Notes under the pieces: model-generated
Told to the model about the DNA's origin: nothing
The model's input: only the letters and a program-made list of their open reading frames with translations
Database searches by the model: none
Part shown: positions 1 through 64,000 of the stretch, in pieces
Position numbering within the stretch: the stretch's first letter is position 1
Layout: every line of letters begins with the position of its first letter
NCBI RefSeq assembly: GCF_010729895.1
Contig: NZ_AP022612.1
Location: 4,960,001 to 5,024,000, forward strand
Reading direction: 5' to 3'
Length of the DNA stretch: 64,000 bases
Origin: Mycolicibacterium confluentis
Lineage (GTDB): Bacteria > Actinomycetota > Actinomycetes > Mycobacteriales > Mycobacteriaceae
Translations under genes and position numbers: made by a program

Positions 1-1
1 C

Positions 2-169
2 GCGGTCCGCATCACCTGGGGCGGTGTCTACGTGCACTCCGCCCCGTGGTCGGTGGGCTCGCAGGGCTACGCCAACGTCAGCCACGGCTGCATCAATCTC
101 AGCCCCGACAACGCGGCCTGGTACTACAACAACGTCGGCCTCGGCGACCCGGTCGTCGTCCAGGCCTGA
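2..169 (+). CDS. L,D-transpeptidase (YkuD domain), C-terminal end only
   Basis: Partial gene; the window opens inside it and only the last 55 codons are present. The reading frame contains YVHSAP followed by SHGCINLS, the histidine and S-H-G-C signature of the YkuD catalytic centre, where the cysteine is the nucleophile. Enzymes of this family form 3-3 cross-links in mycobacterial peptidoglycan and act outside the membrane, usually as lipoproteins or membrane-anchored proteins. The tail after the cysteine (about 25 residues, ending VVVQA) is short, as in mycobacterial Ldt proteins. Which paralogue it is cannot be decided from this fragment. A strong hairpin follows the stop. Confidence 0.9.
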
Positions 170-174
170 GGGAT

Positions 175-217
175 TTCGGCGCGCTTACCGGCGGTCAGCG
201 CCGGAAAGCGCGCCGAA
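175..217. terminator. Bidirectional hairpin terminator, copy A of a repeated element
   Basis: A 19-bp stem with one mismatch (arms 175-193 and 199-217) and a 5-nt loop lies between the convergent L,D-transpeptidase and ferredoxin genes. The arm sequence and the loop-side core CCGGCGGTCAG are closely related to hairpins at 18238-18280 and 45591-45631. Confidence 0.8.
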
Positions 218-223
218 GATCCG

Positions 224-412
224 TCAGCGCTCCTCGATGGCGTGCTCGGGGCACGCCGCGATGGCCTCCTGCACCGCGGCGTGGAACTCCGGCGCGACGT
301 CGTCCTCGATCGCCTCGGCATAACCGCCGTCGGTGAGGTCGAAGACCTCGGGGCACACCGCGACGCACACTCCGTGGCCGCGGCACAGCCCGTCGTTGAC
401 CCAGACCTTCAT
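224..412 (-). CDS. Small 3Fe-4S-type ferredoxin, partner of the adjacent P450
   Basis: A 62-residue ferredoxin that probably passes electrons to the P450 encoded just upstream. The cluster ligands read C10-x2-H13-x2-C16-x3-C20-P and later C54-P. A histidine thus occupies the position of the second cysteine of a 4Fe-4S site, an arrangement common in mycobacterial P450-associated ferredoxins that usually carry a 3Fe-4S cluster. The gene starts 7 nt after the P450 stop and has the same strand, so the two are almost certainly one transcript. The high proportion of Asp and Glu residues fits a soluble electron carrier. No ferredoxin reductase is present in this window. Confidence 0.9.
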   Translation of the reverse strand: MKVWVNDGLCRGHGVCVAVCPEVFDLTDGGYAEAIEDDVAPEFHAAVQEAIAACPEHAIEER

Positions 413-419
413 CGCCGCG

Positions 420-1709
420 TCACTCCTTCGGCTGGCTCGACGGGGTGACCTCGAGCTGCAGCTGGGTTAGGCCACGCAGGATGAACGTCGGCACGTAGCT
501 GTATTTCCGCGCTCCGGCCGGACCGTGATGCTCCTCGGAGATCCGGATGTCGCTGGTGCGGTCCAGGATTCGCTCGATGCTCACCTTCGTCTCGGCGCGG
601 GCCAGCGGCGCGCCCGGGCAGCTGTGCACACCACGGCCGAAGGCGATGTGCCGCCGAGCATTTGACCGTTCGATGTCCAGCACCTCGGGGTTCTCGAACT
701 GCCGCGGATCGCGGTTGGCCGCGCCGTTCATCACCATCACGGTCGCACCGGCCGGCACGTCGACCCCGCCGATCGTGGTGTCGCGCTTGGCCAGTCGGAA
801 GTCGCCCTTGACTGGGCTCTCGAAGCGCAGGCACTCCTCGATGAAGTTCGGGATGCGGTCACGCTCGGCCCGCAGCTGCTGCTGCAGTTCGGGGTCTTCG
901 GCGATGATTTTGAGTGCGGTGCTGAGCAGTCGGACCGTGGTCTCCTGACCCGCGGTGTAGAGGTTGGCCGCGATCCGCACGACGTCCATCACCTCAGGAG
1001 TGCTGCCGTCGGGGAACTTCGCGGCGGCCATTTCGGTCAGCGCGTCGTCGCGGGGGTTCTCCCGCCGATCGCCGATGTACGCCGAAAACTTTTCGTACAG
1101 GTACTCCAGCGGGCTGTGCGACATGGTCGCGTTGTCGGTGCCGCCGACGCCACCCTGGCTGTGGTCCATGTGCTTGGCGAATTCCGCCCGGTCCTCTTCG
1201 GGGACCCCGAGCAGGTCAGCGATGATCGCCAACGTGAAGGGCGCCGCGAAGCCCTTGATGAAATCGCCGCCACCGGCCGCGATGTACGGATCAAGGACCG
1301 TGTCGGCGTGCCGCCACATGAACTCCTCGTTCTCCTTGAGGCGCTTGGGCGTGATGAGCCCCATCAGCAGCGCGCGGTGCGCGGTGTGCTTGGGCGGGTC
1401 CATGACTGTGACCTGGTCGCTGAACGGCAACTGCTCGCGGTACTGCTCGATGAGATCCGAGACGTCTTCGGCCTGCCCCTCGATGGGCACCGGGAAGCCC
1501 GGAAACGGTCCGGTGACCGCGGTGCACGACGAGAACGTGTCGGAGTCGCCGAACACCGCGACGGCCTCGTCGTAGCCGGTCACCACGAGCACGTTCTGGT
1601 GCGGTTCCCGACGAACTGGGCACCCGGAGCGCATAGCCTCCATATACGGGTAGGGGTCCGCCACCAGGCTCTGGTCGGTGAAGAAGTCGAGCTTTTCGAG
1701 TTCGGTCAT
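420..1709 (-). CDS. Cytochrome P450
   Basis: A 429-residue cytosolic P450. Visible landmarks are the I-helix oxygen-binding stretch TAGQETT, the K-helix ExxR (EECLR) and the haem loop FGRGVHSCPG with the proximal cysteine at about residue 364. The open frame extends further upstream, but the ATG at 1709 (MTELEKLDFF) gives the normal length and lies outside the divergent operator. The ferredoxin gene follows by 7 nt. A TetR gene diverges from it with a palindrome between, so TetR-controlled, ligand-induced expression is likely. The C-terminal 70 residues are strikingly similar to the P450 fragment at 56141-56371. The substrate and CYP family number are not assigned here. Confidence 0.95.
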   Translation of the reverse strand: MTELEKLDFFTDQSLVADPYPYMEAMRSGCPVRREPHQNVLVVTGYDEAVAVFGDSDTFSSCTAVTGPFPGFPVPIEGQAEDVSDLIEQYREQLPFSDQVTVMDPPKHTAHRALLMGLITPKRLKENEEFMWRHADTVLDPYIAAGGGDFIKGFAAPFTLAIIADLLGVPEEDRAEFAKHMDHSQGGVGGTDNATMSHSPLEYLYEKFSAYIGDRRENPRDDALTEMAAAKFPDGSTPEVMDVVRIAANLYTAGQETTVRLLSTALKIIAEDPELQQQLRAERDRIPNFIEECLRFESPVKGDFRLAKRDTTIGGVDVPAGATVMVMNGAANRDPRQFENPEVLDIERSNARRHIAFGRGVHSCPGAPLARAETKVSIERILDRTSDIRISEEHHGPAGARKYSYVPTFILRGLTQLQLEVTPSSQPKE

Positions 1710-1746
1710 CGGGTTCGCTTCCAGGTTCGTACGGGCTGCTTCGACC

Positions 1747-1783
1747 TTTACGATCGACCAGTACGTTACTATACGATCGTAAA
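1747..1783. promoter_or_regulatory. Candidate TetR operator in the P450/TetR divergent promoter
   Basis: A perfect 10-bp inverted repeat, TTTACGATCG (1747-1756) and CGATCGTAAA (1774-1783), is separated by 17 bp. The right half is itself a near-palindrome (TATACGATCGTAAA, 12 of 14 positions symmetric). It sits 38 bp upstream of the P450 start and 42 bp upstream of the tetR start, where a TetR dimer pair could block both promoters. Confidence 0.65.
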
Positions 1784-1824
1784 GTTGGATTCGGCAACGA
1801 CTCGGACCGGCCAGGAGGCGGAGA

Positions 1825-2409
1825 ATGACCACCACCGCAGTCGCTGCCGACAGTTCGCGCCGGGACACCCGGCAACGGCTGATCGACGTCGCGGTCGAAC
1901 TCTTCATCCAGCACAGCTTCGCGGGCACGTCGCTGCAGATGATCGCCGACGAACTCGGTTTCACCAAAGCCGCCATCTACCACCACTTTCGCACCCGCGA
2001 ACAACTGCTCGACGCGGTCGTCGAACCCTTCCTTGAGCGACTCCGAGACGTGATCAGCGAGGCCGAGGGACTACGGGGCGCACACGCCCGGGCCGACCAC
2101 ATGCTGACCGGATTCGCCCAACTCGCGGTCGAGAATCGCGTGGTGTCGGTGCTGGCCTCCGACCCCGCCGTCGCGCGGATGCTGCGCGCAAGTCGCGAAT
2201 GGGATGCGCTGATCGAGCGCCAGATGGCCCTGCTGGCCGACGTCAACCCCGGCCCGGCCGGCCATGTGAAGGCATCGGTCGTACTGAGCGGCATCGCGAG
2301 CGCGTCCGGTCCCACATTCGCAGGCATCGACCGGGACGACCTGCTCGCGTACCTCGTCGAGACCGGCCGTCGCGCCCTGGGCCTTCGCGTTCCGCGCGCT
2401 CAGTCCTGA
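1825..2409 (+). CDS. TetR/AcrR family transcriptional regulator
   Basis: A 194-residue repressor-type regulator. The N-terminal helix-turn-helix is clear (TSLQMIADELGFTKAAIYHHF, about residues 33-53) and is followed by an all-helical ligand-binding domain ending in GRRALGLRV. An AGGAGG ribosome-binding site stands about 8 nt before the ATG, which fixes the start. The gene diverges from the P450 across the 1747-1783 palindrome and is followed after 28 nt by an SDR on the same strand. The simplest reading is that it controls itself, the SDR and the P450/ferredoxin pair. The ligand is unknown. Confidence 0.92.
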   Translation: MTTTAVAADSSRRDTRQRLIDVAVELFIQHSFAGTSLQMIADELGFTKAAIYHHFRTREQLLDAVVEPFLERLRDVISEAEGLRGAHARADHMLTGFAQLAVENRVVSVLASDPAVARMLRASREWDALIERQMALLADVNPGPAGHVKASVVLSGIASASGPTFAGIDRDDLLAYLVETGRRALGLRVPRAQS

Positions 2410-2437
2410 GTCCACCAGCCCATACGGAAGGAACCAC

Positions 2438-3157
2438 ATGTCAGAGAGCAATGGGGAGAAAGTCGCCCTGGTGACCGGCGGCGGATCCGGCATCGGCAAG
2501 GCCATCGCCGACCGCCTGAGCCGGGAGGGCTACCGGGTGGCCGTCCTCGACCTGAACCCGTCGGGCACGCCCAACTCGTACGCGGCTGACGTCACCGACC
2601 GCGCCCAGATCGACGCCGCGCTCAAGAGCATCCACGAGGACCTCGGTCGGGTGTCGATCCTGGTGAACGCGGCCGGAGTCGACGGCTTCAAGCCGTTCCT
2701 GAAGATCTCGTTCGAGGACTGGCAGCGGATCGTCAACGTCAACCTGCACGGCGTCTTCCACATGATCCAAGCGGTGCTGCCGGACATGATCGACGCGGGC
2801 TGGGGCCGGATCGTGAACATCTCGTCGTCGAGCACCCACTCCGGCACCCCCTACATGTCGCACTACGTGTCGGCGAAGTCGGGCGTCAATGGCCTGACCA
2901 AGAGCCTTGCGCTGGAGTTCGGCCCGGCCGGGGTCACGGTGAACGCCGTGCCGCCGGGCTTCATCGACACCCCGATGCTGCGGGGCGCCGAGGAGCGCGG
3001 CTATCTCGGCGACATCGAGAAGACCATCGAGGCCACGCCCGTGCGGCGGATCGGCAAGCCCGAGGACATCGCGGCGACGTGCGCGTTCCTGGTGTCCGAG
3101 GACGCGGGTTACATCACGGGGCAGATCATCGGCGTGAACGGCGGACGCAACACCTAG
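2438..3157 (+). CDS. Short-chain dehydrogenase/reductase
   Basis: A 239-residue classical SDR of FabG-like architecture. The nucleotide-binding motif TGGGSGIG is at residues 13-20, NAAG at 77-80, the catalytic tyrosine and lysine are in YVSAK (Y143, K147), and PGFIDTP follows. These enzymes interconvert alcohols and ketones with NAD(P)H in the cytosol. AGGAACC precedes the ATG. It is probably cotranscribed with the TetR gene 28 nt upstream and may handle the alcohol produced by the P450. A perfect hairpin follows the stop. The substrate is not predictable. Confidence 0.9.
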   Translation: MSESNGEKVALVTGGGSGIGKAIADRLSREGYRVAVLDLNPSGTPNSYAADVTDRAQIDAALKSIHEDLGRVSILVNAAGVDGFKPFLKISFEDWQRIVNVNLHGVFHMIQAVLPDMIDAGWGRIVNISSSSTHSGTPYMSHYVSAKSGVNGLTKSLALEFGPAGVTVNAVPPGFIDTPMLRGAEERGYLGDIEKTIEATPVRRIGKPEDIAATCAFLVSEDAGYITGQIIGVNGGRNT

Positions 3158-3160
3158 AAA

Positions 3161-3202
3161 ATGATTGTGCGGCAGGCGATTTACCGCCTGCCGCACAATC
3201 AT
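3161..3202. terminator. Perfect 18-bp bidirectional terminator
   Basis: Arms 3161-3178 and 3185-3202 are perfectly complementary over 18 bp with a 6-nt loop (ATTTAC). The hairpin fills the gap between two convergent genes, the SDR ending at 3157 and the DUF1330 gene ending at 3210, so one structure can serve both. It lacks a clear U tract, as is usual for mycobacterial terminators. Confidence 0.88.
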
Positions 3203-3209
3203 CAACGCG

Positions 3210-3503
3210 TCAGGACGGGAAGCCGGCCAGAATGACGCCGTTGCAGTCGGCGGCGGCCTGCCGCAACTTCACGGCAGCCTGGTACTCGTCGGAGTAGTAC
3301 CACTCCTTGGCCGCGTCCACCGATTCGAACTCCAACACGACGGTCTGTGATCCGTGCCAGCTGCCCTCGAGGACCTCGGGCTTGGTGTCCACGGCAACGA
3401 TCTTGGCCTTACCCATGGAGGGCATGGCCAGCTTGGCGTACTCCTTCATGCCCTCGGGGTCCTTGATGTCCTCGGTGATGATGACGTAACCCTTGGCTGC
3501 CAA
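3210..3503 (-). CDS. DUF1330 family protein
   Basis: A 97-residue protein with the DUF1330 features: an N-terminal strand KGYVIITEDIKDPEGM, the central segment VLEGSWHGSQTVVLEF and the WYYSDEYQAA helix. Proteins of this family form ferredoxin-like dimers and often sit in catabolic clusters; no reaction is established. The start is taken as the TTG at 3503, because AAGGGAGAG precedes it by a good distance and the family begins right there; longer frames upstream have no homology-like sequence. The gene diverges from the FadD19-like gene and shares its promoter region. Confidence 0.85.
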   Translation of the reverse strand: MAAKGYVIITEDIKDPEGMKEYAKLAMPSMGKAKIVAVDTKPEVLEGSWHGSQTVVLEFESVDAAKEWYYSDEYQAAVKLRQAAADCNGVILAGFPS

Positions 3504-3621
3504 CGGTCTCTCCCTTGTCTCGAACCGGCGGCGCTGAAGAGAATGCCGCTCTACTATTTCGGTAGTGAGATTCCCAGAGACGGTGCGCCACGTCAACGCC
3601 CCGGGGGTGACCGCAACCACT

Positions 3622-3639
3622 TCTAGAACGTGTTCTAGA
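3622..3639. promoter_or_regulatory. KstR box upstream of the FadD19-like gene
   Basis: TCTAGAAC and GTTCTAGA arms (3622-3629 and 3632-3639) form a perfect 8-bp inverted repeat around GT. The inner 14 bp at 3624-3637 match the mycobacterial KstR consensus TNNAACNNGTTNNA at every fixed position. KstR is the TetR-family repressor of the sterol-catabolic regulon. The site lies about 36 bp before the ATG of the acyl-CoA ligase and could also act on the divergent DUF1330 gene. Confidence 0.82.
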
Positions 3640-3674
3640 TTGGCTCACAACATTGGCGGGTGATCTGGGAGGTC

Positions 3675-5348
3675 ATGACCAACGTGAGCGCTGATCCGAT
3701 CAACTTCAATCTGGGCACGGTCTTCTCGACGGTGGCGGACGCCATCGGAGAGCACGAGTTCCTGGTATGGCGCGACAAACGCTTCACGTATGCCGAATTC
3801 GCCGCGCGCGTCGAAGGCGTGGCCAACCACCTGGCCGCGGCAGGCCTGGGCTGTCACACCGAACGTCCACACCTGCGCGGGCATGAGACCGGGCAGGACC
3901 ACCTGGGCCTGTACCTGCGCAACGGCAATGAATACCTGGAAGCGATGATCGCCGGCTATCGCGCCAGGGTGGCACCGTTCAACGTCAGCTACCGCTACGT
4001 CGAGGAGGAGTTGGTCTACCTTCTGACCGACTCGCGCGCAACGGCTTTGGTGTACAACGCGGAGTTCGCGCCGCGCGTCGCCGCGATCCGCGACCGCCTG
4101 CCCGATCTGCGGGTGCTGATCCAGGTCGCCGACGAGTCGGGCAACGAGTTGCTGCCCGGTGCGGTCGACTACGAGTCGATCGTCTCCACGCCCGCCCCTG
4201 CCGAGGGTCTGCCCGAACCCACGCCCGATGACCTGTACGTGCTCTACACAGGCGGGACGACCGGCATGCCCAAGGGTGTGCTGTGGCGTCAACACGACAT
4301 CTTCATCTCCGCCATGGGGGGCCGTCCGTTCGGCAGCGACACCGCGCTGACCTCCTACGCGGAGATCGCGGAACGCGCACGCGCCGCCGCCGGAGCCATG
4401 TCGCTGTTGATGCTCCCGCCGTTCATGCACGGTGCCGCGCAGTGGGCCGCCTACAACATCATCACCATGGGCGGGCGCATCGTGATCCCCGACGACGTCG
4501 AGCGCCTGCGACCCGACGACGTGCTGCGCCTGGTGGAACGTGAACGTGTGCTGAGCATTCCGGTGGTCGGCGATGCCATGGCACGGCCACTGGCCGACGA
4601 GATCGAACGCGGCGGCTACGACCTGAGTTGCCTCATCTCGATCACCAACGGCGGCGCCCCGATGTCGCCGACGGTGCGGGAACGCCTGCGCGCGGTGCTT
4701 CCGCACGCGCTGCTGATCGACGCCGTCGGGTCCTCGGAGGCCGGTCAGCAGATGAACACCGTGACCACGGGTGAAGACAAGCCCGCGGTGTTCAACCCGC
4801 AGTCGGACACGGCCGTCGTCTCAACCGAACTCGACCGCGTGCTCTCTCCCACCGAAGACGACCCGGTGGGCTGGCTGGCCCGACGCGACCTGATCCCGCT
4901 CGGGTATCTGGGCGACGAGGCCAAGACCGCGCGCACGTTTCCGACCATCGACGGCGTGCGCTGGTCCGTGCCCGGCGACAAGGCGCGCTATCTGCCCGAC
5001 GGTCGCATCGAACTGCTGGGCCGCGACTCGGTGACCATCAACTCCGGCGGCGAGAAGATCTTCGCCGAGGAGGTCGAGAGGGCCATCGCGGCGCACCCGC
5101 ACATCTACGACGTCGTGGTGGTGGGCCGACCGTCGGAGCGCTGGGGCAGTGAGGTTGTTGCGATCGTGCAACTGGCCGAGGGCACGTCGGCCAGCGACGA
5201 GGAACTCGCCGACATCTGCAGTCGCAGCATCGCGCGCTACAAGGTGCCCAAGGCGTTCATCCGGACGGACAAGATCACGCGCTCGCCCGCGGGCAAGGCG
5301 GACTACCGCTGGGCCAAGGACATCGCGATGGCGCACGCCGACGCCTGA
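3675..5348 (+). CDS. FadD19-like acyl-CoA synthetase
   Basis: A 557-residue ATP-dependent CoA ligase of the ANL superfamily. The P-loop YTGGTTGMPKG is at about residues 191-201, followed by GSSEAG (A5 motif), the PGDKARY segment, INSGGEKIF and the C-terminal SPAGKADYRW lysine motif. Wording of the core (YRYVEEEL, GDAMARPL, SPAGKxDYRWAK) closely resembles FadD19, the ligase for C24-branched sterol side chains, although this protein has an extra segment near residues 60-70. Start choice is between GTG 3660 and ATG 3675; the ATG is used, but its GGGAGG site is only 2 nt away, so the start is uncertain. The perfect KstR box upstream supports a sterol-linked role. Confidence 0.9.
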   Translation: MTNVSADPINFNLGTVFSTVADAIGEHEFLVWRDKRFTYAEFAARVEGVANHLAAAGLGCHTERPHLRGHETGQDHLGLYLRNGNEYLEAMIAGYRARVAPFNVSYRYVEEELVYLLTDSRATALVYNAEFAPRVAAIRDRLPDLRVLIQVADESGNELLPGAVDYESIVSTPAPAEGLPEPTPDDLYVLYTGGTTGMPKGVLWRQHDIFISAMGGRPFGSDTALTSYAEIAERARAAAGAMSLLMLPPFMHGAAQWAAYNIITMGGRIVIPDDVERLRPDDVLRLVERERVLSIPVVGDAMARPLADEIERGGYDLSCLISITNGGAPMSPTVRERLRAVLPHALLIDAVGSSEAGQQMNTVTTGEDKPAVFNPQSDTAVVSTELDRVLSPTEDDPVGWLARRDLIPLGYLGDEAKTARTFPTIDGVRWSVPGDKARYLPDGRIELLGRDSVTINSGGEKIFAEEVERAIAAHPHIYDVVVVGRPSERWGSEVVAIVQLAEGTSASDEELADICSRSIARYKVPKAFIRTDKITRSPAGKADYRWAKDIAMAHADA

Positions 5349-5353
5349 GGACG

Positions 5354-6643
5354 CTATCGGGGCAGTGGACGCCCCGCCGACTCGCGCAGCGTCAGCACCG
5401 TCAGCAGTGAGATCACCGCTGCCGCGATCACGTAGTACGCCGGTGAGATGGCGTTTTCGGTCGAGGTCGTCAACCACGTGACGACATAAGGCGTGGTGCC
5501 ACCGAATACCGCCACGCACAGGTTGTAGCCGACCGCGAACCCGCTGTAGCGCACGCGGGTGGCGAACAGTTCCACTCCGGCGGACACAGCTGCCGAGATG
5601 TAGCAGCATTCGATGACCGCTAACCCGATGTGGGCCGCGATCGCCGCGGGCAGCGAACCCGAATTGAGCAGCAGGAACAGCGGATACGCGAACACCACGA
5701 ATCCCACCGAGCCCGCGATCAGCAGCGGGCGCCGTCCGATCCGGTCCGACAGAGCCGCCAACGGAAGGATCAGAATGATGGCCACGACACAGGCCACCGT
5801 GATCGAGATGAAGGCGTCGGTCTTGGAGAACTTCAGGGTCTTGATGAAGTACGTCGGCAGGTACGTGAACACCACGTAGTAGCCCACGTTGAACACGATG
5901 AACAGGCCGATGACCTGCAGGATCCGCCGCCAGGAGGTTGTGACCGATTCCCGCAGCGGAGATTTGGCGACATTGTCGGTCTCGCTGAGTTCCTTGAACT
6001 CCGGGGTGTCGTCCAGTCGCAACCGGATGTAAAGGCCCACCAGGCCCAAAGGCCCGGCGATCAGGAACGGGATGCGCCACCCGTAGGAGTCCATGGCCGC
6101 GGCGGGCAGCAGGGCCTGCAGCAGCGTGACGGTCACCGATCCGAGCAGGAAGCCGACGACACCGGACCAGACCATGAAGGTGATGGTGCGACCCCGGTGC
6201 GCATCGTCGGCGTACTCGGCCAGATAGACTGCGCCGCCGCCATATTCACCACCAGCCGAGAATCCCTGCAGGCAGCGCATCAGGAGCAGCAACAACGGTG
6301 CCGCGATACCGATGGACGTGTAGGTGGGCAGCAGACCGATCGCGAGTGTCGCGGCCGACATCAGCAGGATCACCAATGCCAGCACTTTATGCCGACCGAT
6401 GCGATCCCCGAGTGGGCCGAAGACGAATCCGCCCAGTGGACGGGTGAAGAACGCCGCGGCGAAGATCGCGAACGTGTTGAGCAGTGCCGCGGTGTCGTTG
6501 CCTGCCGGGAAGAAGTTGGCCGCGATGTAGGTGGCCAGGAACCCGTAGATCGCGAAGTCGAACCACTCCACGGCGTTGCCGATCGACGCGCCGGCGATGA
6601 CCCGACGCAGCGCCGGCGCCTGCGGTTCGCGCAGTTCAGTCAC
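5354..6643 (-). CDS. MHS-type major facilitator superfamily transporter
   Basis: A 429-residue, 12-helix membrane transporter resembling the metabolite:proton symporter branch (ProP, KgtP and ShiA relatives). Typical signatures are [13 protein letters not shown] in helix 1, the loop 2-3 motif [25 protein letters not shown] in helices 4-5 and LSDRIGRRP in the second half. Family members import carboxylates or betaines with protons. The start is the GTG at 6643, preceded by AGGCGGA. It converges with the FadD19-like gene (5-nt gap) and lies 143 nt downstream of the DapB-like gene, from which a hairpin separates it. It could take up the acid that the adjacent CoA ligase activates; that is inference. 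Confidence 0.92.
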
Positions 6644-6712
6644 GGAAATCCGCCTCTCGTGTTACGAGAGTGGAGTTTACAAGTCACCGGCGCCCCTTTG
6701 GGCGCGACACTG

Positions 6713-6753
6713 AAACCTCTGCGGAGACGCGCCGGGGTCCGTCGCAGAGGTTT
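6713..6753 (-). terminator. Hairpin terminator downstream of the DapB-like gene
   Basis: Arms AAACCTCTGCG (6713-6723) and CGCAGAGGTTT (6743-6753) are perfectly complementary over 11 bp. Weaker outer complementarity (GGCGCGACA against TGTCTCGGCGCC) extends the structure. It lies between the end of the 6787-7866 gene and the start of the transporter and probably separates their transcripts. Confidence 0.65.
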
Positions 6754-6786
6754 ATGTCTCGGCGCCGGAGCGGGGGTCGGCGCCCC

Positions 6787-7866
6787 CTACGACGGGCGGT
6801 ACGCGCCCCGACCCGTCCCCAACGGCAGATCCAACGTCGTCCGGATTCCGGGCGGCGCCGCGACGACGTCGGGAATGGCGTTGACGATGCGTCCTGCGGC
6901 GGCCAGGATCGCGGCGTAGTTGTGGTCGCCACGCCTGCTCGTCGGACAGATGTCGACGACGTAGGACGGTTCGCCGGTGATCTCGACACGGTAGGACCCG
7001 CCGGGTTGGGCGGGTCGCGCCCAGTCGGGTCGCAGATCGTCGCGCACGCGCGTGACGTGCTCGACGACGATCACCGGCTTGCCGTCGACCAGGCCGTTGA
7101 TCTCAAATCGCATCGCCGCGATCGTCCCCTCGGCGACGAGACCCGCCGCGACCTCGATGTCCTGCGGCGCGGGCTCGAATTCGTGGCTTGCGGTGATCTC
7201 GTCGACCTCGACGCCGATCCCCGCCGCGAGCATCTGGATGGAGGTGCCCCACGCGGACGCCAGGTATCCGGGCAGGAACAGGAACCCGGGTTGGTCGAGT
7301 GGTTTGCCGAAGCCCATGACGTCGAACATCACCTCGGCGCCGTCGTACGTGGCGTAGTCGGCGATCTCCATGGTCTTGATCTGCTCGATGTGCTGGCACG
7401 TGCTGGCCACTGCGAACGGGATCAGGTCGGTGACGAACCCGGGATCCACACCCGTGATGAAGACCGACGAATCGCCCTCGCGGGCAGCGTCTTCGACGCG
7501 CTTGATCGCCTTTTCCGGCACCGCACCACGCCACGGGAACTGTAGACCGCCCGGCGCCGAGCCCACGACGTTGATTCCGGCCGCCAGCGCGGCGCACACC
7601 TCGCGGGTGGCCTCCACCGGACGCGTGTCGCCCATCGCGCAGTACACCAGGCAGTCCGGCTTGGTGGCCAGGGCCGCGTCCATACCCTTGGTGGCAAGGA
7701 TTCCGGTCGTGACGTCCACGCCCGCCAGTTCGCCGGCGTCCTTGCCGACCTTGTCGTCGGTCGACACCCCCACCGCGGTCAGTTCGAACCTGGGGTCCTC
7801 GATCAACTGAATCAGCGCCAGTCGGCCACAGTTGCCCGTTCCGATCAGTGCCACGCGGATGGCCAT
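6787..7866 (-). CDS. Dihydrodipicolinate-reductase-like NAD(P)-dependent dehydrogenase
   Basis: A 359-residue cytosolic protein with an N-terminal Rossmann fold (IRVALIGTGNCGRLAL, residues 3-18) and a C-terminal domain of the DapB / 2,4-diaminopentanoate dehydrogenase type. It is longer than true DapB (about 245 residues), and mycobacteria have another DapB for lysine synthesis, so a catabolic or amine-dehydrogenase role is more likely. The ATG at 7866 is chosen because the Rossmann strand starts there; the upstream in-frame extension would run through the KstR box. It diverges from the FabG3-like SDR across a KstR box, which suggests expression with sterol catabolism. The exact reaction is unknown. 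Confidence 0.82.
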   Translation of the reverse strand: MAIRVALIGTGNCGRLALIQLIEDPRFELTAVGVSTDDKVGKDAGELAGVDVTTGILATKGMDAALATKPDCLVYCAMGDTRPVEATREVCAALAAGINVVGSAPGGLQFPWRGAVPEKAIKRVEDAAREGDSSVFITGVDPGFVTDLIPFAVASTCQHIEQIKTMEIADYATYDGAEVMFDVMGFGKPLDQPGFLFLPGYLASAWGTSIQMLAAGIGVEVDEITASHEFEPAPQDIEVAAGLVAEGTIAAMRFEINGLVDGKPVIVVEHVTRVRDDLRPDWARPAQPGGSYRVEITGEPSYVVDICPTSRRGDHNYAAILAAAGRIVNAIPDVVAAPPGIRTTLDLPLGTGRGAYRPS

Positions 7867-7922
7867 GGATGAACTCCGTCCTGTAGGGATGCCCTCGCAG
7901 TATGCGCGGTCTCGGACCAAAT

Positions 7923-7936
7923 TGAAACAGGTTCTA
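7923..7936. promoter_or_regulatory. KstR box between the DapB-like and FabG3-like genes
   Basis: TGAAACAGGTTCTA matches the KstR consensus TNNAACNNGTTNNA at all fixed positions. It lies 26 bp upstream of the FabG3-like ATG and 57 bp upstream of the divergent DapB-like ATG. The flanks are less symmetric than at the 3622-3639 site. Confidence 0.75.
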
Positions 7937-7961
7937 GTTTGGTGCGGTAACGTCACCGCCC

Positions 7962-8708
7962 ATGGGACGCGTGGACGGCAAAGTGGTGTTGATCAGCGGC
8001 GGAGCGCAGGGAATGGGCGCCGCGCATGCACGAATGCTGGTGGCCGAGGGCGCCAAAGTGGTGATCGGTGACATCCTCGACGAGCCGGGCGAGGCGCTGG
8101 CCGCCGAACTCGGAGACGCCGCCCGCTATGTGCACCTCGACGTCACGCAACCCGATCAGTGGGACGCCGCGGTGGCGACGGCGCTCGAGTCGTACGGTGG
8201 CCTCACGGGCCTGGTGAACAACGCGGGCATCGTCGCCCTGGGCAAGATCGGCAGTTTCGATATGGCGCAGTGGCAGAAGGTCATCGACGTCAACCTGACC
8301 GGCACGTTCCTCGGCATGCAGGCCGTGGTGGGTGAGATGAAGAAGGCCAAGACCGGTTCGATCATCAACGTGTCCTCGATCGAAGGTCTGCGCGGAGCGC
8401 CGATGGTGCACCCGTACGTCGCGTCGAAGTGGGCCGTGCGAGGCCTGGCGAAATCGGCCGCGCTGGAACTGGGCCGGCACAACATTCGGGTCAACTCGGT
8501 GCATCCGGGTTTCATCCGCACCCCGATGACCGAGCACTTCCCCGAGGACATGGTCACCGCGCCGCTGGGGCGCCCGGGTCAGTCCGAAGAGGTCTCGACG
8601 TTCGTGGTGTTCCTGATCAGCGACGAGTCGTCGTTCGCCACCGGCGCCGAGTTCGTCGTCGACGGGGGCCTGGTGACCGACGTCAACCACAAGGACAACG
8701 TCTTTTAA
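7962..8708 (+). CDS. FabG3-like (3-alpha/20-beta-hydroxysteroid dehydrogenase type) SDR
   Basis: A 248-residue SDR with SGGAQGMG at residues 12-19, NNAG at 86-89, catalytic Ser near 139 and Y152/K156 in YVASK. Stretches such as GDILDEPGEALAAEL, ARYVHLDVTQPDQW, SSIEGLRG and FATGAEFVVDGG read almost like M. tuberculosis FabG3 (Rv2002), which reduces or oxidises 20-keto or 3-alpha-hydroxy steroids with NADH. The ATG stands 26 bp after a KstR box, giving independent support for a sterol role. The nested inverted repeat at 8710-8775 closes the gene. The actual substrate remains inferred. Confidence 0.9.
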   Translation: MGRVDGKVVLISGGAQGMGAAHARMLVAEGAKVVIGDILDEPGEALAAELGDAARYVHLDVTQPDQWDAAVATALESYGGLTGLVNNAGIVALGKIGSFDMAQWQKVIDVNLTGTFLGMQAVVGEMKKAKTGSIINVSSIEGLRGAPMVHPYVASKWAVRGLAKSAALELGRHNIRVNSVHPGFIRTPMTEHFPEDMVTAPLGRPGQSEEVSTFVVFLISDESSFATGAEFVVDGGLVTDVNHKDNVF

Positions 8709-8709
8709 C

Positions 8710-8775
8710 CCCGCGAGCGTGCGCGTCTGTACGGTGACACGCCGCAAATCGCGTACAAGAGGGGGCGCTCGCGGG
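8710..8775. terminator. Nested inverted repeat between convergent genes
   Basis: Outer arms CCCGCGAGCG (8710-8719) and CGCTCGCGGG (8766-8775) are perfectly complementary, and inner TGTACG/CGTACA arms nest inside. The structure occupies the gap between the FabG3-like SDR and the last gene of the minus-strand catabolic operon and probably terminates both. Confidence 0.65.
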
Positions 8776-8790
8776 ACCCAAACCGGCCGC

Positions 8791-9834
8791 TCAGCGGGTC
8801 TGCGTGAGGAACGCGCGATGCTCGCTGGGCCCGCCGAACAACGCCCGGTTCAGCGTCGCGCGCTTGAGATAGGTGTGAATGCCGCTCTCCCACGTGTAGC
8901 CGATGCCGCCGTGCAACTGCATGGCCTTGCCCGCGACCTCGACGGCGGCCTCACCGCAGTACGCCTTGGCCTTGGCGGCAGCCCGTGATGCGTCCGGATC
9001 ACCTTGGGCTACAGCAACACTGGCGGCACTGACCAACTGCCGCGCGACCGTCACCCGCACCAGCATGTCGGCGCATGCGTGCTTGACGGCCTGAAATGAG
9101 CCGATCGGACGGTCGAACTGCTCGCGCACCTTCACGTAGTCGACGGTCGCGTCCAGCATCGCGGCGGCCACGCCCAAGCTGTCGCACGCCAGAGCCACGC
9201 AGGCCCGGTCACGCACTGCGCCGAGAACAGACACCGGGTCACCGGCGAACGTCAGCACCTCAGCAGGCACTGAATCCGCGGACACCGTTGCCAGGCTGCG
9301 GGTCTCGTCGAGCACGGCCTGATCAACCACCGAGAGCTGCTCACCCTGTGCCGCTGCCACCACGACATCACCGTCAACGCCGACAGCAGGCAGCAGCACC
9401 CCCGACGCGCCGACGACATCGGACACGAACGCCGCACTGCCGCTCACACGACCAGCGCTGTCCACCCTGAAAGCCGGTTCAAAGTCGCGATGTTCACCAG
9501 AGATCACAGTCGCGACACCTGCCGTTCCCGCCGCCAGCCCGGACAGTAGCCGGTCGCGTAAACCACTGGGCTGCAGCTCATTCAGCAGTCCCGCGCTGAG
9601 CACCGCGGCGCCGAGAAATCCGCTGGCAACAGCGACGCGGCCCATCTCCTCGCCGATGATCGCGACCTCACGGAACGTCGCACCCGCGCCCCCGAAGTTC
9701 TCGCCGATCTCCAGTCCGGTCCACCCGGCCTGCGCCAGCACGTTCAGCGCCACCGCGCCGCCGCGCTCCTTGCCCAGCAGATCACCGGCGACCGAACGAA
9801 GTTCGTCATGAAGGTCACTGAAATCGAGGGTCAT
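8791..9834 (-). CDS. Acyl-CoA dehydrogenase, beta-type subunit (pair 1)
   Basis: A 347-residue FadE-family protein, shorter than a full homotetrameric acyl-CoA dehydrogenase. It retains the C-terminal FAD-contact segment REQFDRPIGSFQAVKH and GGIGYTWE, but the middle is poor in the usual GSD and catalytic-glutamate motifs. This is the profile of the non-catalytic chain of alpha2-beta2 dehydrogenases described for steroid CoA thioesters in mycobacteria. It overlaps the alpha-type gene upstream by 4 nt, consistent with translational coupling and a complex. It is the last gene of the ten-gene minus-strand operon. Pairing is inferred from order and motifs. Confidence 0.88.
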   Translation of the reverse strand: MTLDFSDLHDELRSVAGDLLGKERGGAVALNVLAQAGWTGLEIGENFGGAGATFREVAIIGEEMGRVAVASGFLGAAVLSAGLLNELQPSGLRDRLLSGLAAGTAGVATVISGEHRDFEPAFRVDSAGRVSGSAAFVSDVVGASGVLLPAVGVDGDVVVAAAQGEQLSVVDQAVLDETRSLATVSADSVPAEVLTFAGDPVSVLGAVRDRACVALACDSLGVAAAMLDATVDYVKVREQFDRPIGSFQAVKHACADMLVRVTVARQLVSAASVAVAQGDPDASRAAAKAKAYCGEAAVEVAGKAMQLHGGIGYTWESGIHTYLKRATLNRALFGGPSEHRAFLTQTR

Positions 9835-11003
9835 CGAACGCTCGGCTCCCGCGGCAGGCCGAGACCACGCTCAGCGATGATGGTGCGTTGGATCTCGCTG
9901 GCGCCGCCGGGAATGGTCCATTCCCACGACCCGATGAAATCCAGCACCCACGCGCCGGATTCCCATCCACTCGACGGCGGTTTGGTCAACACGGTGTGCG
10001 CGGCCACGCCACCGATGTCGACCGCGAAGTCGGTCATACGCTGCAGCAGTTCGCTGTAGTACAGCTTGACGATCGAGGCATCCGCCGCACCGGACGTGCC
10101 GGCCTCGCTGCGTTCCACCAGATCTCGGCAGAGTCCTCGCAGCCCGTCGATCTCGATCTCGAAGGCGCTCAGGCGATCCTGGACGGCGGAGTCGTCGATC
10201 GACCGGCACGCATCCACGAGCCAGCGGAACCCCGCATGACCCAGGCGCTCGGCGAGTTCCAGCATCGTCATCCCGCGCTCGGCGCCCAGCGTCGCCTGCG
10301 CGACCTGCCACCCGGCGTTCTCCGCTCCCACCAGGTTCGCGGCCGGGATCTCGACGTCGTTGAGGAATATCTCGCAGAAGTGTGACTCGCCGACGGCGTT
10401 GCGGATCGGGCGGACGTCGATTCCCGGTGTCGTCATGTCGAGCAGGAAATACGAGATGCCCTTGCGCTTGGGCGCATCGGGGGCGGTGCGCGCGAGCAAC
10501 AGGCACCAGTCGGCGTGCAGCCCACCGCTGGCCCAGAGCTTCTGGCCATTGACGACGTAGCGGTCCCCGACCTTACGGGCCGTGGTCCGCAGGCTCGCCA
10601 AATCCGATCCCGCCTCGGGCTCGGAGAAGCCCTGCACCCAGATCTCACCGTCCAGGATCGCTGGCAGGTGCCGACGACGCTGCTCCTCGGTCCCGGCCAC
10701 GAGCAGCGTCGAGGCGGCATGGTGGATGCCGACGAACGCCAGCACCAGGCGTGGTGCATCGTGGCGGGCCAACTCCTGGTACAGCACGATCTGCTCGGCG
10801 ACCGACATGCCGCCACCCCACTCGGCGGGCCAGTGCGGCACCGCATAACCCGCGGAGTTCAGTTCGGCGAACCACGACTTCTGAAAGGCCACGAACTCGT
10901 CGTCGCCGACACCGGTCTGGCGCGCCCGCCAGTCGGTGGGCACATGCTTGGCGCACCAGGTTCGGACGGTCTGGCGAAACTCCTCCAGCGCAGCGTCGGT
11001 CAT
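9831..11003 (-). CDS. Acyl-CoA dehydrogenase, alpha-type subunit (pair 1)
   Basis: A 390-residue acyl-CoA dehydrogenase with the full set of motifs: GFSEPEAGSDLASLRT (flavin and substrate site), NGQKLWASGG, a central LGAERG segment where the catalytic glutamate of FadE26-type enzymes is expected, and IPGGASEIQRTIIAERGLGLP at the end. The medium-chain catalytic glutamate of the IYEGT motif is not present, as in other steroid-type FadEs. The stop overlaps the beta-type gene start by 4 nt, and its own start overlaps the preceding gene by 4 nt. It introduces an alpha,beta double bond into an acyl-CoA; the chain is probably bulky, judging by family and context. Confidence 0.92.
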   Translation of the reverse strand: MTDAALEEFRQTVRTWCAKHVPTDWRARQTGVGDDEFVAFQKSWFAELNSAGYAVPHWPAEWGGGMSVAEQIVLYQELARHDAPRLVLAFVGIHHAASTLLVAGTEEQRRRHLPAILDGEIWVQGFSEPEAGSDLASLRTTARKVGDRYVVNGQKLWASGGLHADWCLLLARTAPDAPKRKGISYFLLDMTTPGIDVRPIRNAVGESHFCEIFLNDVEIPAANLVGAENAGWQVAQATLGAERGMTMLELAERLGHAGFRWLVDACRSIDDSAVQDRLSAFEIEIDGLRGLCRDLVERSEAGTSGAADASIVKLYYSELLQRMTDFAVDIGGVAAHTVLTKPPSSGWESGAWVLDFIGSWEWTIPGGASEIQRTIIAERGLGLPREPSVR

Positions 11004-11929
11004 GCCGAGTACAACCCGCTCAGACCGCGGCCGTCGACCCGGCCGGTCAGCAGATCACGCGTCGCCGAGAGCCCGAACGGCAGGCGCCGCAACGGTTGGC
11101 TGTACCGCGACAGCCACGACAAGGTCGTCTCGTCGCAGAACCCCACCGCTCCGTGGAGTTGATGGCACACGCGGAACACCACCTCGGCCGCCTCGATCGC
11201 GGCCATCCGCAGGGCGAGCGCATCGTCGAGTGCGACATCGGTCGGCACCCCCGAAGACGGCCCGGCACTCCACAGCGCATGCTTGGCCAGGATCTCGACG
11301 CCGCTGCGCTCGACCTCGGCGTCGGTCAACTGGAACTGCACACCCTGGAATCCGGACAGCGGCTGCCCGAACTGCTGACGCAGCTTGACGTGCGCCACGG
11401 TCAATTCCAGTGCGCGGTCCATCATTCCGAGCAGCGTCCAGCACGGCAGCACCAGACCGAGCGCCACCAGATCGCCGCCCACCGCGTCGACAGACGACAA
11501 CGAGAGTTCCGCAACGAAGACGGGGCGAACGGCCGAGGTGCCCACGACGGTGCTTCGCGCACCGTCGAGCGTCACGGCCTCCCACGGCCCGTCGACCAGG
11601 GCTATCGGCGCGGACGGGTTGTTCTCGGCGACCACCACCAGGCCCGCCCCGCCCGGGGTGGCACTGGACAGTCGTTCGGCCACCGGATACGGCAGCGCCC
11701 AGTACCCTGCGCTGCGGCACAGCGCCGCCGCGGCCTCAAGACTGTCGGCGTCGGTCCTCGGGTCCAGATCCCACGCCCCCAGTTCGGCCAGCACCGGGCC
11801 GACGAGTGCCTCGCGGGTGTCGGGTTTGGCCTCGGCCTGCTGCAGCAGTTGATCACCACCGGCGACCTCGAAGGCACGCTGTGCCTGCCGCCCGAATTCG
11901 GCTGCCTCGTCGCTGAGTTCGAGGATCAT
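11000..11929 (-). CDS. Acyl-CoA dehydrogenase, beta-type subunit (pair 2)
   Basis: A 309-residue, shortened member of the acyl-CoA dehydrogenase family. The FAD-contact stretch is recognisable as LRQQFGQPLSGFQGVQ and the C-terminal helix as CHQLHGAVGFCDE, but no GSD or catalytic-glutamate segment is seen. It lies between two alpha-type genes with 4-nt overlaps at both ends. Transcription order puts it directly after the alpha-type gene at 11926-13080, so those two probably form the second alpha2-beta2 enzyme. The degenerate sequence alone does not prove it is catalytically silent. Confidence 0.88.
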   Translation of the reverse strand: MILELSDEAAEFGRQAQRAFEVAGGDQLLQQAEAKPDTREALVGPVLAELGAWDLDPRTDADSLEAAAALCRSAGYWALPYPVAERLSSATPGGAGLVVVAENNPSAPIALVDGPWEAVTLDGARSTVVGTSAVRPVFVAELSLSSVDAVGGDLVALGLVLPCWTLLGMMDRALELTVAHVKLRQQFGQPLSGFQGVQFQLTDAEVERSGVEILAKHALWSAGPSSGVPTDVALDDALALRMAAIEAAEVVFRVCHQLHGAVGFCDETTLSWLSRYSQPLRRLPFGLSATRDLLTGRVDGRGLSGLYSA

Positions 11930-13080
11930 GATGCCGCCAACAGGGCACGCGACAGCAGGATCCGCTGCATCTCGATGCTGCCCGAGGAGACCGTGGACGC
12001 CTGGGAGTACCGCCAGTGGTCCTCGACCTCTTCGCGGAATCTGCGCACCGCGGGGTCGGTGACGTCAGCCGCGGCCACGATCTCCATCAGCACCTCGGCG
12101 CTGTCCTGGTCAAGCTTGGTCACCGCGATCCGATAGCCCGAGGCGTCCCCGGGGCGCACCTGCCCGGCGCTCTGCAGCGACACCAATCGATAAGCCAACA
12201 GGCGCGCCCGACGGCAGTGCACCAGCATGCGAGTCCATCTGGCGCGCAGCTCATCCGGCAGCTCGGCCCAGGCCGAACCCAATGCCGAAGGAGCGGTCTG
12301 CAGCAGCTTCTCGCATCGTGCGTAGCGGGCGATGCCGACGCGTTCGAAGGACAGCACGTCCTGCACGATCGACCACCCCGCACCGACCTCGCCCAGCACG
12401 TCGGCCTCGGTGACCCGCAAGTCGTCGAAGAAGACCTCGTTGAGATGGTGAGGGCCCATGATGCAGCGGATCGGCCGCACCTGGATCGCCGGGTCCGACA
12501 TCGGCACCAGGAAGATCGTCAACCCCTTCTGCTTCTTGTCCTCTTTCGAGGTGCGGGCCAGCAGGAAGCACCACTGGGCCATGGTGGCGTACGACGTCCA
12601 GATCTTCTGACCGCTGACCAGCCACCCGTTTCCATCGTCGGCGGGGCGTGCCGTGGTGCGCAGCGACGCGAGGTCGGAGCCGGCCTCGGGTTCGGAGAAT
12701 CCCTGGCACCAGATCACCTCCCCGGCTGCAATGGGCGGCAGGTGCTTGCGCTTCTGCTCGTTGGTGCCGTGCCGCATCACGATCGGCCCCACCCAGTTGA
12801 CGCCCATGTACTGCGCACCCCGGGGTTCGTGGTGCGCCCACATCTCCTCGCGCACCACGGTCTGCTCCCACACCGAGGCATCTCTGCCGCCGTACTCCTG
12901 CGGCCACGACATGCACAGCAGTCCCGCATCCGCCAGTGTCCGGCAGAACTGCTGTGCGGCAGCAAGATCCGCCGGGTTGTCGGTGAACGCGCCCATGAAG
13001 TCTTCGGGCAGGTGCGCGCCCACCAGGTCACGCAGTTGTGTGCGCAGCGCCGCGGCGTGGGCACCCATGTCGAAATCCAC
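11926..13080 (-). CDS. Acyl-CoA dehydrogenase, alpha-type subunit (pair 2)
   Basis: A 384-residue FadE protein with WCQGFSEPEAGSDLASLRT, VSGQKIWTSYA, a central LSFERVG that carries the likely catalytic glutamate, and the C-terminal SSGSIEMQRILLSRALL segment in place of the usual GGTSEIQRN. The last variation differs from pair 1 and may indicate a different acyl group. The start overlaps nothing; the CoA-transferase ends 12 nt upstream. The stop overlaps its beta-type partner by 4 nt. Predicted role: flavin-dependent alpha,beta-dehydrogenation of a CoA thioester made by the cluster's ligases or CoA-transferase. Confidence 0.92.
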   Translation of the reverse strand: MDFDMGAHAAALRTQLRDLVGAHLPEDFMGAFTDNPADLAAAQQFCRTLADAGLLCMSWPQEYGGRDASVWEQTVVREEMWAHHEPRGAQYMGVNWVGPIVMRHGTNEQKRKHLPPIAAGEVIWCQGFSEPEAGSDLASLRTTARPADDGNGWLVSGQKIWTSYATMAQWCFLLARTSKEDKKQKGLTIFLVPMSDPAIQVRPIRCIMGPHHLNEVFFDDLRVTEADVLGEVGAGWSIVQDVLSFERVGIARYARCEKLLQTAPSALGSAWAELPDELRARWTRMLVHCRRARLLAYRLVSLQSAGQVRPGDASGYRIAVTKLDQDSAEVLMEIVAAADVTDPAVRRFREEVEDHWRYSQASTVSSGSIEMQRILLSRALLAAS

Positions 13081-13092
13081 TGTGTGCGTCCC

Positions 13093-14268
13093 CTATCCCG
13101 ATCCCGCTGCGGACTCGGCGTCGGTGGTGGTCGGGCCCAACTCATGCAGCACCGCGGCGGTGTCTGCACCCAATTCCGGTGCCGGGCCCCGCACGTGCCC
13201 GGGGGTGCGGGAGAACCAGGTCGGCACACCCGGGAACCGTACGGGACCATGCGGCGTCTGCACGGTTTCGAACAGGCCGACGGCGGCCAGATGCGGATCA
13301 TCGAACAACGCGTCCGGTGTGCGGATCGGCGCCGCCGGGATCTCGAGTTCGTTGAACAGCTTGAGCCATTCGTCGGTGGTGCGTTCCTTGAGCGTCTGTG
13401 CCACCAGTCCATAGACCGTGTCGATCTGCCGTGCCCGGCGTTCCAGCGTCGCGTACAGGTCGCTGTTCCACGTCGGTTGGACGGCCTCGATGAACGCATT
13501 CCAGTGCTTGTCGTTGTAGATCAGCGCCGCGATGTGCCCATCCTTGGTCTCATACGGGCGGCGGTTGGGCGCAACGGTCCTCGGATAGACGGCGGGTCCG
13601 AGTGGAGGGTCGAACATGGCGCCGTTGGCATGCTCGACCAGCATGAACGAGGCCATGGTCTCGAACATGGGGACCTCGACCTCCTGCCCCTGGCCCGTGC
13701 GCTCGCGGTGGAACAGCGCCATCATCGTCGCGTAGAGAGCGGTCAGGCCGGCGACCTTGTCGGCCATGATGGTGCCGACGTAGTTGGCCTCGCCCGTCAA
13801 CTGCTCCTGGACGGCGGGGATCCCGCATTCGGCCTGAATGGTGTCGTCGTAGGCGGGGCGGTCAGCTTCGGGGCCGCGTCTGCCGTACCCGTAACAGTTG
13901 GTGTAGATGATGTTCGGGTTGATCGCCGCGACCTCGTCGTACGAGAAGCCCAGCTTGTCAACCGCCTTCGCGCGCATCGAGTGGATGAACACATCCGCGG
14001 TGCCGATCAGCGCGCGCAGCGCGTCCCGGCCGGCGTCAGTGCGCAGGTCGAGCACCACGCTGCGTTTGCCGCGGTTGACGTTGACGAACACGCCGCTCAA
14101 TCCGGGTGCGGGTCCCACCGAGATGTACCTGGTGTTATCACCCTGCGGCGGTTCGATTTTGATGACGTCGGCGCCCATGTCGGCCATGATCTGCGTGCAG
14201 TATGGGCCCATCACCATCGCGGTCAGGTCGACCACGCGCACGCCCTGCAGCGGCCCCGGGCTAGTCAT
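13093..14268 (-). CDS. Family III CoA-transferase (CaiB/BaiF type)
   Basis: A 391-residue protein with the family III N-terminus LQGVRVVDLTAMVMGPYCTQ, the CoA-binding segment GADVIKIEPPQGD and the catalytic-aspartate region RPAYDD. These enzymes move CoA between carboxylic acids without ATP; relatives act on carnitine, bile acids and aromatic acids. The start ATG at 14268 overlaps the stop of the preceding SDR by 8 nt, and the first acyl-CoA dehydrogenase begins 12 nt after the stop. In this operon it may recycle CoA from a downstream product onto the incoming acid. The donor and acceptor are unknown. Confidence 0.93.
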   Translation of the reverse strand: MTSPGPLQGVRVVDLTAMVMGPYCTQIMADMGADVIKIEPPQGDNTRYISVGPAPGLSGVFVNVNRGKRSVVLDLRTDAGRDALRALIGTADVFIHSMRAKAVDKLGFSYDEVAAINPNIIYTNCYGYGRRGPEADRPAYDDTIQAECGIPAVQEQLTGEANYVGTIMADKVAGLTALYATMMALFHRERTGQGQEVEVPMFETMASFMLVEHANGAMFDPPLGPAVYPRTVAPNRRPYETKDGHIAALIYNDKHWNAFIEAVQPTWNSDLYATLERRARQIDTVYGLVAQTLKERTTDEWLKLFNELEIPAAPIRTPDALFDDPHLAAVGLFETVQTPHGPVRFPGVPTWFSRTPGHVRGPAPELGADTAAVLHELGPTTTDAESAAGSG

Positions 14269-15199
14269 GGGACACCGTCTGCGCGGCCATGCCGAAGCTG
14301 TACCGGATGTGGTCAGTGTGCCCGTCCGGGACCACGGGGAACACGACCTGCTCCGCGGTGTCACGGATGGCGGCCATCTCCGCCGCGACCTCTTCCATGG
14401 TCCACGACGGACGGTGGACGCCCTGCGTCTCAGCGATGTAGGCGCGGGCCACCCGGCCTGCGATGGCGATCAGGATCTCGCCTGTGACCGAGCAGGTTTC
14501 GTGCGCGAGCCAGCCGGCCGTAGGCGCGACGAGGTCGGCGCCCATCGGCGGATACGCCGACGTGTCGAGGCCTTCGGCCATGCGGGTGACGGCCCCGGGC
14601 ACGATGACGTTGCACGTGACGTTCGCCGCCGCACCCTCGAGCGCCGCGACGTTGGACAGCCCGATGATCCCGGCCTTGGCCGCGCCGTAGTTGGCGACGT
14701 CGTGGTTGCCGTAGAGGCCACCGATTGAGGACGTCAGGACCAGGCGGCCGTAACCTGCCTGCGTCATGTGCGCGAACGCGGGGCGGACCACATGGAAGGC
14801 CCCGCGCAGGTGCACATCAAGCACGGCATCGAAGTCCTCGTAGGACATCTGCGCCAGCGGGGCGCGACGGACGTTGCCCGCGTTGTGAATCAGGATGTCG
14901 AGCCGGCCGTAGTTCTCCAGCGCGGCGTCGATGATCGCCTTTCCGCCCTCGGGAGTCGCCACCGACGCCGAGGAGGCGACGGCTTCTCCACCGGCCAGGA
15001 TGATCTCCTCGACCACCTCCTGCGCCGGTCCGGTGTCGGCGCCCGCACCGGTCAGCGATCCTCCGACGTCGTTGACCACCACCTTGGCCCCGCGCGACGC
15101 CAGCAGCAGCGCGTACTCGCGGCCCAACCCGCGGCCCGCGCCGGTGACGGCGGCGACCCGGCCGTCGAACCGCAACTCAGGTGCGGAGGACGAGACCAT
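14261..15199 (-). CDS. Short-chain dehydrogenase, HSD17B4-like
   Basis: A 312-residue SDR with FDGRVAAVTGAGRGLGREYA (TGAGRGLG at residues 19-26), VVNDVGG, NAGN and the YGAAK active site. The FDGRVA start, VNDVGG and long C-terminus resemble the 3-hydroxyacyl-CoA dehydrogenase domain of multifunctional enzyme 2 (HSD17B4), although the hydratase part is absent. The ATG at 15199 overlaps the end of the monooxygenase gene by 23 nt; the longer upstream frame is discarded because it is only the shadow of that gene. A plausible job is oxidation of a 3-hydroxyacyl-CoA or ring alcohol in the operon's pathway. Confidence 0.88.
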   Translation of the reverse strand: MVSSSAPELRFDGRVAAVTGAGRGLGREYALLLASRGAKVVVNDVGGSLTGAGADTGPAQEVVEEIILAGGEAVASSASVATPEGGKAIIDAALENYGRLDILIHNAGNVRRAPLAQMSYEDFDAVLDVHLRGAFHVVRPAFAHMTQAGYGRLVLTSSIGGLYGNHDVANYGAAKAGIIGLSNVAALEGAAANVTCNVIVPGAVTRMAEGLDTSAYPPMGADLVAPTAGWLAHETCSVTGEILIAIAGRVARAYIAETQGVHRPSWTMEEVAAEMAAIRDTAEQVVFPVVPDGHTDHIRYSFGMAAQTVSHD

Positions 15200-17045
15200 C
15201 GAGGTCGCCCTTGTCACGCCACTCCCGCAGCAGCTCACCGAACGCGTAGAAGCCGGGACCGTACGGTTCGCCGAGGTGCGAACGGATGCCCTCACCCGCG
15301 TCCTCCCCCTGGCCTCCGCCTTCGTTGTTGTAGTACCCCGGTGTGCACTCGGCATCAAACGCCGAGGTGTCGACCGCGGTCTCACGAATCGTGGCGCCCC
15401 AGGCGGCCTGGGCCTCCTCGGTGGGTTCGACCGTGGTCGCGCCACGGTCCAGCGCTTCGGCGATGATGTACGCGATGTGCTCGCCCTGCAGTTCGTAGTT
15501 GGCCGAGATGTTGGCCGAGATTCCCACCTGGGTGAACCCGGTGAAGAACTGATTTGGGAAGCCTCGACTGGTCATTCCGTGCAGGGTCCGATAGCCGTGC
15601 GCCCAGTTGTCGTACAGCGACACCCCGTCCCGGCCCTCGACGGTGTCGATCGCATAGCGACGGCTGATCTCGGTCGTGATCTCGAACCCGCTCGCGAAGA
15701 TGATGCAGTCGACCTCGAACTCCTGCCCGTTGGCCACGAGTCCCTTGTCGGTGATCCGTTCGACACCCTTGGTCTCCGAGACGTCCACCAGCGTGACGTT
15801 GGGGCGGTTGAACGTCTGCAGGTAGTCGTCGTTGGAACATGGCCGCTTGCACAGGAATCGGTAGTACGGCTTGAGCGACTCCGCGGTGTCCGGGTCGTCC
15901 ACCAGGGCCTCGATCCGGCGGCGCAACCGCTCCATGAGCTTGTAGTCCTCCTCCTCGCGGATGCCCATGAACTGCTCGGGCGTCATCGAGGCGGGGTCGG
16001 GCAGTGCCAGCACGCGGGCAGCGGTGTTGCGGCCCAGCTCGGTCCAGAAGTCGCACACCAGGTCGGGTTGGCCCAGCGCCATGCCCTCGAACGTCCAGGA
16101 GTGGAAGTTGCGCTGGCGCTCCTTCTGCCACCCGGGTTGCAGGTTCTTCGCCCACTCCGGGTCCGTCGGCGAGTTGTTGCGCTCGTCGACGGTCGACGGT
16201 GTGCGCTGGAAGACGTAGAGGTGCTGGGAATCTCGGCCCAGGAATGGCACCAACTGCACGCCGGTGGCACCCGTGCCGATCAGGGCGACCTTCTTGTCGG
16301 CGAGCTTCTCCAACCCGCCGCTGGCGTCTCCGCCGGTGTAGTCGTAGTCCCACCGCGAGGAGTGGAAGATGTGTCCGCCCGCGTCGACGAACTCCTTGAT
16401 GCCCGGGATGCCGGGAAGTTTGGGCCGGTTGAACGAACCGGAGGCAAGCACCACGAAACGGGCGCGGATGTCGTCACCGCGGTTGGTGCTGATCCGCCAG
16501 CGGTTGATGCTGTCGTCCCATTTCAGGTCGCGGACCTGGGTGGAGAAGATCGCGCCGTCGTACAGGCCGAAGTGCTTGCCGATGTTGCGGCAGTGCTGGT
16601 AGATCTCGGCGCCGTCGGCGAACTTCTTGCTCGGTATGAAGTCGAGCTCTTCCAGCAGCGGGACGTAGCAATAGGATTCGTTGTCACACTGGATTCCCGG
16701 ATAACGGTTCCAGTACCACACCCCACCGAAGTCGCCGCCCTGCTCGATGATGTGCACATCCTCGACGCCGGCCTTCTTCAGGTAGGCGCCGCACAGCAGT
16801 CCCGCGAAGCCGCCACCGAGGACGGCCACGTCGATGTCGGTGTCGATCACGTCACGCTCGACGAACGGCGTGTGGGGGTCGGCCTCGGCGAATCCCGCGT
16901 ATTGGCCCGTGGTCTCGATGTACTGCTTGGAACCCTCCTTGCGCAGGCGCTTCTCGCGCTCGGCGCGGTACTTGTCCCGCAGGGCGTCGATGTCGATGTC
17001 GGTGGGCGTCTCGGTGGGACCGCAGCCGTTCTCAACGGTCGTCAT
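15177..17045 (-). CDS. Baeyer-Villiger-type flavin monooxygenase
   Basis: A 622-residue class B flavoprotein. An acidic N-terminal extension of about 70 residues precedes the FAD motif LGGGFAGLL (76-84), then YWNRYPGIQCD, the core of the BVMO fingerprint G-x3-H-x3-W-D (residues 222-233, with Ala where Phe is usual) and the NADPH motif VALIGTGATGVQ. The extension and WYWNRYPG wording are like cyclopentadecanone and steroid-type BVMOs rather than simple FMOs. Such enzymes insert one oxygen next to a ketone to give an ester or lactone. The gene overlaps its neighbours by 4 and 23 nt, so it is central to the operon. The ketone substrate is unknown. Confidence 0.9.
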   Translation of the reverse strand: MTTVENGCGPTETPTDIDIDALRDKYRAEREKRLRKEGSKQYIETTGQYAGFAEADPHTPFVERDVIDTDIDVAVLGGGFAGLLCGAYLKKAGVEDVHIIEQGGDFGGVWYWNRYPGIQCDNESYCYVPLLEELDFIPSKKFADGAEIYQHCRNIGKHFGLYDGAIFSTQVRDLKWDDSINRWRISTNRGDDIRARFVVLASGSFNRPKLPGIPGIKEFVDAGGHIFHSSRWDYDYTGGDASGGLEKLADKKVALIGTGATGVQLVPFLGRDSQHLYVFQRTPSTVDERNNSPTDPEWAKNLQPGWQKERQRNFHSWTFEGMALGQPDLVCDFWTELGRNTAARVLALPDPASMTPEQFMGIREEEDYKLMERLRRRIEALVDDPDTAESLKPYYRFLCKRPCSNDDYLQTFNRPNVTLVDVSETKGVERITDKGLVANGQEFEVDCIIFASGFEITTEISRRYAIDTVEGRDGVSLYDNWAHGYRTLHGMTSRGFPNQFFTGFTQVGISANISANYELQGEHIAYIIAEALDRGATTVEPTEEAQAAWGATIRETAVDTSAFDAECTPGYYNNEGGGQGEDAGEGIRSHLGEPYGPGFYAFGELLREWRDKGDLDGLVLRT

Positions 17046-18223
17046 GCGTTGGCTCCCTCCGGCAGTGCGGCGGCGTGCAGGGGCGCCGCCATCTCATGCA
17101 CGGCGGGCAGCACCTCCTGTGCGAACAGCTTGACGCTGTCCATGGCGTCCTCATAGGGCATGGTGCCGAACTGCGGGACGATGGTGACCTCGGAGAACGA
17201 GCACGCCTCCTGCGCGGCCTTGAGCTTCTCGAACACCACCTCGGGGGTCCCGATCAACAGGTTGGAGGCGTGGTATCCGGGCGGGCCGCCCTTCTTCTGG
17301 TCGCCGGTCACCGCGGACGCCAGCACCGCGGTCGCGGTGGCCTCGCGAGCCGCGTAGGACTCATAACCCTTGACGCCCTTGAAGTTCGACGCGTCGGCGA
17401 AGCCGTAGTGCACGTTGACGTCACGGTTGGCGGTCCAAATCCACTCCTCGGTCAGCGCCGCGAGCTTCTCGTCCTCCTTGGGAGTGCAGTACATGAACAT
17501 CACGTTCTTGGGCTGACAGGGCTCGAAGCCCTCCTCGGCGCGGAACGTGTTGACCTTCCGCACCTCTTCGCCGGCATCCCAGATCGGCTTGTTGCCGACG
17601 AACAGCGGCACCATCCCGCGTCGGGACAGGATCTCCAGCGATTCGGCCGTCGACGACGAACTGTAGATCCGCGAGAACAGGTCCTTGCTGATCGGTTCGG
17701 GGCGCAGTGACATCTCGGGGAAGGAGAAGATCTCACCGTCGTAGGAGAACCGCTCACCGCTGAAGGCCAACTCCAGGATGTCGAGCGTCTCGTTGAACCG
17801 CTGCCGACTCTGCTCGCGCGGCACGCCGACGGCATCGAACTCACTCTTGGACACCCCACGGCCAATGCCGATCGTGTTGTAGCGGCCGTTGGAGACGATG
17901 TCGAGGTAGGCGATCTGGTGCGCCAACCGGACCGGATTCCACCACGGTGCCACCGCGACGAACGTGCCCAGGCTGACCCGCTCGGTGCGGGCAGCGAAGT
18001 AGGTCAACGCCTGAATGGGGTTGGGCGTCATGCCGTATGGCGTGCCCTGGTGCTCGGGGAACCAGATGCCGTCGAAGCCCAATGGCTCCGCGAGATCACC
18101 GAGCGCCAGCGCGGCCTGCACGCATTGGTAGTCCGGCGTTGCCGGTGGGCTGCTGAAATCCCCGGCGAGTACGCGCTCCCAATCGCGGGAGTTCTGCGCT
18201 CCCGTCCCCAGATTGACTTTCAT
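17042..18223 (-). CDS. LLM-class flavin-dependent oxidoreductase
   Basis: A 393-residue luciferase-like (bacterial luciferase/F420) TIM-barrel protein. Typical features are GFDGIWFPEHQGTPYG near residue 55, RTERVSLGTFVAVAPWWNPVRLA and NGRYNTIGIGRG. Family members use FMNH2 or F420 to oxygenate or reduce; the sequence does not settle which cofactor is used. A strong GAAGGAGAAGC site precedes the ATG. It overlaps the BVMO gene by 4 nt. Two different ketone- or aldehyde-oxidising flavoenzymes side by side may act on successive intermediates. No flavin reductase gene is present nearby. Confidence 0.92.
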   Translation of the reverse strand: MKVNLGTGAQNSRDWERVLAGDFSSPPATPDYQCVQAALALGDLAEPLGFDGIWFPEHQGTPYGMTPNPIQALTYFAARTERVSLGTFVAVAPWWNPVRLAHQIAYLDIVSNGRYNTIGIGRGVSKSEFDAVGVPREQSRQRFNETLDILELAFSGERFSYDGEIFSFPEMSLRPEPISKDLFSRIYSSSSTAESLEILSRRGMVPLFVGNKPIWDAGEEVRKVNTFRAEEGFEPCQPKNVMFMYCTPKEDEKLAALTEEWIWTANRDVNVHYGFADASNFKGVKGYESYAAREATATAVLASAVTGDQKKGGPPGYHASNLLIGTPEVVFEKLKAAQEACSFSEVTIVPQFGTMPYEDAMDSVKLFAQEVLPAVHEMAAPLHAAALPEGANA

Positions 18224-18237
18224 GCTTCTCCTTCGTT

Positions 18238-18280
18238 TTGGGCGCGATAACCGGCGGTGAGTTCCGGAAAGCGCGCCGAA
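18238..18280 (-). terminator. Hairpin inside the catabolic operon, copy B of the repeated element
   Basis: Outer arms TTGGGCGCG/CGCGCCGAA (18238-18246 and 18272-18280, one mismatch) and inner CCGG arms form an imperfect hairpin between the Rieske gene and the LLM gene, which lie on the same strand. It shares the core CCGGCGGTGAG and flank GTCGCTAG with the hairpin at 45591-45631. It may partially terminate or process the operon mRNA after the Rieske gene. Confidence 0.55.
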
Positions 18281-18284
18281 GTCG

Positions 18285-19658
18285 CTAGCGGGGGCGCGGC
18301 TCGCCGGTGCCCATGTACTTGGACAGTTGGTGGTGCAGGTTGACGGTGCTGCGTTCGCGATATGGGTTGGGCAGGGTGCCCGGGAAGCCCGCCGACTTCA
18401 TGCCCTGCTGCACGGCCGCCATGTTGGAGAAGTCCTGGGGCAGCACCGACAGCCAGTTCGGGCTGTCCTGCGGGGTGTACTCCCATTCGGTCTGTGGTTC
18501 TTGACCTTTCGGGTACAGCTCCAGGGTGGCCACCTCGAAGATGCACTTGTTCGGGTCGTAGCTCGGGTCGGGCCGCGCGCTGTAGCACAGCGCGGTGGTC
18601 AGGCCCTGGCCGATCTGGAAGTTCGGGAAGATCTGCCAGGCAGTGCCGGCCTGTCCGAGGATGTCGGCCGGAATGGTCGGCCAGACGACACCGCGGGCCT
18701 CGTCGTCGCGCCGGGCCGAGGACAGCCAGTGTTCGAGCACCTTGTCCGGCGGCGTGCCCTCGGGCAGCTCGTCGACCAGGCGCTTGGCGGCGTTCACCAG
18801 CGTCTCGGTGGTGGTCGCGTTGGTCTGCTCCCAGGTGTACATCTGCATCTCCGCGGTGGAGACGCGGGGGTCGTCACCGGTGCCCAGGCGGATCTTGGAC
18901 TTGGTGGCCTCCATGTTCTTCGGGGCGTCGTAGCCGATGTTGCTGTGCTTGCCCTGCGCCTTGGCCCAGCCCTTGAATTCGCCGAACTTGTTGAACTCCG
19001 GGTGCGTGGTGAACACGTGGTAGGTCTCGTTGAACGCCTCCAGCGCGACCTTCCAGTTGCAGTCGAAATACAGCCATTTTCGCCACTTGCAGCGCATGTT
19101 CTCCAGCCCGAACGGGTCGAGGATCTTGGCGGCGGGGAACAGGTAGTCGGCCAGCGGTTCGCAGTCGGGATCCATGTTGATCCACAGCCAGCCGCCCCAG
19201 GTGTCCACGCTGACCCTGGCCAGATGGGTGTTGGCCGGTGTCAACGTGCCTTTCCAGTCGTCCTGCTCACGGATGTGCGTGCACGCCCCGTCCAGTCCGT
19301 AGGTCCACCCGTGAAACCCACACACAAACGACTTGCGGGCCCGTCCCACAGCGTTCTTGGCTCCGGCAGGCACGTCGATAAGGCGACGGCCGCGGTGCAT
19401 GCACACGTTGTGATGGGCCGCGAACTCATTCGGCCCGGTGCGCACCACGATGATCGAGTCGTCGAGGATGTCGTAGGTCAGGTAACTCCCGACCTCGGGC
19501 AGGTCCTCGACGCGGCCGACCTGCTGCCACACCTTGCGCCACAGCCGGTCCCGTTCTGCGCGGGCGTACTCCGGTGAGATGTAGGCGTCGACCGGAATGG
19601 TCACGGGCTCTGACAGTTCCTCCGCGTGATCGATCGCGGGGATCTCGGTGTCGGTCAC
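18285..19658 (-). CDS. Rieske non-haem iron oxygenase, alpha subunit
   Basis: A 457-residue ring-hydroxylating oxygenase large subunit. The Rieske cluster ligands are C86-M-H88 and C113-x2-H116; the catalytic iron site follows in NETYHVFTTHPE with H214 and H219. The start is the GTG at 19658, because GGGAGG stands just before it, and this GTG overlaps the stop of the SDR by 4 nt. It is not KshA: the spacing and sequence around the Rieske motif differ. No beta subunit, ferredoxin or reductase is encoded beside it, so it must be a homo-oligomeric type fed by electron carriers from elsewhere. Predicted role: hydroxylation of the cluster's substrate. Confidence 0.92.
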   Translation of the reverse strand: MTDTEIPAIDHAEELSEPVTIPVDAYISPEYARAERDRLWRKVWQQVGRVEDLPEVGSYLTYDILDDSIIVVRTGPNEFAAHHNVCMHRGRRLIDVPAGAKNAVGRARKSFVCGFHGWTYGLDGACTHIREQDDWKGTLTPANTHLARVSVDTWGGWLWINMDPDCEPLADYLFPAAKILDPFGLENMRCKWRKWLYFDCNWKVALEAFNETYHVFTTHPEFNKFGEFKGWAKAQGKHSNIGYDAPKNMEATKSKIRLGTGDDPRVSTAEMQMYTWEQTNATTTETLVNAAKRLVDELPEGTPPDKVLEHWLSSARRDDEARGVVWPTIPADILGQAGTAWQIFPNFQIGQGLTTALCYSARPDPSYDPNKCIFEVATLELYPKGQEPQTEWEYTPQDSPNWLSVLPQDFSNMAAVQQGMKSAGFPGTLPNPYRERSTVNLHHQLSKYMGTGEPRPR

Positions 19659-20512
19659 GTTGCCTCCCAACTGGTTATGGCCGCACGGAACGATTCGTCC
19701 TTGAGGAACAGCGACGTGTTGTCCGCGCCGAGATGTGTCCAGCGCAGGTTCAGTCCCCCGTCGACCAACAGGGTCTGTCCGGTGATGTAGCTCGACAGTT
19801 CCGAGAGCAGGAAGAGGATCGCGCCCGCCTGCTCCTCGGGCCGGCCACGGCGTCCCATGGCGATCGCGCGACGATCGCGGTCCGGGTCGGCGTCGACGTA
19901 GGTGCCCGACGCGGGGGTCTCGGTGACGCCGGGTGCGACGGCGTTGATGCGAATGTTGTCCGCGGCCAATTCGACGGCCATGGTGCGGGTGGCCGCGACG
20001 ACGGCGGCCTTGGCGGTGCCGTAGGCGACGTGGAACGGCGCGGTGTTGATGCCGCTGATGGAGGAGATCGACACGATCGAACCGGGCAGCGCGCCGGCGC
20101 GCAGTTCGGCGGCCACGGCCTGGCTCATGAAGAACATCGTCTCGAGGTTCTGGGCGAACAGTGCGCGCCAGTCGGACCGGCTGACCCGGGTGGACGGCAT
20201 CCAGGTCTGCGGCCCGGCGCCCCCGGCCACGTTGACCAGTCCGTACATCTGGCCGTCGGCATTCCGGGCGGCCTCGAGCGCGGCGTCGATGCCCTCATCG
20301 GTGCCCGCGTCAGCGGCGACCGGGATGACCTTCAGCCCCTCATCGACCAGCGGTGCGACGTGCTGATCCAGGTTCTCCTTGGACCTGCTGACCGCGACGA
20401 CGGTGGCGCCCGCACCGGCCACCATCCGAGTGACCGTCGTGCCGATGCCGCCACCAGCGGCGCCAGACACGATCACCACGCGGCCGTCCAGCCCCAACAG
20501 CTCGTTCGTCAC
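19655..20512 (-). CDS. Short-chain dehydrogenase, first gene of the minus-strand operon
   Basis: A 285-residue SDR with VVIVSGAAGGGIG near the N-terminus (a glycine-rich variant of TGxxxGIG), VNVAGGAG in place of NNAG and YGTAK as active-site tyrosine-lysine. The start is set at the GTG 20512, which has GAGG 5 nt upstream; a GTG at 20521 is the alternative. It is the promoter-proximal gene of the ten-gene operon, and its end overlaps the Rieske oxygenase start by 4 nt. Unusual changes in both glycine motifs suggest a divergent subfamily. Likely role: alcohol-ketone interconversion in the pathway. Confidence 0.88.
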   Translation of the reverse strand: MTNELLGLDGRVVIVSGAAGGGIGTTVTRMVAGAGATVVAVSRSKENLDQHVAPLVDEGLKVIPVAADAGTDEGIDAALEAARNADGQMYGLVNVAGGAGPQTWMPSTRVSRSDWRALFAQNLETMFFMSQAVAAELRAGALPGSIVSISSISGINTAPFHVAYGTAKAAVVAATRTMAVELAADNIRINAVAPGVTETPASGTYVDADPDRDRRAIAMGRRGRPEEQAGAILFLLSELSSYITGQTLLVDGGLNLRWTHLGADNTSLFLKDESFRAAITSWEAT

Positions 20513-20540
20513 AGACCTCACCCGTCAGCACCAGCCGCTA

Positions 20541-20551
20541 ATTGTCTGGAC
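20541..20551. promoter_or_regulatory. Candidate GntR/UTRA operator, minus-operon side
   Basis: ATTGTCTGGAC occurs here, 29 bp upstream of the minus-strand operon start, and again at 20638-20648. The core GTCTGGAC fits the GTnTnnAC pattern of HutC-type GntR operators such as GTCTAGAC. The only regulator encoded in the island is a GntR/UTRA protein. Confidence 0.6.
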
Positions 20552-20574
20552 ATAAAATGCGTGTGCACTCATTT

Positions 20575-20589
20575 GAGAACATCATTCTC
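20575..20589. promoter_or_regulatory. Inverted repeat in the centre of the divergent promoter
   Basis: GAGAA (20575-20579) and TTCTC (20585-20589) form a perfect 5-bp inverted repeat around CATCA, midway between the two GTCTGGAC sites. It could be a second operator or part of a promoter; short arms make this tentative. Confidence 0.35.
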
Positions 20590-20637
20590 TACAGTTCGTC
20601 CGCCCGTCAAGACCGAAATTCACCCCATGCAGACGCT

Positions 20638-20653
20638 ATTGTCTGGACCAGAC
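20638..20653. promoter_or_regulatory. Candidate GntR/UTRA operator, plus-operon side
   Basis: The second ATTGTCTGGAC copy (20638-20648) extends into the palindrome GTCTGG-A-CCAGAC (20641-20653). It lies 21 bp before the GTG chosen for the SMP-30-like gene and would overlap its transcription start region, a good place for repression. Confidence 0.65.
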
Positions 20654-20674
20654 TGGATTGATAGTGTCCGAGCC

Positions 20675-22282
20675 GTGAATGCCGGACAGATGACCCGCTC
20701 AGGCCCATTTCCGCAGCACTCCGAAGCGGCCGCCGGATGGCGGGTGGACCGGCTCACCCCGCCCAGTCGACTGTTCGGCGCCAACGGCTTGCGTACGGGC
20801 CCGGACGGCCGGGTCTACGTCGCTCAGGTCACCGGCAGTCAGATCAGCGCGGTGAACCTCGGCACCGGCGACGTCGAGACGGTCAGCGCCAAGGGCGGCG
20901 ACATCGTCGCGCCCGACGATGTCGCCTTCGATCCGTCGGGAGCGCTGTACGCCACCGAGGTCATGAACGGTCGAGTCAGCGTGCTCGACATGTCCGGCTC
21001 AGGCCGGTCCCGCGTGCTTCGCGACGACATGCCATGCGCCAACGGCATCACGTTCCACAACGGCCGCCTGTTCGTCGGTGAATGCCGCGAAGGCGGTCGG
21101 ATCTTCGAACTCGACCTCAACGGCGGCCAACCGCGACTGCTGCTGGACAACGTCCCCTCCCCCAACGCCATGGAGGTGGGCCCCGACGGACTGCTCTACT
21201 TCCCGGTGATGGGCGCCAACGAGATCTGGCGGATCGATCCCGACGGCGGTCAACCCGAAACCGTGGCCACGGGCCTCGGCGTGCCCGACGCGGTGAAGTT
21301 CGACAGCGCCGGGAAGATCGTCTCGACGCAGGTCGCCAGCGGCCAGGTGCTGCGAATCGACCCGCGCACCGGTGAACAGAGCGTGCTGGCGACCCTGTCG
21401 CCCGGGCTGGACAACCTGACCTTCGCCGACGGCCGCCTGTTCGTCTCCAACTTCACCGGTGAGATCACCGAAATCCTCGACGGCCGGACCGACACGCTGC
21501 TGCCCGGCGGGCTCAACTGGCCGTTGGACCTGGCCATCGGAGCCGACGGCCAGTTGTACGTCGCGGACGGCACCTACTTCTACGTGCTGCGCGATGGGAC
21601 GCTGCACACCGTCGGGATGCTCTTCACCCCTGGGTATCCCGGGTTCCTGCGCGGCCTGGCGCCCGCGGGCCCCGACGAGTTCGTGGTGACCACTTCCGGC
21701 GGTCAGGTGGCCCGCTTCCGGCCCGCTGCGGGTGAAACCGATTACCTGGCTGACGGTTTCGATCAGCTCTACGGCGTGGACCTGACCCCAGACGGTGCGG
21801 CCGTGGTCGCCGAATTCGGCACCGGGCGGCTGCTGTCGGTGCAGGGCGCCGACGTTGAGGTGCTGGCGACAGGCCTGCAGGGACCGGTCGGTGTGCTGGT
21901 CGAATCCGACGGTTCGGTGCTGGTCACCGAGTCCGGTGCGGGCCGGGTGACGCGAGTGTCGTCCGGCACGACCAACACCGTGCTCGACGGCCTCGTGACG
22001 CCGCAGGGCATCACGACACGCAGGGGTCGCGTCTTCGTCGTCGACGCCGGCACCAAGTCGGTGGTCGAATTCGATCCCGCCAGCGGGTCATCCAGCGTGA
22101 TCGCCGCGGGTCTGCCGGTGGGCGCCGCACCGGGAGTGACGCCCAAACCCCTGCTCGGCATGCCGCCGTTCTCCGGCCCACAGGGCCCCTTCGCGGGTAT
22201 CACCGCCGCCCCCGACGGCACCCTGTACGTCTCGGCCGACGGTGACGGCAGCGTCCTGGCACTGCGCCCGGTCGGCACCTGA
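20675..22282 (+). CDS. SMP-30/NHL-type beta-propeller protein
   Basis: A roughly 535-residue protein of repeated propeller blades. Recurrent units read like NGLRTGPDGRVYVA, DDVAFDPSGALYATE, NAMEVGPDGLLYFP, DAVKFDSAGKIV and GITAAPDGTLYVS, spaced about 40-50 residues apart. The length suggests about twelve blades or two six-bladed propellers. SMP-30/gluconolactonase relatives hydrolyse lactones with a bound divalent metal; no signal peptide is visible, so it is probably cytosolic. The start is uncertain (GTG 20675 or ATG 20690; neither has a strong ribosome site). As the first gene opposite a BVMO operon it is a candidate lactonase for the BVMO product; that is inference, and a binding or scaffold role is possible. 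Confidence 0.8.
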   Translation: MNAGQMTRSGPFPQHSEAAAGWRVDRLTPPSRLFGANGLRTGPDGRVYVAQVTGSQISAVNLGTGDVETVSAKGGDIVAPDDVAFDPSGALYATEVMNGRVSVLDMSGSGRSRVLRDDMPCANGITFHNGRLFVGECREGGRIFELDLNGGQPRLLLDNVPSPNAMEVGPDGLLYFPVMGANEIWRIDPDGGQPETVATGLGVPDAVKFDSAGKIVSTQVASGQVLRIDPRTGEQSVLATLSPGLDNLTFADGRLFVSNFTGEITEILDGRTDTLLPGGLNWPLDLAIGADGQLYVADGTYFYVLRDGTLHTVGMLFTPGYPGFLRGLAPAGPDEFVVTTSGGQVARFRPAAGETDYLADGFDQLYGVDLTPDGAAVVAEFGTGRLLSVQGADVEVLATGLQGPVGVLVESDGSVLVTESGAGRVTRVSSGTTNTVLDGLVTPQGITTRRGRVFVVDAGTKSVVEFDPASGSSSVIAAGLPVGAAPGVTPKPLLGMPPFSGPQGPFAGITAAPDGTLYVSADGDGSVLALRPVGT

Positions 22283-22288
22283 CACCCC

Positions 22289-23032
22289 ATGACGACGCAG
22301 AACTCCTCGACGGATCCCCGCTACCTTCAGGTGGCGCGCGTGCTGCGGCAGGAGATCGTCGACGGGATCTACCCTGTCGGCTCGCAGCTCCCCACCGAAC
22401 ATGCCCTGTGTGAACGCTTCTCGGTGAGCCGCTACACCGTGCGCGAGGCGTTGCGCCGACTGCGCGACGACAACCTGATCGCGTCGCGCCCCCGCGCCGG
22501 CACGATGGTGGTGCCCCGCACGTCGACGAGTTCGTACGCCCAGGACGTCATGTCGATCGACGACCTGATGGCCTTCGCGACGGGTGCGCGCTTCGTCATC
22601 AACGCCAACAAGATGCTGACCGTGGACGCCGACCTCGCGGCGCGCACCGGTCTGACGGTCGGCGAGGAGTGGCTCGCGGTCGGTGGCTACCGGCAGGTCG
22701 AGGGCGCCCCCAACCCGGTGTGCTTCACGGAGTACTACATCAATCGGTCGTTCGCGGCCGTGGGCCGAATGCTGCAACGGCACAACGGCCCCATCTTCCC
22801 GCTCATCGAGGACATGTTCGGCCGCAGCATCGTCGAAGTGCACCAGGAGATCTCGGCCGTGCTGATGCGCACCGACCTGGCCGCACGCCTCGATGTGGAC
22901 CCCGGCACGGCCGCCCTTGAGGTGCGCCGCACCTACACCACCTCTGACGGTGAAACCGCGCAGGTCACGATCAACACACATCCGGCGTCCCGCTACCGCT
23001 ACTCGATGACTCTGCGCCGGGTGAAGGGATGA
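22289..23032 (+). CDS. GntR-family regulator with UTRA domain (HutC subfamily)
   Basis: A 247-residue one-component regulator. The N-terminal winged helix-turn-helix is clear (YLQVARVLRQEI, GSQLPTEHALCERF, VSRYTVREALRRLRDD, ASRPRAGTMVV; about residues 11-75). The rest matches an UTRA ligand-binding domain, with CFTEYYINRSFAAV and a final VRRTYTTSDGETAQV strand set. It starts 6 nt after the propeller gene and overlaps the following CoA ligase by 4 nt. It is the only transcription factor inside the island, and two GTCTGGAC sites lie in the shared promoter, so it probably represses both arms until a pathway intermediate binds. Confidence 0.92.
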   Translation: MTTQNSSTDPRYLQVARVLRQEIVDGIYPVGSQLPTEHALCERFSVSRYTVREALRRLRDDNLIASRPRAGTMVVPRTSTSSYAQDVMSIDDLMAFATGARFVINANKMLTVDADLAARTGLTVGEEWLAVGGYRQVEGAPNPVCFTEYYINRSFAAVGRMLQRHNGPIFPLIEDMFGRSIVEVHQEISAVLMRTDLAARLDVDPGTAALEVRRTYTTSDGETAQVTINTHPASRYRYSMTLRRVKG

Positions 23033-24591
23033 CGCGGGTGCCGGTCACCGAGGACATCCGGGAGTCAGCACATCGGCACGAATGGTGGGTGTCGACCACA
23101 CTGGCCGACACGCTGCGCGAGGCCGCCGAGGCCACCCCGGACCGCGTCCTGATCGTCGACGGGGACGTGCGTCTGGACTGCGCGACGCTGCTGCGCCAGG
23201 CCGACACCCTGGCGCAGGCACTCGTGGCCCGGATGCCGGTGGGCAGCGTGGTGTCGTTCATGCTGCCCAACTGGCACGAAGCCGCCGTGGTCTATCTGGG
23301 AGCGACGTTGGCCGGCATGGTGGTCAACCCCATCCTGCCGTCGCTGCGCGACCACGAACTGCGGTTCATCCTGGACGACGCCGACTCTCGAATGATCTTC
23401 GTGCCCTCCGAGTTCCGCGGTCACGACTACGCCGCCATGCTCGCCCGCGTCGTCACCGAGGTGAGCGACCCCCCGGAAGTCGTGGTGGTGCGCGGCGACG
23501 GGCACATGCCCTACGCCGACCTGTTCCGCGATTCGGGCACCGGCCTGCGGCTTCCACAGCTCGATCCCGACGCCGTCCGTATGATCCTCTACACCTCGGG
23601 CACCACGGGCCGCGCCAAAGGGGTGCTGCACAGCCACAATTCGCTGCACGCACTGATCTGCCAACTGCGCGACAACTGGCACATCACACCCGGGGATCGT
23701 TTCCTGGTGCCGTCGCCGATCGCGCACATCGGCGGGTCCATCTACGCATTCGAGTGCCCGCTGCTGCTGGGTACCACCGCGGTGCTCATGGACAGATGGG
23801 ACGCCGACGACGCGGTGGCGCTCATGACCGCACACCGCTGCACACACATGGCCGGTGCCACGCCGTTTCTGACCCAACTGCTCGACGCCGCGCGCCGCGC
23901 CGGAACCAGGCTGCCCGATCTGAAGGTCTTCATCTGCGGCGGCGCCTCAGTGCCACCGTCGTTGATCCGCAGTGCGACGGAGTATTTCGACCGCGCTCTG
24001 GTCAGCCGGGTGTACGGGTCCACCGAGGTGCCGGTCACCACGGTGGGCGCGTGCACGCCCGGTGACACCGACCACGCCGCGGACACCGACGGCCGCCCCG
24101 GCATCGCCGACGTCGTGATCATCGACGGCGAGATCAGGGCCCGCGGGGCGCAGATGCTGCTCGGGTATCTGCATGCCGAGGACAACACCGAGGCCTTCGA
24201 CACCGACGGCTACTTCCGCACGGGAGACCTCGGCGAATGGGTCGACGGCGACTACCTCATGGTGACCGGACGCGCCAAGGACATCATCATCCGAAACGGT
24301 GAGAACATCTCTCCCAAAGAGATCGAGGACATCCTCATCACCGAACCCGGCATCGCCGAGATCGCGATAGTCGGACTGCCCGATCCTCGCACCGGCGAAC
24401 GCGCCTGCGCGGTGGTCGTACCCGACGGCTCCCCGCCCGACCTCGCACGCCTGCACGACGTCCTGGTGGCCGCCGGCGTGGCCCGGTTCAAAGTCCCCGA
24501 ACAGGTGGTCGTCTGGGATGCGCTTCCCAAGAACGATGCGGGCAAGGTACTCAAACACCGGATCCGGGCGGCTCTGGCCGAGCCGAACTGA
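23029..24591 (+). CDS. Acyl-CoA ligase, cyclohexanecarboxylate-CoA-ligase-like
   Basis: A 520-residue ANL-superfamily ligase. The P-loop LYTSGTTGRAKG is at residues 187-198, with VYGSTEVP (A5), YFRTGDLGEW (A7), IIIRNGENISPKEIE (A8) and the catalytic-lysine region PKNDAGKVLKH (A10). The general wording resembles cyclohexanecarboxylate and medium-chain acid CoA ligases. It overlaps the regulator gene by 4 nt and is followed after 12 nt by an SDR. It would activate a free carboxylic acid with ATP and CoA at the entry of the pathway or after ester cleavage. Substrate choice is inferred only from overall resemblance. Confidence 0.92.
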   Translation: MTRVPVTEDIRESAHRHEWWVSTTLADTLREAAEATPDRVLIVDGDVRLDCATLLRQADTLAQALVARMPVGSVVSFMLPNWHEAAVVYLGATLAGMVVNPILPSLRDHELRFILDDADSRMIFVPSEFRGHDYAAMLARVVTEVSDPPEVVVVRGDGHMPYADLFRDSGTGLRLPQLDPDAVRMILYTSGTTGRAKGVLHSHNSLHALICQLRDNWHITPGDRFLVPSPIAHIGGSIYAFECPLLLGTTAVLMDRWDADDAVALMTAHRCTHMAGATPFLTQLLDAARRAGTRLPDLKVFICGGASVPPSLIRSATEYFDRALVSRVYGSTEVPVTTVGACTPGDTDHAADTDGRPGIADVVIIDGEIRARGAQMLLGYLHAEDNTEAFDTDGYFRTGDLGEWVDGDYLMVTGRAKDIIIRNGENISPKEIEDILITEPGIAEIAIVGLPDPRTGERACAVVVPDGSPPDLARLHDVLVAAGVARFKVPEQVVVWDALPKNDAGKVLKHRIRAALAEPN

Positions 24592-24603
24592 GAGGAACAA
24601 CCC

Positions 24604-25389
24604 ATGCAGGTAGCGATAGTCACGGGAGCCAGCAGCGGCATCGGATTCGGCTGCGCCACAGCGCTTGCCCAGCAGGGGATCGCCGTCCTGGGCACCGGCC
24701 GCGATGAGGATCGGCTGGCGGCCCTGCGCGATGCGGTGGCGCAGAGCACGGGCGACCCGGACCGGGTGGGCACCATCGCGGTCGACCTCACGGCCGACGA
24801 CGCGCCCACGCGGATCGTCGAGGCTGCGATCCAGCGCTGGGGGCGCATTGACTTCCTGATCAACAACGCCGGCGTCGGAAGCCCCAAACCGCTACACGAG
24901 ACCGACGACGAATCCCTCGATCACTTCCTGGGTCTCATGCTGCGGGCGCCATTCCGATTGGCGCGCGACGTCATTCCGCACATGCGGGAGGGGTCGGCGA
25001 TCATCAACATCACCTCCACGTTCGCCGTCGTGGGTGGCCTGCGTGGAGGCGCCTATTCGGCGGCCAAGGGTGGGCTGACCGCGCTGACCACGCACATCGC
25101 GTGTCAGTATGGGCCGCAGGGAATCCGCTGCAACGCCGTCGCCCCCGGGGTCACCATCACTCCAATGGTCGAGCACCGCCTGGAGGACGAACGCTTCCGC
25201 AAGATCAACACCGAGATGACCCCGCACCAACGTCTCGGCCGGGTCGAGGACATCGCGTCCACGGTGGCCTTCCTGTGCTCGCCGGGTGGCTCATTCATCA
25301 ACGGGCAGACCATCGTGGTCGACGGCGGGTGGAGTTCGACCAAGTACCTCTCGGACTTCGCACTCGATTCTCAGTGGGTGCCCCGGTGA
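24604..25389 (+). CDS. Short-chain dehydrogenase/reductase
   Basis: A 261-residue SDR with TGASSGIG at residues 7-14, NNAG near 86, Ser in NITSTFAVV and YSAAK as the active-site tyrosine-lysine, followed by [18 protein letters not shown] precedes the ATG. It sits between two CoA ligases in the plus-strand operon and its stop overlaps the start of the second ligase by 4 nt. Probably oxidises a hydroxyl group of a free acid or CoA thioester; nothing in the sequence identifies the substrate. Confidence 0.9.
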
Positions 25390-26855
25390 ACATCTTCGGC
25401 GTGCTGGACAACGCAGCCACGCGTTTTCCCGACCACGGCGCGGTGTACCTCGGCACCGAGCAGCAGTGCACATTTTCCGAACTTCGCGACCGCGCACTGC
25501 GATTGGCGTCCTCGCTGCGGCGGTCCGTCGCACCCGGCAGCCGGGTCGCGCTCGCCAGTGAGAACCGGCCCGAACTGCTCGAGGTGTTGTTCGGCATCTG
25601 GGCCGCCGACTGCGTCGTCGTGCCGATCAATTTCAAGCTGCACCCGCGGGAGATGGTCGACATCCTGGGGGACTCCGGTGCCGCCGCGGTGTTCGCCTCC
25701 CCCAAGATCGCCGAATCCCTGTCGCCGTTGGCCAACACCCCCATTGACGTTTTCGGCACCCCGGCCTATCTCGACCGCTTCGATGCCGAGCCTTCGTCCG
25801 GACCGTCGGCGGATCCGTCCGCGCTGGCATGGCTGTTCTACACCAGCGGCACCACCGGCAAGTCCAAGGGCGCGATGCTGTCCCACCGCAGCCTCACGGC
25901 GATGACGCTCGCGCACCTGGCCGACATCGACTCCCCCGACCACAACTCGAGCCTGATCCACGCCGCGCCGATGTCACACGGTTCCGGGCTGTACATCCCG
26001 GCCTACGTCTCACGCGGTGCGCGGCAGGTCATTCCGGCCTCCGGCATGTTCGACGCCGACGAGTTCCTCAACCTGTGCAGCGCGCATCCCCGCTGCGCCG
26101 CGTTCCTGGCTCCGACCATGGTGCAGCGGCTGGTGGACACCGGCCGGTCAGCGCCCGACAACCTGCGCACCGTCGTGTACGGCGGCGGACCGATGTACGT
26201 CGACAGCCTCAAGAAGGCCATGGCGGCATTCGGGCCGATCTTCGCCCAGATCTACGGACAGGGCGAGTCCCCCATGACGATCACCGGGTTGCCCCGAGCC
26301 GACCATGTGTCGGCCGACGACGCGGTCCTCGGCTCGGTCGGCTACACCCGTTCGGGCGTCGAGGTCGAGGTCGTGGGCCCGGACGGATCCCCGCTCGGGC
26401 CCGGCGAGATCGGCGAGATCGTGTGCCGCGGCGATGTCGTCATGTCGGGGTACTGGAACAACCCGACCGCAACCGCGGAGGCGCTGGCCGGGGGTTGGCT
26501 GCACACCGGGGATTTGGGCTCCTTCGACAACCGCGGACACCTGACCCTGCGAGACCGCTCCAAGGACGTGGTGATCAGCGGTGGAAGCAACATCTACCCA
26601 CGCGAGGTCGAGGAGGTTCTGCTCGAACATCCCGACGTGCGCGAGGCCTGCGTCGTCGGAGCGCCCGATCCGGAGTGGGGCGAGATTGTGGTCGCGTTCG
26701 TGGTCGGGACGGCCGACAAAGGTGTGCTCGACGCCCACCTGCTGGAGCGGATCGCCCGCTTCAAACGTCCGAAGCGCTATCTGTTCGTCGATGACCTGCC
26801 GAAGAACAGCTACGGAAAGGTGCTCAAGCGCGAATTGCGTGCTCGTCTGGGCTGA
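25386..26855 (+). CDS. Acyl-CoA ligase (FadD family)
   Basis: A 489-residue ANL-superfamily ligase. The P-loop [12 protein letters not shown] is at about residues 151-162, then [10 protein letters not shown] (A5), [11 protein letters not shown] (A7), [23 protein letters not shown] (A8) and [12 protein letters not shown] (A10). The start is the GTG at 25386, which overlaps the upstream SDR stop by 4 nt and coincides with the start of homology-like sequence ([16 protein letters not shown]). It ends the five-gene plus arm. Two different ligases in one operon suggest that two acids, for example parent acid and cleavage product, need CoA activation. Confidence 0.92.
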
Positions 26856-26856
26856 T

Positions 26857-27414
26857 TCACCACTCGCGGTGGGGCGTGCCGATCGCGAAGAACTTCTCGG
26901 TGCGCCCGACGGCACCTGACGCCGCCGAGGCGAGCGCCAGGGCGTGGCTCTTGAACGCGCGCGCCGCCGCGGTCAACGGATGCTCGACCGGTTCAACCTC
27001 GGTGCCCTCGCTGACGGACGCCGGCGTCATGTCGCCCCAGAAGGACACCTCGACGGATCGCCGACGCAGGGCCGCCGTGACCTCTCGGTTGACGCGCCGA
27101 TCGCCGGTGAAGATGTCGGCGGCGACCGCGATCGCGTCAGGACGCAGACCGCACGCTGATTCCAGGGCCACGTCGAGGTTGTATGCCCGCGCACCCAGGA
27201 TCTCCAGCGGACGCACGGTGGGACTCGCGTCGTCGAGGCCGGGGATCAACACGCTGACCTCCCACCCCGCCATCACGCGGTCGAACAGCCAGCCGCCCGA
27301 GTACGCGACCGCGTCGGCGACTGACGGCGCAAGCACGGCAAGCTGATACTTCAGCGAGTTGCCGTCGGCAGGGCCGGAGATGGGTTCGTCCTGCACGACT
27401 GGCACGGCTGTCAT
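26857..27414 (-). CDS. Hypothetical protein, mycobacterial type
   Basis: A 185-residue protein I do not recognise. The first half (LAPSVADAVAYSGGWLFDRVMAGWEVSVLI, then PLEILGARAYNLD and RPDAIAVAADIFTGD) looks like a mixed alpha/beta domain; the last 40 residues are alanine-rich and helical. There is no signal peptide or membrane segment. An excellent CGGGAGG site stands before the ATG at 27414. It converges with the second CoA ligase with only one base between their stop codons, so the two genes share no terminator space. Similar genes in other actinobacteria could show a conserved role; none is inferred. Confidence 0.8.
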   Translation of the reverse strand: MTAVPVVQDEPISGPADGNSLKYQLAVLAPSVADAVAYSGGWLFDRVMAGWEVSVLIPGLDDASPTVRPLEILGARAYNLDVALESACGLRPDAIAVAADIFTGDRRVNREVTAALRRRSVEVSFWGDMTPASVSEGTEVEPVEHPLTAAARAFKSHALALASAASGAVGRTEKFFAIGTPHREW

Positions 27415-27527
27415 CGATCGAACCTCCCGTTTCGGGCGCGATGTTCCCGATAAGGAAGCGTGACATTCAGGCCTTGATATGTAAAGTCACGATTTGGCCG
27501 CGCGGAGTCGGCAGTGGGCAGGCTGGA

Positions 27528-27917
27528 TCAGCCGGCGATCCGCTCCGGGGCCTCGTCGACGGTGGGCACCAACCCCTCGGGGTCGCACAGTGCCAGTACG
27601 CGCGACACCGCCGGGCCCGGCATCAGCGACCAGTCGACCGCGGTTCGCGCCAGGTCAGCCCTGATCGCGTACAGCGCGGTCATGCCATCAAGCGCCAGGA
27701 AGGTCACACCACTGAGGTCGAGCAGGACTGAGGAACAACCGTGCGCAAGCTCCATCACGTGGTCGGCGAACAACCGCGCATTGGCAGTGTCTATCTCGCC
27801 GGTGGCAGTGATCATCGAGAAGTCCGCCCTGCGCCTCCCGACGATCGATAGACGGCGGTGCGGAGTCGTTGCGGTGACGAGGCAGGCGGGAAGCTGCCCA
27901 AGACGAGCAACAGTCAT
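27528..27917 (-). CDS. STAS-domain anti-sigma-factor antagonist without the phosphorylatable serine
   Basis: A 129-residue STAS protein. Fold landmarks are ADFSMITATGEIDTANARLF and CSSVLLDLSGVTFLALDGMTALYAI. In SpoIIAA-type antagonists the loop F-x-D-S-S-G carries the serine phosphorylated by the partner kinase; here it reads F-L-A-L-D-G, with no serine at all. The protein may therefore be permanently active or work by another mechanism. The ATG at 27917 is chosen for its GGGAGG site. A SigF-like promoter lies 42 bp upstream, between the kinase gene and this one. Partners are presumably the neighbouring kinase and an unlinked sigma factor. Confidence 0.85.
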   Translation of the reverse strand: MTVARLGQLPACLVTATTPHRRLSIVGRRRADFSMITATGEIDTANARLFADHVMELAHGCSSVLLDLSGVTFLALDGMTALYAIRADLARTAVDWSLMPGPAVSRVLALCDPEGLVPTVDEAPERIAG

Positions 27918-27958
27918 ATCCCACCTCCCAGGTGACGCCGATCGCAGTCCTGGCGCTT

Positions 27959-27984
27959 GTACCCCAAGCGGAGGTGGTCTAAAC
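27959..27984 (-). promoter_or_regulatory. SigF-type promoter of the distal STAS gene
   Basis: Read on the minus strand, GTTT (27984-27981) and GGGTAC (27964-27959) are separated by exactly 16 nt, matching the mycobacterial SigF consensus GTTT-N15-17-GGGTA. The -10 element lies 42 bp before the STAS ATG. The kinase gene ends at 27990, so this is an internal promoter for the last gene of the module. Confidence 0.7.
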
Positions 27985-27989
27985 AAAAA

Positions 27990-28430
27990 TCACTGAAGGA
28001 CGGAGGACCGCTCCGTCATGTTGTCGCCGACCCGGTCGAAGCGCATCCGGACGGTCGTACCGTGCGGGGAACGCTCGATGTCGGCGTCGTCGGCCAGGGA
28101 CCGCATCAGCGGAATCCCGCGCCCACGGAGCGCAGGGATGTCACTGCTGGTCGGCTCGCGCCAGTTCCCGTCGTCGGAGATCCTCACGGAGATCGACCGG
28201 GACGGCGCGTCAAATCTGGCCACGAGTCGGACCTCGCCGGGCGCCGAATGGCGCACGTAGGCGAACTCGGCCGCGTTGGCCAGCGCCTCGTTGACCGCAA
28301 GCACGAGGTCGTTGTGCCGGTCTGGACTGAGGTCGAACTGTCGGAGCCAGCGGCTGAACTCCTCACGCACCTGACCGACGCGCGCAGCGTCGGCAACAAC
28401 ACAGTGTTCGAGAGTCTCAGCGGCTGTCAT
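27990..28430 (-). CDS. RsbW-like anti-sigma factor / ATPase kinase
   Basis: A 146-residue GHKL-fold ATPase. The N box reads DLVLAVNEALANAAEFAYV, the G1 box VRISDDGNWREP and the G2 box RGRGIPLMRSLADD. Proteins of this type bind and silence a sigma factor and phosphorylate STAS antagonists on serine. It lies between two STAS genes on the same strand (32-nt gap upstream, 72 nt downstream), forming a three-gene partner-switching module. No sigma factor gene is adjacent, so the target sigma factor is encoded elsewhere; the SigF-type promoter hints at the SigF circuit. Confidence 0.9.
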   Translation of the reverse strand: MTAAETLEHCVVADAARVGQVREEFSRWLRQFDLSPDRHNDLVLAVNEALANAAEFAYVRHSAPGEVRLVARFDAPSRSISVRISDDGNWREPTSSDIPALRGRGIPLMRSLADDADIERSPHGTTVRMRFDRVGDNMTERSSVLQ

Positions 28431-28462
28431 AGCGGTGGTGGTCTACCCGATTTCCTCAGCCA

Positions 28463-28846
28463 CTACGCGGCCAGCTTTGCCAGTGCCTCATCAAGATTCG
28501 GATACACGTCAACGATGTCTGCGATTCCCACGAGTTTCAGCGGGCGTCCCGTAACCGGGCCATCTGCGACGACCGCGAATCCGACACTTGGACTTGCCTT
28601 CTGGTGAGCGGCGATCAGAACACTCATCCCGGCCGAGGCCAGGAACTCGACATCTGTGAGATTGACCACCAACGCGGAGGGCTTCCGCTCGAGCACCGCA
28701 GAGATTCGCTCTTCAAGCTGTGGCGAAGTCAGCATGTCGACCGTGCCGGCAGCGGATACCACGACGACCTGGTCGATCCACTGTTCCTCGACGACACACG
28801 AGGGGTTGGCGATCAGTTCTTCGGCGATATCGGAATCTTCTGGCAT
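28463..28846 (-). CDS. STAS-domain anti-sigma-factor antagonist with serine retained
   Basis: A 127-residue STAS protein: VVVVSAAGTVDMLTSPQLEERI, ALVVNLTDVEFLASAGMSVLIAA and the C-terminal helix LKLVGIADIVDVYPNLDEAL. The phosphorylation loop is F-L-A-S-A-G, which keeps the serine at the position equivalent to SpoIIAA Ser58 while losing the preceding Asp. The ATG at 28846 follows GTGAGG and gives the usual length; a longer frame upstream is not STAS-like. It is the first gene of the module and the probable substrate of the kinase encoded 32 nt downstream. Confidence 0.9.
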   Translation of the reverse strand: MPEDSDIAEELIANPSCVVEEQWIDQVVVVSAAGTVDMLTSPQLEERISAVLERKPSALVVNLTDVEFLASAGMSVLIAAHQKASPSVGFAVVADGPVTGRPLKLVGIADIVDVYPNLDEALAKLAA

Positions 28847-29090
28847 CAAGCACCTCACTGTTTTCGCTTCCCGTGCTACTGCGTCTGACCTGCGAGGCTG
28901 CGTTTTGAACCCCGGTAGGCGTGGCGGCACGGCACCGCACTCGCGGTTGCGCGAGCGATGTGGCTGATTAGAAGGTTATCCCAGGCGGCGCCCATCGTCC
29001 CTGTCCGACCGTCAATTCACGTGGTTCGGCGTGGTCAAAGGCGCCGTTGAAGCCATCTGACGCCGGATTGCCTCTACGATCTGGTTCATT

Positions 29091-29648
29091 GTGCGAAACA
29101 ACGAGCCATTGACCGCGGCCGTCGACCCCGCCGAGGACAACTCGACCCGGCGGCGAATCCTGGCGGCGACCGCCGAGGTCCTCAGCCGAAGCGGACAGTC
29201 CAAGCTGAGCCTGTCCGACGTGGCCCAACAGGCCGGGGTGTCCCGCCCGACGCTGTATCGCTGGTTCGCGTCCAAGGAGGACCTGCTCGACGCCTTCAGC
29301 ATCTACGAGCGCGAGATGTTCGACACGGGCATCAGCCGGGCCACCGCCGGCCTGCGTGGCACCGACCGCCTGGACGCGGCGCTGCGGTTCATCGTCGACT
29401 ACCAGCACTCCTACTCGGGAGTGCGCGCGATCGACATCGAACCCGAGGTGGTCATCGCCCGGTTGTCGCAGGTGCTGCCTGTCATGCGGGCCCAGCTGGA
29501 GAAACTGCTCAGCGGACCCAGCGCGCCGGTGAAGGCGGCCACAGCGATCAGGGTGGCCGTCTGCCATTACATCGTCCGAAGTGACGACGACGACGGCTTC
29601 CTCGACCAACTGCGTCACGCGGTCGGGATCAAGACCGCCAGTCGGTAG
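29091..29648 (+). CDS. TetR-family transcriptional regulator
   Basis: A 185-residue regulator with the helix-turn-helix LSLSDVAQQAGVSRPTLYRWF (about residues 42-62) and a helical C-terminal domain. The GTG start at 29091 has no obvious ribosome-binding site and could be leaderless. It stands alone on the plus strand, divergent from the partner-switching module and ending 30 nt before the end of the convergent rhomboid gene. No clear palindrome was found in its upstream region. The ligand and regulated genes are unknown. Confidence 0.9.
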   Translation: MRNNEPLTAAVDPAEDNSTRRRILAATAEVLSRSGQSKLSLSDVAQQAGVSRPTLYRWFASKEDLLDAFSIYEREMFDTGISRATAGLRGTDRLDAALRFIVDYQHSYSGVRAIDIEPEVVIARLSQVLPVMRAQLEKLLSGPSAPVKAATAIRVAVCHYIVRSDDDDGFLDQLRHAVGIKTASR

Positions 29649-29678
29649 CGGTTCGGGGCGTTCAGCCCGTGGGGCTGC

Positions 29679-30560
29679 TCAGCCGACGACGATCCGGTAC
29701 GGCTCGATCAACACTCCCGTACGCCACCACAGCAGGACGGCGAACACCACGAGCAGCGCCACCGTCACTCCCGCCCCGACCGCGGCACGCCGCTGGGCAG
29801 GCGCATACGCGAACGCCGCCCCCACGATGGATCCGGTGACCAACCCGCCCAGGTGGCCCTGCCAGCTGATCGGTCCGGCGCCCATGGCCGGCGCGACGAC
29901 CGTGATGACGACGTTGATCAGGATCAGCGCCGCCACCCAGCGCACATCCAGGTTGAGGCGACGGCCGATGACGAAGGTCGCGCCGAACAGGCCGAAGACC
30001 GCACCCGAGGCGCCCAGCGTCAGGCTTGAGGGGTCCGAGAGCAGGTAGACCGCGACGGACCCGCCCAGCAGGCTAAGCACGTACAGCGCCACGTACCGCA
30101 GGCGGCCCAACCACATCTCCAACGCGGGGCCCACGATGTACAGCGCCCACATGTTGAACAGGATGTGCAGCGTCCCGTCGTGCAGGAACGCGGAGGTGAT
30201 GAGTCGGTACCACTGATCGAAGTGCGCGACGCCGTTCGGCCACAGCGCGAAGTCCGGTTCGAGCTGACCGACCGCCATCTGCAGCACGAAGGCCAGAACG
30301 TTCAGGCCGATGAGAGTCCAGGTGACCACCGGCGTCGTCGCGGTGCGCAGCGTCCCGCCGAACTGAGTCTTGGGCTCGCGCACAGAGGCCGCGGCCTCTT
30401 GGACGCAGTCCACGCACTGGTGGCCGACCGCTGCCGACCGCATGCAGTCTCCGCAGATGGGCCGGTGGCAACGCGTGCACGTGACGTAGGTGACGCGATC
30501 GGGATGCCGGTAGCAGACGGGGGTCTGCGGCGCGGCGTGCGGCGGGCCCGGATAACTCAT
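29679..30560 (-). CDS. Rhomboid-family intramembrane serine protease with N-terminal zinc-binding motif
   Basis: A 293-residue membrane protein. Residues 16-52 hold a Cys/His array (C16, H19, C28, C31, C36, C39, H47, C49, C52) like a B-box zinc module, which is normal for one group of actinobacterial rhomboids. Six or seven membrane helices follow, with HILFNMWAL in helix 2, the nucleophile motif GASGAVFG in helix 4 and the catalytic histidine in WQGHLGG. The ATG at 30560 is preferred to the longer frame because the zinc motif follows directly. It would cleave membrane proteins inside the bilayer; substrates are unknown. It diverges from the SRPBCC gene with about 40 bp between starts. Confidence 0.92.
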   Translation of the reverse strand: MSYPGPPHAAPQTPVCYRHPDRVTYVTCTRCHRPICGDCMRSAAVGHQCVDCVQEAAASVREPKTQFGGTLRTATTPVVTWTLIGLNVLAFVLQMAVGQLEPDFALWPNGVAHFDQWYRLITSAFLHDGTLHILFNMWALYIVGPALEMWLGRLRYVALYVLSLLGGSVAVYLLSDPSSLTLGASGAVFGLFGATFVIGRRLNLDVRWVAALILINVVITVVAPAMGAGPISWQGHLGGLVTGSIVGAAFAYAPAQRRAAVGAGVTVALLVVFAVLLWWRTGVLIEPYRIVVG

Positions 30561-30600
30561 GCCCGTAAAAGTACTTGTGCCGCCTGATTGGATATCCGGC

Positions 30601-31062
30601 ATGTCGATTTCCGATGATTCAGCGGCCCGGGTGGTCACAGCCAGTCGCGAGATCGCGGCGCCCGCGGCGACCGTTTTCGAACTCATCGCCGACGTCGCGC
30701 AGCAGCCGCGATGGGACGGCAACGACAACCTCGCCGAGGCCACGCCGACCCGCGTCCGCGCGGTGGGCGAGGTGTTCTCGATGACGCTCACGACCGGTCA
30801 GGTCCGGCAGAACCATGTCGTGGAGTTCGAGGAGGGCCGACGCATCGCCTGGCAACCCTCGGAGGTCGATCAGCCTCGGCCGGGGCATCTGTGGCGGTGG
30901 GAGATCGAACCGCTGGGTCCGTCACGGTGCCGGGTGACGCACACCTATGACTGGACTCAGTTGACGGACGAGGCCCGGATGGTGCGGGCTCGGACGACGA
31001 CTTCGGATCGGCTTGCGGGGTCGATTTCGCGGTTGGCTGCGATCGCGGAGGAGTTGGGCTGA
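30601..31062 (+). CDS. SRPBCC-family (polyketide cyclase/dehydrase-like) protein
   Basis: A 153-residue protein with the helix-grip fold signature of the family: VTASREIAAPAATVFELIADVAQQPRW at the N-terminus, a central WQPSEVDQPRPGHLWRWEIEPL and a long C-terminal helix TTTSDRLAGSISRLAAIAEEL. Such proteins bind hydrophobic ligands in a cavity; most mycobacterial members have no known role. The ATG at 30601 gives the family's usual start; a 14-residue longer version from 30559 would overlap the rhomboid start. No signal peptide is seen. Confidence 0.85.
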   Translation: MSISDDSAARVVTASREIAAPAATVFELIADVAQQPRWDGNDNLAEATPTRVRAVGEVFSMTLTTGQVRQNHVVEFEEGRRIAWQPSEVDQPRPGHLWRWEIEPLGPSRCRVTHTYDWTQLTDEARMVRARTTTSDRLAGSISRLAAIAEELG

Positions 31063-31410
31063 GGCTTGGTCTGAATTGGGTTGCAGTGCAACGGGTGCTG
31101 CTCGCTGGCTCTGCGCGGGCCCGCGAAGCCATGCGACCGGAGGCGCCCTAAGAACGCCCCAGAGACCTTGCGCTGACGCCGAGTTCGGCCGCCCTCGCCA
31201 GCGCATCGCTCGGCGAGTTTGCCTTCCCGGCTCAGAACCCCTCCTGTGATGACACTCGTCCTCCCCGAACTCCTCGGCGCTGTACTGGCTCCCGACGCGG
31301 ATTCACTTGCCATCCGAAACAGCTCGATTCCCTGAATTTTCTTCTGCCCCTTGGGTTTCTCCAGTCACATCGCGACGTTTTCTGTCGGTGGCCCGAACTA
31401 CTGTTCGAAT
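31063..31410. other. Intergenic region before the DUF222 gene
   Basis: 348 bp without a supportable gene. It contains a small palindrome GTTGCA-G-TGCAAC at 31080-31092 and the SOS box at its right end (31393-31408). The centre resembles non-coding GC-rich sequence with only chance open frames. Nothing else is identified. Confidence 0.5.
31393..31408. promoter_or_regulatory. SOS (LexA) box of the DUF222/HNH gene
   Basis: CCGAAC-TACT-GTTCGA matches the mycobacterial LexA consensus TCGAAC-N4-GTTCGA at 11 of 12 fixed positions. It ends 2 bp before the ATG at 31411, so the transcript must start within or next to the box and be nearly leaderless. LexA binding would block it directly. Confidence 0.8.
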
Positions 31411-32796
31411 ATGACTTCAGTGGCCGCCCTGCTCTCTGAGCTTGAGGGCGTCCACGCTCGCCTCGCCGCCGCGTCCGTCGATGACCTCTCCGCACTGCAG
31501 GTGCTGACGGTGATGGAACGCCTACAGAAAGTCAGCTGGGCCCACGCCGCCGTCGACCACAAACTCGTTGCACGCCTGCAGGAGTGCGGACCCGAGGAAC
31601 TCGGCGGCGACAAGGTCACCAAAGTCCTGACCCACCGGTTGCGAATCCCCGCCGAAGAAGCCCGCCAACGCGTCGCCGACGCCGAGGTGTTGGGTCCGCG
31701 GCGGGCGATGACCGGCGAGGCGCTGGAGCCGATCATGCCGAACGTCGCCGCACAGGTGGCCGAAGGCCGGGTGGGGCCCGCGCACGTGGAAAGGATCCGG
31801 AAGTTCTTCAAAGCACTGCCCGACCACGTCGACCTCAGCGCCCGAGTCGCGGCCGAGAAATTGGCCGCCGACCACGCCAGCGAGCTCGGGGTGCCCGACC
31901 TGCGGGCCGCGTTGGACCGGATGCTGTTGTGGTTGGATCCCGACGGGTCGTTCAACGATGCCGACATCCAACGCCGCCGCGGCCTCACCTTCGGCAAGCA
32001 GGGGCCTGACGGATTGACCGAAGTCCGGGGACACCTCACCCCCGAAGCCGCCGCGCTCCTCGAAGCCGGCTGCGCCAAACTGGGCGCCCCAGGAATGTGC
32101 AACCCCGACGACGAAACACCGTGCGTGTCGGGGCGGCCGTCGGAGGAACAGATCAAGGCCGACCACCGCACCAAAGCCCAACGCCAGCACGACGCCCTGG
32201 TCGCCGCCGGACGCATGCTCCTGGCCTCGAAGAAACTCGGGAAACTCAACGGCCTGCCCGTGACGGTGGTGGTGTCGACGACGCTCAAGGAACTCCAGTC
32301 CGGGGCCGGGTTCGGCATCACCGGCGGCGGCTCCCTGCTGCCCATGCGCGACCTGATCCGGATGGCCTCCCATGCCTTTCACTACCTGTCGGTGTTCGAT
32401 GACGACGGGCAGGCGCTGTATCTCGGGCGGGCCAAGCGGATCGCCACCCCCGCGCAGCGCATCGTGCTTCATGCTCGCGACCGGGGTTGCACCGCCTCGG
32501 CCTACCAATCCCAAGTCCACCACGCCGTCCTCGACTGGGGCGACGGCGGAGAAACGAATATCAACGAGCTGGCTCTGGCCTGCGGGCCCGACAACCGCAA
32601 AGTCGGTCCCACCGGCTGGAAAACCCGCATGCGCAACGGGCGGTGTGAATGGATCCCACCGCCGCATCTCGACAACGGCGGACCACGGGTGAATGACTAC
32701 CACCACCCGGAAAACCTCCTCGCACCACGCGACACGGAGGACAACCAAGGCGGCCCCGACCCACCCGACCCCGACCAGCAGAAGGACGACGGCTGA
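31411..32796 (+). CDS. DUF222/HNH endonuclease family protein (13E12-type)
   Basis: A 461-residue protein with the N-terminal DUF222 region (SVAALLSELEGVHARLAAASVDDL to about residue 300) and a C-terminal HNH-like segment, RDRGCTASAYQSQVHHAVLDW then ELALACGPDN. This family is multicopy in mycobacteria (13E12 repeat) and several members belong to the LexA regulon. The HNH part is degenerate: the usual second cysteine (P-G-C) and the cysteine before HH are missing, so zinc binding and nuclease activity are doubtful. The acidic, proline-rich tail is typical. A near-consensus SOS box abuts the start. Confidence 0.9.
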   Translation: MTSVAALLSELEGVHARLAAASVDDLSALQVLTVMERLQKVSWAHAAVDHKLVARLQECGPEELGGDKVTKVLTHRLRIPAEEARQRVADAEVLGPRRAMTGEALEPIMPNVAAQVAEGRVGPAHVERIRKFFKALPDHVDLSARVAAEKLAADHASELGVPDLRAALDRMLLWLDPDGSFNDADIQRRRGLTFGKQGPDGLTEVRGHLTPEAAALLEAGCAKLGAPGMCNPDDETPCVSGRPSEEQIKADHRTKAQRQHDALVAAGRMLLASKKLGKLNGLPVTVVVSTTLKELQSGAGFGITGGGSLLPMRDLIRMASHAFHYLSVFDDDGQALYLGRAKRIATPAQRIVLHARDRGCTASAYQSQVHHAVLDWGDGGETNINELALACGPDNRKVGPTGWKTRMRNGRCEWIPPPHLDNGGPRVNDYHHPENLLAPRDTEDNQGGPDPPDPDQQKDDG

Positions 32797-32797
32797 G

Positions 32798-32829
32798 CCG
32801 GGTCTGGCGGAATCGCACGTCAGACCCGG
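32798..32829 (+). terminator. Hairpin terminator after the DUF222/HNH gene
   Basis: Arms CCGGGTCTG (32798-32806) and CAGACCCGG (32821-32829) are perfectly complementary over 9 bp with a 14-nt loop, starting one base after the stop codon. The rest of the gap to 33001 shows no gene. Confidence 0.7.
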
Positions 32830-33001
32830 TGTTCAGCCGCGCGTTCGATCAGCTTGGCGATCACCTACGCGACTGGATCCCGCTCGCGACGCTCCGTCCC
32901 CACCCAATCGTCCAGCGGCATGGTCCCGATGGACTACGCGACGGTCGACATACTGGTGGCACACGACCGCTGCCGTGACAGCGCGCCTCGGCCAGAACCG
33001 C

Positions 33002-33796
33002 CTAGCCCCGCTCCCCCGACAACACCGCCACCACCTCGCGCAGCGGCTCGGGACTGACGGCGATACCCCCGAGGAACGGGTGGGAAAGCTGGAGCACCAG
33101 AAAGAGATTGGTGGCCACCAGCGTTCCCACGATCGCGACCATGGGGTAGTGCATCATGGGATGCTCGACGCCGTAGATGATGACGGTGCCCAGCACCATC
33201 GCGCTGGTCAGAAAGATCACCGCCCACAGCGGCCAGGGCGGACCAGTGTCGGTGCGGGCCTGCACAATCCGCTCCGTACGCGCCTGACTGATCTTGTCGA
33301 GGTTCACCACTGACGTCGTCAGGACAGACTTCTGCACGTCGTCGGCCGGGCGGATCTGGCGATATGTCGAATACAGATCGGCCAGGGCGGAATCAGCAGC
33401 CGCAGAACTCCCGTGGATGGCATTGGACCACTCGTCGATCGCCGCCTGCTCATAGGTCAACAGGCTCGCGCGGATGCGGTCCGCGTCCGCGGGAGCGAAC
33501 ACCGAAGCATCGCGCGCCATCTGGACCGCCGCTGAACCCTCGGCGCGGGCCTTGCCATCCGCGGCGCCGATCTGACTCCACATCGCCGACACCACGAAGC
33601 CGATGAAGAACGCGTAGACGAAACCGATGACACCGTAGGTGAACTTGGTGACATCGTTGTGGTCCTCGCGGCGCAACACCGGAAACCGCCGCCGGACAAG
33701 GACCTGCAGGGCCACCGCCCCACCGGCGATCACGACGATCAGCAGCACCAACAGCAGGCCCGCCGGGATATGGCTGACCAGCCACGCACTCACCAT
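33002..33796 (-). CDS. DUF4239 membrane protein
   Basis: A 264-residue membrane protein: two N-terminal helices (HIPAGLLLVLLIVVIAGGAV and TKFTYGVIGFVYAFFIGFVV), a soluble helical middle part of about 120 residues rich in Ala and Arg, and two C-terminal helices (WAVIFLTSAMVLGTVIIY and MVAIVGTLVATNLFLVLQL). This is the DUF4239 arrangement; no function is established. The ATG at 33796 follows GAGAGGG and gives the family length, whereas the longer frame runs through the esterase gene. It is the third gene of the GH13-esterase-DUF4239 group, 11 nt after the esterase. Confidence 0.88.
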   Translation of the reverse strand: MVSAWLVSHIPAGLLLVLLIVVIAGGAVALQVLVRRRFPVLRREDHNDVTKFTYGVIGFVYAFFIGFVVSAMWSQIGAADGKARAEGSAAVQMARDASVFAPADADRIRASLLTYEQAAIDEWSNAIHGSSAAADSALADLYSTYRQIRPADDVQKSVLTTSVVNLDKISQARTERIVQARTDTGPPWPLWAVIFLTSAMVLGTVIIYGVEHPMMHYPMVAIVGTLVATNLFLVLQLSHPFLGGIAVSPEPLREVVAVLSGERG

Positions 33797-33807
33797 CGAC
33801 GACCCTC

Positions 33808-34986
33808 TCAAGCACCGCCGGGCTGCAATGGCCCACCCGTTCGCGCCGCAAGATGCCGCCCATAGACGATCCCGAGGAAGGCCGCGACGTTCTGGGCCAC
33901 CAGGTGCGCCCGCACCGAGGCCAGCGCGTCGAACATGTGATGGGCGTTGGGCAGTTCGGCGTACAACACCGTCGCCGCACCCGCGGACCGCAGGGCCGCC
34001 GAGAAGACCCGTGACTGACCGGGCGGTACGACGTTGTCCTTGGCGCCATGCAGCACGAAGAACGGTGGGGCATCGCTGCTGACATGGCACACGGGCGATG
34101 CCAACTCGTAAGTGTCGCGAGAGCCTGCCAAAGGCATCTTCAGCACCGAGCGTTCCAGGAACGGCATCATCTGCGGATGCATGATCCGCGAGTCGGTCAG
34201 GTCGAACACGCCGTACATCGGAACCGCGGCATGCACTGTGGTGTCGAGGGATTCGAACCCGGGTTGGAATCGAGGTTCGTTGGCTGTCAGCGCGGTCAAC
34301 GCGCTCAGGTGCCCACCGGCGGACCCACCCGTCACCGCGATGAAACTGGGATCTCCGCCGAAGTCGGCGATGTTCTGCTTGACCCACGCCACCGCGCGCT
34401 TGACGTCGATCACGTGCGCGGGCCACGCGTGGTGCGGGCTCCGACGGTAGTTGATCGATACCCCGACCCAGCCGCGCTCAGCCATCGCGGCCAGCAGTGG
34501 ATATCCCTGCCCGCGTTTGTCGTTCACCGACCAGGCACCACCCGGGATGTGCACCAGCACCGGGGCGTCACAACGGGTGTCCGGCCGTCGCCAGATGTCG
34601 AGGGTGTGTGCTCGCCCGCCATCCCCATACGAGATGTCCGCGGCACCGCCACAGTAGCGACGCCGGTGTCGAAGGACCGTGACCGGCCCGCGGGAACCCA
34701 CCCGACGTGGCGGCGTTCTGGGATGTACCGCGTCGTCGGCGAAGCCGTCGCCGAACGCCTCCCGCAACGCTCGGTCCAAGACCGAGTCGGCGTGCTGGGC
34801 GGCAACCCCACGGGCGATGTCACCGACCGGACCAACGGGGACGGGCAACGAGGAGATGGCCTGAGCAGCCAGCACATGTGGCCGGCACTCAGCGGCCAAC
34901 CAACCACCCGCCATCGCGGCCAACACACCGGAGTGCCGCACCGCACGGCTTCCCGTCCGATAGATGCCCGCAGGGTCCACCAGCAC
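33808..34986 (-). CDS. Alpha/beta hydrolase (hormone-sensitive-lipase-like esterase)
   Basis: A 392-residue carboxylesterase-type hydrolase. The oxyanion motif HIPGGAW, the nucleophile elbow GGSAGGH, the aspartate in HGAKDNVVPP and the histidine in NAHHMFD are all in order. Around 100 N-terminal residues precede the catalytic domain, as in several mycobacterial lipases of the LipN/LipC kind, and may form a cap or membrane contact. The GTG at 34986 is used; a GTG two codons later is equally possible. The gene lies 30 nt after the GH13 gene and 11 nt before DUF4239. The ester substrate is unknown. Confidence 0.9.
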   Translation of the reverse strand: MLVDPAGIYRTGSRAVRHSGVLAAMAGGWLAAECRPHVLAAQAISSLPVPVGPVGDIARGVAAQHADSVLDRALREAFGDGFADDAVHPRTPPRRVGSRGPVTVLRHRRRYCGGAADISYGDGGRAHTLDIWRRPDTRCDAPVLVHIPGGAWSVNDKRGQGYPLLAAMAERGWVGVSINYRRSPHHAWPAHVIDVKRAVAWVKQNIADFGGDPSFIAVTGGSAGGHLSALTALTANEPRFQPGFESLDTTVHAAVPMYGVFDLTDSRIMHPQMMPFLERSVLKMPLAGSRDTYELASPVCHVSSDAPPFFVLHGAKDNVVPPGQSRVFSAALRSAGAATVLYAELPNAHHMFDALASVRAHLVAQNVAAFLGIVYGRHLAARTGGPLQPGGA

Positions 34987-35016
34987 AGTCTGGCACCCAC
35001 GCCGCCCGCGAAGGCG

Positions 35017-37284
35017 TCATCCAATCGAATCGGAAGCCGCGTCGTCAGGTTCGGGCGCCTCGACCAGGAGCGCAAGTCCGTGGTGCGGCGGCATGTCGAC
35101 GGCGAAGCTGTGCAGATCGTCCACGGTGGCCAGCGATTTCCCGCTGAACATGTCCGACACGTGGCCTCCGGCGGGGAGCTTGTCCGAGCGCACCGTGCCG
35201 GCGATGTGCTCGTTGGCGAAGTTGAGCACCGTGAGCTGATAGACGCGATCGTCTTCGAGTCGGTGCACCATGACGAGCATGCCGCGGTGCGAGACGTCGG
35301 GGATGTCGATCTGACGACTGGTGGCGATGCCGTAGTGCGACCGCACGCGAAGGATCGCCTGCAGCTGACGCAGGAAGCTCGCCTCGTCGGCCAACTGCTC
35401 CGGGATCGATCCGTAAAGACTTCTCCCCCTTGGCATGCCGGCCAACGACCGCTCCGCGTCGGGGTTGACACCCATGAGGTCGTGTGCGGCGCGGTGGATC
35501 CATCGGGTGTCACCGCTGCGCAGCAGCGCCGAAACCTGCTCGGCGGGAAGGGGGAGCATCCCGCAGAGGTCCCAGCCGGACAGCGCGAAGACGCCGGGTT
35601 GTAGGGCGTTGAACATTGCCAGCAGCAGGTGGGCGCGCCGGACGTGGTCGATGTCGACCATCTCGTCCAGTTTCGCCAGGTCGGTGACCCCCAGCGTGGC
35701 GGTGATCAGAGACGCTGTGGTGCAGGCGATTCCATTGGTGGTGAACACCCGGTTGTACGGCGCGTTGGGGCCGGTCAGCTTCTCGCTGAGGTCACGACGG
35801 ATGATGTCGCCCAACTGCTCACCGGTGACCTGCTCGTTCTTGTATTCGTAGATGTCGTCACGGTGGCCGGTGGACCAGTGCACGAGTTCATAGGTGAGTT
35901 CGTCGTGGTTCTGCAGGGCATGCACCAGCGACACGGGGTCCACGCCCAACTCGAGCGTGGTGCGCAGCGTCAGGCGCAGGAACTCGGTGTCGCCGGTGAC
36001 GAAGGCGTGCTGATAGGCGGGTCGGCTGATGAAGTCGTAGGAGAGGTCGGCCCCCGCCTCACCGATCTGCCTGATGTCGTCGATGGTCAGGTTCAACTCC
36101 TGGAAGGTGAACCCGCCGACCTTGCGGACCATGCTGGCGATGAGGTGGTTGGCGGCCTCAGACAGCGGATGACCCTCCGACCATCCCGGGTTGTCCTCAG
36201 CCGCGGTCTTCTCCGCGCCCAGAAAACCGTTGGCGTCCAGCCTGAGTCCGCCGGTGCCAAGATCCGCCAGCGAGTGCAGCGCGTCCCCGATCACCAGGCG
36301 CATGCCGGCGAACGACGGGTCGAGCCAGTTGATGGAGGGCTGCCCGTCCTTGAAGTAGTGCAGGTACACCCATCGCCGGACGATCCCGTCGACGCCCAGA
36401 ACGGGTCGGGTCACGCTCCAGTTGGTCTCCTTGACCCCTTCGGCGTAGAAGATCACCCGCTGCAGACGTCCGATGATGTACCCGGCCTTGTCCAACCAGT
36501 CCTCGGTGGCCGCGTCGATGTTGACCGAATCCGCTCCGGCCGGCACGTCGGGCAGGTTGTCCCAGTCCAGGGGGTCCACCTCGACCATGTGGTAGATGCC
36601 CGGGTAGTCCGCGTACTTCATCTCCGCGAGCCGGAAGTCCGCGCCCTTGCCCGTATGGCCGGGCACGATGTCGTCGATGATCGTGCCGCCGTACCAGTTG
36701 GCGGTCCCACACAGGTGGCGGAACTCCTCTTCGGTGCCGAAGGCCGGATCGATCTGGGTGCTGATGCGGTCGAAGTGGCCGTCGACGCTGGGGGTGTGCT
36801 GCCAGCCCGAGATGCCACCGGCACGCTTGACCGGACCGGTGTGCACGGCTTCGATGCCGATCTCGGCGAACGCCTTCCACAACTGCTCATCCGCGATGGC
36901 CTTGAGGAAGGACTCGTCGGGTCGGGTGATCAACGAGATCGGGTAGGCGGTGAACCAGACCGAGGCGGTGTCGACCGCGCCGCGCGGATTGGGGTTGGCG
37001 TAGGGGTTCTGCCACATCGACCCCTGCCCCGAGAACTGTTGGCTGATCTCGTTGGCATCGCTGAGCATCGACTGCGACAGCAGCCACGACACGTAGGCCG
37101 GGTTCTCGGCGGAGGCGGGGCCGTCCTGCGCGAGGGAGCGACGGGTGAAGGGGGATTTGACGCGCGGCCGGTACCGCAGAGTCCGAGGCCTGGCGGGGTG
37201 CAGATGTTCGTCGAAGGTGATCTCGGTCGGTTCGTTGGGCTGCTCAGACTGGTCACTGAGCGCAGATTCCACCGATTGCGACAT
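35017..37284 (-). CDS. GH13 alpha-glucosyltransferase, trehalose-synthase-like
   Basis: A 755-residue GH13 enzyme. An unusual N-terminal extension of about 100 residues precedes the barrel. Barrel signatures are [11 protein letters not shown] (204-214), [10 protein letters not shown] with the predicted nucleophile D350, FQELNL with acid/base E396 and NHDE at 459-462 with the transition-state stabilising aspartate. The general layout resembles trehalose synthase (TreS) and related alpha-glucan enzymes, but the wording around the active site is divergent, so the precise reaction is open. The ATG at 37284 follows the strong AGGGAGGAG site. It heads a three-gene minus-strand group with an esterase and DUF4239 protein. 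Confidence 0.85.
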
Positions 37285-37428
37285 GCAACTCCTCCCTGAC
37301 TTCGTGCCCGCGACCCCGAATCCGCTGAGCACGCAATGCCGAGCCTACGGATGCCTGGCACGATGCGCTTTTCGGCGAACCTCGTAAGACGAACCTCGCG
37401 GGCAGTATTGCCGCGCGAGTGGTCCGCT

Positions 37429-37460
37429 GAAACGCACCTCCGAAACGCACCTCCGAAACG
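37429..37460. repeat. Short 13-bp tandem repeat upstream of the GH13 gene
   Basis: GAAACGCACCTCC occurs at 37429-37441 and 37442-37454 and begins a third time at 37455 (GAAACG). Related words (CGAACCTCG twice near 37373-37400, GAAACGCA near 37480) scatter nearby. It lies in the 239-bp gap between the GH13 gene and the upstream SDR, about 150 bp before the GH13 start, and could hold regulator sites. Confidence 0.6.
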
Positions 37461-37523
37461 GACGCCCAGAACACGCGTCGAAACGCACAGCGAAAGCCCG
37501 CCTGAGACAGACGGGAGCACCCG

Positions 37524-38342
37524 CTAGGTCGACTCCCCCATCGACGAGGTGATCGCGGCCGACAGGAAGGCGACGGCCTGGTTCCGGCTGACCGACCCCA
37601 TCAACTGGGCGGCCGCGCGCATGTCCTCGCCGACGAAGACCGTCGGCCCGTTGGTGAGGTTGTCGAAGGCCTCGGTCACGACGGTGGACACGTCGACGGC
37701 ACCGTCCGGCACGTCCTCCTCGGATGCGATCTGGCCGCGCTCGTATTCGAGCCGGCGCAGTGCCGGGGTGTTCGTCTTGCCCAGGATCAGGCCGACGACG
37801 TCGACCCCGGCCGGGTTGAGTTCGGCCCACAGGGCTTCGGCGAACACCATGTCAAACGCCTTGCTGGCGGCATAGGCCACCATGTTCGGACCGCCGGCCA
37901 GACCCGCGCCCGACCCAAAGAGCACGATCCCGCCGCGTCCGCGCGCGACCATCCCGGGCGCGAAGTGGTGGCACAGTCGCACCGGGGTCAGGCAGTTGCG
38001 AGCAACCATCGATTCGGCCGCCGCGAGCGTGTTGTCGAGGAACGGTCGGAAGTCGGGATCGGCCCCTGCGCAGTACACCAGGAAACCGACTTCCAGGTCG
38101 GCGGTCGCCTCGGCGATGGCAGCGGCGGCGTCCTCGTGGGCCAGGTCGACGGCCAGGCTGCGCGTGGAGACCCCGGTCCGGCCTTCGATCCCGGCGGCGA
38201 CCTCATCGAGCACCCCCTGTCTGCGGGCCACCAGCACGATGTTGAGTCCTCGCTCGGCCAGGCCCTCGGCCAACGCGGCGCCCACCCCGTCGGACGCCCC
38301 GGCGACGACGGCCCACGGCCCGTACTTCTGCGCGAACGTCAC
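37524..38342 (-). CDS. Short-chain dehydrogenase
   Basis: A 272-residue SDR with WAVVAGASDGVGAALAEGL (glycine motif near residues 11-19), VYCAGAD instead of NNAG, Ser in FGSGAGLAG and YAASK as the active-site tyrosine-lysine. These variants are typical of atypical SDRs. The start is the GTG at 38342, overlapping the stop of the SnoaL-like gene by 4 nt. The two genes form a small operon, a combination often met in mycobacterial catabolism of hydroxylated aromatics or steroids. Substrate unknown. Confidence 0.85.
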   Translation of the reverse strand: MTFAQKYGPWAVVAGASDGVGAALAEGLAERGLNIVLVARRQGVLDEVAAGIEGRTGVSTRSLAVDLAHEDAAAAIAEATADLEVGFLVYCAGADPDFRPFLDNTLAAAESMVARNCLTPVRLCHHFAPGMVARGRGGIVLFGSGAGLAGGPNMVAYAASKAFDMVFAEALWAELNPAGVDVVGLILGKTNTPALRRLEYERGQIASEEDVPDGAVDVSTVVTEAFDNLTNGPTVFVGEDMRAAAQLMGSVSRNQAVAFLSAAITSSMGEST

Positions 38343-38746
38343 GGTGCCCCCACGGTCGTCACGCGCGCCGCGGTGAACCGGCGCCGCGCGATGCGCCACC
38401 CGTCGCCGGTGCGCACCAGGTCGTCGTCGTAGACGCCGACGGCGTTCACACCGGACTGTCCGTCGGGCGCGAGGATCAGGCCGTCGATGTACGTCCGGGC
38501 CTCGGCCGTGTCCCCCGCGACCGTGATGGCCATGTTGCTGAGGCGGTGCAGGGTCTGCCCGGCCATCGCGTGCGCCTGCTCCATGAATTCGGTGACGGCG
38601 TCCACGCCATGGAAGGTGCCGATCTCGCCGTAGTCGAGTTCGCAGTCGGTGGTGAAGACCGTCCGGAACAACGGCCAGTCGCGCCGATCGATCCCGGTGG
38701 CGTACCTGATCAGAACATCGGAGATGTCCTGACGATCGTCGGTCAT
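38339..38746 (-). CDS. SnoaL/NTF2-like protein
   Basis: A 135-residue cone-shaped NTF2-like fold: ISDVLIRYATGIDRRDWPLFRTVFTTDCELDYGEIG at the start, then a helix VTEFMEQAHAMAGQTLHRL and strands ending GDGWRIARRRF. The conserved Y-A-x-x-I-D-x-x-D pattern is typical of the SnoaL_4 subgroup, whose members include isomerases, dehydratases and hydroxysteroid-related enzymes as well as non-catalytic proteins. The ATG at 38746 is preceded by GAAAGAG. It overlaps the SDR start by 4 nt, so the two proteins probably act together. Confidence 0.88.
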   Translation of the reverse strand: MTDDRQDISDVLIRYATGIDRRDWPLFRTVFTTDCELDYGEIGTFHGVDAVTEFMEQAHAMAGQTLHRLSNMAITVAGDTAEARTYIDGLILAPDGQSGVNAVGVYDDDLVRTGDGWRIARRRFTAARVTTVGAP

Positions 38747-38844
38747 ACTCGCTCTTTCGTTCGGATGCGGGACACAGCGCGCTCTCGTGTGCCGATCAGC
38801 GATTCGGACTTTACAGCTCGGACCGCGAACGTCACGCTGAGTTG

Positions 38845-41082
38845 ATGAGCGGCCCATCCGAGGACCGAGTGTTCACCTTCTGCCGGTACTGCCTGGCCTC
38901 GTGCGGTGTCGAGGTCACGGTCGCCGACAACCGCGTCGTCAAGATCTCCGCCGACAAGGACAACCCGCACAGTTGGCGGGACTTCTGCGCCAAGGGCCGC
39001 AACGCGCATCAGCTTGTGTCGCACCCGCGCCGGATCGTCGCCCCGATGAAGCGGGTGGGCGACCGCTACATCGAGGCCACCTGGGACGAGGCCATCGCCG
39101 ACATCGCGGCCCGGATGATGGCGCTCATCGACGCCGACGGACCCGACACCATCGGCGCCTACTACGGAAACCCGGCCGGATTCTCGTCGTCCAACCTGAT
39201 CTTCATGAACGCCTGGCTCGACGGGATCGGCACCGCCAACCGCTATGCGGTGGGTTCGGTCGACCAGAACGCGCTGCACGTCGTCGCCGAGGCCATGTAC
39301 GGCTCGCCGATCATGGTGCCGGTGTCCGACATCGACAACTGCGACTACTTCCTCCTGGTCGGCACAAATCCTGCTGTCAGCGCGTGGAATTGGGTCGAGA
39401 CCGCACCCGGCGGCTGGCAGCGCGCACTGCAGCGGCAACGCGAGGGCGCGACGATCGTCGTCGTCGATCCCCTCCGCACCGAGTCGGCGGATCGGGCTGA
39501 CACTCACCTCGCGGTCCGCCCCGGCCAGGATTGGGCGCTGCTGTTGGCGATGGTCAAGGTGATCCTGGACGACGGCCTCGAACACACCGCGGACTGCGTG
39601 GACCGGGCCACCGGGTGCGAGGAGCTTCGACGCCTGACCGACACGGCCGACCTCGACGATCTCGCGACGCGCTGCGACATCCCGCGCGCCGAGATCGAAC
39701 GGATCGCGCGTGAATTCGCCACCGCGCGGTCGGCGATGGCGATCACCCGCACCGGGGTGTCGCTGCACATCACGGGCACGGTCGGCGAATGGTTGGGGCA
39801 CGTCCTCAACGTCATCACCGGACGGATGGATCGGCCGGGCGGACGCCGATTCGAACCGGGGTACCTGGACGCGCTGCGACTGGCCGGCCTGGCCAAAACC
39901 CCCGACCATCTCAGCCGGGTCGCGGGTCGGCCGATGGTCGCGGGGGCGCATGCACTCAGCGAACTGCCCGCCGAGATCACCACGCCGGGACCCGGTCGGA
40001 TTCGAGCCATGGTCATCAACGCCGGCAACCCGGTGGTGTCCGGACCGGACGGCGCGGCGTTGGACGAGGCACTGGCTCAACTCGACCTGCTGGTCGCCAT
40101 CGACTTCGTGCAACGCGAAAGCCACCGACATGCGCACTGGCTGCTGCCCGCGGTGCACTGGCTCGAACGCGACGACCTGCTGGCGCTCACCAGCAATATG
40201 CACGACGAACCGTATGTGCAGTTCGGCGCGAGGGCCGTGGCCCCACCGCCGGAAGCTCACGAGGAGTGGCGGATCTTCGTCGACCTCGCGCTGGCCATGC
40301 GCACTCCGCTGTTCGGGTCCGCGATGGTGACGCGGTTCATCGCCGCCACGCGCACGCTTGCCCGAGTGACCCGGCGGCCCGCGTTGGCGTTCCAGCCGAA
40401 ATGGATCGATCGGCTGATCATCGCGATGTCACGAAAAGTGAACGGCCACAAGCTGTCATGGCGGAAACTGCAGAGACACCCGCACGGCATGGTGCTGGGA
40501 CCGCGCGAGTACGGCCGGTTCGACGCCGCGCTGCGCACCTCCGACGGGCGCATCCACCTGGCGCCGGACAGCCTCGTGGCGCGGGCCCGGGAACTGCTCG
40601 ACACACCCACCCCGACCGCACCGCCGGGCCACCCCTTCCTCCTCGGCAACCGCCGCCACCGGCATTCGATGAACTCCTATCTCAACGACCTGCCCGGTCT
40701 GCATCCCGGCGGCAGGCGCAGCGTCGCAGTGATCCACCCCGACGACGCGGCCGAACTGGGCATCGCCACCGGCGATCGGATCCAGGTGTTCTCCCCCGCC
40801 GGCGCGGTGGAACTCGACGCCGAGATCGACGACCGGCCTCGCCGCGGGGTGGTGATCGTCGATCACGGCTGGGGTTCGCGGGTCTTCGACCCGGCCGGGT
40901 CGGCCCCGGCGATCGTCCACGGCGTCAACCGCAATCTGCTGGTCACGGGATCCCCGGTGGATCCGCTCTCCCAGACACCGGCATTGAGCTCGACGTATGT
41001 CGGAGTGCGGCCAGTGAGCGCCGTCACCGAAGGTGAAGACCGGCGCGAGCAAACGTTTACACTGGGAAGTTATGAGGTCTAA
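38845..41082 (+). CDS. Molybdopterin-dependent oxidoreductase with 4Fe-4S cluster
   Basis: A 745-residue enzyme of the DMSO reductase / formate dehydrogenase family. The 4Fe-4S ligands are C13-x2-C16-x3-C20-x27-C48. Later segments fit the bis-MGD binding domains: YAVGSVDQNA, LLVGTNPAVSAWNW, DPLRTESADRADTHLAVRPGQDWAL, the FLLGNRRHRHSMNSYLNDLP region and the C-terminal beta-barrel GIATGDRIQVFSPAGAVE. No twin-arginine signal is present, so it is cytosolic. The ATG at 38845 is chosen; a TTG one codon upstream is possible. No partner subunit is adjacent. Electron acceptor and substrate are unknown. The last 11 nt overlap the next gene. Confidence 0.9.
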   Translation: MSGPSEDRVFTFCRYCLASCGVEVTVADNRVVKISADKDNPHSWRDFCAKGRNAHQLVSHPRRIVAPMKRVGDRYIEATWDEAIADIAARMMALIDADGPDTIGAYYGNPAGFSSSNLIFMNAWLDGIGTANRYAVGSVDQNALHVVAEAMYGSPIMVPVSDIDNCDYFLLVGTNPAVSAWNWVETAPGGWQRALQRQREGATIVVVDPLRTESADRADTHLAVRPGQDWALLLAMVKVILDDGLEHTADCVDRATGCEELRRLTDTADLDDLATRCDIPRAEIERIAREFATARSAMAITRTGVSLHITGTVGEWLGHVLNVITGRMDRPGGRRFEPGYLDALRLAGLAKTPDHLSRVAGRPMVAGAHALSELPAEITTPGPGRIRAMVINAGNPVVSGPDGAALDEALAQLDLLVAIDFVQRESHRHAHWLLPAVHWLERDDLLALTSNMHDEPYVQFGARAVAPPPEAHEEWRIFVDLALAMRTPLFGSAMVTRFIAATRTLARVTRRPALAFQPKWIDRLIIAMSRKVNGHKLSWRKLQRHPHGMVLGPREYGRFDAALRTSDGRIHLAPDSLVARARELLDTPTPTAPPGHPFLLGNRRHRHSMNSYLNDLPGLHPGGRRSVAVIHPDDAAELGIATGDRIQVFSPAGAVELDAEIDDRPRRGVVIVDHGWGSRVFDPAGSAPAIVHGVNRNLLVTGSPVDPLSQTPALSSTYVGVRPVSAVTEGEDRREQTFTLGSYEV

Positions 41083-41524
41083 GCAAACCATCGGGCTGGC
41101 GGCTGCGCTGGCAGTCGCGGGCTGGTGCGCCTCGACCGCGATCAGCGCCGCTGAGCCGACACCACCGGGGCCGCCTCCTGGCCCGGCGCCCGGCCCCACC
41201 GCGACGATCGAAGGCAGCGGCACCTACGCCGTCGGCACCGACATCACGCCCGGAACCTACAGTTCAGCCGGCCCAGTCGAGGGCAAGGTCTGCTACTGGA
41301 AGCGCACCAACGGCGAGGAAATCGTCGACAACGCCATGAGCAAGAAGCAGCAGGTCGTCAAGATCGAGGCCAGCGACACCAGCTTCAAGACCAGCGACTG
41401 CCAGCAGTGGCAGCGCATCGATGACTGTCTGCCGGGCTGCGCGCCCGCCGGAGCGAGTCCCGCCGAGATCCTCGGCCAACTCGGACGGATCGTGCTGACC
41501 AATCCGGGCCCGCCCGCGGGCTGA
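41072..41524 (+). CDS. Small secreted protein of unknown function
   Basis: A 150-residue exported protein. The N-terminus is a signal peptide (MRSKQTIGLAAALAVAGW then ISAAEP), followed by a proline-rich linker (TPPGPPPGPAPGPTAT) and a domain with GTYAVGTDITPGTYSSAGP, VCYWKRTNG and DNAMSKKQQVVKIEASDTSFKTSDCQQW. The mature part resembles small mycobacterial secreted proteins with a repeated GTYxVGxDIxPGTY strand. Four cysteines could form two disulphides. The ATG at 41072 follows GGGAAG and lies inside the 3' end of the oxidoreductase gene in another frame. Function unknown. Confidence 0.85.
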   Translation: MRSKQTIGLAAALAVAGWCASTAISAAEPTPPGPPPGPAPGPTATIEGSGTYAVGTDITPGTYSSAGPVEGKVCYWKRTNGEEIVDNAMSKKQQVVKIEASDTSFKTSDCQQWQRIDDCLPGCAPAGASPAEILGQLGRIVLTNPGPPAG

Positions 41525-41581
41525 GGTCCAACCCCGTCGCCTAACGTGGGTCATCCTCCACCCGGTCCCTAAGGAGCGACG

Positions 41582-43156
41582 ATGCCCGAGGCCGATGCCG
41601 ATCTGCCCGCTGACCACCTTGAACTGCTTCGGCGACGAGCCCTGACTGAGGACGAGGCTCGGCCCCAGGCGGTCGAGCGTCGTCACGCGGCGGGCGGACG
41701 GACGGCCCGGGAGAACATCGCCGATCTGGTCGATTCCGGATCCTTCCTGGAGTACGGCCGATTCACGATCGCCGCGCAGCGAGCGCGCCGTTCGGTCGAG
41801 GATCTGACCGCGAACACCCCCGCGGACGGGCTGATCGCCGGCACGGCCCGCGTCAACGGCGATCTGTTCGGGCCCGAGCGCAGTGCGTGTGCGGTGCTGT
41901 CCTACGACTACACGGTGCTGGCCGGCACGCAGGGCGTCTTCGGGCACCACAAGAAGGACCGCCTCTTCGAACTGATCGAGCGCATGCGCCTGCCCGCGGT
42001 GTTCTTCGCCGAGGGCGGCGGCGGCAGGCCCGGTGACACCGACTACCCGACGGTGTCCTCGCTGGAGGTCCGGGCCTTCAAACTGTGGGCGTCGCTGTCC
42101 GGCCTGGTTCCGCGCATCGCGGTCGTCAAGGGTCGGTGCTTCGCGGGCAATGCCGTGATCGCCGGATGCTCCGACCTGATCGTCGCCACCGCGGACACCT
42201 CGATCGGTATGGGCGGTCCCGCGATGATCGCCGGCGGCGGCCTCGGGGAGGTCGCTCCCGACGACGTCGGCCCCATCTCGGTTCAGGAACCGAACGGCGT
42301 CGTCGACGTCGTGGTGCCCGACGAAGCCGCGGCCGTCGCGACCGCCAAACGCCTGCTCGCCTACTTCCAGGGCCCGGTCGCCGAATTCCAGGCCCCCGAC
42401 CAGTTGCCTTTGCGCACAATCCTTCCCGAACGCGCTCGGCGCGCGTACCCGGTGAACCCCATCATCGAGACCCTCGCCGACGTGGATTCTGTGACGTTCC
42501 TGCGGCCCCGCTTCGCTCCGGAGATGGTGACCGCCCTGGCGCGCATCGAGGGTCGCCCGGTCGGCTTCATCGCGAACAACACCATGGTCATGGCCGGTGC
42601 CATCACGGCCGCGGCCTCCGACAAGGCCGCGCGCTTCCTGCAGTTGTGCGACGCCTTCGGACTGCCGGTGATCTCCCTGGTGGACTGCCCGGGCTTCATG
42701 GTGGGCCCGGACGCCGAATCCGCGGCGCTGGTGCGCCGGGCCTCCCGGATGCTGGTGGCCGGCGCGGCGCTCGAGGTGCCGCTGGTCGCGGTGATCCTGC
42801 GGCGCGGCTACGGCCTGGGCGCGCAGGCGATGACCGGTGGAAGCATGCGCGAACCCCTGCTCACCGCGGCCTGGCCCGGCGCCCACCTCGGCCCGATGGG
42901 CCTGGAGGGGGCCGTACGCCTGGGGCTGCGCAAGGAACTCGACGCCATCGCCGACCCCGAGGAGCGTGAGGCGCGGGTCCGGGCCGCCACGGCCGCGGCG
43001 CAGGAGAACGCCAAGGCGCTCAACGCTGCTGCGATCTTCGAGATCGACGACGTCATCGACCCGGCCGAGACGCGCAGCCTCATCGCCGCGACACTGTCGG
43101 CCGCCGCACTGCATGAGCGGGGCCCGCGGCGGACGCGGTTCGTCGACACCTGGTGA
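41582..43156 (+). CDS. Acyl-CoA carboxylase, carboxyltransferase (beta) chain
   Basis: A 524-residue carboxyltransferase of the propionyl/methylcrotonyl-CoA carboxylase type. N- and C-terminal crotonase-like halves are visible: the acyl-CoA site RVNGDLFGPERSACAVLSYDYTVLAGTQG, FFAEGGGGRPGD and, in the second half, GFIANNTMVMAGAITAAASDKAARF and GFMVGPDAE with GYGLGAQAM. It transfers CO2 from biotin to an acyl-CoA. AAGGAGCGACG precedes the ATG. The biotin-carrying alpha chain is not in this window. It is followed after 48 bp by an alpha/beta FadE pair, suggesting a shared degradation pathway. The substrate chain length is not evident. Confidence 0.92.
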   Translation: MPEADADLPADHLELLRRRALTEDEARPQAVERRHAAGGRTARENIADLVDSGSFLEYGRFTIAAQRARRSVEDLTANTPADGLIAGTARVNGDLFGPERSACAVLSYDYTVLAGTQGVFGHHKKDRLFELIERMRLPAVFFAEGGGGRPGDTDYPTVSSLEVRAFKLWASLSGLVPRIAVVKGRCFAGNAVIAGCSDLIVATADTSIGMGGPAMIAGGGLGEVAPDDVGPISVQEPNGVVDVVVPDEAAAVATAKRLLAYFQGPVAEFQAPDQLPLRTILPERARRAYPVNPIIETLADVDSVTFLRPRFAPEMVTALARIEGRPVGFIANNTMVMAGAITAAASDKAARFLQLCDAFGLPVISLVDCPGFMVGPDAESAALVRRASRMLVAGAALEVPLVAVILRRGYGLGAQAMTGGSMREPLLTAAWPGAHLGPMGLEGAVRLGLRKELDAIADPEEREARVRAATAAAQENAKALNAAAIFEIDDVIDPAETRSLIAATLSAAALHERGPRRTRFVDTW

Positions 43157-43204
43157 GACGAACCAATTTCGACCCAGGTCTATCTTGACGGGTGTCGATT
43201 TCCT

Positions 43205-44416
43205 ATGGTGGCTCAGGTGAGCACCGCTGCTGTTGACTCAGACCGGGTCGCCGATCTCGCCGAACAGGTGATCGCCGACCACAATCCGAAAACCGTGCCC
43301 GTCCAGGAGTACCTCGGGGCCTGCTACGACGCCGGCCTGTCCTGGGTGCACTTCCCCGCGGGCCAGGGCGGCATCGGCGTCTCCCGGGGCCTGCAGGCCG
43401 TCGCCGACAGGATCCTGCAGGGCGCAGGTGGACCCGTGCCCCTCGGGCTGAATCCCATGGGCTACGGCATGGCCGCCCCCACGATCCGTGAACACGCACA
43501 ATCCGACGACCTCAAACGGTTCTGGCTGCGTCCGCTGGCCACCACCGAGGACATCTGGTGCCAGCTGTTCTCCGAACCCGGCGCCGGTTCGGACCTCGCC
43601 GGATTGGCGACCTCCGCCGTCCAGGACGGTGACGAGTGGGTGCTCAACGGGCAGAAGGTGTGGACCAGCCTGGCTCACCGCGCCCGCTGGGGCCTGCTGT
43701 TGGCGCGCACCAATCCCGATGCGCCCAAGCACAAGGGCCTGACCTACTTCGTCATCGATATGCACGGTCCGGGCGTGGAGACCCGACCTCTGCGTCAGAT
43801 GACCGGCCAGGCCGAGTTCAACGAGGTCTACATCACCGACGCCCGGATTCCCGACGAGCATCGCCTCGGCGCGATCGGCGACGGTTGGCGCGTCGCGATG
43901 ACCACGCTGATGAATGAGCGCAGCGCGCTCGGCGGCAGTGGCAGCAGGCGTGGTGCGGGCACCATCTCGGACGCGGTGTCGCTGTGGGCGTCGCGCCCCG
44001 ATCTGCACACCCCGGTGCTGCGTGACCAGCTGACCCAACTGTGGCTGCGCTCCGAGGCGCAGCGCCTGACCGCGGAACGTTCCCGCGCCTCGGCAGGTGT
44101 GGGCGGCCCCGGTCCGGAGGGCTCGATCGGCAAGCTGGTGGGTGCCGAACTCAACCAGCAGATCTACCAGTGGTGCATGGATCTCCTTGGGCCAGAAGGG
44201 GTTCTGTACCACACCTACGCATTGGACCGCGAGGACGACGGTGAGTCCGACTGGCGTGGACCCGTCCAGCAGCGCTACCTGCGCAGCCGGGCCAACACCA
44301 TCGAAGGCGGCACCTCCGACGTCATGCGCAACATCCTCGGTGAACGCGTGCTCGGCTTGCCCGGCGATCTGCGTGCCGATGCCGGCATGCCCTGGAAGGA
44401 GATTCCCCGTGGCTGA
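43205..44416 (+). CDS. Acyl-CoA dehydrogenase, alpha-type subunit (pair 3)
   Basis: A 403-residue FadE protein with WCQLFSEPGAGSDLAGLAT, NGQKVWTSLAHRARWG, a central LMNERSALGG segment holding the likely catalytic glutamate and NTIEGGTSDVMRNILGERVLGLP at the end. A short coding overlap (8 nt) links it to the smaller FadE that follows. The ATG at 43205 is used; no strong ribosome site precedes it, and a GTG five codons later is possible. Probably dehydrogenates an acyl-CoA together with its partner as a heteromer. Confidence 0.92.
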   Translation: MVAQVSTAAVDSDRVADLAEQVIADHNPKTVPVQEYLGACYDAGLSWVHFPAGQGGIGVSRGLQAVADRILQGAGGPVPLGLNPMGYGMAAPTIREHAQSDDLKRFWLRPLATTEDIWCQLFSEPGAGSDLAGLATSAVQDGDEWVLNGQKVWTSLAHRARWGLLLARTNPDAPKHKGLTYFVIDMHGPGVETRPLRQMTGQAEFNEVYITDARIPDEHRLGAIGDGWRVAMTTLMNERSALGGSGSRRGAGTISDAVSLWASRPDLHTPVLRDQLTQLWLRSEAQRLTAERSRASAGVGGPGPEGSIGKLVGAELNQQIYQWCMDLLGPEGVLYHTYALDREDDGESDWRGPVQQRYLRSRANTIEGGTSDVMRNILGERVLGLPGDLRADAGMPWKEIPRG

Positions 44417-45569
44417 GTTCAGCTTCACCGACGAGCAGCAGCAGTTGCGTGCGGCGGTGCGAAAGTTCTGCGCGGACAACTTCGACGAGGCGACGGTCCG
44501 CCGCCTGATGGAATCCGATCCACCGTTCGATGCGTCGGTGTGGGCCCGCCTGGGTGCCGAACTCGGTGTGTTCGGGCTCGCGGTGTCCGAGGACGACGGC
44601 GGCGCCGGCGGCACCCTGGTCGACCAGGCGGTCGCGATCGAGGAACTCGGCGCGGCACTCGCGTGCGGACCTCTGTTCGGCACGGTGTATCTCGCGATTC
44701 CGGCCCTGGTGGCCGCCTCCGGCGGTGCCGTGCGCGACGAACTGCTGCCCGATCTCATCGAGGGCCGCAGGACTGCGGCGTTCGCGGTGAATGACCGGGC
44801 CGGCGCCTTCGACCCGTCGGCCGTCACCGTGTCGGCCACCGGCGGATCCGACGCCACGGTCACGGGCACCGTCGAGCGGGTGGTCGACGCGGGCGCTGCC
44901 GACGTGATCCTGGTTGCCGCAACGGGTTCCGAGGGCGTGGGGCTCTACGCGGTGGACGCGACGGGCGCGGGCGTGACGCGAAGCCCGCTGGTGACCCTCG
45001 ACCTGACCCGGCCGCAGGCCACGATCGAATTCGCCGACGCCGCGGCCCGACTGGTCGCCGGACCCGAGGAGGCCGAGCGCGTGATCACCCACGCGCTGCA
45101 GGTCGGCTCGGTGCTGTTGGCCGCCGAACAGGTCGGCGCCGGTCAGCACCTGCTCGATGTCGGCGTCGAATATGCCAAGGCGCGCCTGCAGTTCGGGCGT
45201 CCGATCGGTGGATTCCAGGCCGTCAAACATCGCCTGGCCGATCTGCTGGTCGATGTCGAGCACTCCCGTTCCACGGCCTATCACGCGGCGTGGGCGCTGA
45301 CCGACGGCACCGACGACCCGGCGCTGGCGGCCAGCATCGCCCAGGCCACGTGTTCGGCCGCGTTCAGCCAGATCGCCCGCGACACCATTCAGACGCTCGG
45401 CGGTATCGGGTTCACCTGGGAACACCAGGCGCACCTGTACTTCAAGCGCGCGACCACCGATGCCGCGTTGCTGGGCAGTGCCGAACAGCACCGTGATCGG
45501 GTCGCCGAACTCGTGCTGGACACCGCGTCGGCCGATCACCCGCCGCGGGTTGCGGCCGGAATCCCCTGA
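44409..45569 (+). CDS. Acyl-CoA dehydrogenase, beta-type subunit (pair 3)
   Basis: A 386-residue FadE-family protein. It starts AEFSFTDEQQQLRAAVRKF, as normal acyl-CoA dehydrogenases do, and keeps AKARLQFGRPIGGFQAVKHRLAD and GGIGFTWEHQAHLYFKRA, but lacks the GSD and catalytic-glutamate segments. It is therefore the probable beta chain for the gene it overlaps by 8 nt. Start GTG 44409; longer in-frame sequence upstream is the shadow of the alpha gene. A repeated-element hairpin follows the stop. Confidence 0.9.
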   Translation: MAEFSFTDEQQQLRAAVRKFCADNFDEATVRRLMESDPPFDASVWARLGAELGVFGLAVSEDDGGAGGTLVDQAVAIEELGAALACGPLFGTVYLAIPALVAASGGAVRDELLPDLIEGRRTAAFAVNDRAGAFDPSAVTVSATGGSDATVTGTVERVVDAGAADVILVAATGSEGVGLYAVDATGAGVTRSPLVTLDLTRPQATIEFADAAARLVAGPEEAERVITHALQVGSVLLAAEQVGAGQHLLDVGVEYAKARLQFGRPIGGFQAVKHRLADLLVDVEHSRSTAYHAAWALTDGTDDPALAASIAQATCSAAFSQIARDTIQTLGGIGFTWEHQAHLYFKRATTDAALLGSAEQHRDRVAELVLDTASADHPPRVAAGIP

Positions 45570-45590
45570 CCCGGCTCGCCCTGACCTGAC

Positions 45591-45631
45591 TTGGGCGCGG
45601 TTTCCGGCGGTGAGCCGGATACCGCGCCCAA
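45591..45631. terminator. Bidirectional hairpin terminator, copy C of the repeated element
   Basis: An 18-bp stem with one mismatch (arms 45591-45608 and 45614-45631) and loop GGTGA sits between the convergent FadE and FAD-oxidoreductase genes. Sequence is closely related to the hairpins at 175-217 and 18238-18280. Confidence 0.82.
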
Positions 45632-45635
45632 ATCG

Positions 45636-46739
45636 CTAGTCGCGCACGCCTCGGTAGATGCCGCGTCGCACAATCCATGGCTGCAGCACGCGGTCGATGG
45701 ACCACGCCGGGAATCGGAACGGCCGCCCGTTGGGCGCGAACACCTCGAGGCCGTCTCGCTGCGGACCGAGCACCGAGCCCCAACGCCGCTGCGGGGGACG
45801 GTAATTCCGCAGCGTCCTGCCCGCGATCTCAGCCCGCACGTTGTGCGCCAGCAGTCCGTCGGCGCGATTGCGGGCCGAACTGCGCAACGGGTCGGTGGCC
45901 GCCACATCCCCGATCGCGAACACCCCGGGTTGCCCGGGCACCCGCAGGTCGGGCATCACACGCACGAACCCGTCGTCGTCCAGGATCTCGGCGGGCAGCC
46001 AGCCGGTGTTGGGCCGCACCCGTCCGATCGCCCACACCACCGCCTCCGCGTCGACGGGTGGTTGTCCCGTGCTGAATTCGACGGACGCGCTGGTGATCTC
46101 GTCGGCGCGGAAGCCTTCCGGCAGCACCGCGCGATACCCGGCGTGCACACCGACACCGGCCTCACACAGCCGTCGCTGCACCCGCCGCCAGGTCCGGTCA
46201 TGGTGATGCGGCAGTGCGCGTGCGCCCGGGTGGTAGAGGTCGACCCGCGTGCCCGGCCAGGTGGTCGCGATGTTGGCGGCGGCACTGACCGCGGCCGCAC
46301 CGCCACCGATCACGACCACTGAGTTGGCTGAGGCCAGTCGCTCGTGCGCGGCGCGCAGGTCCGCGCCGATGTCGTCCGCGGACTGCAGCATGGGTTGGCG
46401 CCAGAAGCCGTTGGTCACTCCGGTCGCGATGACCAACGTGTCGTAGGACTCGTGGATGGGTGCACCGTCGAAGCCGCGGGCGGTGACTATTCGGGCCGAC
46501 AGGTCCACGCCGGTGAGTTCGGCGTGCACGGTCCGTACGCGGTCCAACCCGCGAAACCGTTCGAAGCCGATCCAGTAGTCGCGGGCCCAGTACTCGGGCC
46601 GGGACAACCGCAGACCCAGTTCCTGTCCGCTGACCAGAGCGGGCTTGGTCGAGATGCCGACAACGTCGTGGTGCCGGGCCAATCGCATGGCCGTGAGGAT
46701 GCCGCTGTCCCCCAGACCCGCGACGACGATGCGGGTCAC
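45636..46739 (-). CDS. FAD/NAD(P)-dependent pyridine nucleotide-disulphide-type oxidoreductase
   Basis: A 367-residue flavoprotein of the type II NADH dehydrogenase / AIF group. The N-terminal FAD motif is VVAGLGDSGILTAMRLA, the NAD motif is SVVVIGGGAAAVSAAANIA and the late FAD contact is PGVFAIGDVAATDPLR. No membrane-anchoring C-terminal helix or redox-active CxxC is obvious. The start is the GTG at 46739, overlapping the DUF1295 gene stop by 4 nt, so the two are translationally coupled. The electron acceptor is unknown; a link to lipid reduction by the DUF1295 partner is possible but unproven. Confidence 0.88.
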   Translation of the reverse strand: MTRIVVAGLGDSGILTAMRLARHHDVVGISTKPALVSGQELGLRLSRPEYWARDYWIGFERFRGLDRVRTVHAELTGVDLSARIVTARGFDGAPIHESYDTLVIATGVTNGFWRQPMLQSADDIGADLRAAHERLASANSVVVIGGGAAAVSAAANIATTWPGTRVDLYHPGARALPHHHDRTWRRVQRRLCEAGVGVHAGYRAVLPEGFRADEITSASVEFSTGQPPVDAEAVVWAIGRVRPNTGWLPAEILDDDGFVRVMPDLRVPGQPGVFAIGDVAATDPLRSSARNRADGLLAHNVRAEIAGRTLRNYRPPQRRWGSVLGPQRDGLEVFAPNGRPFRFPAWSIDRVLQPWIVRRGIYRGVRD

Positions 46740-47635
46740 GGCGTGGGCCGCGGCGGGCGGGGCACGAACCGCGACACCTCGGCGATGACGTCGGCGTAGT
46801 CCGGCCGCCGGGCCAGGCTGCGCTGCTCCATCATCGGGATGCTGGCCCCGAGGAACATCGCCACCATCGCGACAACCCCAACGAACAGCCACCACCACTG
46901 TGCGGGCGCGGCCGCGACGCCGAACAGTGCCAGCGAGAACCAGAAGGCGCACTCGCCGAAGTAGTTCGGGTGCCGCGACCAACTCCACAGGCCGCGGTCC
47001 ATCACCTCGCCGGGCCGTCTCTGCGCGACAAACCTGTGCATCTGGACGTCGGCCACGAGTTCGAGGAGCACCGCGGCCACACCGACGACGAACGCGACCC
47101 ACATCAACCAGGTCACCCCCGGGCCCGGACGCGTCACCGCGACGTACACCGGCAGCATCCCGAGGAAGACCTGGACGGTCGGAATCAGGTGGATCGCCAC
47201 GAGGTCGACGACGAACTCCCAGCGGCCGCCACGCTCGCGGAACATCGCGTAGCGCCAGTCCTCGTGATGCAGCCCCGGAAAGCCGTAGACCCAGTTCCCC
47301 GTCAGCCGCACCGCCCACAGCACCACCACGACCGCGACCAACCAGCAGTGCACCTGGTCCACCCCGGCATCGCCCCGCCACCACCAGTAGAAGAGCAGCA
47401 GTGGCGGGATCACGCTCCAGTAGGCGTCGTAGAAGCTCGAGTTGTGCCAGCGCCGACTGAACGCGAAGACCACCAGCGTGGCCAGCACGTCGGCGATGAG
47501 GGTGTCGAGCCACAGCAGGCCCGTGCCGGGCCCCTGCCAGAGCCAGAGGGCCGCGACGGCCACGGCCACGATGTAGGCCAGCGTGACGATCGTCAGCGAC
47601 CGTGCCCTGCTGCGTGTGGTGCCGGTTTCGCTCAT
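46736..47635 (-). CDS. DUF1295 membrane protein (steroid 5-alpha-reductase-like)
   Basis: A 299-residue integral membrane protein with seven or so hydrophobic helices. The DUF1295 signature appears as NSSFYDAYWSVIPP near the N-terminal third, GLHHEDWRYAMFRERGG and, near the end, GLWSWSRHPNYFGE, the NAD(P)H-binding motif shared with the steroid 5-alpha-reductase superfamily. Such proteins may reduce double bonds in membrane lipids. The ATG at 47635 is the natural start. It is cotranscribed with the flavoprotein downstream (4-nt overlap). Confidence 0.88.
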   Translation of the reverse strand: MSETGTTRSRARSLTIVTLAYIVAVAVAALWLWQGPGTGLLWLDTLIADVLATLVVFAFSRRWHNSSFYDAYWSVIPPLLLFYWWWRGDAGVDQVHCWLVAVVVVLWAVRLTGNWVYGFPGLHHEDWRYAMFRERGGRWEFVVDLVAIHLIPTVQVFLGMLPVYVAVTRPGPGVTWLMWVAFVVGVAAVLLELVADVQMHRFVAQRRPGEVMDRGLWSWSRHPNYFGECAFWFSLALFGVAAAPAQWWWLFVGVVAMVAMFLGASIPMMEQRSLARRPDYADVIAEVSRFVPRPPRPTP

Positions 47636-47734
47636 CGCGGTCCATCGTGGCCAATGGCGGGCGGTTGCGGGTTGAGTTGACGTGATCCGGGTCCGGTGAG
47701 GCGCGACGCCGTGCGTGGATGTACCGTTTGGTCT

Positions 47735-48535
47735 ATGCACCCTTTCGACAGCGCGATTGCGCTGGAGCAGGTCGCCGACGGTCTGGCGCGGGGCCGCACC
47801 CAGCCGGAATGGGCCAACATGGTCGGCCCGTTCGGCGGAGTCACCGCCGCGACACTTCTGCGGGCGGCAGAACAGCATCCCGAACGGCAGGGTGCGCCAC
47901 TGTCGTTGACGATCAACTACCTGGCCCCGCTCGTCGATGGCGAGTTCGACATCACGGCCCGTCCGGTGCGCACCAACCGCACCAACCAGCACTGGACGCT
48001 GGAACTGGCACAGGACGGCGAGGCCAAGACCACCGCGACGGCCGTGTTCGGTGTGCATCGCGACACCTGGACCGACACCGAGGCCACACCTCCGACCGCT
48101 GCGTCCCCGGAGGACATCCCGGCCACCGGTTTCGGTGAGTTCGTGGTGTGGGTGCGCAACTACGAGATGCGGTTCGTGGAAGGCGCGATCCCCGGTCCCG
48201 ACGACGGCCCGAGTCCAACATCGACCACCACGCTGTGGGTGCGCGACGGACGCGGACGGGCCCTCGACCATGCCGCCCTGGCCGCGGTGAGCGACATCTT
48301 CTATCCCAGGACGTTCCTGCGCCGCGGCCAGTTCGTGCCGTCCGGCACCATCTCGATGACGACGTACTTCCACGCGAGCGTCGACGAGTTGGCCACCGTC
48401 GGCGACGACTACGTGCTCGGGACGGCGCGCGCCAACCGCTTCTCGGCCGGGTATTTCGACCAGAGCGGCCAGTTGTGGAGTCGCGCGGGCCAACTGCTGG
48501 CCAGCACGCACCAACTCGTCTACTTCAAGGGCTAG
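47735..48535 (+). CDS. TesB-like acyl-CoA thioesterase
   Basis: A 266-residue double-hotdog thioesterase. The first hotdog has NMVGPFGGVTAATLLRAAEQHP and LSLTINYLAPLVDGEFDI; the second ends in FSAGYFDQSGQLWSRAGQLLASTHQLVYFKG with the conserved Asp-Gln-Ser region. It would hydrolyse acyl-CoA to the free acid in the cytosol. The ATG at 47735 gives the family start; the 13-residue longer version is unlikely. It diverges from the DUF1295 gene and converges with hrpA (11-nt gap). Physiological substrate unknown. Confidence 0.85.
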   Translation: MHPFDSAIALEQVADGLARGRTQPEWANMVGPFGGVTAATLLRAAEQHPERQGAPLSLTINYLAPLVDGEFDITARPVRTNRTNQHWTLELAQDGEAKTTATAVFGVHRDTWTDTEATPPTAASPEDIPATGFGEFVVWVRNYEMRFVEGAIPGPDDGPSPTSTTTLWVRDGRGRALDHAALAAVSDIFYPRTFLRRGQFVPSGTISMTTYFHASVDELATVGDDYVLGTARANRFSAGYFDQSGQLWSRAGQLLASTHQLVYFKG

Positions 48536-48546
48536 CGGGGGCCGCC

Positions 48547-51500
48547 CTAACGAACAACGGCGTCGATCGCGCGCAGGATCCGCTGCTCGCTCACGGGTCG
48601 CGGCGTGCCCAACTGCTGGGCCCACAGGCTGACGCGCAGTTCCTCGATCTGCCGCGCGATGTCGCGGACGTCCTGCGCGTCGGCTCGCGACGGTGAGAGT
48701 GCTTGGCGCAGATCGTCGTACGCGTCCTGCACGGCGTGCACGCGCGCCATTCGCTCGCGATCGGCGCCCAAGCCGTGCGGGAGCCTCTCCAGTCGCCGCC
48801 CGATGGCGAGCAGATAGCGGGTCAGATCACCGAGGCGCGCCGCACCGGTGGCGGCCACGAAGCCCGCAGGCACCAGGTTGTCCAACTGCTCCCGGATATC
48901 GGCGATCGCTTCGGCCTGCGCCGGCGACGGTGTCGTGGGCAGCGCCACCTGCACGTCGTGCCACGCCGTGAGCACGCGTTCCACCCGGGTAAGCACGTCG
49001 CCGGTCACCCGCACCAGTGCACCGGCGACCTTCTCCCGCAGTTGGGCGAACTCCGATTCACTCCACGCGGGTGCGGTCACCAGGGTGTCGATGGCGGCGT
49101 CGGCGCAGTCCTCGAGCAGTGCCTGCAGCGAACCGTCCGGATTGCTGCCCAATGTCAGCTTTCGGCGGGTGTCCAACTGCCGCTCAATGGCTTTGACCGG
49201 TGAGGAGACATTGAGCCGCAGCAGTCGGCGCGTGCCCGCGGCCATCGCCGCGGTCTGCTCGACCGGCGTCGGGAAGACCCTGATGTCCACGACGGAACCG
49301 GCATCGACCAGCGCCGGGTAACCGCGCACCGGCTGCCCCGAACTCGTGCTCTCCACGGTCCGAGGCAGTGTCGGAAGGTCGGCGGGCCACCCGCGCAGAC
49401 CCGACCGCGCCACACCACCTTCGATCGCTTCGTCGACGGCCCGTTCAACGGCGCGCTGCGTGGTGCCCGCGAGTTTCTCCCGAAGGACTTCGAGGTTCTT
49501 ACCTCTCGCGACCTCCTCGCCGTCGCCCGACTCGACGGCGAAGGTCACCCGCAGGTGCGGCGGCAGTTTGTCGAGGTCGAATGCCGAGATCGGCACCAGC
49601 ACCCCCGTCCTCTGCCTCAGCACCCGCTGCAGGGCGTCCAACAGCGGCTCCGACCCCGGATTCAGGTGCGGAAGAACGGCTCTGGCGGTGTCGGGTGCGG
49701 GAACGAAGTTGCGGCGCAGATCCTTCGGCAGCGAGCGGATCAGCGCGGTGATGAGCTCTTCACGCAGCGCGGGGACCTGCCAAGCGAAGGCGTCACCACC
49801 GAGGCGCGCCAACACCTCGACCGGCACGTGCACCGTGACCCCGTCGTCCTCGGCGCCGGGTTCGAACCGATAGGTCAGCGGCAGTGCGACGTCGTCGGCG
49901 TGCCACGTGTCGGGGTGGTCACCGCCGTCGGCCGTCCGCAGGAGTTCCTCACGGGTGAACGTCAGCAGGTCGGGGGTGCGTTGCCGCTGCTTGCGCCACC
50001 AACCGTCGAAGTGCCGGGCCGACACCACCTCCGCGGGGATCCGGGCGTCGTACAGCGCGTAGATGTCGTCGTCGGTGACCACGAGGTCGCGCCGCCTGGC
50101 GCGTTCCTCGACCTCCGCGAGGTCTTCCCGCAGCTTGGCGTTGTCCCGGAAGAAGTGGTGCTTGGTCTGCCAGTCGCCGTCCACCAGTGCGTGGCGGATG
50201 AACAACTCGCGCGAAACCACCGGATCGATGTCCGCGTAACCGACTCGGCGCTTCACCACCAGCGGCAGGCCGTACAGCGTGACACGTTCGAAGGCCGTCG
50301 CACTGCCGCGCCTGGCGTCCCAGTGCGGCTCACTGTAGGTGCGCTGCACCAGATCTCCGGCGATCTTCTCGACGGCCTCGGGTTCGATGCGCGCGGCGAT
50401 GCGCCCGTAGACCCGGCTGGTCTCGACCAGATCGGCGACCACCAGCCAGCGTGGCGGGCGCTTGGTCAGCACCGAACCTGGGGCCAGCACGAAGCGGGAG
50501 TTGCGTGCCCCCTGGTACTCCCGGGTCTCCCCCTCCCGCAGGCCGATGTGCGACAGCAGGCCCGCCGTCAGCGCCGCGTGGATCCGGTTGGGATCGGCGG
50601 GTTCATCCTCAGGTGACCCGGTCGCGATGCCCAAGCCCGCGGCGATGCTGCGCAGCTGCCCCACCAGGTCCTGCCATTCGCGGATTCGCAGGTAGTGCAG
50701 GAACTCCTGTCGGCACGTACGTCGAAACGCGCTGCTCGACAGCGACTTACGCTGCTCCACGATGTAGTTCCACAGGTTGAGGAACGACATGAAGTCCGAG
50801 TGCTCGTCGGCGAACCGGGCATGCTTCTGCCGGGCCGCCTCCTCCTGGTCGGCAGGCCGCTCCCGCGGGTCGGGAATCGACAATGCCGCCGCGAGCACCA
50901 GAACCTCGCGGACACAGCCCTGTTCGTCGGCCGCCAGGATCATCCGGCCCAGTCGGGGGTCGACGGGAAGCTGCGCGAGTCGCCGGCCCACCGAGGTGAT
51001 CTCCCCGCGGCCGTCGAAGGCCCCGAGTTCCTGCAGCAGCTGGACGCCATCCCGGATACTGCGCCGGTCGGGCGGGTCGAGGAACGGAAAGCTCTCGATC
51101 TCACCGAGACCCAGCGCCGACATCTGCAGGATGACCGCCGCGAGGTTGGTCCGCAGAATCTCGGGATCGGTGTAGCGGGGGCGGGATTCGAAGTCCTGCT
51201 CCGAGTACAACCGGATGCACACACCAGGCGCCGTGCGACCGGACCGCCCGGCCCGCTGCGCCGCCGACGCCTGCGACACGGGTTCGATCGGCAGTCGCTG
51301 CACCTTGGTGCGACGGCTGTAGCGCGAGATCCGGGCCGTGCCCGGATCGACGACGTAGCGGATGCCCGGCACCGTCAGCGACGTCTCGGCGACGTTGGTG
51401 GCCAGCACGACCCGCCGCCCGGTGTGCGGCGCGAACACCTTCTGCTGCTCCGCGGTCGACAGGCGCGCGTACAGCGGCAGCACCTCTGTGTTGTGCAGCC

Positions 51501-52485
51501 CCTTCAGCGCATCGGCGGTGTCCCGGATCTCCCGCTCCCCGGAGAGGAAGACCAGGATGTCACCGGGCGGTTCGGCCTGCAGTTCCTCGACAGCGTCGAT
51601 GACGGCTTCGGTCTGATCGCGCAGTTCGGTGCGGACGATCTCGTGGTCGGGATCGTCGGGGTCGTCGTCGGTCGAACTCGGCACCGCGACCTCCAGAGGC
51701 CGGTACCGGATCTCGACGGGATAGGTGCGCCCGGACACCTCGACGATCGGAGCGTCGCCGAAATGCGCCGCGAACCGCTCGGGTTCGATGGTCGCCGACG
51801 TGACGATCACCTTGAGGTCGGGGCGGCGTGGCAGAAGCTGGCGCAGGTAGCCGAGCAGGAAGTCGATGTTGAGGCTGCGCTCGTGGGCCTCGTCGAGGAT
51901 CAGCGTGTCGTAGCGCAGCAGGCGCCGGTCGCGCTGGATCTCGGCGAGCAGTCGACCGTCGGTCATCAGCTTGACCAGGGTGCGATCGCTGACCTCGTCG
52001 GTGAACCGGACCGAGTACCCGACGACATCGCCCAATGGCGTGCCCAACTCGTCGGCGATCCGCTGCGCCACGGTGCGCGCGGCCAGCCGGCGAGGCTGGG
52101 TGTGCCCGATGGTCCCGCGGACTCCGCGCCCGAGGTCCAGGCACAGCTTCGGCAACTGGGTGGTCTTGCCCGACCCGGTCTCGCCCGCGACGACCACGAC
52201 CTGATGGTCGTTCAGCGCCGCGGCCAACTGGTCGCGATGAGCGCTGACCGGCAGATCCGGGTAGGTCACCACCGGCACGGCGGCCCTGCGCGTGGCGATC
52301 AGGCGCTCGGCGGACTCGACCTGCGCGGTCAACCGCGCGACCTGGTCGGGAGTGGCCTCGCGCAGCCCCTTGAACCGGCGCGCGAGACGCGCCGCGTCGC
52401 GGAAGGTCAGATCGTCGAGGCGGGCCCGGAGTTGACGTATCTCGCCACGCGCCGAGGACGGCGAGGGTGATGACGGCTCGGACAC
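48547..52485 (-). CDS. hrpA: ATP-dependent RNA helicase HrpA
   Basis: A 1312-residue DEAH-box helicase, the full length of HrpA. Helicase motifs are GETGSGKT at 101-108 (I), QPRRLAART (Ia), DEAH at 198-201 (II), SATIE (III) and QRAGRSGRTAPG (VI), then winged-helix/HA2, OB-fold and the long HrpA-specific C-terminal region. HrpA processes mRNA and resolves stalled ribosomes in other bacteria. The GTG start at 52485 directly abuts the stop of the MTHFR-like gene (TGA then GTG), so the pair is cotranscribed. Confidence 0.96.
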   Translation of the reverse strand: MSEPSSPSPSSARGEIRQLRARLDDLTFRDAARLARRFKGLREATPDQVARLTAQVESAERLIATRRAAVPVVTYPDLPVSAHRDQLAAALNDHQVVVVAGETGSGKTTQLPKLCLDLGRGVRGTIGHTQPRRLAARTVAQRIADELGTPLGDVVGYSVRFTDEVSDRTLVKLMTDGRLLAEIQRDRRLLRYDTLILDEAHERSLNIDFLLGYLRQLLPRRPDLKVIVTSATIEPERFAAHFGDAPIVEVSGRTYPVEIRYRPLEVAVPSSTDDDPDDPDHEIVRTELRDQTEAVIDAVEELQAEPPGDILVFLSGEREIRDTADALKGLHNTEVLPLYARLSTAEQQKVFAPHTGRRVVLATNVAETSLTVPGIRYVVDPGTARISRYSRRTKVQRLPIEPVSQASAAQRAGRSGRTAPGVCIRLYSEQDFESRPRYTDPEILRTNLAAVILQMSALGLGEIESFPFLDPPDRRSIRDGVQLLQELGAFDGRGEITSVGRRLAQLPVDPRLGRMILAADEQGCVREVLVLAAALSIPDPRERPADQEEAARQKHARFADEHSDFMSFLNLWNYIVEQRKSLSSSAFRRTCRQEFLHYLRIREWQDLVGQLRSIAAGLGIATGSPEDEPADPNRIHAALTAGLLSHIGLREGETREYQGARNSRFVLAPGSVLTKRPPRWLVVADLVETSRVYGRIAARIEPEAVEKIAGDLVQRTYSEPHWDARRGSATAFERVTLYGLPLVVKRRVGYADIDPVVSRELFIRHALVDGDWQTKHHFFRDNAKLREDLAEVEERARRRDLVVTDDDIYALYDARIPAEVVSARHFDGWWRKQRQRTPDLLTFTREELLRTADGGDHPDTWHADDVALPLTYRFEPGAEDDGVTVHVPVEVLARLGGDAFAWQVPALREELITALIRSLPKDLRRNFVPAPDTARAVLPHLNPGSEPLLDALQRVLRQRTGVLVPISAFDLDKLPPHLRVTFAVESGDGEEVARGKNLEVLREKLAGTTQRAVERAVDEAIEGGVARSGLRGWPADLPTLPRTVESTSSGQPVRGYPALVDAGSVVDIRVFPTPVEQTAAMAAGTRRLLRLNVSSPVKAIERQLDTRRKLTLGSNPDGSLQALLEDCADAAIDTLVTAPAWSESEFAQLREKVAGALVRVTGDVLTRVERVLTAWHDVQVALPTTPSPAQAEAIADIREQLDNLVPAGFVAATGAARLGDLTRYLLAIGRRLERLPHGLGADRERMARVHAVQDAYDDLRQALSPSRADAQDVRDIARQIEELRVSLWAQQLGTPRPVSEQRILRAIDAVVR

Positions 52486-53382
52486 TCAGTCGAGGGTAGG
52501 CGGCGACCAGTGCGCCAGCATGTCTGCGAACGTGTCGAATGCGGCCTTGTTGACGCCGTATGTGGCCTCGAAGTGGATGCTCAGCGGGAAGCCGAGTTCC
52601 CCGACGCCGTCGACGACGCGTTTGTACAGGTCCGTCATCATCTTCCGGCGAGGCGCTGGTTCGGCTGCGGCCAGTCGTTTGACGAAGTCCTGCTCGGCGG
52701 CGACCGCCGCGTTGCCCGGGTCCTGGATCAGCCAGTTGATCAGGCCGATCCTGCTCTCAACAGCAGGCACGAACCCGAAGGACAACAGGATCTCCGGACG
52801 GTGCTCGTTCTGCGCCGCGAACGTCGTCAGGAAGTCGACAATGGTGTCGGAATACAGCAACTGCGTCATGCCGTAGGTGGCGCCGCGGTCGCATTTGAAG
52901 CCGAATCGGCCCTGTTCGCCCTCGCGGGTCGGGATCAGGATCGCACCCCGGTTGGGGACCACGTCGTCATAGAGGGACAGCGCATCGGTGGGCGCGACGC
53001 CGGATCCCTCGCCGTCGGCCATCGTCCGCGGCACGCCGACGAAGGAGATGCCCTCCATACCGGACTCGCGCAGTTCCACCAGGCGCTGCCGCAGCGTGGC
53101 CTCGTCGAGGAACGCGGTGACCTGCGTGCACAGGCCTTTGACGCCCGGCAGTAGCGGCTTGATGATCTGCCAGAAGTCCAGGACGTCCATCTTGGGCTTC
53201 ATCTCGACCGGGCGACCGTCGTCCTCTTCGATCATGCCCGGGATCATCACGTGCCGAACCCGGCCCTCCAGGCCCGCCGAGGCCGAGCACTCCAGGACCT
53301 TCTGCGCGTCCTCGATCGCCCGCTCATGCCCGTGCTCGACATTCGGCGGCACGAGTTCGAGCGCGACGGTACTCAACGTCAC
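52486..53382 (-). CDS. Methylenetetrahydrofolate-reductase-like TIM-barrel protein
   Basis: A 298-residue protein of the MTHFR-like superfamily. Recognisable parts are TLSTVALELVPPNVEHGHE at the start, VRHVMIPGMIEEDDGRP, GMEGISFVGVPRTMADGEG and GRFGFKCDRGATYGMTQLLYSD. It lacks the classical MetF wording, but mycobacteria are known to use divergent MTHFR proteins of this kind. The GTG at 53382 is chosen because GAGGAG stands 7 nt before it; a longer frame is not supported. It is transcribed with hrpA, whose start follows the stop without a gap. It diverges from the CobW-like gene. Confidence 0.78.
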   Translation of the reverse strand: MTLSTVALELVPPNVEHGHERAIEDAQKVLECSASAGLEGRVRHVMIPGMIEEDDGRPVEMKPKMDVLDFWQIIKPLLPGVKGLCTQVTAFLDEATLRQRLVELRESGMEGISFVGVPRTMADGEGSGVAPTDALSLYDDVVPNRGAILIPTREGEQGRFGFKCDRGATYGMTQLLYSDTIVDFLTTFAAQNEHRPEILLSFGFVPAVESRIGLINWLIQDPGNAAVAAEQDFVKRLAAAEPAPRRKMMTDLYKRVVDGVGELGFPLSIHFEATYGVNKAAFDTFADMLAHWSPPTLD

Positions 53383-53557
53383 AAACTGCTCCTCTACGCT
53401 GGCCGTCCCCGTTCGACCCTTCGCCACTCGGCCCTGCTCCCCCATGCGGCCGGCGAACGGCTTCAATGCAGACACCTTAGCGATAGGCGGCCGGGGGTTT
53501 CCTGCGAGGACCGCACGGGCCGGACCGGCTGGACCGATCTGCGAAGCTGTCTTCATC

Positions 53558-54571
53558 ATGACCGCGATACCCGTGATTGCACTGACGGGCCACCTCGGGG
53601 CCGGCAAGACCACCCTGCTCAACCACGTCCTACGCACGCCCGACGCCCGCATCGGTGTCGTGATCAACGACTTCGGCGACCTGAACGTCGACGCGTCGCT
53701 GGTCACCGGGCAGATCGACGAGCCCGCGTCGATCGCGGGTGGTTGCATCTGCTGCCTGCCCGACGAGGGTGGTCTCGACGAGGCGTTGGCCAAGCTCGCC
53801 AATCCGCGGCTGCGTCTGGACGCGATCATCGTGGAGGCCAGTGGACTGGCGGAGCCCATCGCGGTGTCCCGGCTCATCCGCTTCAGCGGTGTCGACAACA
53901 TCCGGCACGGCGGGGTGGTGGACGTCATCGACGCCGCGGCCCACTTCGACACGGTCGATCGCGACGCGACACCGCCGGCCCGCTACAGCGCGGCGTCGCT
54001 GGTGGTGGTCAACAAGATGGATCAGGTCCCCGAGGACGCCCGCGCCGACGCCTTGGCCCGCATCGAGGCCCGGGTCCGCGAGCGCAATCCCGACGCGCAC
54101 GTCGTCGCCGCCGTCGGGGCTCGGATCGACCCGAACATGCTGTTCGACGTCGCCGCACAGGACCCGGCCCCGGGCGAGCAGTTGACGTTCCGCGAACTGC
54201 TCGCCGACGCCGGGGACCACGACCATGTGCACGCCGCGTCGGTGACCGTGACCAGCACCGGTTGCGTCGATCCCGACGTCCTCTTCGACGTGCTGGAGAG
54301 CCCGCCGGCGGGCGTGTACCGAATCAAGGGCACCGTCGCCGTGCGGTACCGCGAGCGCGTGCGCAGCTACGTGGTCAATGTCGTGGGCCTGACGGTGCAC
54401 ATCGCGGAGGCGCAGACCGAGGCGACGCACAACAGCCTGGTGGCGATCGGCACCGATCTGGACATCGACGATGTCCGCGCCCGGATGGAGGAGGCCGTGC
54501 GCCCACTGGACGGGCCCGCGCCTGCGGCGGGGATCCGGCGCCTGCAGCGTCACCGTCGCCTGAGCATCTGA
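53558..54571 (+). CDS. CobW/COG0523 family GTPase (metal chaperone)
   Basis: A 337-residue G3E GTPase. The Walker A loop GHLGAGKT is at residues 11-18, the metal-binding GGCICC at 61-66 (C63, C65, C66), VEASGLAEP and the base-specificity motif NKMD follow, and a CobW C-terminal domain ends the protein. The CxCC motif binds zinc or cobalt, and members deliver metal to enzymes or help under metal starvation. No Zur box or other operator was found upstream. Neighbours (CopC-like, DUF808) suggest a metal or membrane-stress context. Confidence 0.92.
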   Translation: MTAIPVIALTGHLGAGKTTLLNHVLRTPDARIGVVINDFGDLNVDASLVTGQIDEPASIAGGCICCLPDEGGLDEALAKLANPRLRLDAIIVEASGLAEPIAVSRLIRFSGVDNIRHGGVVDVIDAAAHFDTVDRDATPPARYSAASLVVVNKMDQVPEDARADALARIEARVRERNPDAHVVAAVGARIDPNMLFDVAAQDPAPGEQLTFRELLADAGDHDHVHAASVTVTSTGCVDPDVLFDVLESPPAGVYRIKGTVAVRYRERVRSYVVNVVGLTVHIAEAQTEATHNSLVAIGTDLDIDDVRARMEEAVRPLDGPAPAAGIRRLQRHRRLSI

Positions 54572-54594
54572 GGTGGCCTGACAGACTTGTCGGC

Positions 54595-55167
54595 ATGAAC
54601 ACCGTCGCCCATCTGCGCGCCGTGGCAGCAGTTCTCCTGAGCGTGATCGTGGCGCTGATGCTCTCCGCCGCCCCGGCTGGCGCGCATGCCGCGCTCAGCA
54701 GCAGCGATCCGGCCGCCGACGCGCGCCTGGCCGCCGCTCCTCGGGTCGTCACGCTGACGTTCAACGAACCTGTGCAGCAGCAGTTCTCGACCGTGGTCGT
54801 GACCGGGCCGCAGGGCCGCAACCACGTCGTGGGTGACCCGGCGGTCGCCGGTCGCGAGGTCCGGGCCACCCTCGACGCCCTGGACGGCAACGGCACCTAC
54901 ACGGTCGCCTACCGCGTGGTGTCCGCCGACGGCCATCCCGTGTCGGGGAAGTACGACTTCCAGCTCAGCGCGCCAACACCGACGACCACGTCTGCTTCCA
55001 CGCCAGCGCCGGAGACGACGGCCCCGAGCACGTCAGACGACGCCTCGGGTGGCGTGACGCCCTGGCCATTCGTCGCGGGTGCGGCGGTTCTGGTGGTGCT
55101 GATAGTGGCCGCGGTCTGGCTTCGAGGGCGCCGCGGAGCCGGAGCCGACACCGACGACGACAGGTAG
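54595..55167 (+). CDS. CopC-domain copper-binding exported protein
   Basis: A 190-residue membrane-anchored exported protein. A signal peptide (VAHLRAVAAVLLSVIVALML... AAPAGAH) ends in AHAALSSSDPAADARL, the CopC N-terminus whose histidine is the copper ligand after cleavage. The second typical site, VVSADGHPVSGKYDF, is present. A Thr/Ser/Pro-rich linker leads to one C-terminal helix (FVAGAAVLVVLIVAAVWLR), placing the domain outside the membrane. It follows the CobW gene by 23 nt. Role: copper binding or transfer, often with a CopD partner, absent here. Confidence 0.9.
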   Translation: MNTVAHLRAVAAVLLSVIVALMLSAAPAGAHAALSSSDPAADARLAAAPRVVTLTFNEPVQQQFSTVVVTGPQGRNHVVGDPAVAGREVRATLDALDGNGTYTVAYRVVSADGHPVSGKYDFQLSAPTPTTTSASTPAPETTAPSTSDDASGGVTPWPFVAGAAVLVVLIVAAVWLRGRRGAGADTDDDR

Positions 55168-55191
55168 CGTGGCGCGCATGGTGGTGACGCG

Positions 55192-56130
55192 GTGAGCGCT
55201 GGGCTGTTCGGGCTGCTCGATGATGTGGCTGCGCTCGCGCGCCTGGCCGCGGCGTCGGTCGACGACATCGGCGCCGCCGCAGGCAAGGCGACCGCCAAGG
55301 CCGCCGGTGTGGTCATCGACGACACCGCGGTGACGCCGCAGTACGTGCACGGAATCGCCGCGGAACGCGAGTTGCCGATCATCAAGAAGATCGCGATCGG
55401 GTCGCTGCGCAACAAGCTGATCTTCATCCTGCCCGCGGCGCTGCTGCTCAGTCAGTTCGTGCCGTGGCTTCTGACCCCCATCCTGATGCTCGGTGCCACC
55501 TACCTGTGCTTCGAGGGCGCCGAGAAGGTGTGGGGCTGGATCCGGGGGCACGACGCCCACAGCGCGCCGGCCGCGGCGGTCGGCGGCGACGCCGAGAAGT
55601 TCATGGTGACCGGCGCGATCCGCACGGACTTCATCCTGTCCGCCGAGATCATGGTCATCGCGCTCAACGAGGTGGCCGACCAGCCGTTCCTCCCTCGCCT
55701 GATCATCCTGATCGTCGTCGCGCTGGTCATCACCGCCGCGGTGTACGGCGTCGTGGCAGGGATCGTCAAGATGGACGACATCGGCCTGCACCTGGCCGGA
55801 CGCGCGTCGACCTTCGCGCAGAAGATCGGCCGTGGCCTGGTGGCCGGCATGCCCAAGCTGCTCAACGCGCTGTCCATCATCGGCACAGTCGCGATGCTGT
55901 GGGTGGGCGGCCACATCCTTCTCGTCGGCACCGACACCCTCGGCTGGCACCCGCCGTACAGCGTCGTGCATCACCTCGAGGGTTATGTCGACCATGTGGC
56001 AGGCGTCGGCGGTGTGCTGGCCTGGCTGGTCAACACCGCGTCGTCCGCGGTCATCGGTCTGGTGGTCGGCGCCCTGGTGGCGCTGATCATGCACTTCCTG
56101 CCGTTTGGCAAGAAGAAGGCGTCGCACTGA
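55192..56130 (+). CDS. DUF808 (YedI-like) membrane protein
   Basis: A 312-residue membrane protein. The N-terminus SAGLFGLLDDVAALARLAAASVDDIGAAAGKAT, with VVIDDTAVTPQYV, is the hallmark of the DUF808 family; several hydrophobic helices follow (LIFILPAALLLSQFVPWLL, LIILIVVALVITAAVYGVV, AVIGLVVGALVALIMHFL). The function is not established. The GTG at 55192 is used, 24 nt after the CopC-like gene. It ends next to a group of gene remnants. Confidence 0.9.
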   Translation: MSAGLFGLLDDVAALARLAAASVDDIGAAAGKATAKAAGVVIDDTAVTPQYVHGIAAERELPIIKKIAIGSLRNKLIFILPAALLLSQFVPWLLTPILMLGATYLCFEGAEKVWGWIRGHDAHSAPAAAVGGDAEKFMVTGAIRTDFILSAEIMVIALNEVADQPFLPRLIILIVVALVITAAVYGVVAGIVKMDDIGLHLAGRASTFAQKIGRGLVAGMPKLLNALSIIGTVAMLWVGGHILLVGTDTLGWHPPYSVVHHLEGYVDHVAGVGGVLAWLVNTASSAVIGLVVGALVALIMHFLPFGKKKASH

Positions 56131-56140
56131 CGAGCGCCGG

Positions 56141-56371
56141 CTACAGGGCGTTGAACTCGATGTGCAGCTCGTTGAGTCCACGCATGATGAACGTCGGCTC
56201 ATAGGTGTAACTGCGCGAACCCGGTTTCCCGTGATGGGTGTCCGACACCCGGATGTCCTTCATCCGGTCCAGGATTCGGTTCAGTGAGATCCGGCCCTCA
56301 GTGCGGGCCAGCGGCGCGCCGGGGCATGAGTGCGCCCCGCGGATGAACGCGATGTGTTCGCGCACGTTCAC
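56141..56371 (-). pseudogene. Cytochrome P450 3'-terminal fragment
   Basis: Only about 75 residues survive, corresponding to the last sixth of a P450: HIAFIRGAHSCPGAPLAR contains the intact haem-ligand loop, followed by SLNRILDRMKDIRVSD and YEPTFIMRGLNELHIEF. The same region of the complete P450 at 420-1709 aligns without gaps. All upstream parts (I-helix, ExxR) are missing; the frame breaks off near 56369, where an MCE-type sequence begins on the other strand. It cannot form a functional enzyme. Confidence 0.9.
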
Positions 56372-56660
56372 CCGTCAGCACGCGACGGGACCGTACCCGT
56401 TCGACCCGAATCTGATCGCTCAGGGCAGTCCACCAGACCGGCAGGTGCCGGGACATGAACGCATCTTCGGTCCCATCGAAGGCACTCCGCGGCCGCCCGC
56501 GGCACCGCCCGACCCGGCCGCGGCGTCGGCGCTCCCACCGAACCCAGTCCCCGAGGCCGGAGTCGCGATGTACGACCCCACCACCGGGCGCGTCGCCGGC
56601 CCCGACGGCACCGTCTTCGAACAGAACGATCTCAACTCCGCCGGGGCACCCAAGTCCTGA
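56370..56660 (+). pseudogene. MCE-family protein, C-terminal fragment
   Basis: About 95 residues matching the C-terminal tail of mycobacterial MCE (mammalian cell entry) proteins: TRQHATGPYPFDPNLIAQG, IFGPIEGTPRPP, a proline/alanine-rich stretch, then AMYDPTTGRVAGPDG and FEQNDLNSAGAPKS. The MlaD domain and N-terminal membrane segment are absent, and no start codon belongs to the segment. The fragment begins at the exact point where the P450 remnant on the opposite strand ends, indicating a deletion or rearrangement junction near 56370. Confidence 0.85.
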
Positions 56661-56676
56661 GAGGACCTCGTCTTCG

Positions 56677-56994
56677 CTGGGCCGAAACCGTGAGTGCACG
56701 ACCTTCCAGGACTGCACCGGCACGATCACCAGCGATCAGTGCTGGACGGCCGACCTGATTCTCCGCAGCTTGAAGTGGAGCGCGAAGCGCACTGTGCCAC
56801 AGTGGATACCGTGTCCGGACGGCACCTTCGCCGACGGCCAGCAGACCTTCACCTTCTGGGCCAGGCGCGGGGACGCCTCCGACGGGCTGGACCGGCTCTC
56901 CGGTTGGAACACGACACTGGGCCCCAGTGGCGCATGCGGGGTCAACCGGAATCTTGAGATCCGGATTCCGTTCACGCTCACCAGGATTGGGTGA
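56677..56994 (+). pseudogene. Fragment of a secreted protein (C-terminal domain)
   Basis: Roughly 105 codons with no start codon in reach. The segment CTTFQDCTGTITSDQCW, WIPCPDGTFADGQQTFTFWA and GPSGACGVNRNLEIRIPFTLTRIG looks like the disulphide-rich C-terminus of a mycobacterial exported protein (four cysteine pairs could form). It follows the MCE fragment by 16 nt in a different frame. I regard it as a remnant of a third gene; a very short peptide starting at an unusual codon cannot be fully excluded. Confidence 0.65.
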
Positions 56995-57006
56995 GGCTCG
57001 GGAAGG

Positions 57007-57834
57007 TCAGGCGACAGGCCGCGCGGGTGTCTGCGCCTCGGCCCGCGCCAACAGGCTGAGCAGTGGGGCTCCCCACGCGTGTGCGCCGCTGGCCGCCGGT
57101 GCATAGGCGGTGTGGACCTCGACGCTGGCGGGCGACACTTCGTCGCTGTCGGGGTCGTAGTCGCACACTGGGTCGCCCACATCGCACACGCTGATGGTGC
57201 GCGCACCCACCGCGGGCGGTAGGGGCGAAGTGTTGGTGGAGGCCAGGAAGGAGTGTTCCTGCGCCACGCCCTTGCCCAGTCCTGGCGAGTAAGCCGTCGA
57301 CCCCATCTTGATGGTCGTGTCGCCGGGCAGGCGGTCACCGTCGGCGATCAGCAGGGCCGCCGCAAGCTGCGGGTGGTCGGCGATGTCGTACAGGTTGCGG
57401 TGGACGATCATGGCGCCCTGCGAATACCCCGCGAGCACCACCAACGTGTCAGGGCAGCGCTCAGTGAAGGCCTCGAACTGTTCCGCGGTGGCATCCGTGC
57501 CCTCATCGACGCTGCCCAGGAAATCCAGCCAGCCGCCGATTCCGCCTTCCAACGGCACCGGAGCCGCGGGATACCGCACCGCCTCGGCCGTGATGGTTCG
57601 GCCGCTTGCCACCACGGTCATCCGCACCTGCTGATAGGTCTGGTAGACCACATCTCCCATACCGTCGTTGACGGCCAGCTTCGCACCGTCACGCTGGCCG
57701 GAACCCGCCGCGCCGATCCAGTGGAAGTCGGCACACGAGGGGTCGGTGGGGGCTGCCGTCGCGGTGCCGCAGGTCCACACGCCCACAGCGACGGCCGCAG
57801 CCAACGCAGCCGCCCTGAATCGCCTCGCCACCAC
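57007..57834 (-). CDS. Cutinase-like secreted serine hydrolase
   Basis: A 275-residue exported hydrolase. A signal peptide (FRAAALAAAVAVGVWTCGTATA) precedes the mature part. The nucleophile elbow GYSQG, the aspartate in SVCDVGDPVCDYD and the histidine in VHTAYAP follow cutinase order, with cysteines flanking the Asp loop. Mycobacterial cutinase-like proteins cleave acyl esters or act as phospholipases/thioesterases outside the cell. The GTG at 57834 is chosen because GGAGGG precedes it; a GTG at 57846 is the longer option. Confidence 0.88.
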   Translation of the reverse strand: MVARRFRAAALAAAVAVGVWTCGTATAAPTDPSCADFHWIGAAGSGQRDGAKLAVNDGMGDVVYQTYQQVRMTVVASGRTITAEAVRYPAAPVPLEGGIGGWLDFLGSVDEGTDATAEQFEAFTERCPDTLVVLAGYSQGAMIVHRNLYDIADHPQLAAALLIADGDRLPGDTTIKMGSTAYSPGLGKGVAQEHSFLASTNTSPLPPAVGARTISVCDVGDPVCDYDPDSDEVSPASVEVHTAYAPAASGAHAWGAPLLSLLARAEAQTPARPVA

Positions 57835-57939
57835 AGTTCCCTCCACAGGTGTCCTTCCCGCCGGCCGCCCTTGACCCGGCAGCCGCCTCAGGAGGTGAAT
57901 CGCGGCGGTGGCGGGCGCTCGTTACACCTCAGGCGGAGG

Positions 57940-57974
57940 GATGGCCGCCCCGCTTGAGTGGCGGGACGGCCATC
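57940..57974 (-). terminator. Terminator of the pentapeptide-repeat gene
   Basis: Arms 57940-57953 and 57961-57974 pair over 14 bp with one mismatch and a 7-nt loop (TTGAGTG). The hairpin starts 8 bp past the stop codon of the 57983-58546 gene when read on the minus strand. Confidence 0.78.
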
Positions 57975-57982
57975 GCCACAGG

Positions 57983-58546
57983 TCAGGCCTCCGGAATGAC
58001 CCAGTGACCCGGGGCCTCATCGAAGAACGGGTTGACGAAGCCGTTCACCGTGGGCATCTTCTTCAGCTGCCCGGGCGGGATTCCGAAGAAGGGGTTGGCA
58101 ACGCCGTTGATGAACGGTGCATTCTTCAACTGCCCGGGCGGGATGTGTGCGTCGACCGGCAATCGGAAGAGGTCACCCAGTCCCGGGAACCTCACGACGG
58201 GCACGTCCACATCGGGCAGGTTCACGGCAGGGACATTGACGTCCGGAAGATTCACGTCGGGAACGTTGACATCAGGAACGTTCACGCCCGGCAGGTTCAC
58301 GTCGGGAACGTTCACACCCGGCACATTCACATCAGGAACGTTCACACCCGGCAGGTTCACGTCGGGAACGTTCACACCCGGCAGGTTCACATCAGGAACC
58401 TTCACACCCGGCACATTCACACCGGGAATCGGCGGCGGGGGCGGCGCAACGGGATCGGCGTGTGCGAGGCCTGTTCCCAAACCCACCGCACCGAATCCCA
58501 GCGCGCCCGCCATTGTGGTGGTCACTGCGATTTTCTTGAGATTCAT
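57983..58546 (-). CDS. Secreted VPxVN pentapeptide-repeat protein
   Basis: A 187-residue exported protein. A signal peptide (MNLKKIAVTTTMAGAL... GLAHA) is followed by a proline run and about twenty tandem five-residue units of the type V-P-[GD]-V-[NK] alternating with L-P-[GD]-V-N (residues about 40-120). The C-terminal part holds two copies of a unit close to PPGQLK-xx-P-xx-NG-x-x-NPFF. The units contain no charged catalytic residues or cysteines, suggesting a structural or surface role such as an extended beta-solenoid. The ATG at 58546 is preceded by GGAGA. A hairpin terminates it. No function is known to me. Confidence 0.88.
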   Translation of the reverse strand: MNLKKIAVTTTMAGALGFGAVGLGTGLAHADPVAPPPPPIPGVNVPGVKVPDVNLPGVNVPDVNLPGVNVPDVNVPGVNVPDVNLPGVNVPDVNVPDVNLPDVNVPAVNLPDVDVPVVRFPGLGDLFRLPVDAHIPPGQLKNAPFINGVANPFFGIPPGQLKKMPTVNGFVNPFFDEAPGHWVIPEA

Positions 58547-58829
58547 GGTCTCTCCTTCGCCTTGTAGCACCGCGACGCTCACCCTTGTTTGGTGACGCGC
58601 GGCGTCTTGGTTTAGGAAATTGCTCGACCGCCGTCATGTCGGACGGTCGCACCGTCTCTGTACTGGACGGCAATGCAACACCTTGACCCCCCGATGTGTA
58701 TGTCGGATCCCGGCCCCCTCGGCGTTATCAGCCGGAGGGGAATCGAGCGCGATCGGACGCGCGAAACACTTGGTGAGCAGGCAATCCGCCGCGAAAAGAA
58801 AAATTGAGACCAGGCGAGAAACCGTGCTG
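58547..58829. other. Intergenic region upstream of the repeat-protein gene
   Basis: 283 bp between the NUDIX gene end and the repeat-protein start, both on the minus strand. An imperfect hairpin lies at 58714-58740 (CCCCTCGGC against GCCGGAGGGG). A minus-strand T-rich run (around 58799-58808) lies about 25 bp past the NUDIX stop. No gene is supported here. Confidence 0.5.
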
Positions 58830-59588
58830 TCAGCGCCAGGCGAAGACCGGTTGTTCCAAGTGGTCCACCGGATCGGTACGCCCCTCCAGCCCCAACCACC
58901 TCAGCTGCAGCAGGACCGCACCAGTCGGAGCGTGGATCAGATCATTGCCCAAGGGGATCTGCACCACGGGGCGCGGGCTCTCCGGGATCTCGATGAACCG
59001 CGGAGAGTCTTCGCGCTGCAGTTGATGCAGCCCCACCCGATAGACCGCCACGACCTCGTCGGGGGACGGCTGCAGATCCAGGCGCCCACCGCCCCAGACC
59101 ACGACCGGCGTGATGACATACCCAGACCGAGTCGGATAGTCGTCGAGCATCCCCAGAACGGCCGAATCGGCCAACCGAACGCCGACCTCCTCGTCCAACT
59201 CGCGCAGTGCGGCATCCACCACTGACTCCCCCGGGTCCAGTCGGCCACCCGGCAGCGCCCATTGCGCGGGATGCGAAGTGAGTCGAGACGTTCTGCGGCA
59301 CAGAAGAAATGCTGCACCGCCCGACACGTCGATCATGCGGCCGTCGAGGTTGGAGTCTGGCATCCGCCCGGCGACCCAGTCCTCGACTGGGGCCGGATCA
59401 ACGCGGTCCTCCCCGACCTCGGAGTCGACCAGCACCACGGCCACCGCCGCGTGCCGCTTGCTGGGGTCGGAGACCACGCGCCGCTCATGCCGCGCCAGAT
59501 GGGTCTTGATCTGCTCCCGAAGCCCCTCGGTGTAGGTGATCGTCACCTCCCGACCATAGGCAGCAGGGGGCAAGGTCGCATTCATCAC
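58830..59588 (-). CDS. NUDIX hydrolase
   Basis: A 252-residue NUDIX protein. The NUDIX box G115-x5-E121-x7-R129-E-L-x-E-E-x-G is complete (GGRLDPGESVVDAALRELDEEVGV), followed by conserved strands including GYVITPVVVWGGG. The extra N- and C-terminal parts and the R-x-A-A-V-A-V-V-L strand resemble CoA-pyrophosphatase-like NUDIX enzymes. It would hydrolyse nucleoside diphosphate derivatives with Mg2+. The first codons (59588-59560) lie antisense to the broken 5' end of the SDR, so the true start may be further in. Confidence 0.88.
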   Translation of the reverse strand: MMNATLPPAAYGREVTITYTEGLREQIKTHLARHERRVVSDPSKRHAAVAVVLVDSEVGEDRVDPAPVEDWVAGRMPDSNLDGRMIDVSGGAAFLLCRRTSRLTSHPAQWALPGGRLDPGESVVDAALRELDEEVGVRLADSAVLGMLDDYPTRSGYVITPVVVWGGGRLDLQPSPDEVVAVYRVGLHQLQREDSPRFIEIPESPRPVVQIPLGNDLIHAPTGAVLLQLRWLGLEGRTDPVDHLEQPVFAWR

Positions 59589-60429
59589 CGGCGTGGCCCG
59601 CGGTCAGGGCCGCGCCCACGCGGTCGCGATGGCCAGAGAAGGTGCCGACATCATCGCCGTCGATATCTGCAGGCAGATCGAGTCCAACCCGTATCCCCTT
59701 GCCACACCGGATGATCTCGCCGAAACCGAACGCGCGGTGAAGGAACTGGGCCGCCGCGTCGTCGCGCGGGTGGCCGACGTCCGGGAACGCCACGAACTGC
59801 GGGAAGCCGTCGAGGCCGGCCTCGCCGACCTCGGCAAGATCGACATCGTGGTCGCAAACGCCGGAATCCTGCCGATGGCCATGGGTAAACCCGACCCGAT
59901 GCAGTTCGTCGACGCCAGCGACGTCGACCTGGTGGGCGTGATGAACACCTTCGCCGTGACGGTCCCCCACCTGCCCGCCGGCGCGTCCATCATCGTGACG
60001 GGATCGACCGCGGGCATGATTCGGGGCACCACGGACAACCCCAACATGGGTCCTGGAGGTCCGGGTTACGGCTGGAGCAAGCGCATCGTCATGGAGTACG
60101 TCGAGGAGATGTGCCTGCATCTGGCGCCGCGGATGATCCGGGTCAACGCCATCCACCCGACCAACTGCAACACCAGCCTGCTGCAGAACGACGGCATGTA
60201 CAGCGTGTTCCGACCCGATCTCACCGCCGAGGGCAAGCAGGCCACCCGCGAGGACGCCGAACCGCTGTTCACCATCTTCCAGGCCATGCCGATCCCCTAC
60301 ATCGAACCCGAGGACTCGGCCAACCTGGGTGTCTTCCTGGCCAGCGACGAGAGCCGGTACATCACGGGCCAGCAGATCCGGGTCGATGCCGGATCGCTGC
60401 TCAAGTGGCCCAACGGCCCGGGCCGATGA
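59569..60429 (+). pseudogene. 5'-truncated short-chain dehydrogenase (mycofactocin-type family)
   Basis: The frame encodes GKVAFITGVARGQGRAHAVAMAREGADIIAVDI, then VANAGI, YGWSK as active site and a C-terminus FLASDESRYITGQQIRVDAGS, all typical of the mycofactocin-coupled SDR family. The usual first 5-10 residues and any ATG are missing: reading back from GKVAF gives GCA-GCA-GGG and then a TAG at 59557. The only start left inside is the GTG at 59593, which falls in the middle of the TGVARGQG motif and would delete the first beta strand. The rest is intact and undamaged, so the truncation may be recent. Confidence 0.75.
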
Positions 60430-60481
60430 CCTAGCCAGACACCCGCGCGGTGCGGCTGACGTGGGTACGCTCGACAGCGGC

Positions 60482-61507
60482 ATGAACCTCAACCTGCGCA
60501 TCCCGGTGATCGCCGCCCCGATGGCGGGCGGGGCGTCCACACCGGAAATGGTGATCGCGGCCGCACGCGCGGGCAGCATCGGGTTCGTTCCCGCCGGTTA
60601 CCGGACGGCTGAGGCGCTGGCGGACCAGATCTCGGTTGTTCGTGCCGCCTCAGTTCCGTTCGGGGTCAACGTCTTCGCTCCCAATCCCGTCCCGGTCGAC
60701 CTCGAGGAATACCGCCGATACCGTGCGGCACTGCAACCGGATGCCGACAGGTTGGGGGTTGCGCTGCCCGCCGACCCGATCAATGACGACGATGCCTTCG
60801 ACGCCAAGATCGACCTGCTGCGCCGCGATCCCGTCCCGATCGTCAGTTTCACGTTCGGCCTGCCCACCAGCCAGGTCATCGGGGATCTGCGTCGCGCGGG
60901 GACAGCGGTCGTCCAGACCGTCACCTCCCTGGTTGAAGCCGAGATGGCCGCCGCGGCCGGAGTCGACATGCTCGCCGTGCAGGCCAGCACCGCCGGAGGT
61001 CATTCCGGCACGTTCACACCGGATCGGATGCCGCCGCCCGTTGCGCTCACCGACCTCGTCCGACAGATCACCGATGCGATCCGGCTGCCCGTCATCGCGG
61101 CCGGCGGGATCGCTGGCCCTGACCAGGTCGTCGCGGCACTCGACGCGGGTGCCGACGCGGTCGCGGTGGGCACCGCACTTCTGCTCGCCGACGAGAGCGG
61201 CGCCTCCGCCACACATCAGCAGGCCCTGACCGATCCGGCCCGGACGACGACGGTGCTCACCCGCGCGTTCACGGGTCGGCCCGCACGAGGGCTGCGCAAC
61301 TCGTTCATCGACACCTTCGAACCGTCGGCACCGCTGGGATATCCGGCGATCCACCACCTGACCAGCCCGCTGCGCAAGGCCGCCGCGGCGGCGGGTGAGG
61401 CCGATCTGGTGCATCTGTGGGCTGGGGTCGGGTACCGGGAGGCCCGCCGAGCCCCCACCGCGGAGGTGCTCGCCGAACTCGCCGGGGAGCACCCGCCTAC
61501 CGGGTAG
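60482..61507 (+). CDS. Nitronate-monooxygenase-like FMN protein
   Basis: A 341-residue FMN TIM-barrel of the nitronate monooxygenase / 2-nitropropane dioxygenase family. The N-terminus IPVIAAPMAGGASTPEMVIAAARAGSIGFVPAGY, the central ASTAGGHSGTF with the catalytic histidine, IAAGGIAGPDQVVAALDAGADAVAVGTALL for phosphate binding and TRAFTGRPARGL are all present. These enzymes detoxify alkyl nitronates with oxygen. The ATG at 60482 fits the family start. It follows the truncated SDR by 52 nt. Confidence 0.9.
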   Translation: MNLNLRIPVIAAPMAGGASTPEMVIAAARAGSIGFVPAGYRTAEALADQISVVRAASVPFGVNVFAPNPVPVDLEEYRRYRAALQPDADRLGVALPADPINDDDAFDAKIDLLRRDPVPIVSFTFGLPTSQVIGDLRRAGTAVVQTVTSLVEAEMAAAAGVDMLAVQASTAGGHSGTFTPDRMPPPVALTDLVRQITDAIRLPVIAAGGIAGPDQVVAALDAGADAVAVGTALLLADESGASATHQQALTDPARTTTVLTRAFTGRPARGLRNSFIDTFEPSAPLGYPAIHHLTSPLRKAAAAAGEADLVHLWAGVGYREARRAPTAEVLAELAGEHPPTG

Positions 61508-61536
61508 CGGTACCCGCACGGTGGCGGCCAGCCACC
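61501..61536 (+). terminator. Two adjacent hairpins after the nitronate-monooxygenase gene
   Basis: CGGGTA-GCGG-TACCCG (61501-61516), overlapping the stop codon, and GGTGGC-GGCCA-GCCACC (61520-61536) form two small hairpins in tandem. Together they may terminate transcription; each alone is weak. Confidence 0.45.
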
Positions 61537-61619
61537 TGCAGTCTTGCCCGCCAGCGTCGATGTCCCGGCGGTCACGTCAAGGGATGGTTTTCACAGCTGT
61601 CGAACACAACGACTCGGCA

Positions 61620-61640
61620 GTCGAATTCAATTCCTTCGAC
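61620..61640. promoter_or_regulatory. Inverted repeat upstream of the ThDP decarboxylase gene
   Basis: GTCGAA (61620-61625) and TTCGAC (61635-61640) form a 6-bp inverted repeat around a 9-nt spacer, ending 16 bp before the ATG. It could be an operator, though no regulator gene lies next to it. Confidence 0.35.
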
Positions 61641-61656
61641 AAGACAGGTGAGACCG

Positions 61657-63270
61657 ATGGCCGATCAGAAGACCGTTCACGAAGTGACCTACGATCTGCT
61701 CCGAACACTGGGAGTGACAACCTTTTTCGGCAACCCGGGTTCGACCGAGCAGACCTTCCTGCAGGACTTTCCCGAAGACTTCACCTACGTGTTGGCCCTC
61801 CAGGAGGCCTCGGCACTCGCGATGGCCGACGGATTCTCGCAGGCAACCGGCAAGCCCGCGTTGGTGAACCTGCACACCGCGGCGGGCACCGGCAACGCGA
61901 TGGGCAGCCTGGTGGCCGCCTACCGCGCGAACACTCCGTTGATCGTCACCGCGGGACAGCAGACGCGTGAGATGTCGCTGATCGACCCATACCTCAACAA
62001 TCCCGACGCGACGACCCTGCCCAAGCCGTGGGTGAAGTGGTCCTATGAACCGGCCCGTGCCGAAGACGTCCCGGCGGCGTTCATGCAGGCCTACGCGATC
62101 GCCACGCAGCCCCCGATGGGCCCGGTGTTCCTGTCCATCCCGTTGGACGACTGGGACAAGCCCGCCCCCGGTCCGGCGACCGTGCGCAGCGTGAGTGACC
62201 GCGTGGCCCCCGACGCCGCACGGCTTGCCCAGTTCGCCGAGCGGATCAATGCCGCCGAGCGTCCCCTGCTGCTGCTCGGCCCCGAGGTGGACCGCACCGG
62301 CGCGTGGGACGCGGGAATCGCGTTCGCCGAGAAACTCCGGGAACCCGTCTACGGCAGCGCACTCGGTGACCGGATCTCGTTCCCGGAGGACCATCCGCTC
62401 TACGCCGGCCCGCTTCCGATGACCATCGCCGAGGTCGAACAGACCGTGCACGGCCACGATCTCGTCGTGGCGATCGGCGCGCAGGTGTTCCGCTACTACC
62501 CGTATGTCGCGGGCGAGTACCTCCCGGAGGGCACCGACCTGCTGCAGATCACCTCCGACAGCCACCTGACGGCCGTCGCGCCGGTGGGCGACAGCCTGCT
62601 CGGCGATGTCGGGATGGCGTTGGTGGCACTGACCGATCTGGTCGAGGCGCCGGCCGACCGCGAGGCACCCGCGCCGCTGGTGCGGCAGCGGCACTCCGAT
62701 CTGCCCGCGACGGCGCCCATGACCTCGAACGCGGTCTACGAGGCGCTGAGCACCGTCAAGCCCGATGACGCCGCACTGGTGATGGAGTCGACGTCGACGA
62801 TGCTCGACCTCTTCAACTGGCTGCCCACGACCCACCCGGGGAGCTTCTTCGCCACCGGCAGCGGCGGGATCGGCTGGGGTGTCCCCGCCGCGGTGGGACT
62901 CGCCCTGGGCGATCGGGCCCGAGGCGTCGACCGCCACATCGTGGCCACGATCGGCGACGGCTCGTTCCAGTACTCGATCCAGGCGATCTGGACCGCGGCA
63001 CAGCACAAACTCCCGATCGTCTTCGTGGTGCTGCGCAACGGCGAGTACGCGATCCTCAAGTCGTTCGCAGAACTGGAGAAGACCCCGGGCGTCCCGGGCC
63101 TGCAGCTGCCCGGCCTCGACATCGCGTCACTGGCCACCGGATTCGGTTGCCGCACAGTGAACGTCGAGAGCAGCGACATGCTGGCCGACGAGTTCAAGGC
63201 CGCACTGGCCGCCGACGGACCCACCGTTCTGGTGGTGCCCACCATCCCGCAACTGCCGCACCTCGGCTGA
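61657..63270 (+). CDS. mdlC: ThDP-dependent decarboxylase, benzoylformate-decarboxylase-like
   Basis: A 537-residue enzyme of the ThDP family, closely resembling benzoylformate decarboxylase (MdlC) over the whole length: TFFGNPGSTEQTFLQDFPEDF (active-site Ser in PGS), LQEASALAMADGF, NLHTAAGTGNAMG (His70 equivalent), VTAGQQTREM, WVKWSYEPA and the ThDP motif GDGSFQYSIQAIWTAAQHKLPIVF. The His281 position of Pseudomonas MdlC (FRYHQY) reads FRYYPY here, so one catalytic histidine is Tyr. It converts 2-keto acids to aldehydes; substrate preference may differ. The ATG at 61657 follows ACAGGTGAGACCG. A tautomerase gene follows by 65 nt. Confidence 0.9.
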   Translation: MADQKTVHEVTYDLLRTLGVTTFFGNPGSTEQTFLQDFPEDFTYVLALQEASALAMADGFSQATGKPALVNLHTAAGTGNAMGSLVAAYRANTPLIVTAGQQTREMSLIDPYLNNPDATTLPKPWVKWSYEPARAEDVPAAFMQAYAIATQPPMGPVFLSIPLDDWDKPAPGPATVRSVSDRVAPDAARLAQFAERINAAERPLLLLGPEVDRTGAWDAGIAFAEKLREPVYGSALGDRISFPEDHPLYAGPLPMTIAEVEQTVHGHDLVVAIGAQVFRYYPYVAGEYLPEGTDLLQITSDSHLTAVAPVGDSLLGDVGMALVALTDLVEAPADREAPAPLVRQRHSDLPATAPMTSNAVYEALSTVKPDDAALVMESTSTMLDLFNWLPTTHPGSFFATGSGGIGWGVPAAVGLALGDRARGVDRHIVATIGDGSFQYSIQAIWTAAQHKLPIVFVVLRNGEYAILKSFAELEKTPGVPGLQLPGLDIASLATGFGCRTVNVESSDMLADEFKAALAADGPTVLVVPTIPQLPHLG

Positions 63271-63335
63271 CCCGATGTTCATCGGCGGGGCTCGACGTGA
63301 GCTCCGCCGATGGCCCTGTCCCAAGGAGAGAGACC

Positions 63336-63734
63336 ATGCCTGTCTACACCTGCACCCTCGCACAGGGAACCCTGTCCAACGAGGCCAAGTCCGATCTGGC
63401 CCGCGAGATCACCACGATCCACTCCGCCGTCAACCACGTGCCCGGCAACTACGTCAACGTGGTGTTCAACGAGCTTCCGCCGACCGACGTCTTCTCCGGC
63501 GGCCAACCCGGCCAACCGCTGATCATCAACGGCTGGGTCCGCACCGGCCACCCGGATGAGGAGACGTCACAGTTGGTGCGTGAAATCGCCGACGCGGCAA
63601 CACAAGTCACCGGAGTTCCAGTCGAGAAGGTCCTCGTGGTGATCCAGAACAGCCCCGCGCACCACGCCATCGAAGCGGGCCGGGTACTGCCCGAACCGGG
63701 CCAGGAGCACACCTGGCTCGCGGCGGGAGGTTGA
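63336..63734 (+). CDS. Tautomerase-family protein
   Basis: A 132-residue member of the tautomerase superfamily. After Met removal the N-terminal proline (MPVYTCTLAQGTLS) would be the general base, as in 4-oxalocrotonate tautomerase and cis-3-chloroacrylic acid dehalogenase relatives. The long size (two beta-alpha-beta units) and NYVNVVFNELPPTDVF, WVRTGHPDEE and NSPAHHAIEAGRVLPEPGQE segments resemble the cis-CaaD-like branch. AAGGAGAG precedes the ATG. It follows the ThDP decarboxylase on the same strand and may act on its product or on keto-enol acids. Confidence 0.88.
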   Translation: MPVYTCTLAQGTLSNEAKSDLAREITTIHSAVNHVPGNYVNVVFNELPPTDVFSGGQPGQPLIINGWVRTGHPDEETSQLVREIADAATQVTGVPVEKVLVVIQNSPAHHAIEAGRVLPEPGQEHTWLAAGG

Positions 63735-63754
63735 TGACGGGCGAATGACCCCGC

Positions 63755-64000
63755 TCACGGACGCGGTTCTGGCACACCAGGATCAGGGGCGTCGGGCGTT
63801 CGGCCCGGCGCCTCTGATCGTATGAGCCGTCCGGCAACAGCAGCCGGCTGCCGACCCAACAGCAGCAGCGCCGCCCCGCCGAGGAACGCCGCGATGCCCG
63901 ACAGCACCAGGAATCCGTCGAAACTGTCCGTCGCGTGCAGCATCCGACTCAACACCAACGCGCCGAGCGCCGACGAGACGCCGATCGCGGCAGACAGGAT
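63755..64000 (-). CDS. Major facilitator superfamily transporter, C-terminal end only
   Basis: Partial gene running off the right edge; only the last 81 residues are visible. AIGVSSALGALVLSRML and SFDGFLVLSGIAAFLGGAALLLLG are two membrane helices typical of the end of an MFS transporter, followed by a hydrophilic 30-residue tail rich in Pro, Arg and Asp. It converges with the tautomerase gene. The substrate and subfamily cannot be told from this piece. Confidence 0.7.
   Translation of the reverse strand: MLSAAIGVSSALGALVLSRMLHATDSFDGFLVLSGIAAFLGGAALLLLGRQPAAVAGRLIRSEAPGRTPDAPDPGVPEPRP

Follow-up and report, generated by a model that had tools for sequence, protein, structure and literature searches.

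Here we describe a two-armed gene cluster of Mycolicibacterium confluentis in which one and the same step, judging by the genomes we sampled, seems to fall either to a luciferase-like flavin monooxygenase (LLM) or to an unrelated enzyme pair, a ThDP-dependent lyase-type protein and an aldehyde dehydrogenase (ALDH), and never to both. Most relatives possess the ThDP gene and the ALDH without the LLM; the original prediction for this DNA missed the swap because a single genome cannot reveal it. What the computation shows directly is which genes are present, how well they are conserved, that the operator-like sites recur, and that the swap is exclusive and repeated. We lean slightly towards regarding the locus as a catabolic cluster, conserved in Mycobacteriaceae, that degrades a ketone of alicyclic or polycyclic (terpenoid- or steroid-like) structure, under its own GntR/UTRA control, with the ThDP/ALDH step done instead by the LLM; its chemistry, reaction order and substrate we infer from sequence. 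The wider proposal, to which we give about an even chance, is that environmental mycobacteria commonly possess a so far undescribed pathway of ring degradation, whose ThDP + ALDH lyase route has been displaced several times by an unrelated O2-dependent LLM performing the same net cleavage, with exactly one of the two per genome. The cluster had been called probably uncharacterised, and our literature search found no published description of it.

Among 198 genomes of the genus, the ThDP gene was found in 102 and the LLM in 51, with an overlap of 0 against 26 expected (Fisher p 7e-21, kinship uncorrected). The type I Baeyer-Villiger monooxygenase (BVMO) of the cluster is present at an identity of at least 69% in 149 of these genomes, which divide into 99 with the ThDP gene, 50 with the LLM, 0 with both and 0 with neither; likewise, both genes were found together in 0 of 102 loci. 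The LLM gene is located between the Rieske oxygenase and BVMO genes, 0–72 bp before the latter (21 named loci), and in 52 named loci the ThDP gene follows the BVMO at a median distance of 6.2 kb; given these different positions, the two are not allelic. The ALDH is kept in 101 of 102 ThDP genomes versus 11 of 51 LLM genomes. These eleven include M. confluentis, where the ALDH is relocated, and the bearer of locus L076, where it lies inside the cluster. Because they retain the ALDH, the LLM may substitute for the ThDP enzyme only.

The swap is also repeated. A 99-row tree requires at least 6 changes between the LLM and ThDP states, 5 of them forced by starred branches, and a 151-row cluster tree at least 9, 6 of them forced by well-supported branches. 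With LLM and ThDP scored separately, the 92 rows that span 19 kb or more provide five independent pairs, all of which go in opposite directions, and a phylogeny-aware sign test on them gives a weak p of 0.0625; with all 99 rows, cut loci being scored as devoid of the ThDP gene, the median p is 0.125. Another count of 5/5 pairs omitted rows with neither gene and a test with p 0.031 used one combined label, so that both are partly true by construction.

The cluster itself is shared genus-wide. With gene presence defined as a tblastn identity of at least 50–65% (depending on the gene) covering more than 35% of the query, nine cluster genes co-occur in 66 of the 70 named loci 21 kb or longer, which were found by the BVMO alone; such co-occurrence exceeds chance. 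In the same loci the family III CoA-transferase is present in 66 and SDR_t in 69, and the variable members are the four FadE genes (34/70), FadD_b (47/70) and the LLM (17/70). The CoA-transferase is missing from 18 of 19 loci of other genera. In some of the latter a crotonase is found inside the FadE block; its best match in the M. confluentis genome reaches only 45%, and hence we claim no ortholog there. The G+C content of the cluster (0.65–0.68) equals that of the window (the whole 64,000-nt stretch analysed). Because of this composition and the genus-wide synteny we rejected a recent genomic island, and the earlier label "island" is misleading. A search of the phylum with the Rieske protein returned matches confined to the family save one of 31%, so no distant cluster can lend its substrate a name.

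The arrangement of ten minus-strand and five plus-strand genes diverging from one gap, between 8791 and 26855, was confirmed (Table 1). The gap is 162 bp with starts at 20512 and 20675, and the overlaps of 4–23 nt reported between genes are correct given the chosen starts, the choice of start codons within longer ORFs being ours. Of the four short-chain dehydrogenases (SDRs) originally counted, the 15 genes contain three; the fourth lies outside the cluster (7962–8708, plus strand).

Table 1. Genes and operator-like sites of the M. confluentis cluster, in window coordinates
Feature	Position	Strand	Remarks
FadE_s1, acyl-CoA dehydrogenase, small-subunit type	8791-9834	-	N- and C-terminal ACAD domains, no middle domain
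FadE_L1, acyl-CoA dehydrogenase, large-subunit type	9831-11003	-	three ACAD domains
FadE_s2, acyl-CoA dehydrogenase, small-subunit type	11000-11929	-	C-terminal ACAD domain only
FadE_L2, acyl-CoA dehydrogenase, large-subunit type	11926-13080	-	three ACAD domains
Family III CoA-transferase	13093-14268	-	PF02515, 386.8 bits
SDR_m, like the (3R)-hydroxyacyl-CoA dehydrogenase domain of MFE-2	14261-15199	-	best PDB match 2et6, 323 bits
Type I BVMO, PtlE-like	15177-17045	-	NCBIfam PtlE, PDB 5mq6
LLM	17042-18223	-	PF00296
Rieske oxygenase, large component	18285-19658	-	PF00355 + PF00848
SDR_t, SDR dehydrogenase	19655-20512 (alternative start 20521)	-	PF13561, 181.7 bits; first gene of minus arm
Operator-like copy 1, TTGTCTGGAC	20542-20551	none	minus-arm side of gap
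Operator-like copy 2, TTGTCTGGAC	20639-20648	none	plus-arm side of gap
Tandem double beta-propeller protein	20690 (ATG; alternative GTG 20675)-22282	+	Vgb_lyase/NHL/SGL matches
GntR-family regulator with UTRA domain	22289-23032	+	PF00392 + PF07702
FadD_a, acyl-CoA ligase	23029-24591	+	PF00501
SDR_p, SDR dehydrogenase	24604-25389	+	PF13561, 210.8 bits
FadD_b, acyl-CoA ligase	25386-26855	+	PF00501

The closest curated family to the BVMO is PtlE, a biosynthetic enzyme (NF045818: 667.3 bits, residues 22–621 against profile positions 1–587 of 587, below the cut-off of 1100), and the closest solved structure is 5mq6 (417 bits, E-value 8.7e-124), which we take to be a fungal polycyclic ketone monooxygenase. 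Both are strong matches and outscore the steroid monooxygenase 4aos (213 bits), and the description of this enzyme as "sterol-type" is not supported. Its sequence contains the motif GGVWYWNRYPGIQCD; of the patterns for two Rossmann motifs and the Baeyer-Villiger fingerprint, GxGxx[GA] occurs at 77 and 257 and [AG]GxWxxxx[FY]P[GM]xxxD at 107, and the strict FxGxxxHxxxW[PD] is unmatched although an HSSRWD stretch is present in the translation. The best NCBIfam matches of several other members likewise fall below their cut-offs: IpdE2 for FadE_s1 (136.6 bits, cut-off 450), pimC_large for FadE_L1 (217 bits), cyclohexanecarboxylate-CoA ligase for FadD_a (334 bits, cut-off 792); FadE_L2 also scores below cut-off against pimC_large (183 bits).

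The nearest solved sequence to the LLM is the alkanal monooxygenase alpha 8cbb. In fold searches with its model (pLDDT 67) luciferases rank above the proven type II BVMO 4uwm, which appears in places 29 and 50, and this model is too weak to tell whether the chemistry is of the aldehyde or the Baeyer-Villiger kind. None of the 15 genes was recognised as a flavin reductase that could serve the LLM. The Rieske oxygenase belongs to its family by PF00355 (53.8 bits) and PF00848 (60.2 bits), both above the Pfam cut-off, with carnitine monooxygenase 6y9c as the best solved match. Spacing-bound regular expressions for its two metal sites matched nothing; the translation does show a cluster-site motif whose spacer is longer, and NE[TA]YH..H occurs in 81 of 100 relatives. 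The view of the propeller protein as a double SMP-30 holds for the fold, since the AlphaFold2 model (pLDDT 91) is a tandem double propeller, whereas lactonase activity stays putative, the top fold matches being the tandem propellers of LRP6. With its SGL and Vgb_lyase matches, and weak ones to 8djf and 7ris, it is a possible candidate lactonase. The ThDP gene, in one representative (L054), scores 253 bits against acetolactate synthase models and 219 bits against oxalyl-CoA decarboxylase NF006721 (below its cut-off of 557); its best solved matches include acetolactate synthase (189.5 bits) and, at 187 bits, oxalyl-CoA decarboxylase and 2-hydroxyacyl-CoA lyase/synthase.

The route originally proposed, from ketone to ester or lactone, CoA ester and enoyl-CoA, holds as gene logic, and no hydratase or thiolase is found inside the cluster, as had been stated. 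In the order that we favour, the Rieske oxygenase would hydroxylate a ring, SDR_t would oxidise the resulting alcohol, and the BVMO would insert oxygen into a ring ketone to give an ester or lactone. Opening of this product may fall to the double propeller or to some other hydrolase. A FadD or the CoA-transferase would then activate the acid for beta-oxidation, carried out by the FadE pairs together with SDR_m, which resembles MFE-2. A second C-C cleavage, e.g. of an alpha-hydroxyketone, 1,2-diketone or 2-oxo acid, would in most relatives be carried out by the ThDP lyase and the ALDH; in M. confluentis and about one third of the cluster-bearing mycobacteria sampled, the single LLM would use O2 for an equivalent oxidation, the simplest form being a Baeyer-Villiger-type reaction giving the acid directly. 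If true, nature would have repeatedly run an experiment in which an O2-independent lyase route is displaced by a non-orthologous, O2-dependent monooxygenase route, and from the reaction of the ThDP enzyme one could predict that of an LLM which is otherwise unassignable. The cluster, with its widespread BVMO, would also gain a role, and its one regulator and two operator-like sites would provide an inducible system for finding the substrate.

The P450-initiated camphor pathway of Pseudomonas putida resembles the cluster in employing an LLM-type Baeyer-Villiger enzyme (type II BVMO 4uwm) and then a type I BVMO, but is not known to have a ThDP alternative. A type I BVMO and an LLM are likewise encoded together in the pdc cluster for steroid catabolism of Caenibius tardaugens, where each reportedly carries out Baeyer-Villiger oxidation of progesterone (PMC12239570), a precedent for such a reaction of the LLM here. 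However, pdc comprises four genes with TetR and LuxR regulators, while the M. confluentis cluster has GntR-UTRA only and is no member of that type; moreover, the pdc LLM and BVMO are interchangeable (PMC12239570), whereas in mycobacteria the BVMO stays and the LLM replaces the ThDP gene, with or without the ALDH. The ADD+ cluster of Mycolicibacterium smegmatis includes a mycobacterial LLM tied to steroid use, MSMEG_4862 (PMC12239570); the KstD-like MSMEG_4864 and MSMEG_4870 are near it in numbering (PMC5270728), but the M. confluentis cluster has none. BVMO4 of Dietzia sp. D5, also from a mycolic-acid actinobacterium, is a CPDMO-group enzyme active on methylcyclohexanones, menthone and ketosteroids (PMC4052671). 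In the anthraquinone cluster of Sphingobium sp. AntQ-1 a BVMO likewise leads the ring opening and a neighbouring luciferase-type gene is mentioned, but the cluster differs in its aromatic quinone substrate and its location on a sphingomonad megaplasmid (PMC9836352). The lumichrome pathway shares ThDP and Rieske enzymes, yet was dropped because no BVMO step is named in the portion of the account available (PMC12752717). RslO1, a luciferase-like enzyme of rishirilide synthesis, left the LLM chemistry unsettled as far as the excerpted text goes (PMC7221717).

Exclusivity would equally follow from niche choice if the LLM and the ThDP/ALDH pair marked two sub-pathways for two substrates, with lineages specialising on one. 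The BVMO has indeed diverged into forms of 69–76% and 77–95% identity to that of the window, the low-identity ones are commoner in ThDP loci (36/52 at 69–73%) than in LLM loci (4/21 at 70–71%), and on the BVMO tree the label has to change 8 times, with 4 of these changes forced. Nevertheless, the forms are not cleanly sorted by label (LLM loci 70–85%, ThDP loci 69–81%), both versions contain the operator-like sites as well as the nine other genes, and gene order is unchanged between them in the loci inspected; we consider two substrates rather improbable. Equally doubtful to us is that the ThDP enzyme acts as a 2-hydroxyacyl-CoA lyase or oxalyl-CoA decarboxylase in alpha-oxidation, with the CoA-transferase recycling formyl-CoA and the LLM performing an oxidative decarboxylation instead. 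Such enzymes are among its best solved matches, and a lyase of the 2-hydroxyacyl-CoA type reportedly serves 2-hydroxyisobutyrate degradation in actinobacteria (PMC7176365). Acetolactate synthase scores equal or higher, however, and the CoA-transferase accompanies both versions of the cluster while being absent from nearly all loci of other genera.

Somewhat less probable still is that the cluster belongs to the catabolism of sterols or bile acids, although the paired FadE genes, the SDR resembling MFE-2/17beta-HSD4 and a BVMO near 5mq6, presumably an enzyme of bulky ketones, fit such a role. None of the marker proteins of a KstR-type steroid cluster, KstD, KshA/B or Hsa, was detected above cut-off among the 15 genes (one HsaA match to a FadE, 21.9 bits versus 450), and a term search of a comparative paper on mycobacterial cholesterol genes gave neither "luciferase" nor "Baeyer" (PMC6429209).

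At least one copy of the palindrome TTGTCYGGAC is present in all 70 mycobacterial divergent gaps examined, against 0.025 loci expected per round of base shuffling; 60 of the 70 contain two copies, spaced by 95–97 bp in 59. The two TTGTCTGGAC copies in the M. confluentis gap are 97 bp apart (start to start), and in the window alone two sites were reached in 3 of 100 shuffles. They flank both arms alike, in keeping with the original view of one catabolic set with two arms. The palindromes look like operators to which the cluster's own regulator would bind. This protein is a GntR-UTRA member, PF00392 and PF07702 both scoring above cut-off; none of the 25 NCBIfam matches listed reaches the cut-off that would define a subfamily. 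We infer that in mycobacteria the cluster is controlled as one unit by this regulator. The whole M. confluentis genome contains five TTGTCYGGAC matches, two of them in this gap (eleven for the reversed control pattern), so that when the missing hydratase and thiolase were sought through a common regulon, only three more sites came up. One of these three (4805873) is located between genes which, judged from their first residues only, encode a ligase-like protein and a second GntR-type protein.

The catabolic cluster at 8791-26855 of the window is real and conserved and, as a whole, apparently undescribed; the single protein families that it combines are known. We found no description of the gene set in the open-access literature, though a subscription paper could exist; the available text of the related papers PMC12239570, PMC4052671, PMC9044951, PMC4498894, PMC7221717, PMC9836352, PMC5270728 and PMC12752717 does not describe it, and a term search ("luciferase", "Baeyer") in that of PMC6429209 gave no match. 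The source genome (G000) is a single contig of 5.88 Mb, in which the window occupies positions 4960001-5024000. ORFs and family scans bear out the predicted arms of ten minus-strand and five plus-strand genes, and the 162-bp gap from which both arms diverge is correct for starts at 20512 and 20675. The original prediction counted four SDRs in the cluster; our analysis places three (SDR_t, SDR_m and SDR_p) among the 15 genes and the fourth outside, among the flanking genes (see table). Locus L042 is likewise flanked by this SDR gene and by that of the 2,4-diaminopentanoate-dehydrogenase-like protein.

Genes flanking the cluster in the window
Feature	Coordinates	Strand	Location	Score
P450	420-1976		left of cluster	
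SDR	2438-3157		left of cluster	
Acyl-CoA ligase	3660-5348		left of cluster	
MFS transporter	5354-6643		left of cluster	
2,4-diaminopentanoate-dehydrogenase-like protein	6787-7956		left of cluster	
SDR near trans-4-hydroxycyclohexanecarboxylate dehydrogenase	7962-8708	plus	left of cluster	298.8 bits (cut-off 400)

The type I Baeyer-Villiger monooxygenase (BVMO) matches best, among curated families, neopentalenolactone D synthase PtlE (667 bits, under the cut-off of 1100), and among solved structures 5mq6 (417 bits), ahead of phenylacetone monooxygenase (at most 265 bits) and steroid monooxygenase (213 bits). Its closest relatives in named genomes, among the matches listed, belong to Mycobacterium sensu lato. 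The closest solved structure to the Rieske protein is carnitine monooxygenase (84 bits); SDR_m resembles in sequence the dehydrogenase domain of multifunctional enzyme 2, and the acyl-CoA dehydrogenase (FadE) genes form two large/small pairs with likeness to PimC, PimD and IpdE2, all under cut-offs. The propeller protein was modeled as a tandem pair of propellers (pLDDT 91); since LRP6-type tandem propellers rank top in the fold search, action as a lactonase is no more than plausible. The luciferase-like flavin monooxygenase (LLM) is closest in sequence to the alpha chain of bacterial luciferase, and its weak model (pLDDT 67) matches luciferases first, with a type II BVMO at rank 29.

A BVMO scan of named genomes yielded 592 stretches, of which the best 80 constitute our named loci; gene presence was scored by tblastn (identity thresholds 50-65%, coverage >35%). 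Among the 70 of these 80 loci that reach at least 21 kb, 66 contain all nine of SDR_p, FadD_a, GntR, propeller, SDR_t, Rieske, BVMO, SDR_m and CoA-transferase. Three exceptions, the Mycolicibacter loci L082, L092 and L107, keep SDR_t, Rieske, BVMO and SDR_m; the fourth, L109, has a 71% BVMO and no other cluster gene. The contig of L109 is titled MAG Klebsiella pneumoniae, perhaps a mislabelled or contaminated bin. Variable members in the same 70 loci are the FadE genes (34/70), the second ligase FadD_b (47/70) and LLM (17/70), together with two genes of relatives discussed below, the ThDP gene (49/70) and ALDH (52/70).

The Rieske protein was found in 56 of 301 family genomes, spread over 9 of 31 genera, and in 11 of 396 genomes of the phylum sample; ten of these 11 belong to the family, and the remaining one matches at 31% identity. 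Twenty stretches fetched at Rieske matches comprise 19 loci outside the genus but within the family, plus L167, a paralogous locus of the genus. Of BVMO, Rieske, propeller and GntR, the first three are present in 19, 19 and 18 of the 19 loci; neither the window-type GntR gene nor LLM is found in any of the 19. These loci also contain SDR_m (19/19), SDR_t (18/19), the ThDP gene (18/19; missing from the short contig L164), ALDH (16/19) and CoA-transferase (1/19). In L153, L158 and L168 some of a TauD-family dioxygenase, SnoaL-like proteins, SDRs and a carboxymuconolactone-decarboxylase-like protein follow 3' of ALDH, and in L157, L160 and L162 the FadE block is a divergent operon of its own, with a crotonase mid-block and an adjoining GntR/FCD regulator. 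L167 (G102, 3677001-3697000) is a second locus with Rieske at 53%, GntR at 50% and two adjoining ligase-like genes, and without BVMO; it is perhaps a sister pathway.

Clustering of neighbouring ORFs revealed two extra conserved genes 3' of SDR_m, CoA-transferase or FadE in relatives, encoding a ThDP enzyme (PF02776, PF00205, PF02775) and an aldehyde dehydrogenase (ALDH; PF00171). Within the cluster, unrelated enzymes swap exclusively, which is unexpected: at E <= 1e-80, 102 of 198 genus genomes have the ThDP gene, 51 have LLM, and none has both. The 149 genomes listed with a BVMO of at least 69% identity (weaker rows being absent from the list) divide into 99 with the ThDP gene and 50 with LLM; G008, G031, G034 and G145 have a swap gene and are outside this list, and G034, when fetched, proved to contain a 69% BVMO and LLM. 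The 80 named loci, the best of the 592 stretches, include 52 with the ThDP gene, 21 with LLM, none with both and seven with neither: the short or cut contigs L056, L067 and L111, the Mycolicibacter loci L082, L092 and L107, and L109. The BVMO coordinates of L082 and L107 are those of G174 and G101, where the ThDP gene is on another contig. LLM and the ThDP gene are not alleles of one slot, because LLM lies 0-72 bp before BVMO and the ThDP gene after it, at a median of 6.2 kb. No LLM ortholog was detected outside the genus in 301 family genomes (best 37%), and no ThDP ortholog in the source genome (best match 31%). A distant match (24%) to the ThDP gene of relatives, at 61675-63252 of the window, is not an ortholog; it is perhaps another ThDP enzyme.

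At E <= 1e-200, 101 of the 102 ThDP genomes have ALDH, as do 11 of the 51 LLM genomes and a further 12 genomes that have neither swap gene; one cluster, L076, contains both LLM and ALDH. From these counts, L076 and the missing ThDP ortholog in the source genome it follows that LLM accompanies absence of the ThDP gene in all sampled genomes, and absence of ALDH mostly, not always. The ALDH at 5371190 of the source genome shares up to 88% identity with the copies in clusters, whose median identity to one another is 78%, and on this ground is taken as the moved ortholog.

A tree built on the concatenated Rieske, SDR_m and SDR_t proteins from 99 loci, in which either the ThDP gene or ALDH gave the ThDP label and four rows were unlabelled, requires at least six label changes, five of them forced by branches with SH-aLRT of at least 95. 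Since 18 of 19 outgroup rows are ThDP and one (L164) is unlabelled, ThDP is likely the ancestral state. Two LLM loci, the window and L185, group with the ThDP locus L041 (support 97), nested in a group of five of which three are ThDP loci (support 98). A second tree, of Rieske and SDR_t from 151 loci (140 different rows; without L109, L167, L251 and rows lacking label or genes), requires a minimum of nine changes, six forced, and places the LLM locus L208 as the closest supported neighbour of the window. As both trees were built on cluster genes, which may recombine, these counts describe histories of the cluster and not of species. With few events, a phylogeny-aware test gave opposite states in 5/5 independent pairs for the 92 long rows (p 0.0625) and, for all 99 rows, averages of 4.4 opposite pairs and 0.6 pairs without a difference (median p 0.125).

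As a matter of general chemistry, the same acid can be reached from an alpha-hydroxyketone, 1,2-diketone or 2-oxo acid by a ThDP lyase with ALDH, through cleavage or decarboxylation to an aldehyde and NAD-dependent oxidation, or by a flavin monooxygenase, through oxygen insertion and hydrolysis. An alpha-oxygenated ketone could be made by Rieske and SDR_t, common to both versions. PimC/D and IpdE2, relatives of FadE, act on dicarboxyl-CoA esters, and the FadE likeness to them weakly fits a ring-cleaved diacid. For an LLM capable of Baeyer-Villiger oxidation alongside a type I BVMO there is precedent in PMC12239570.

The gap between the arms contains two copies of TTGTCYGGAC, at 20542 and 20639; shuffling the window 100 times gave two or more copies in 3 cases. 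Three further matches lie elsewhere in the source genome, in which the reversed pattern occurs eleven times. Gaps of 50-900 bp could be cut out from 72 loci, 70 of them mycobacterial: 68 named loci plus L185 and the window. The motif is absent from both gaps of other genera and present at least once in all 70 mycobacterial ones, compared with 0.025 loci per round of 70 in base-shuffled controls; 60 of the 70 have two copies, spaced 95-97 bp apart in 59. We infer, as the simplest reading, that the cluster's own GntR/UTRA protein would bind one copy per promoter.
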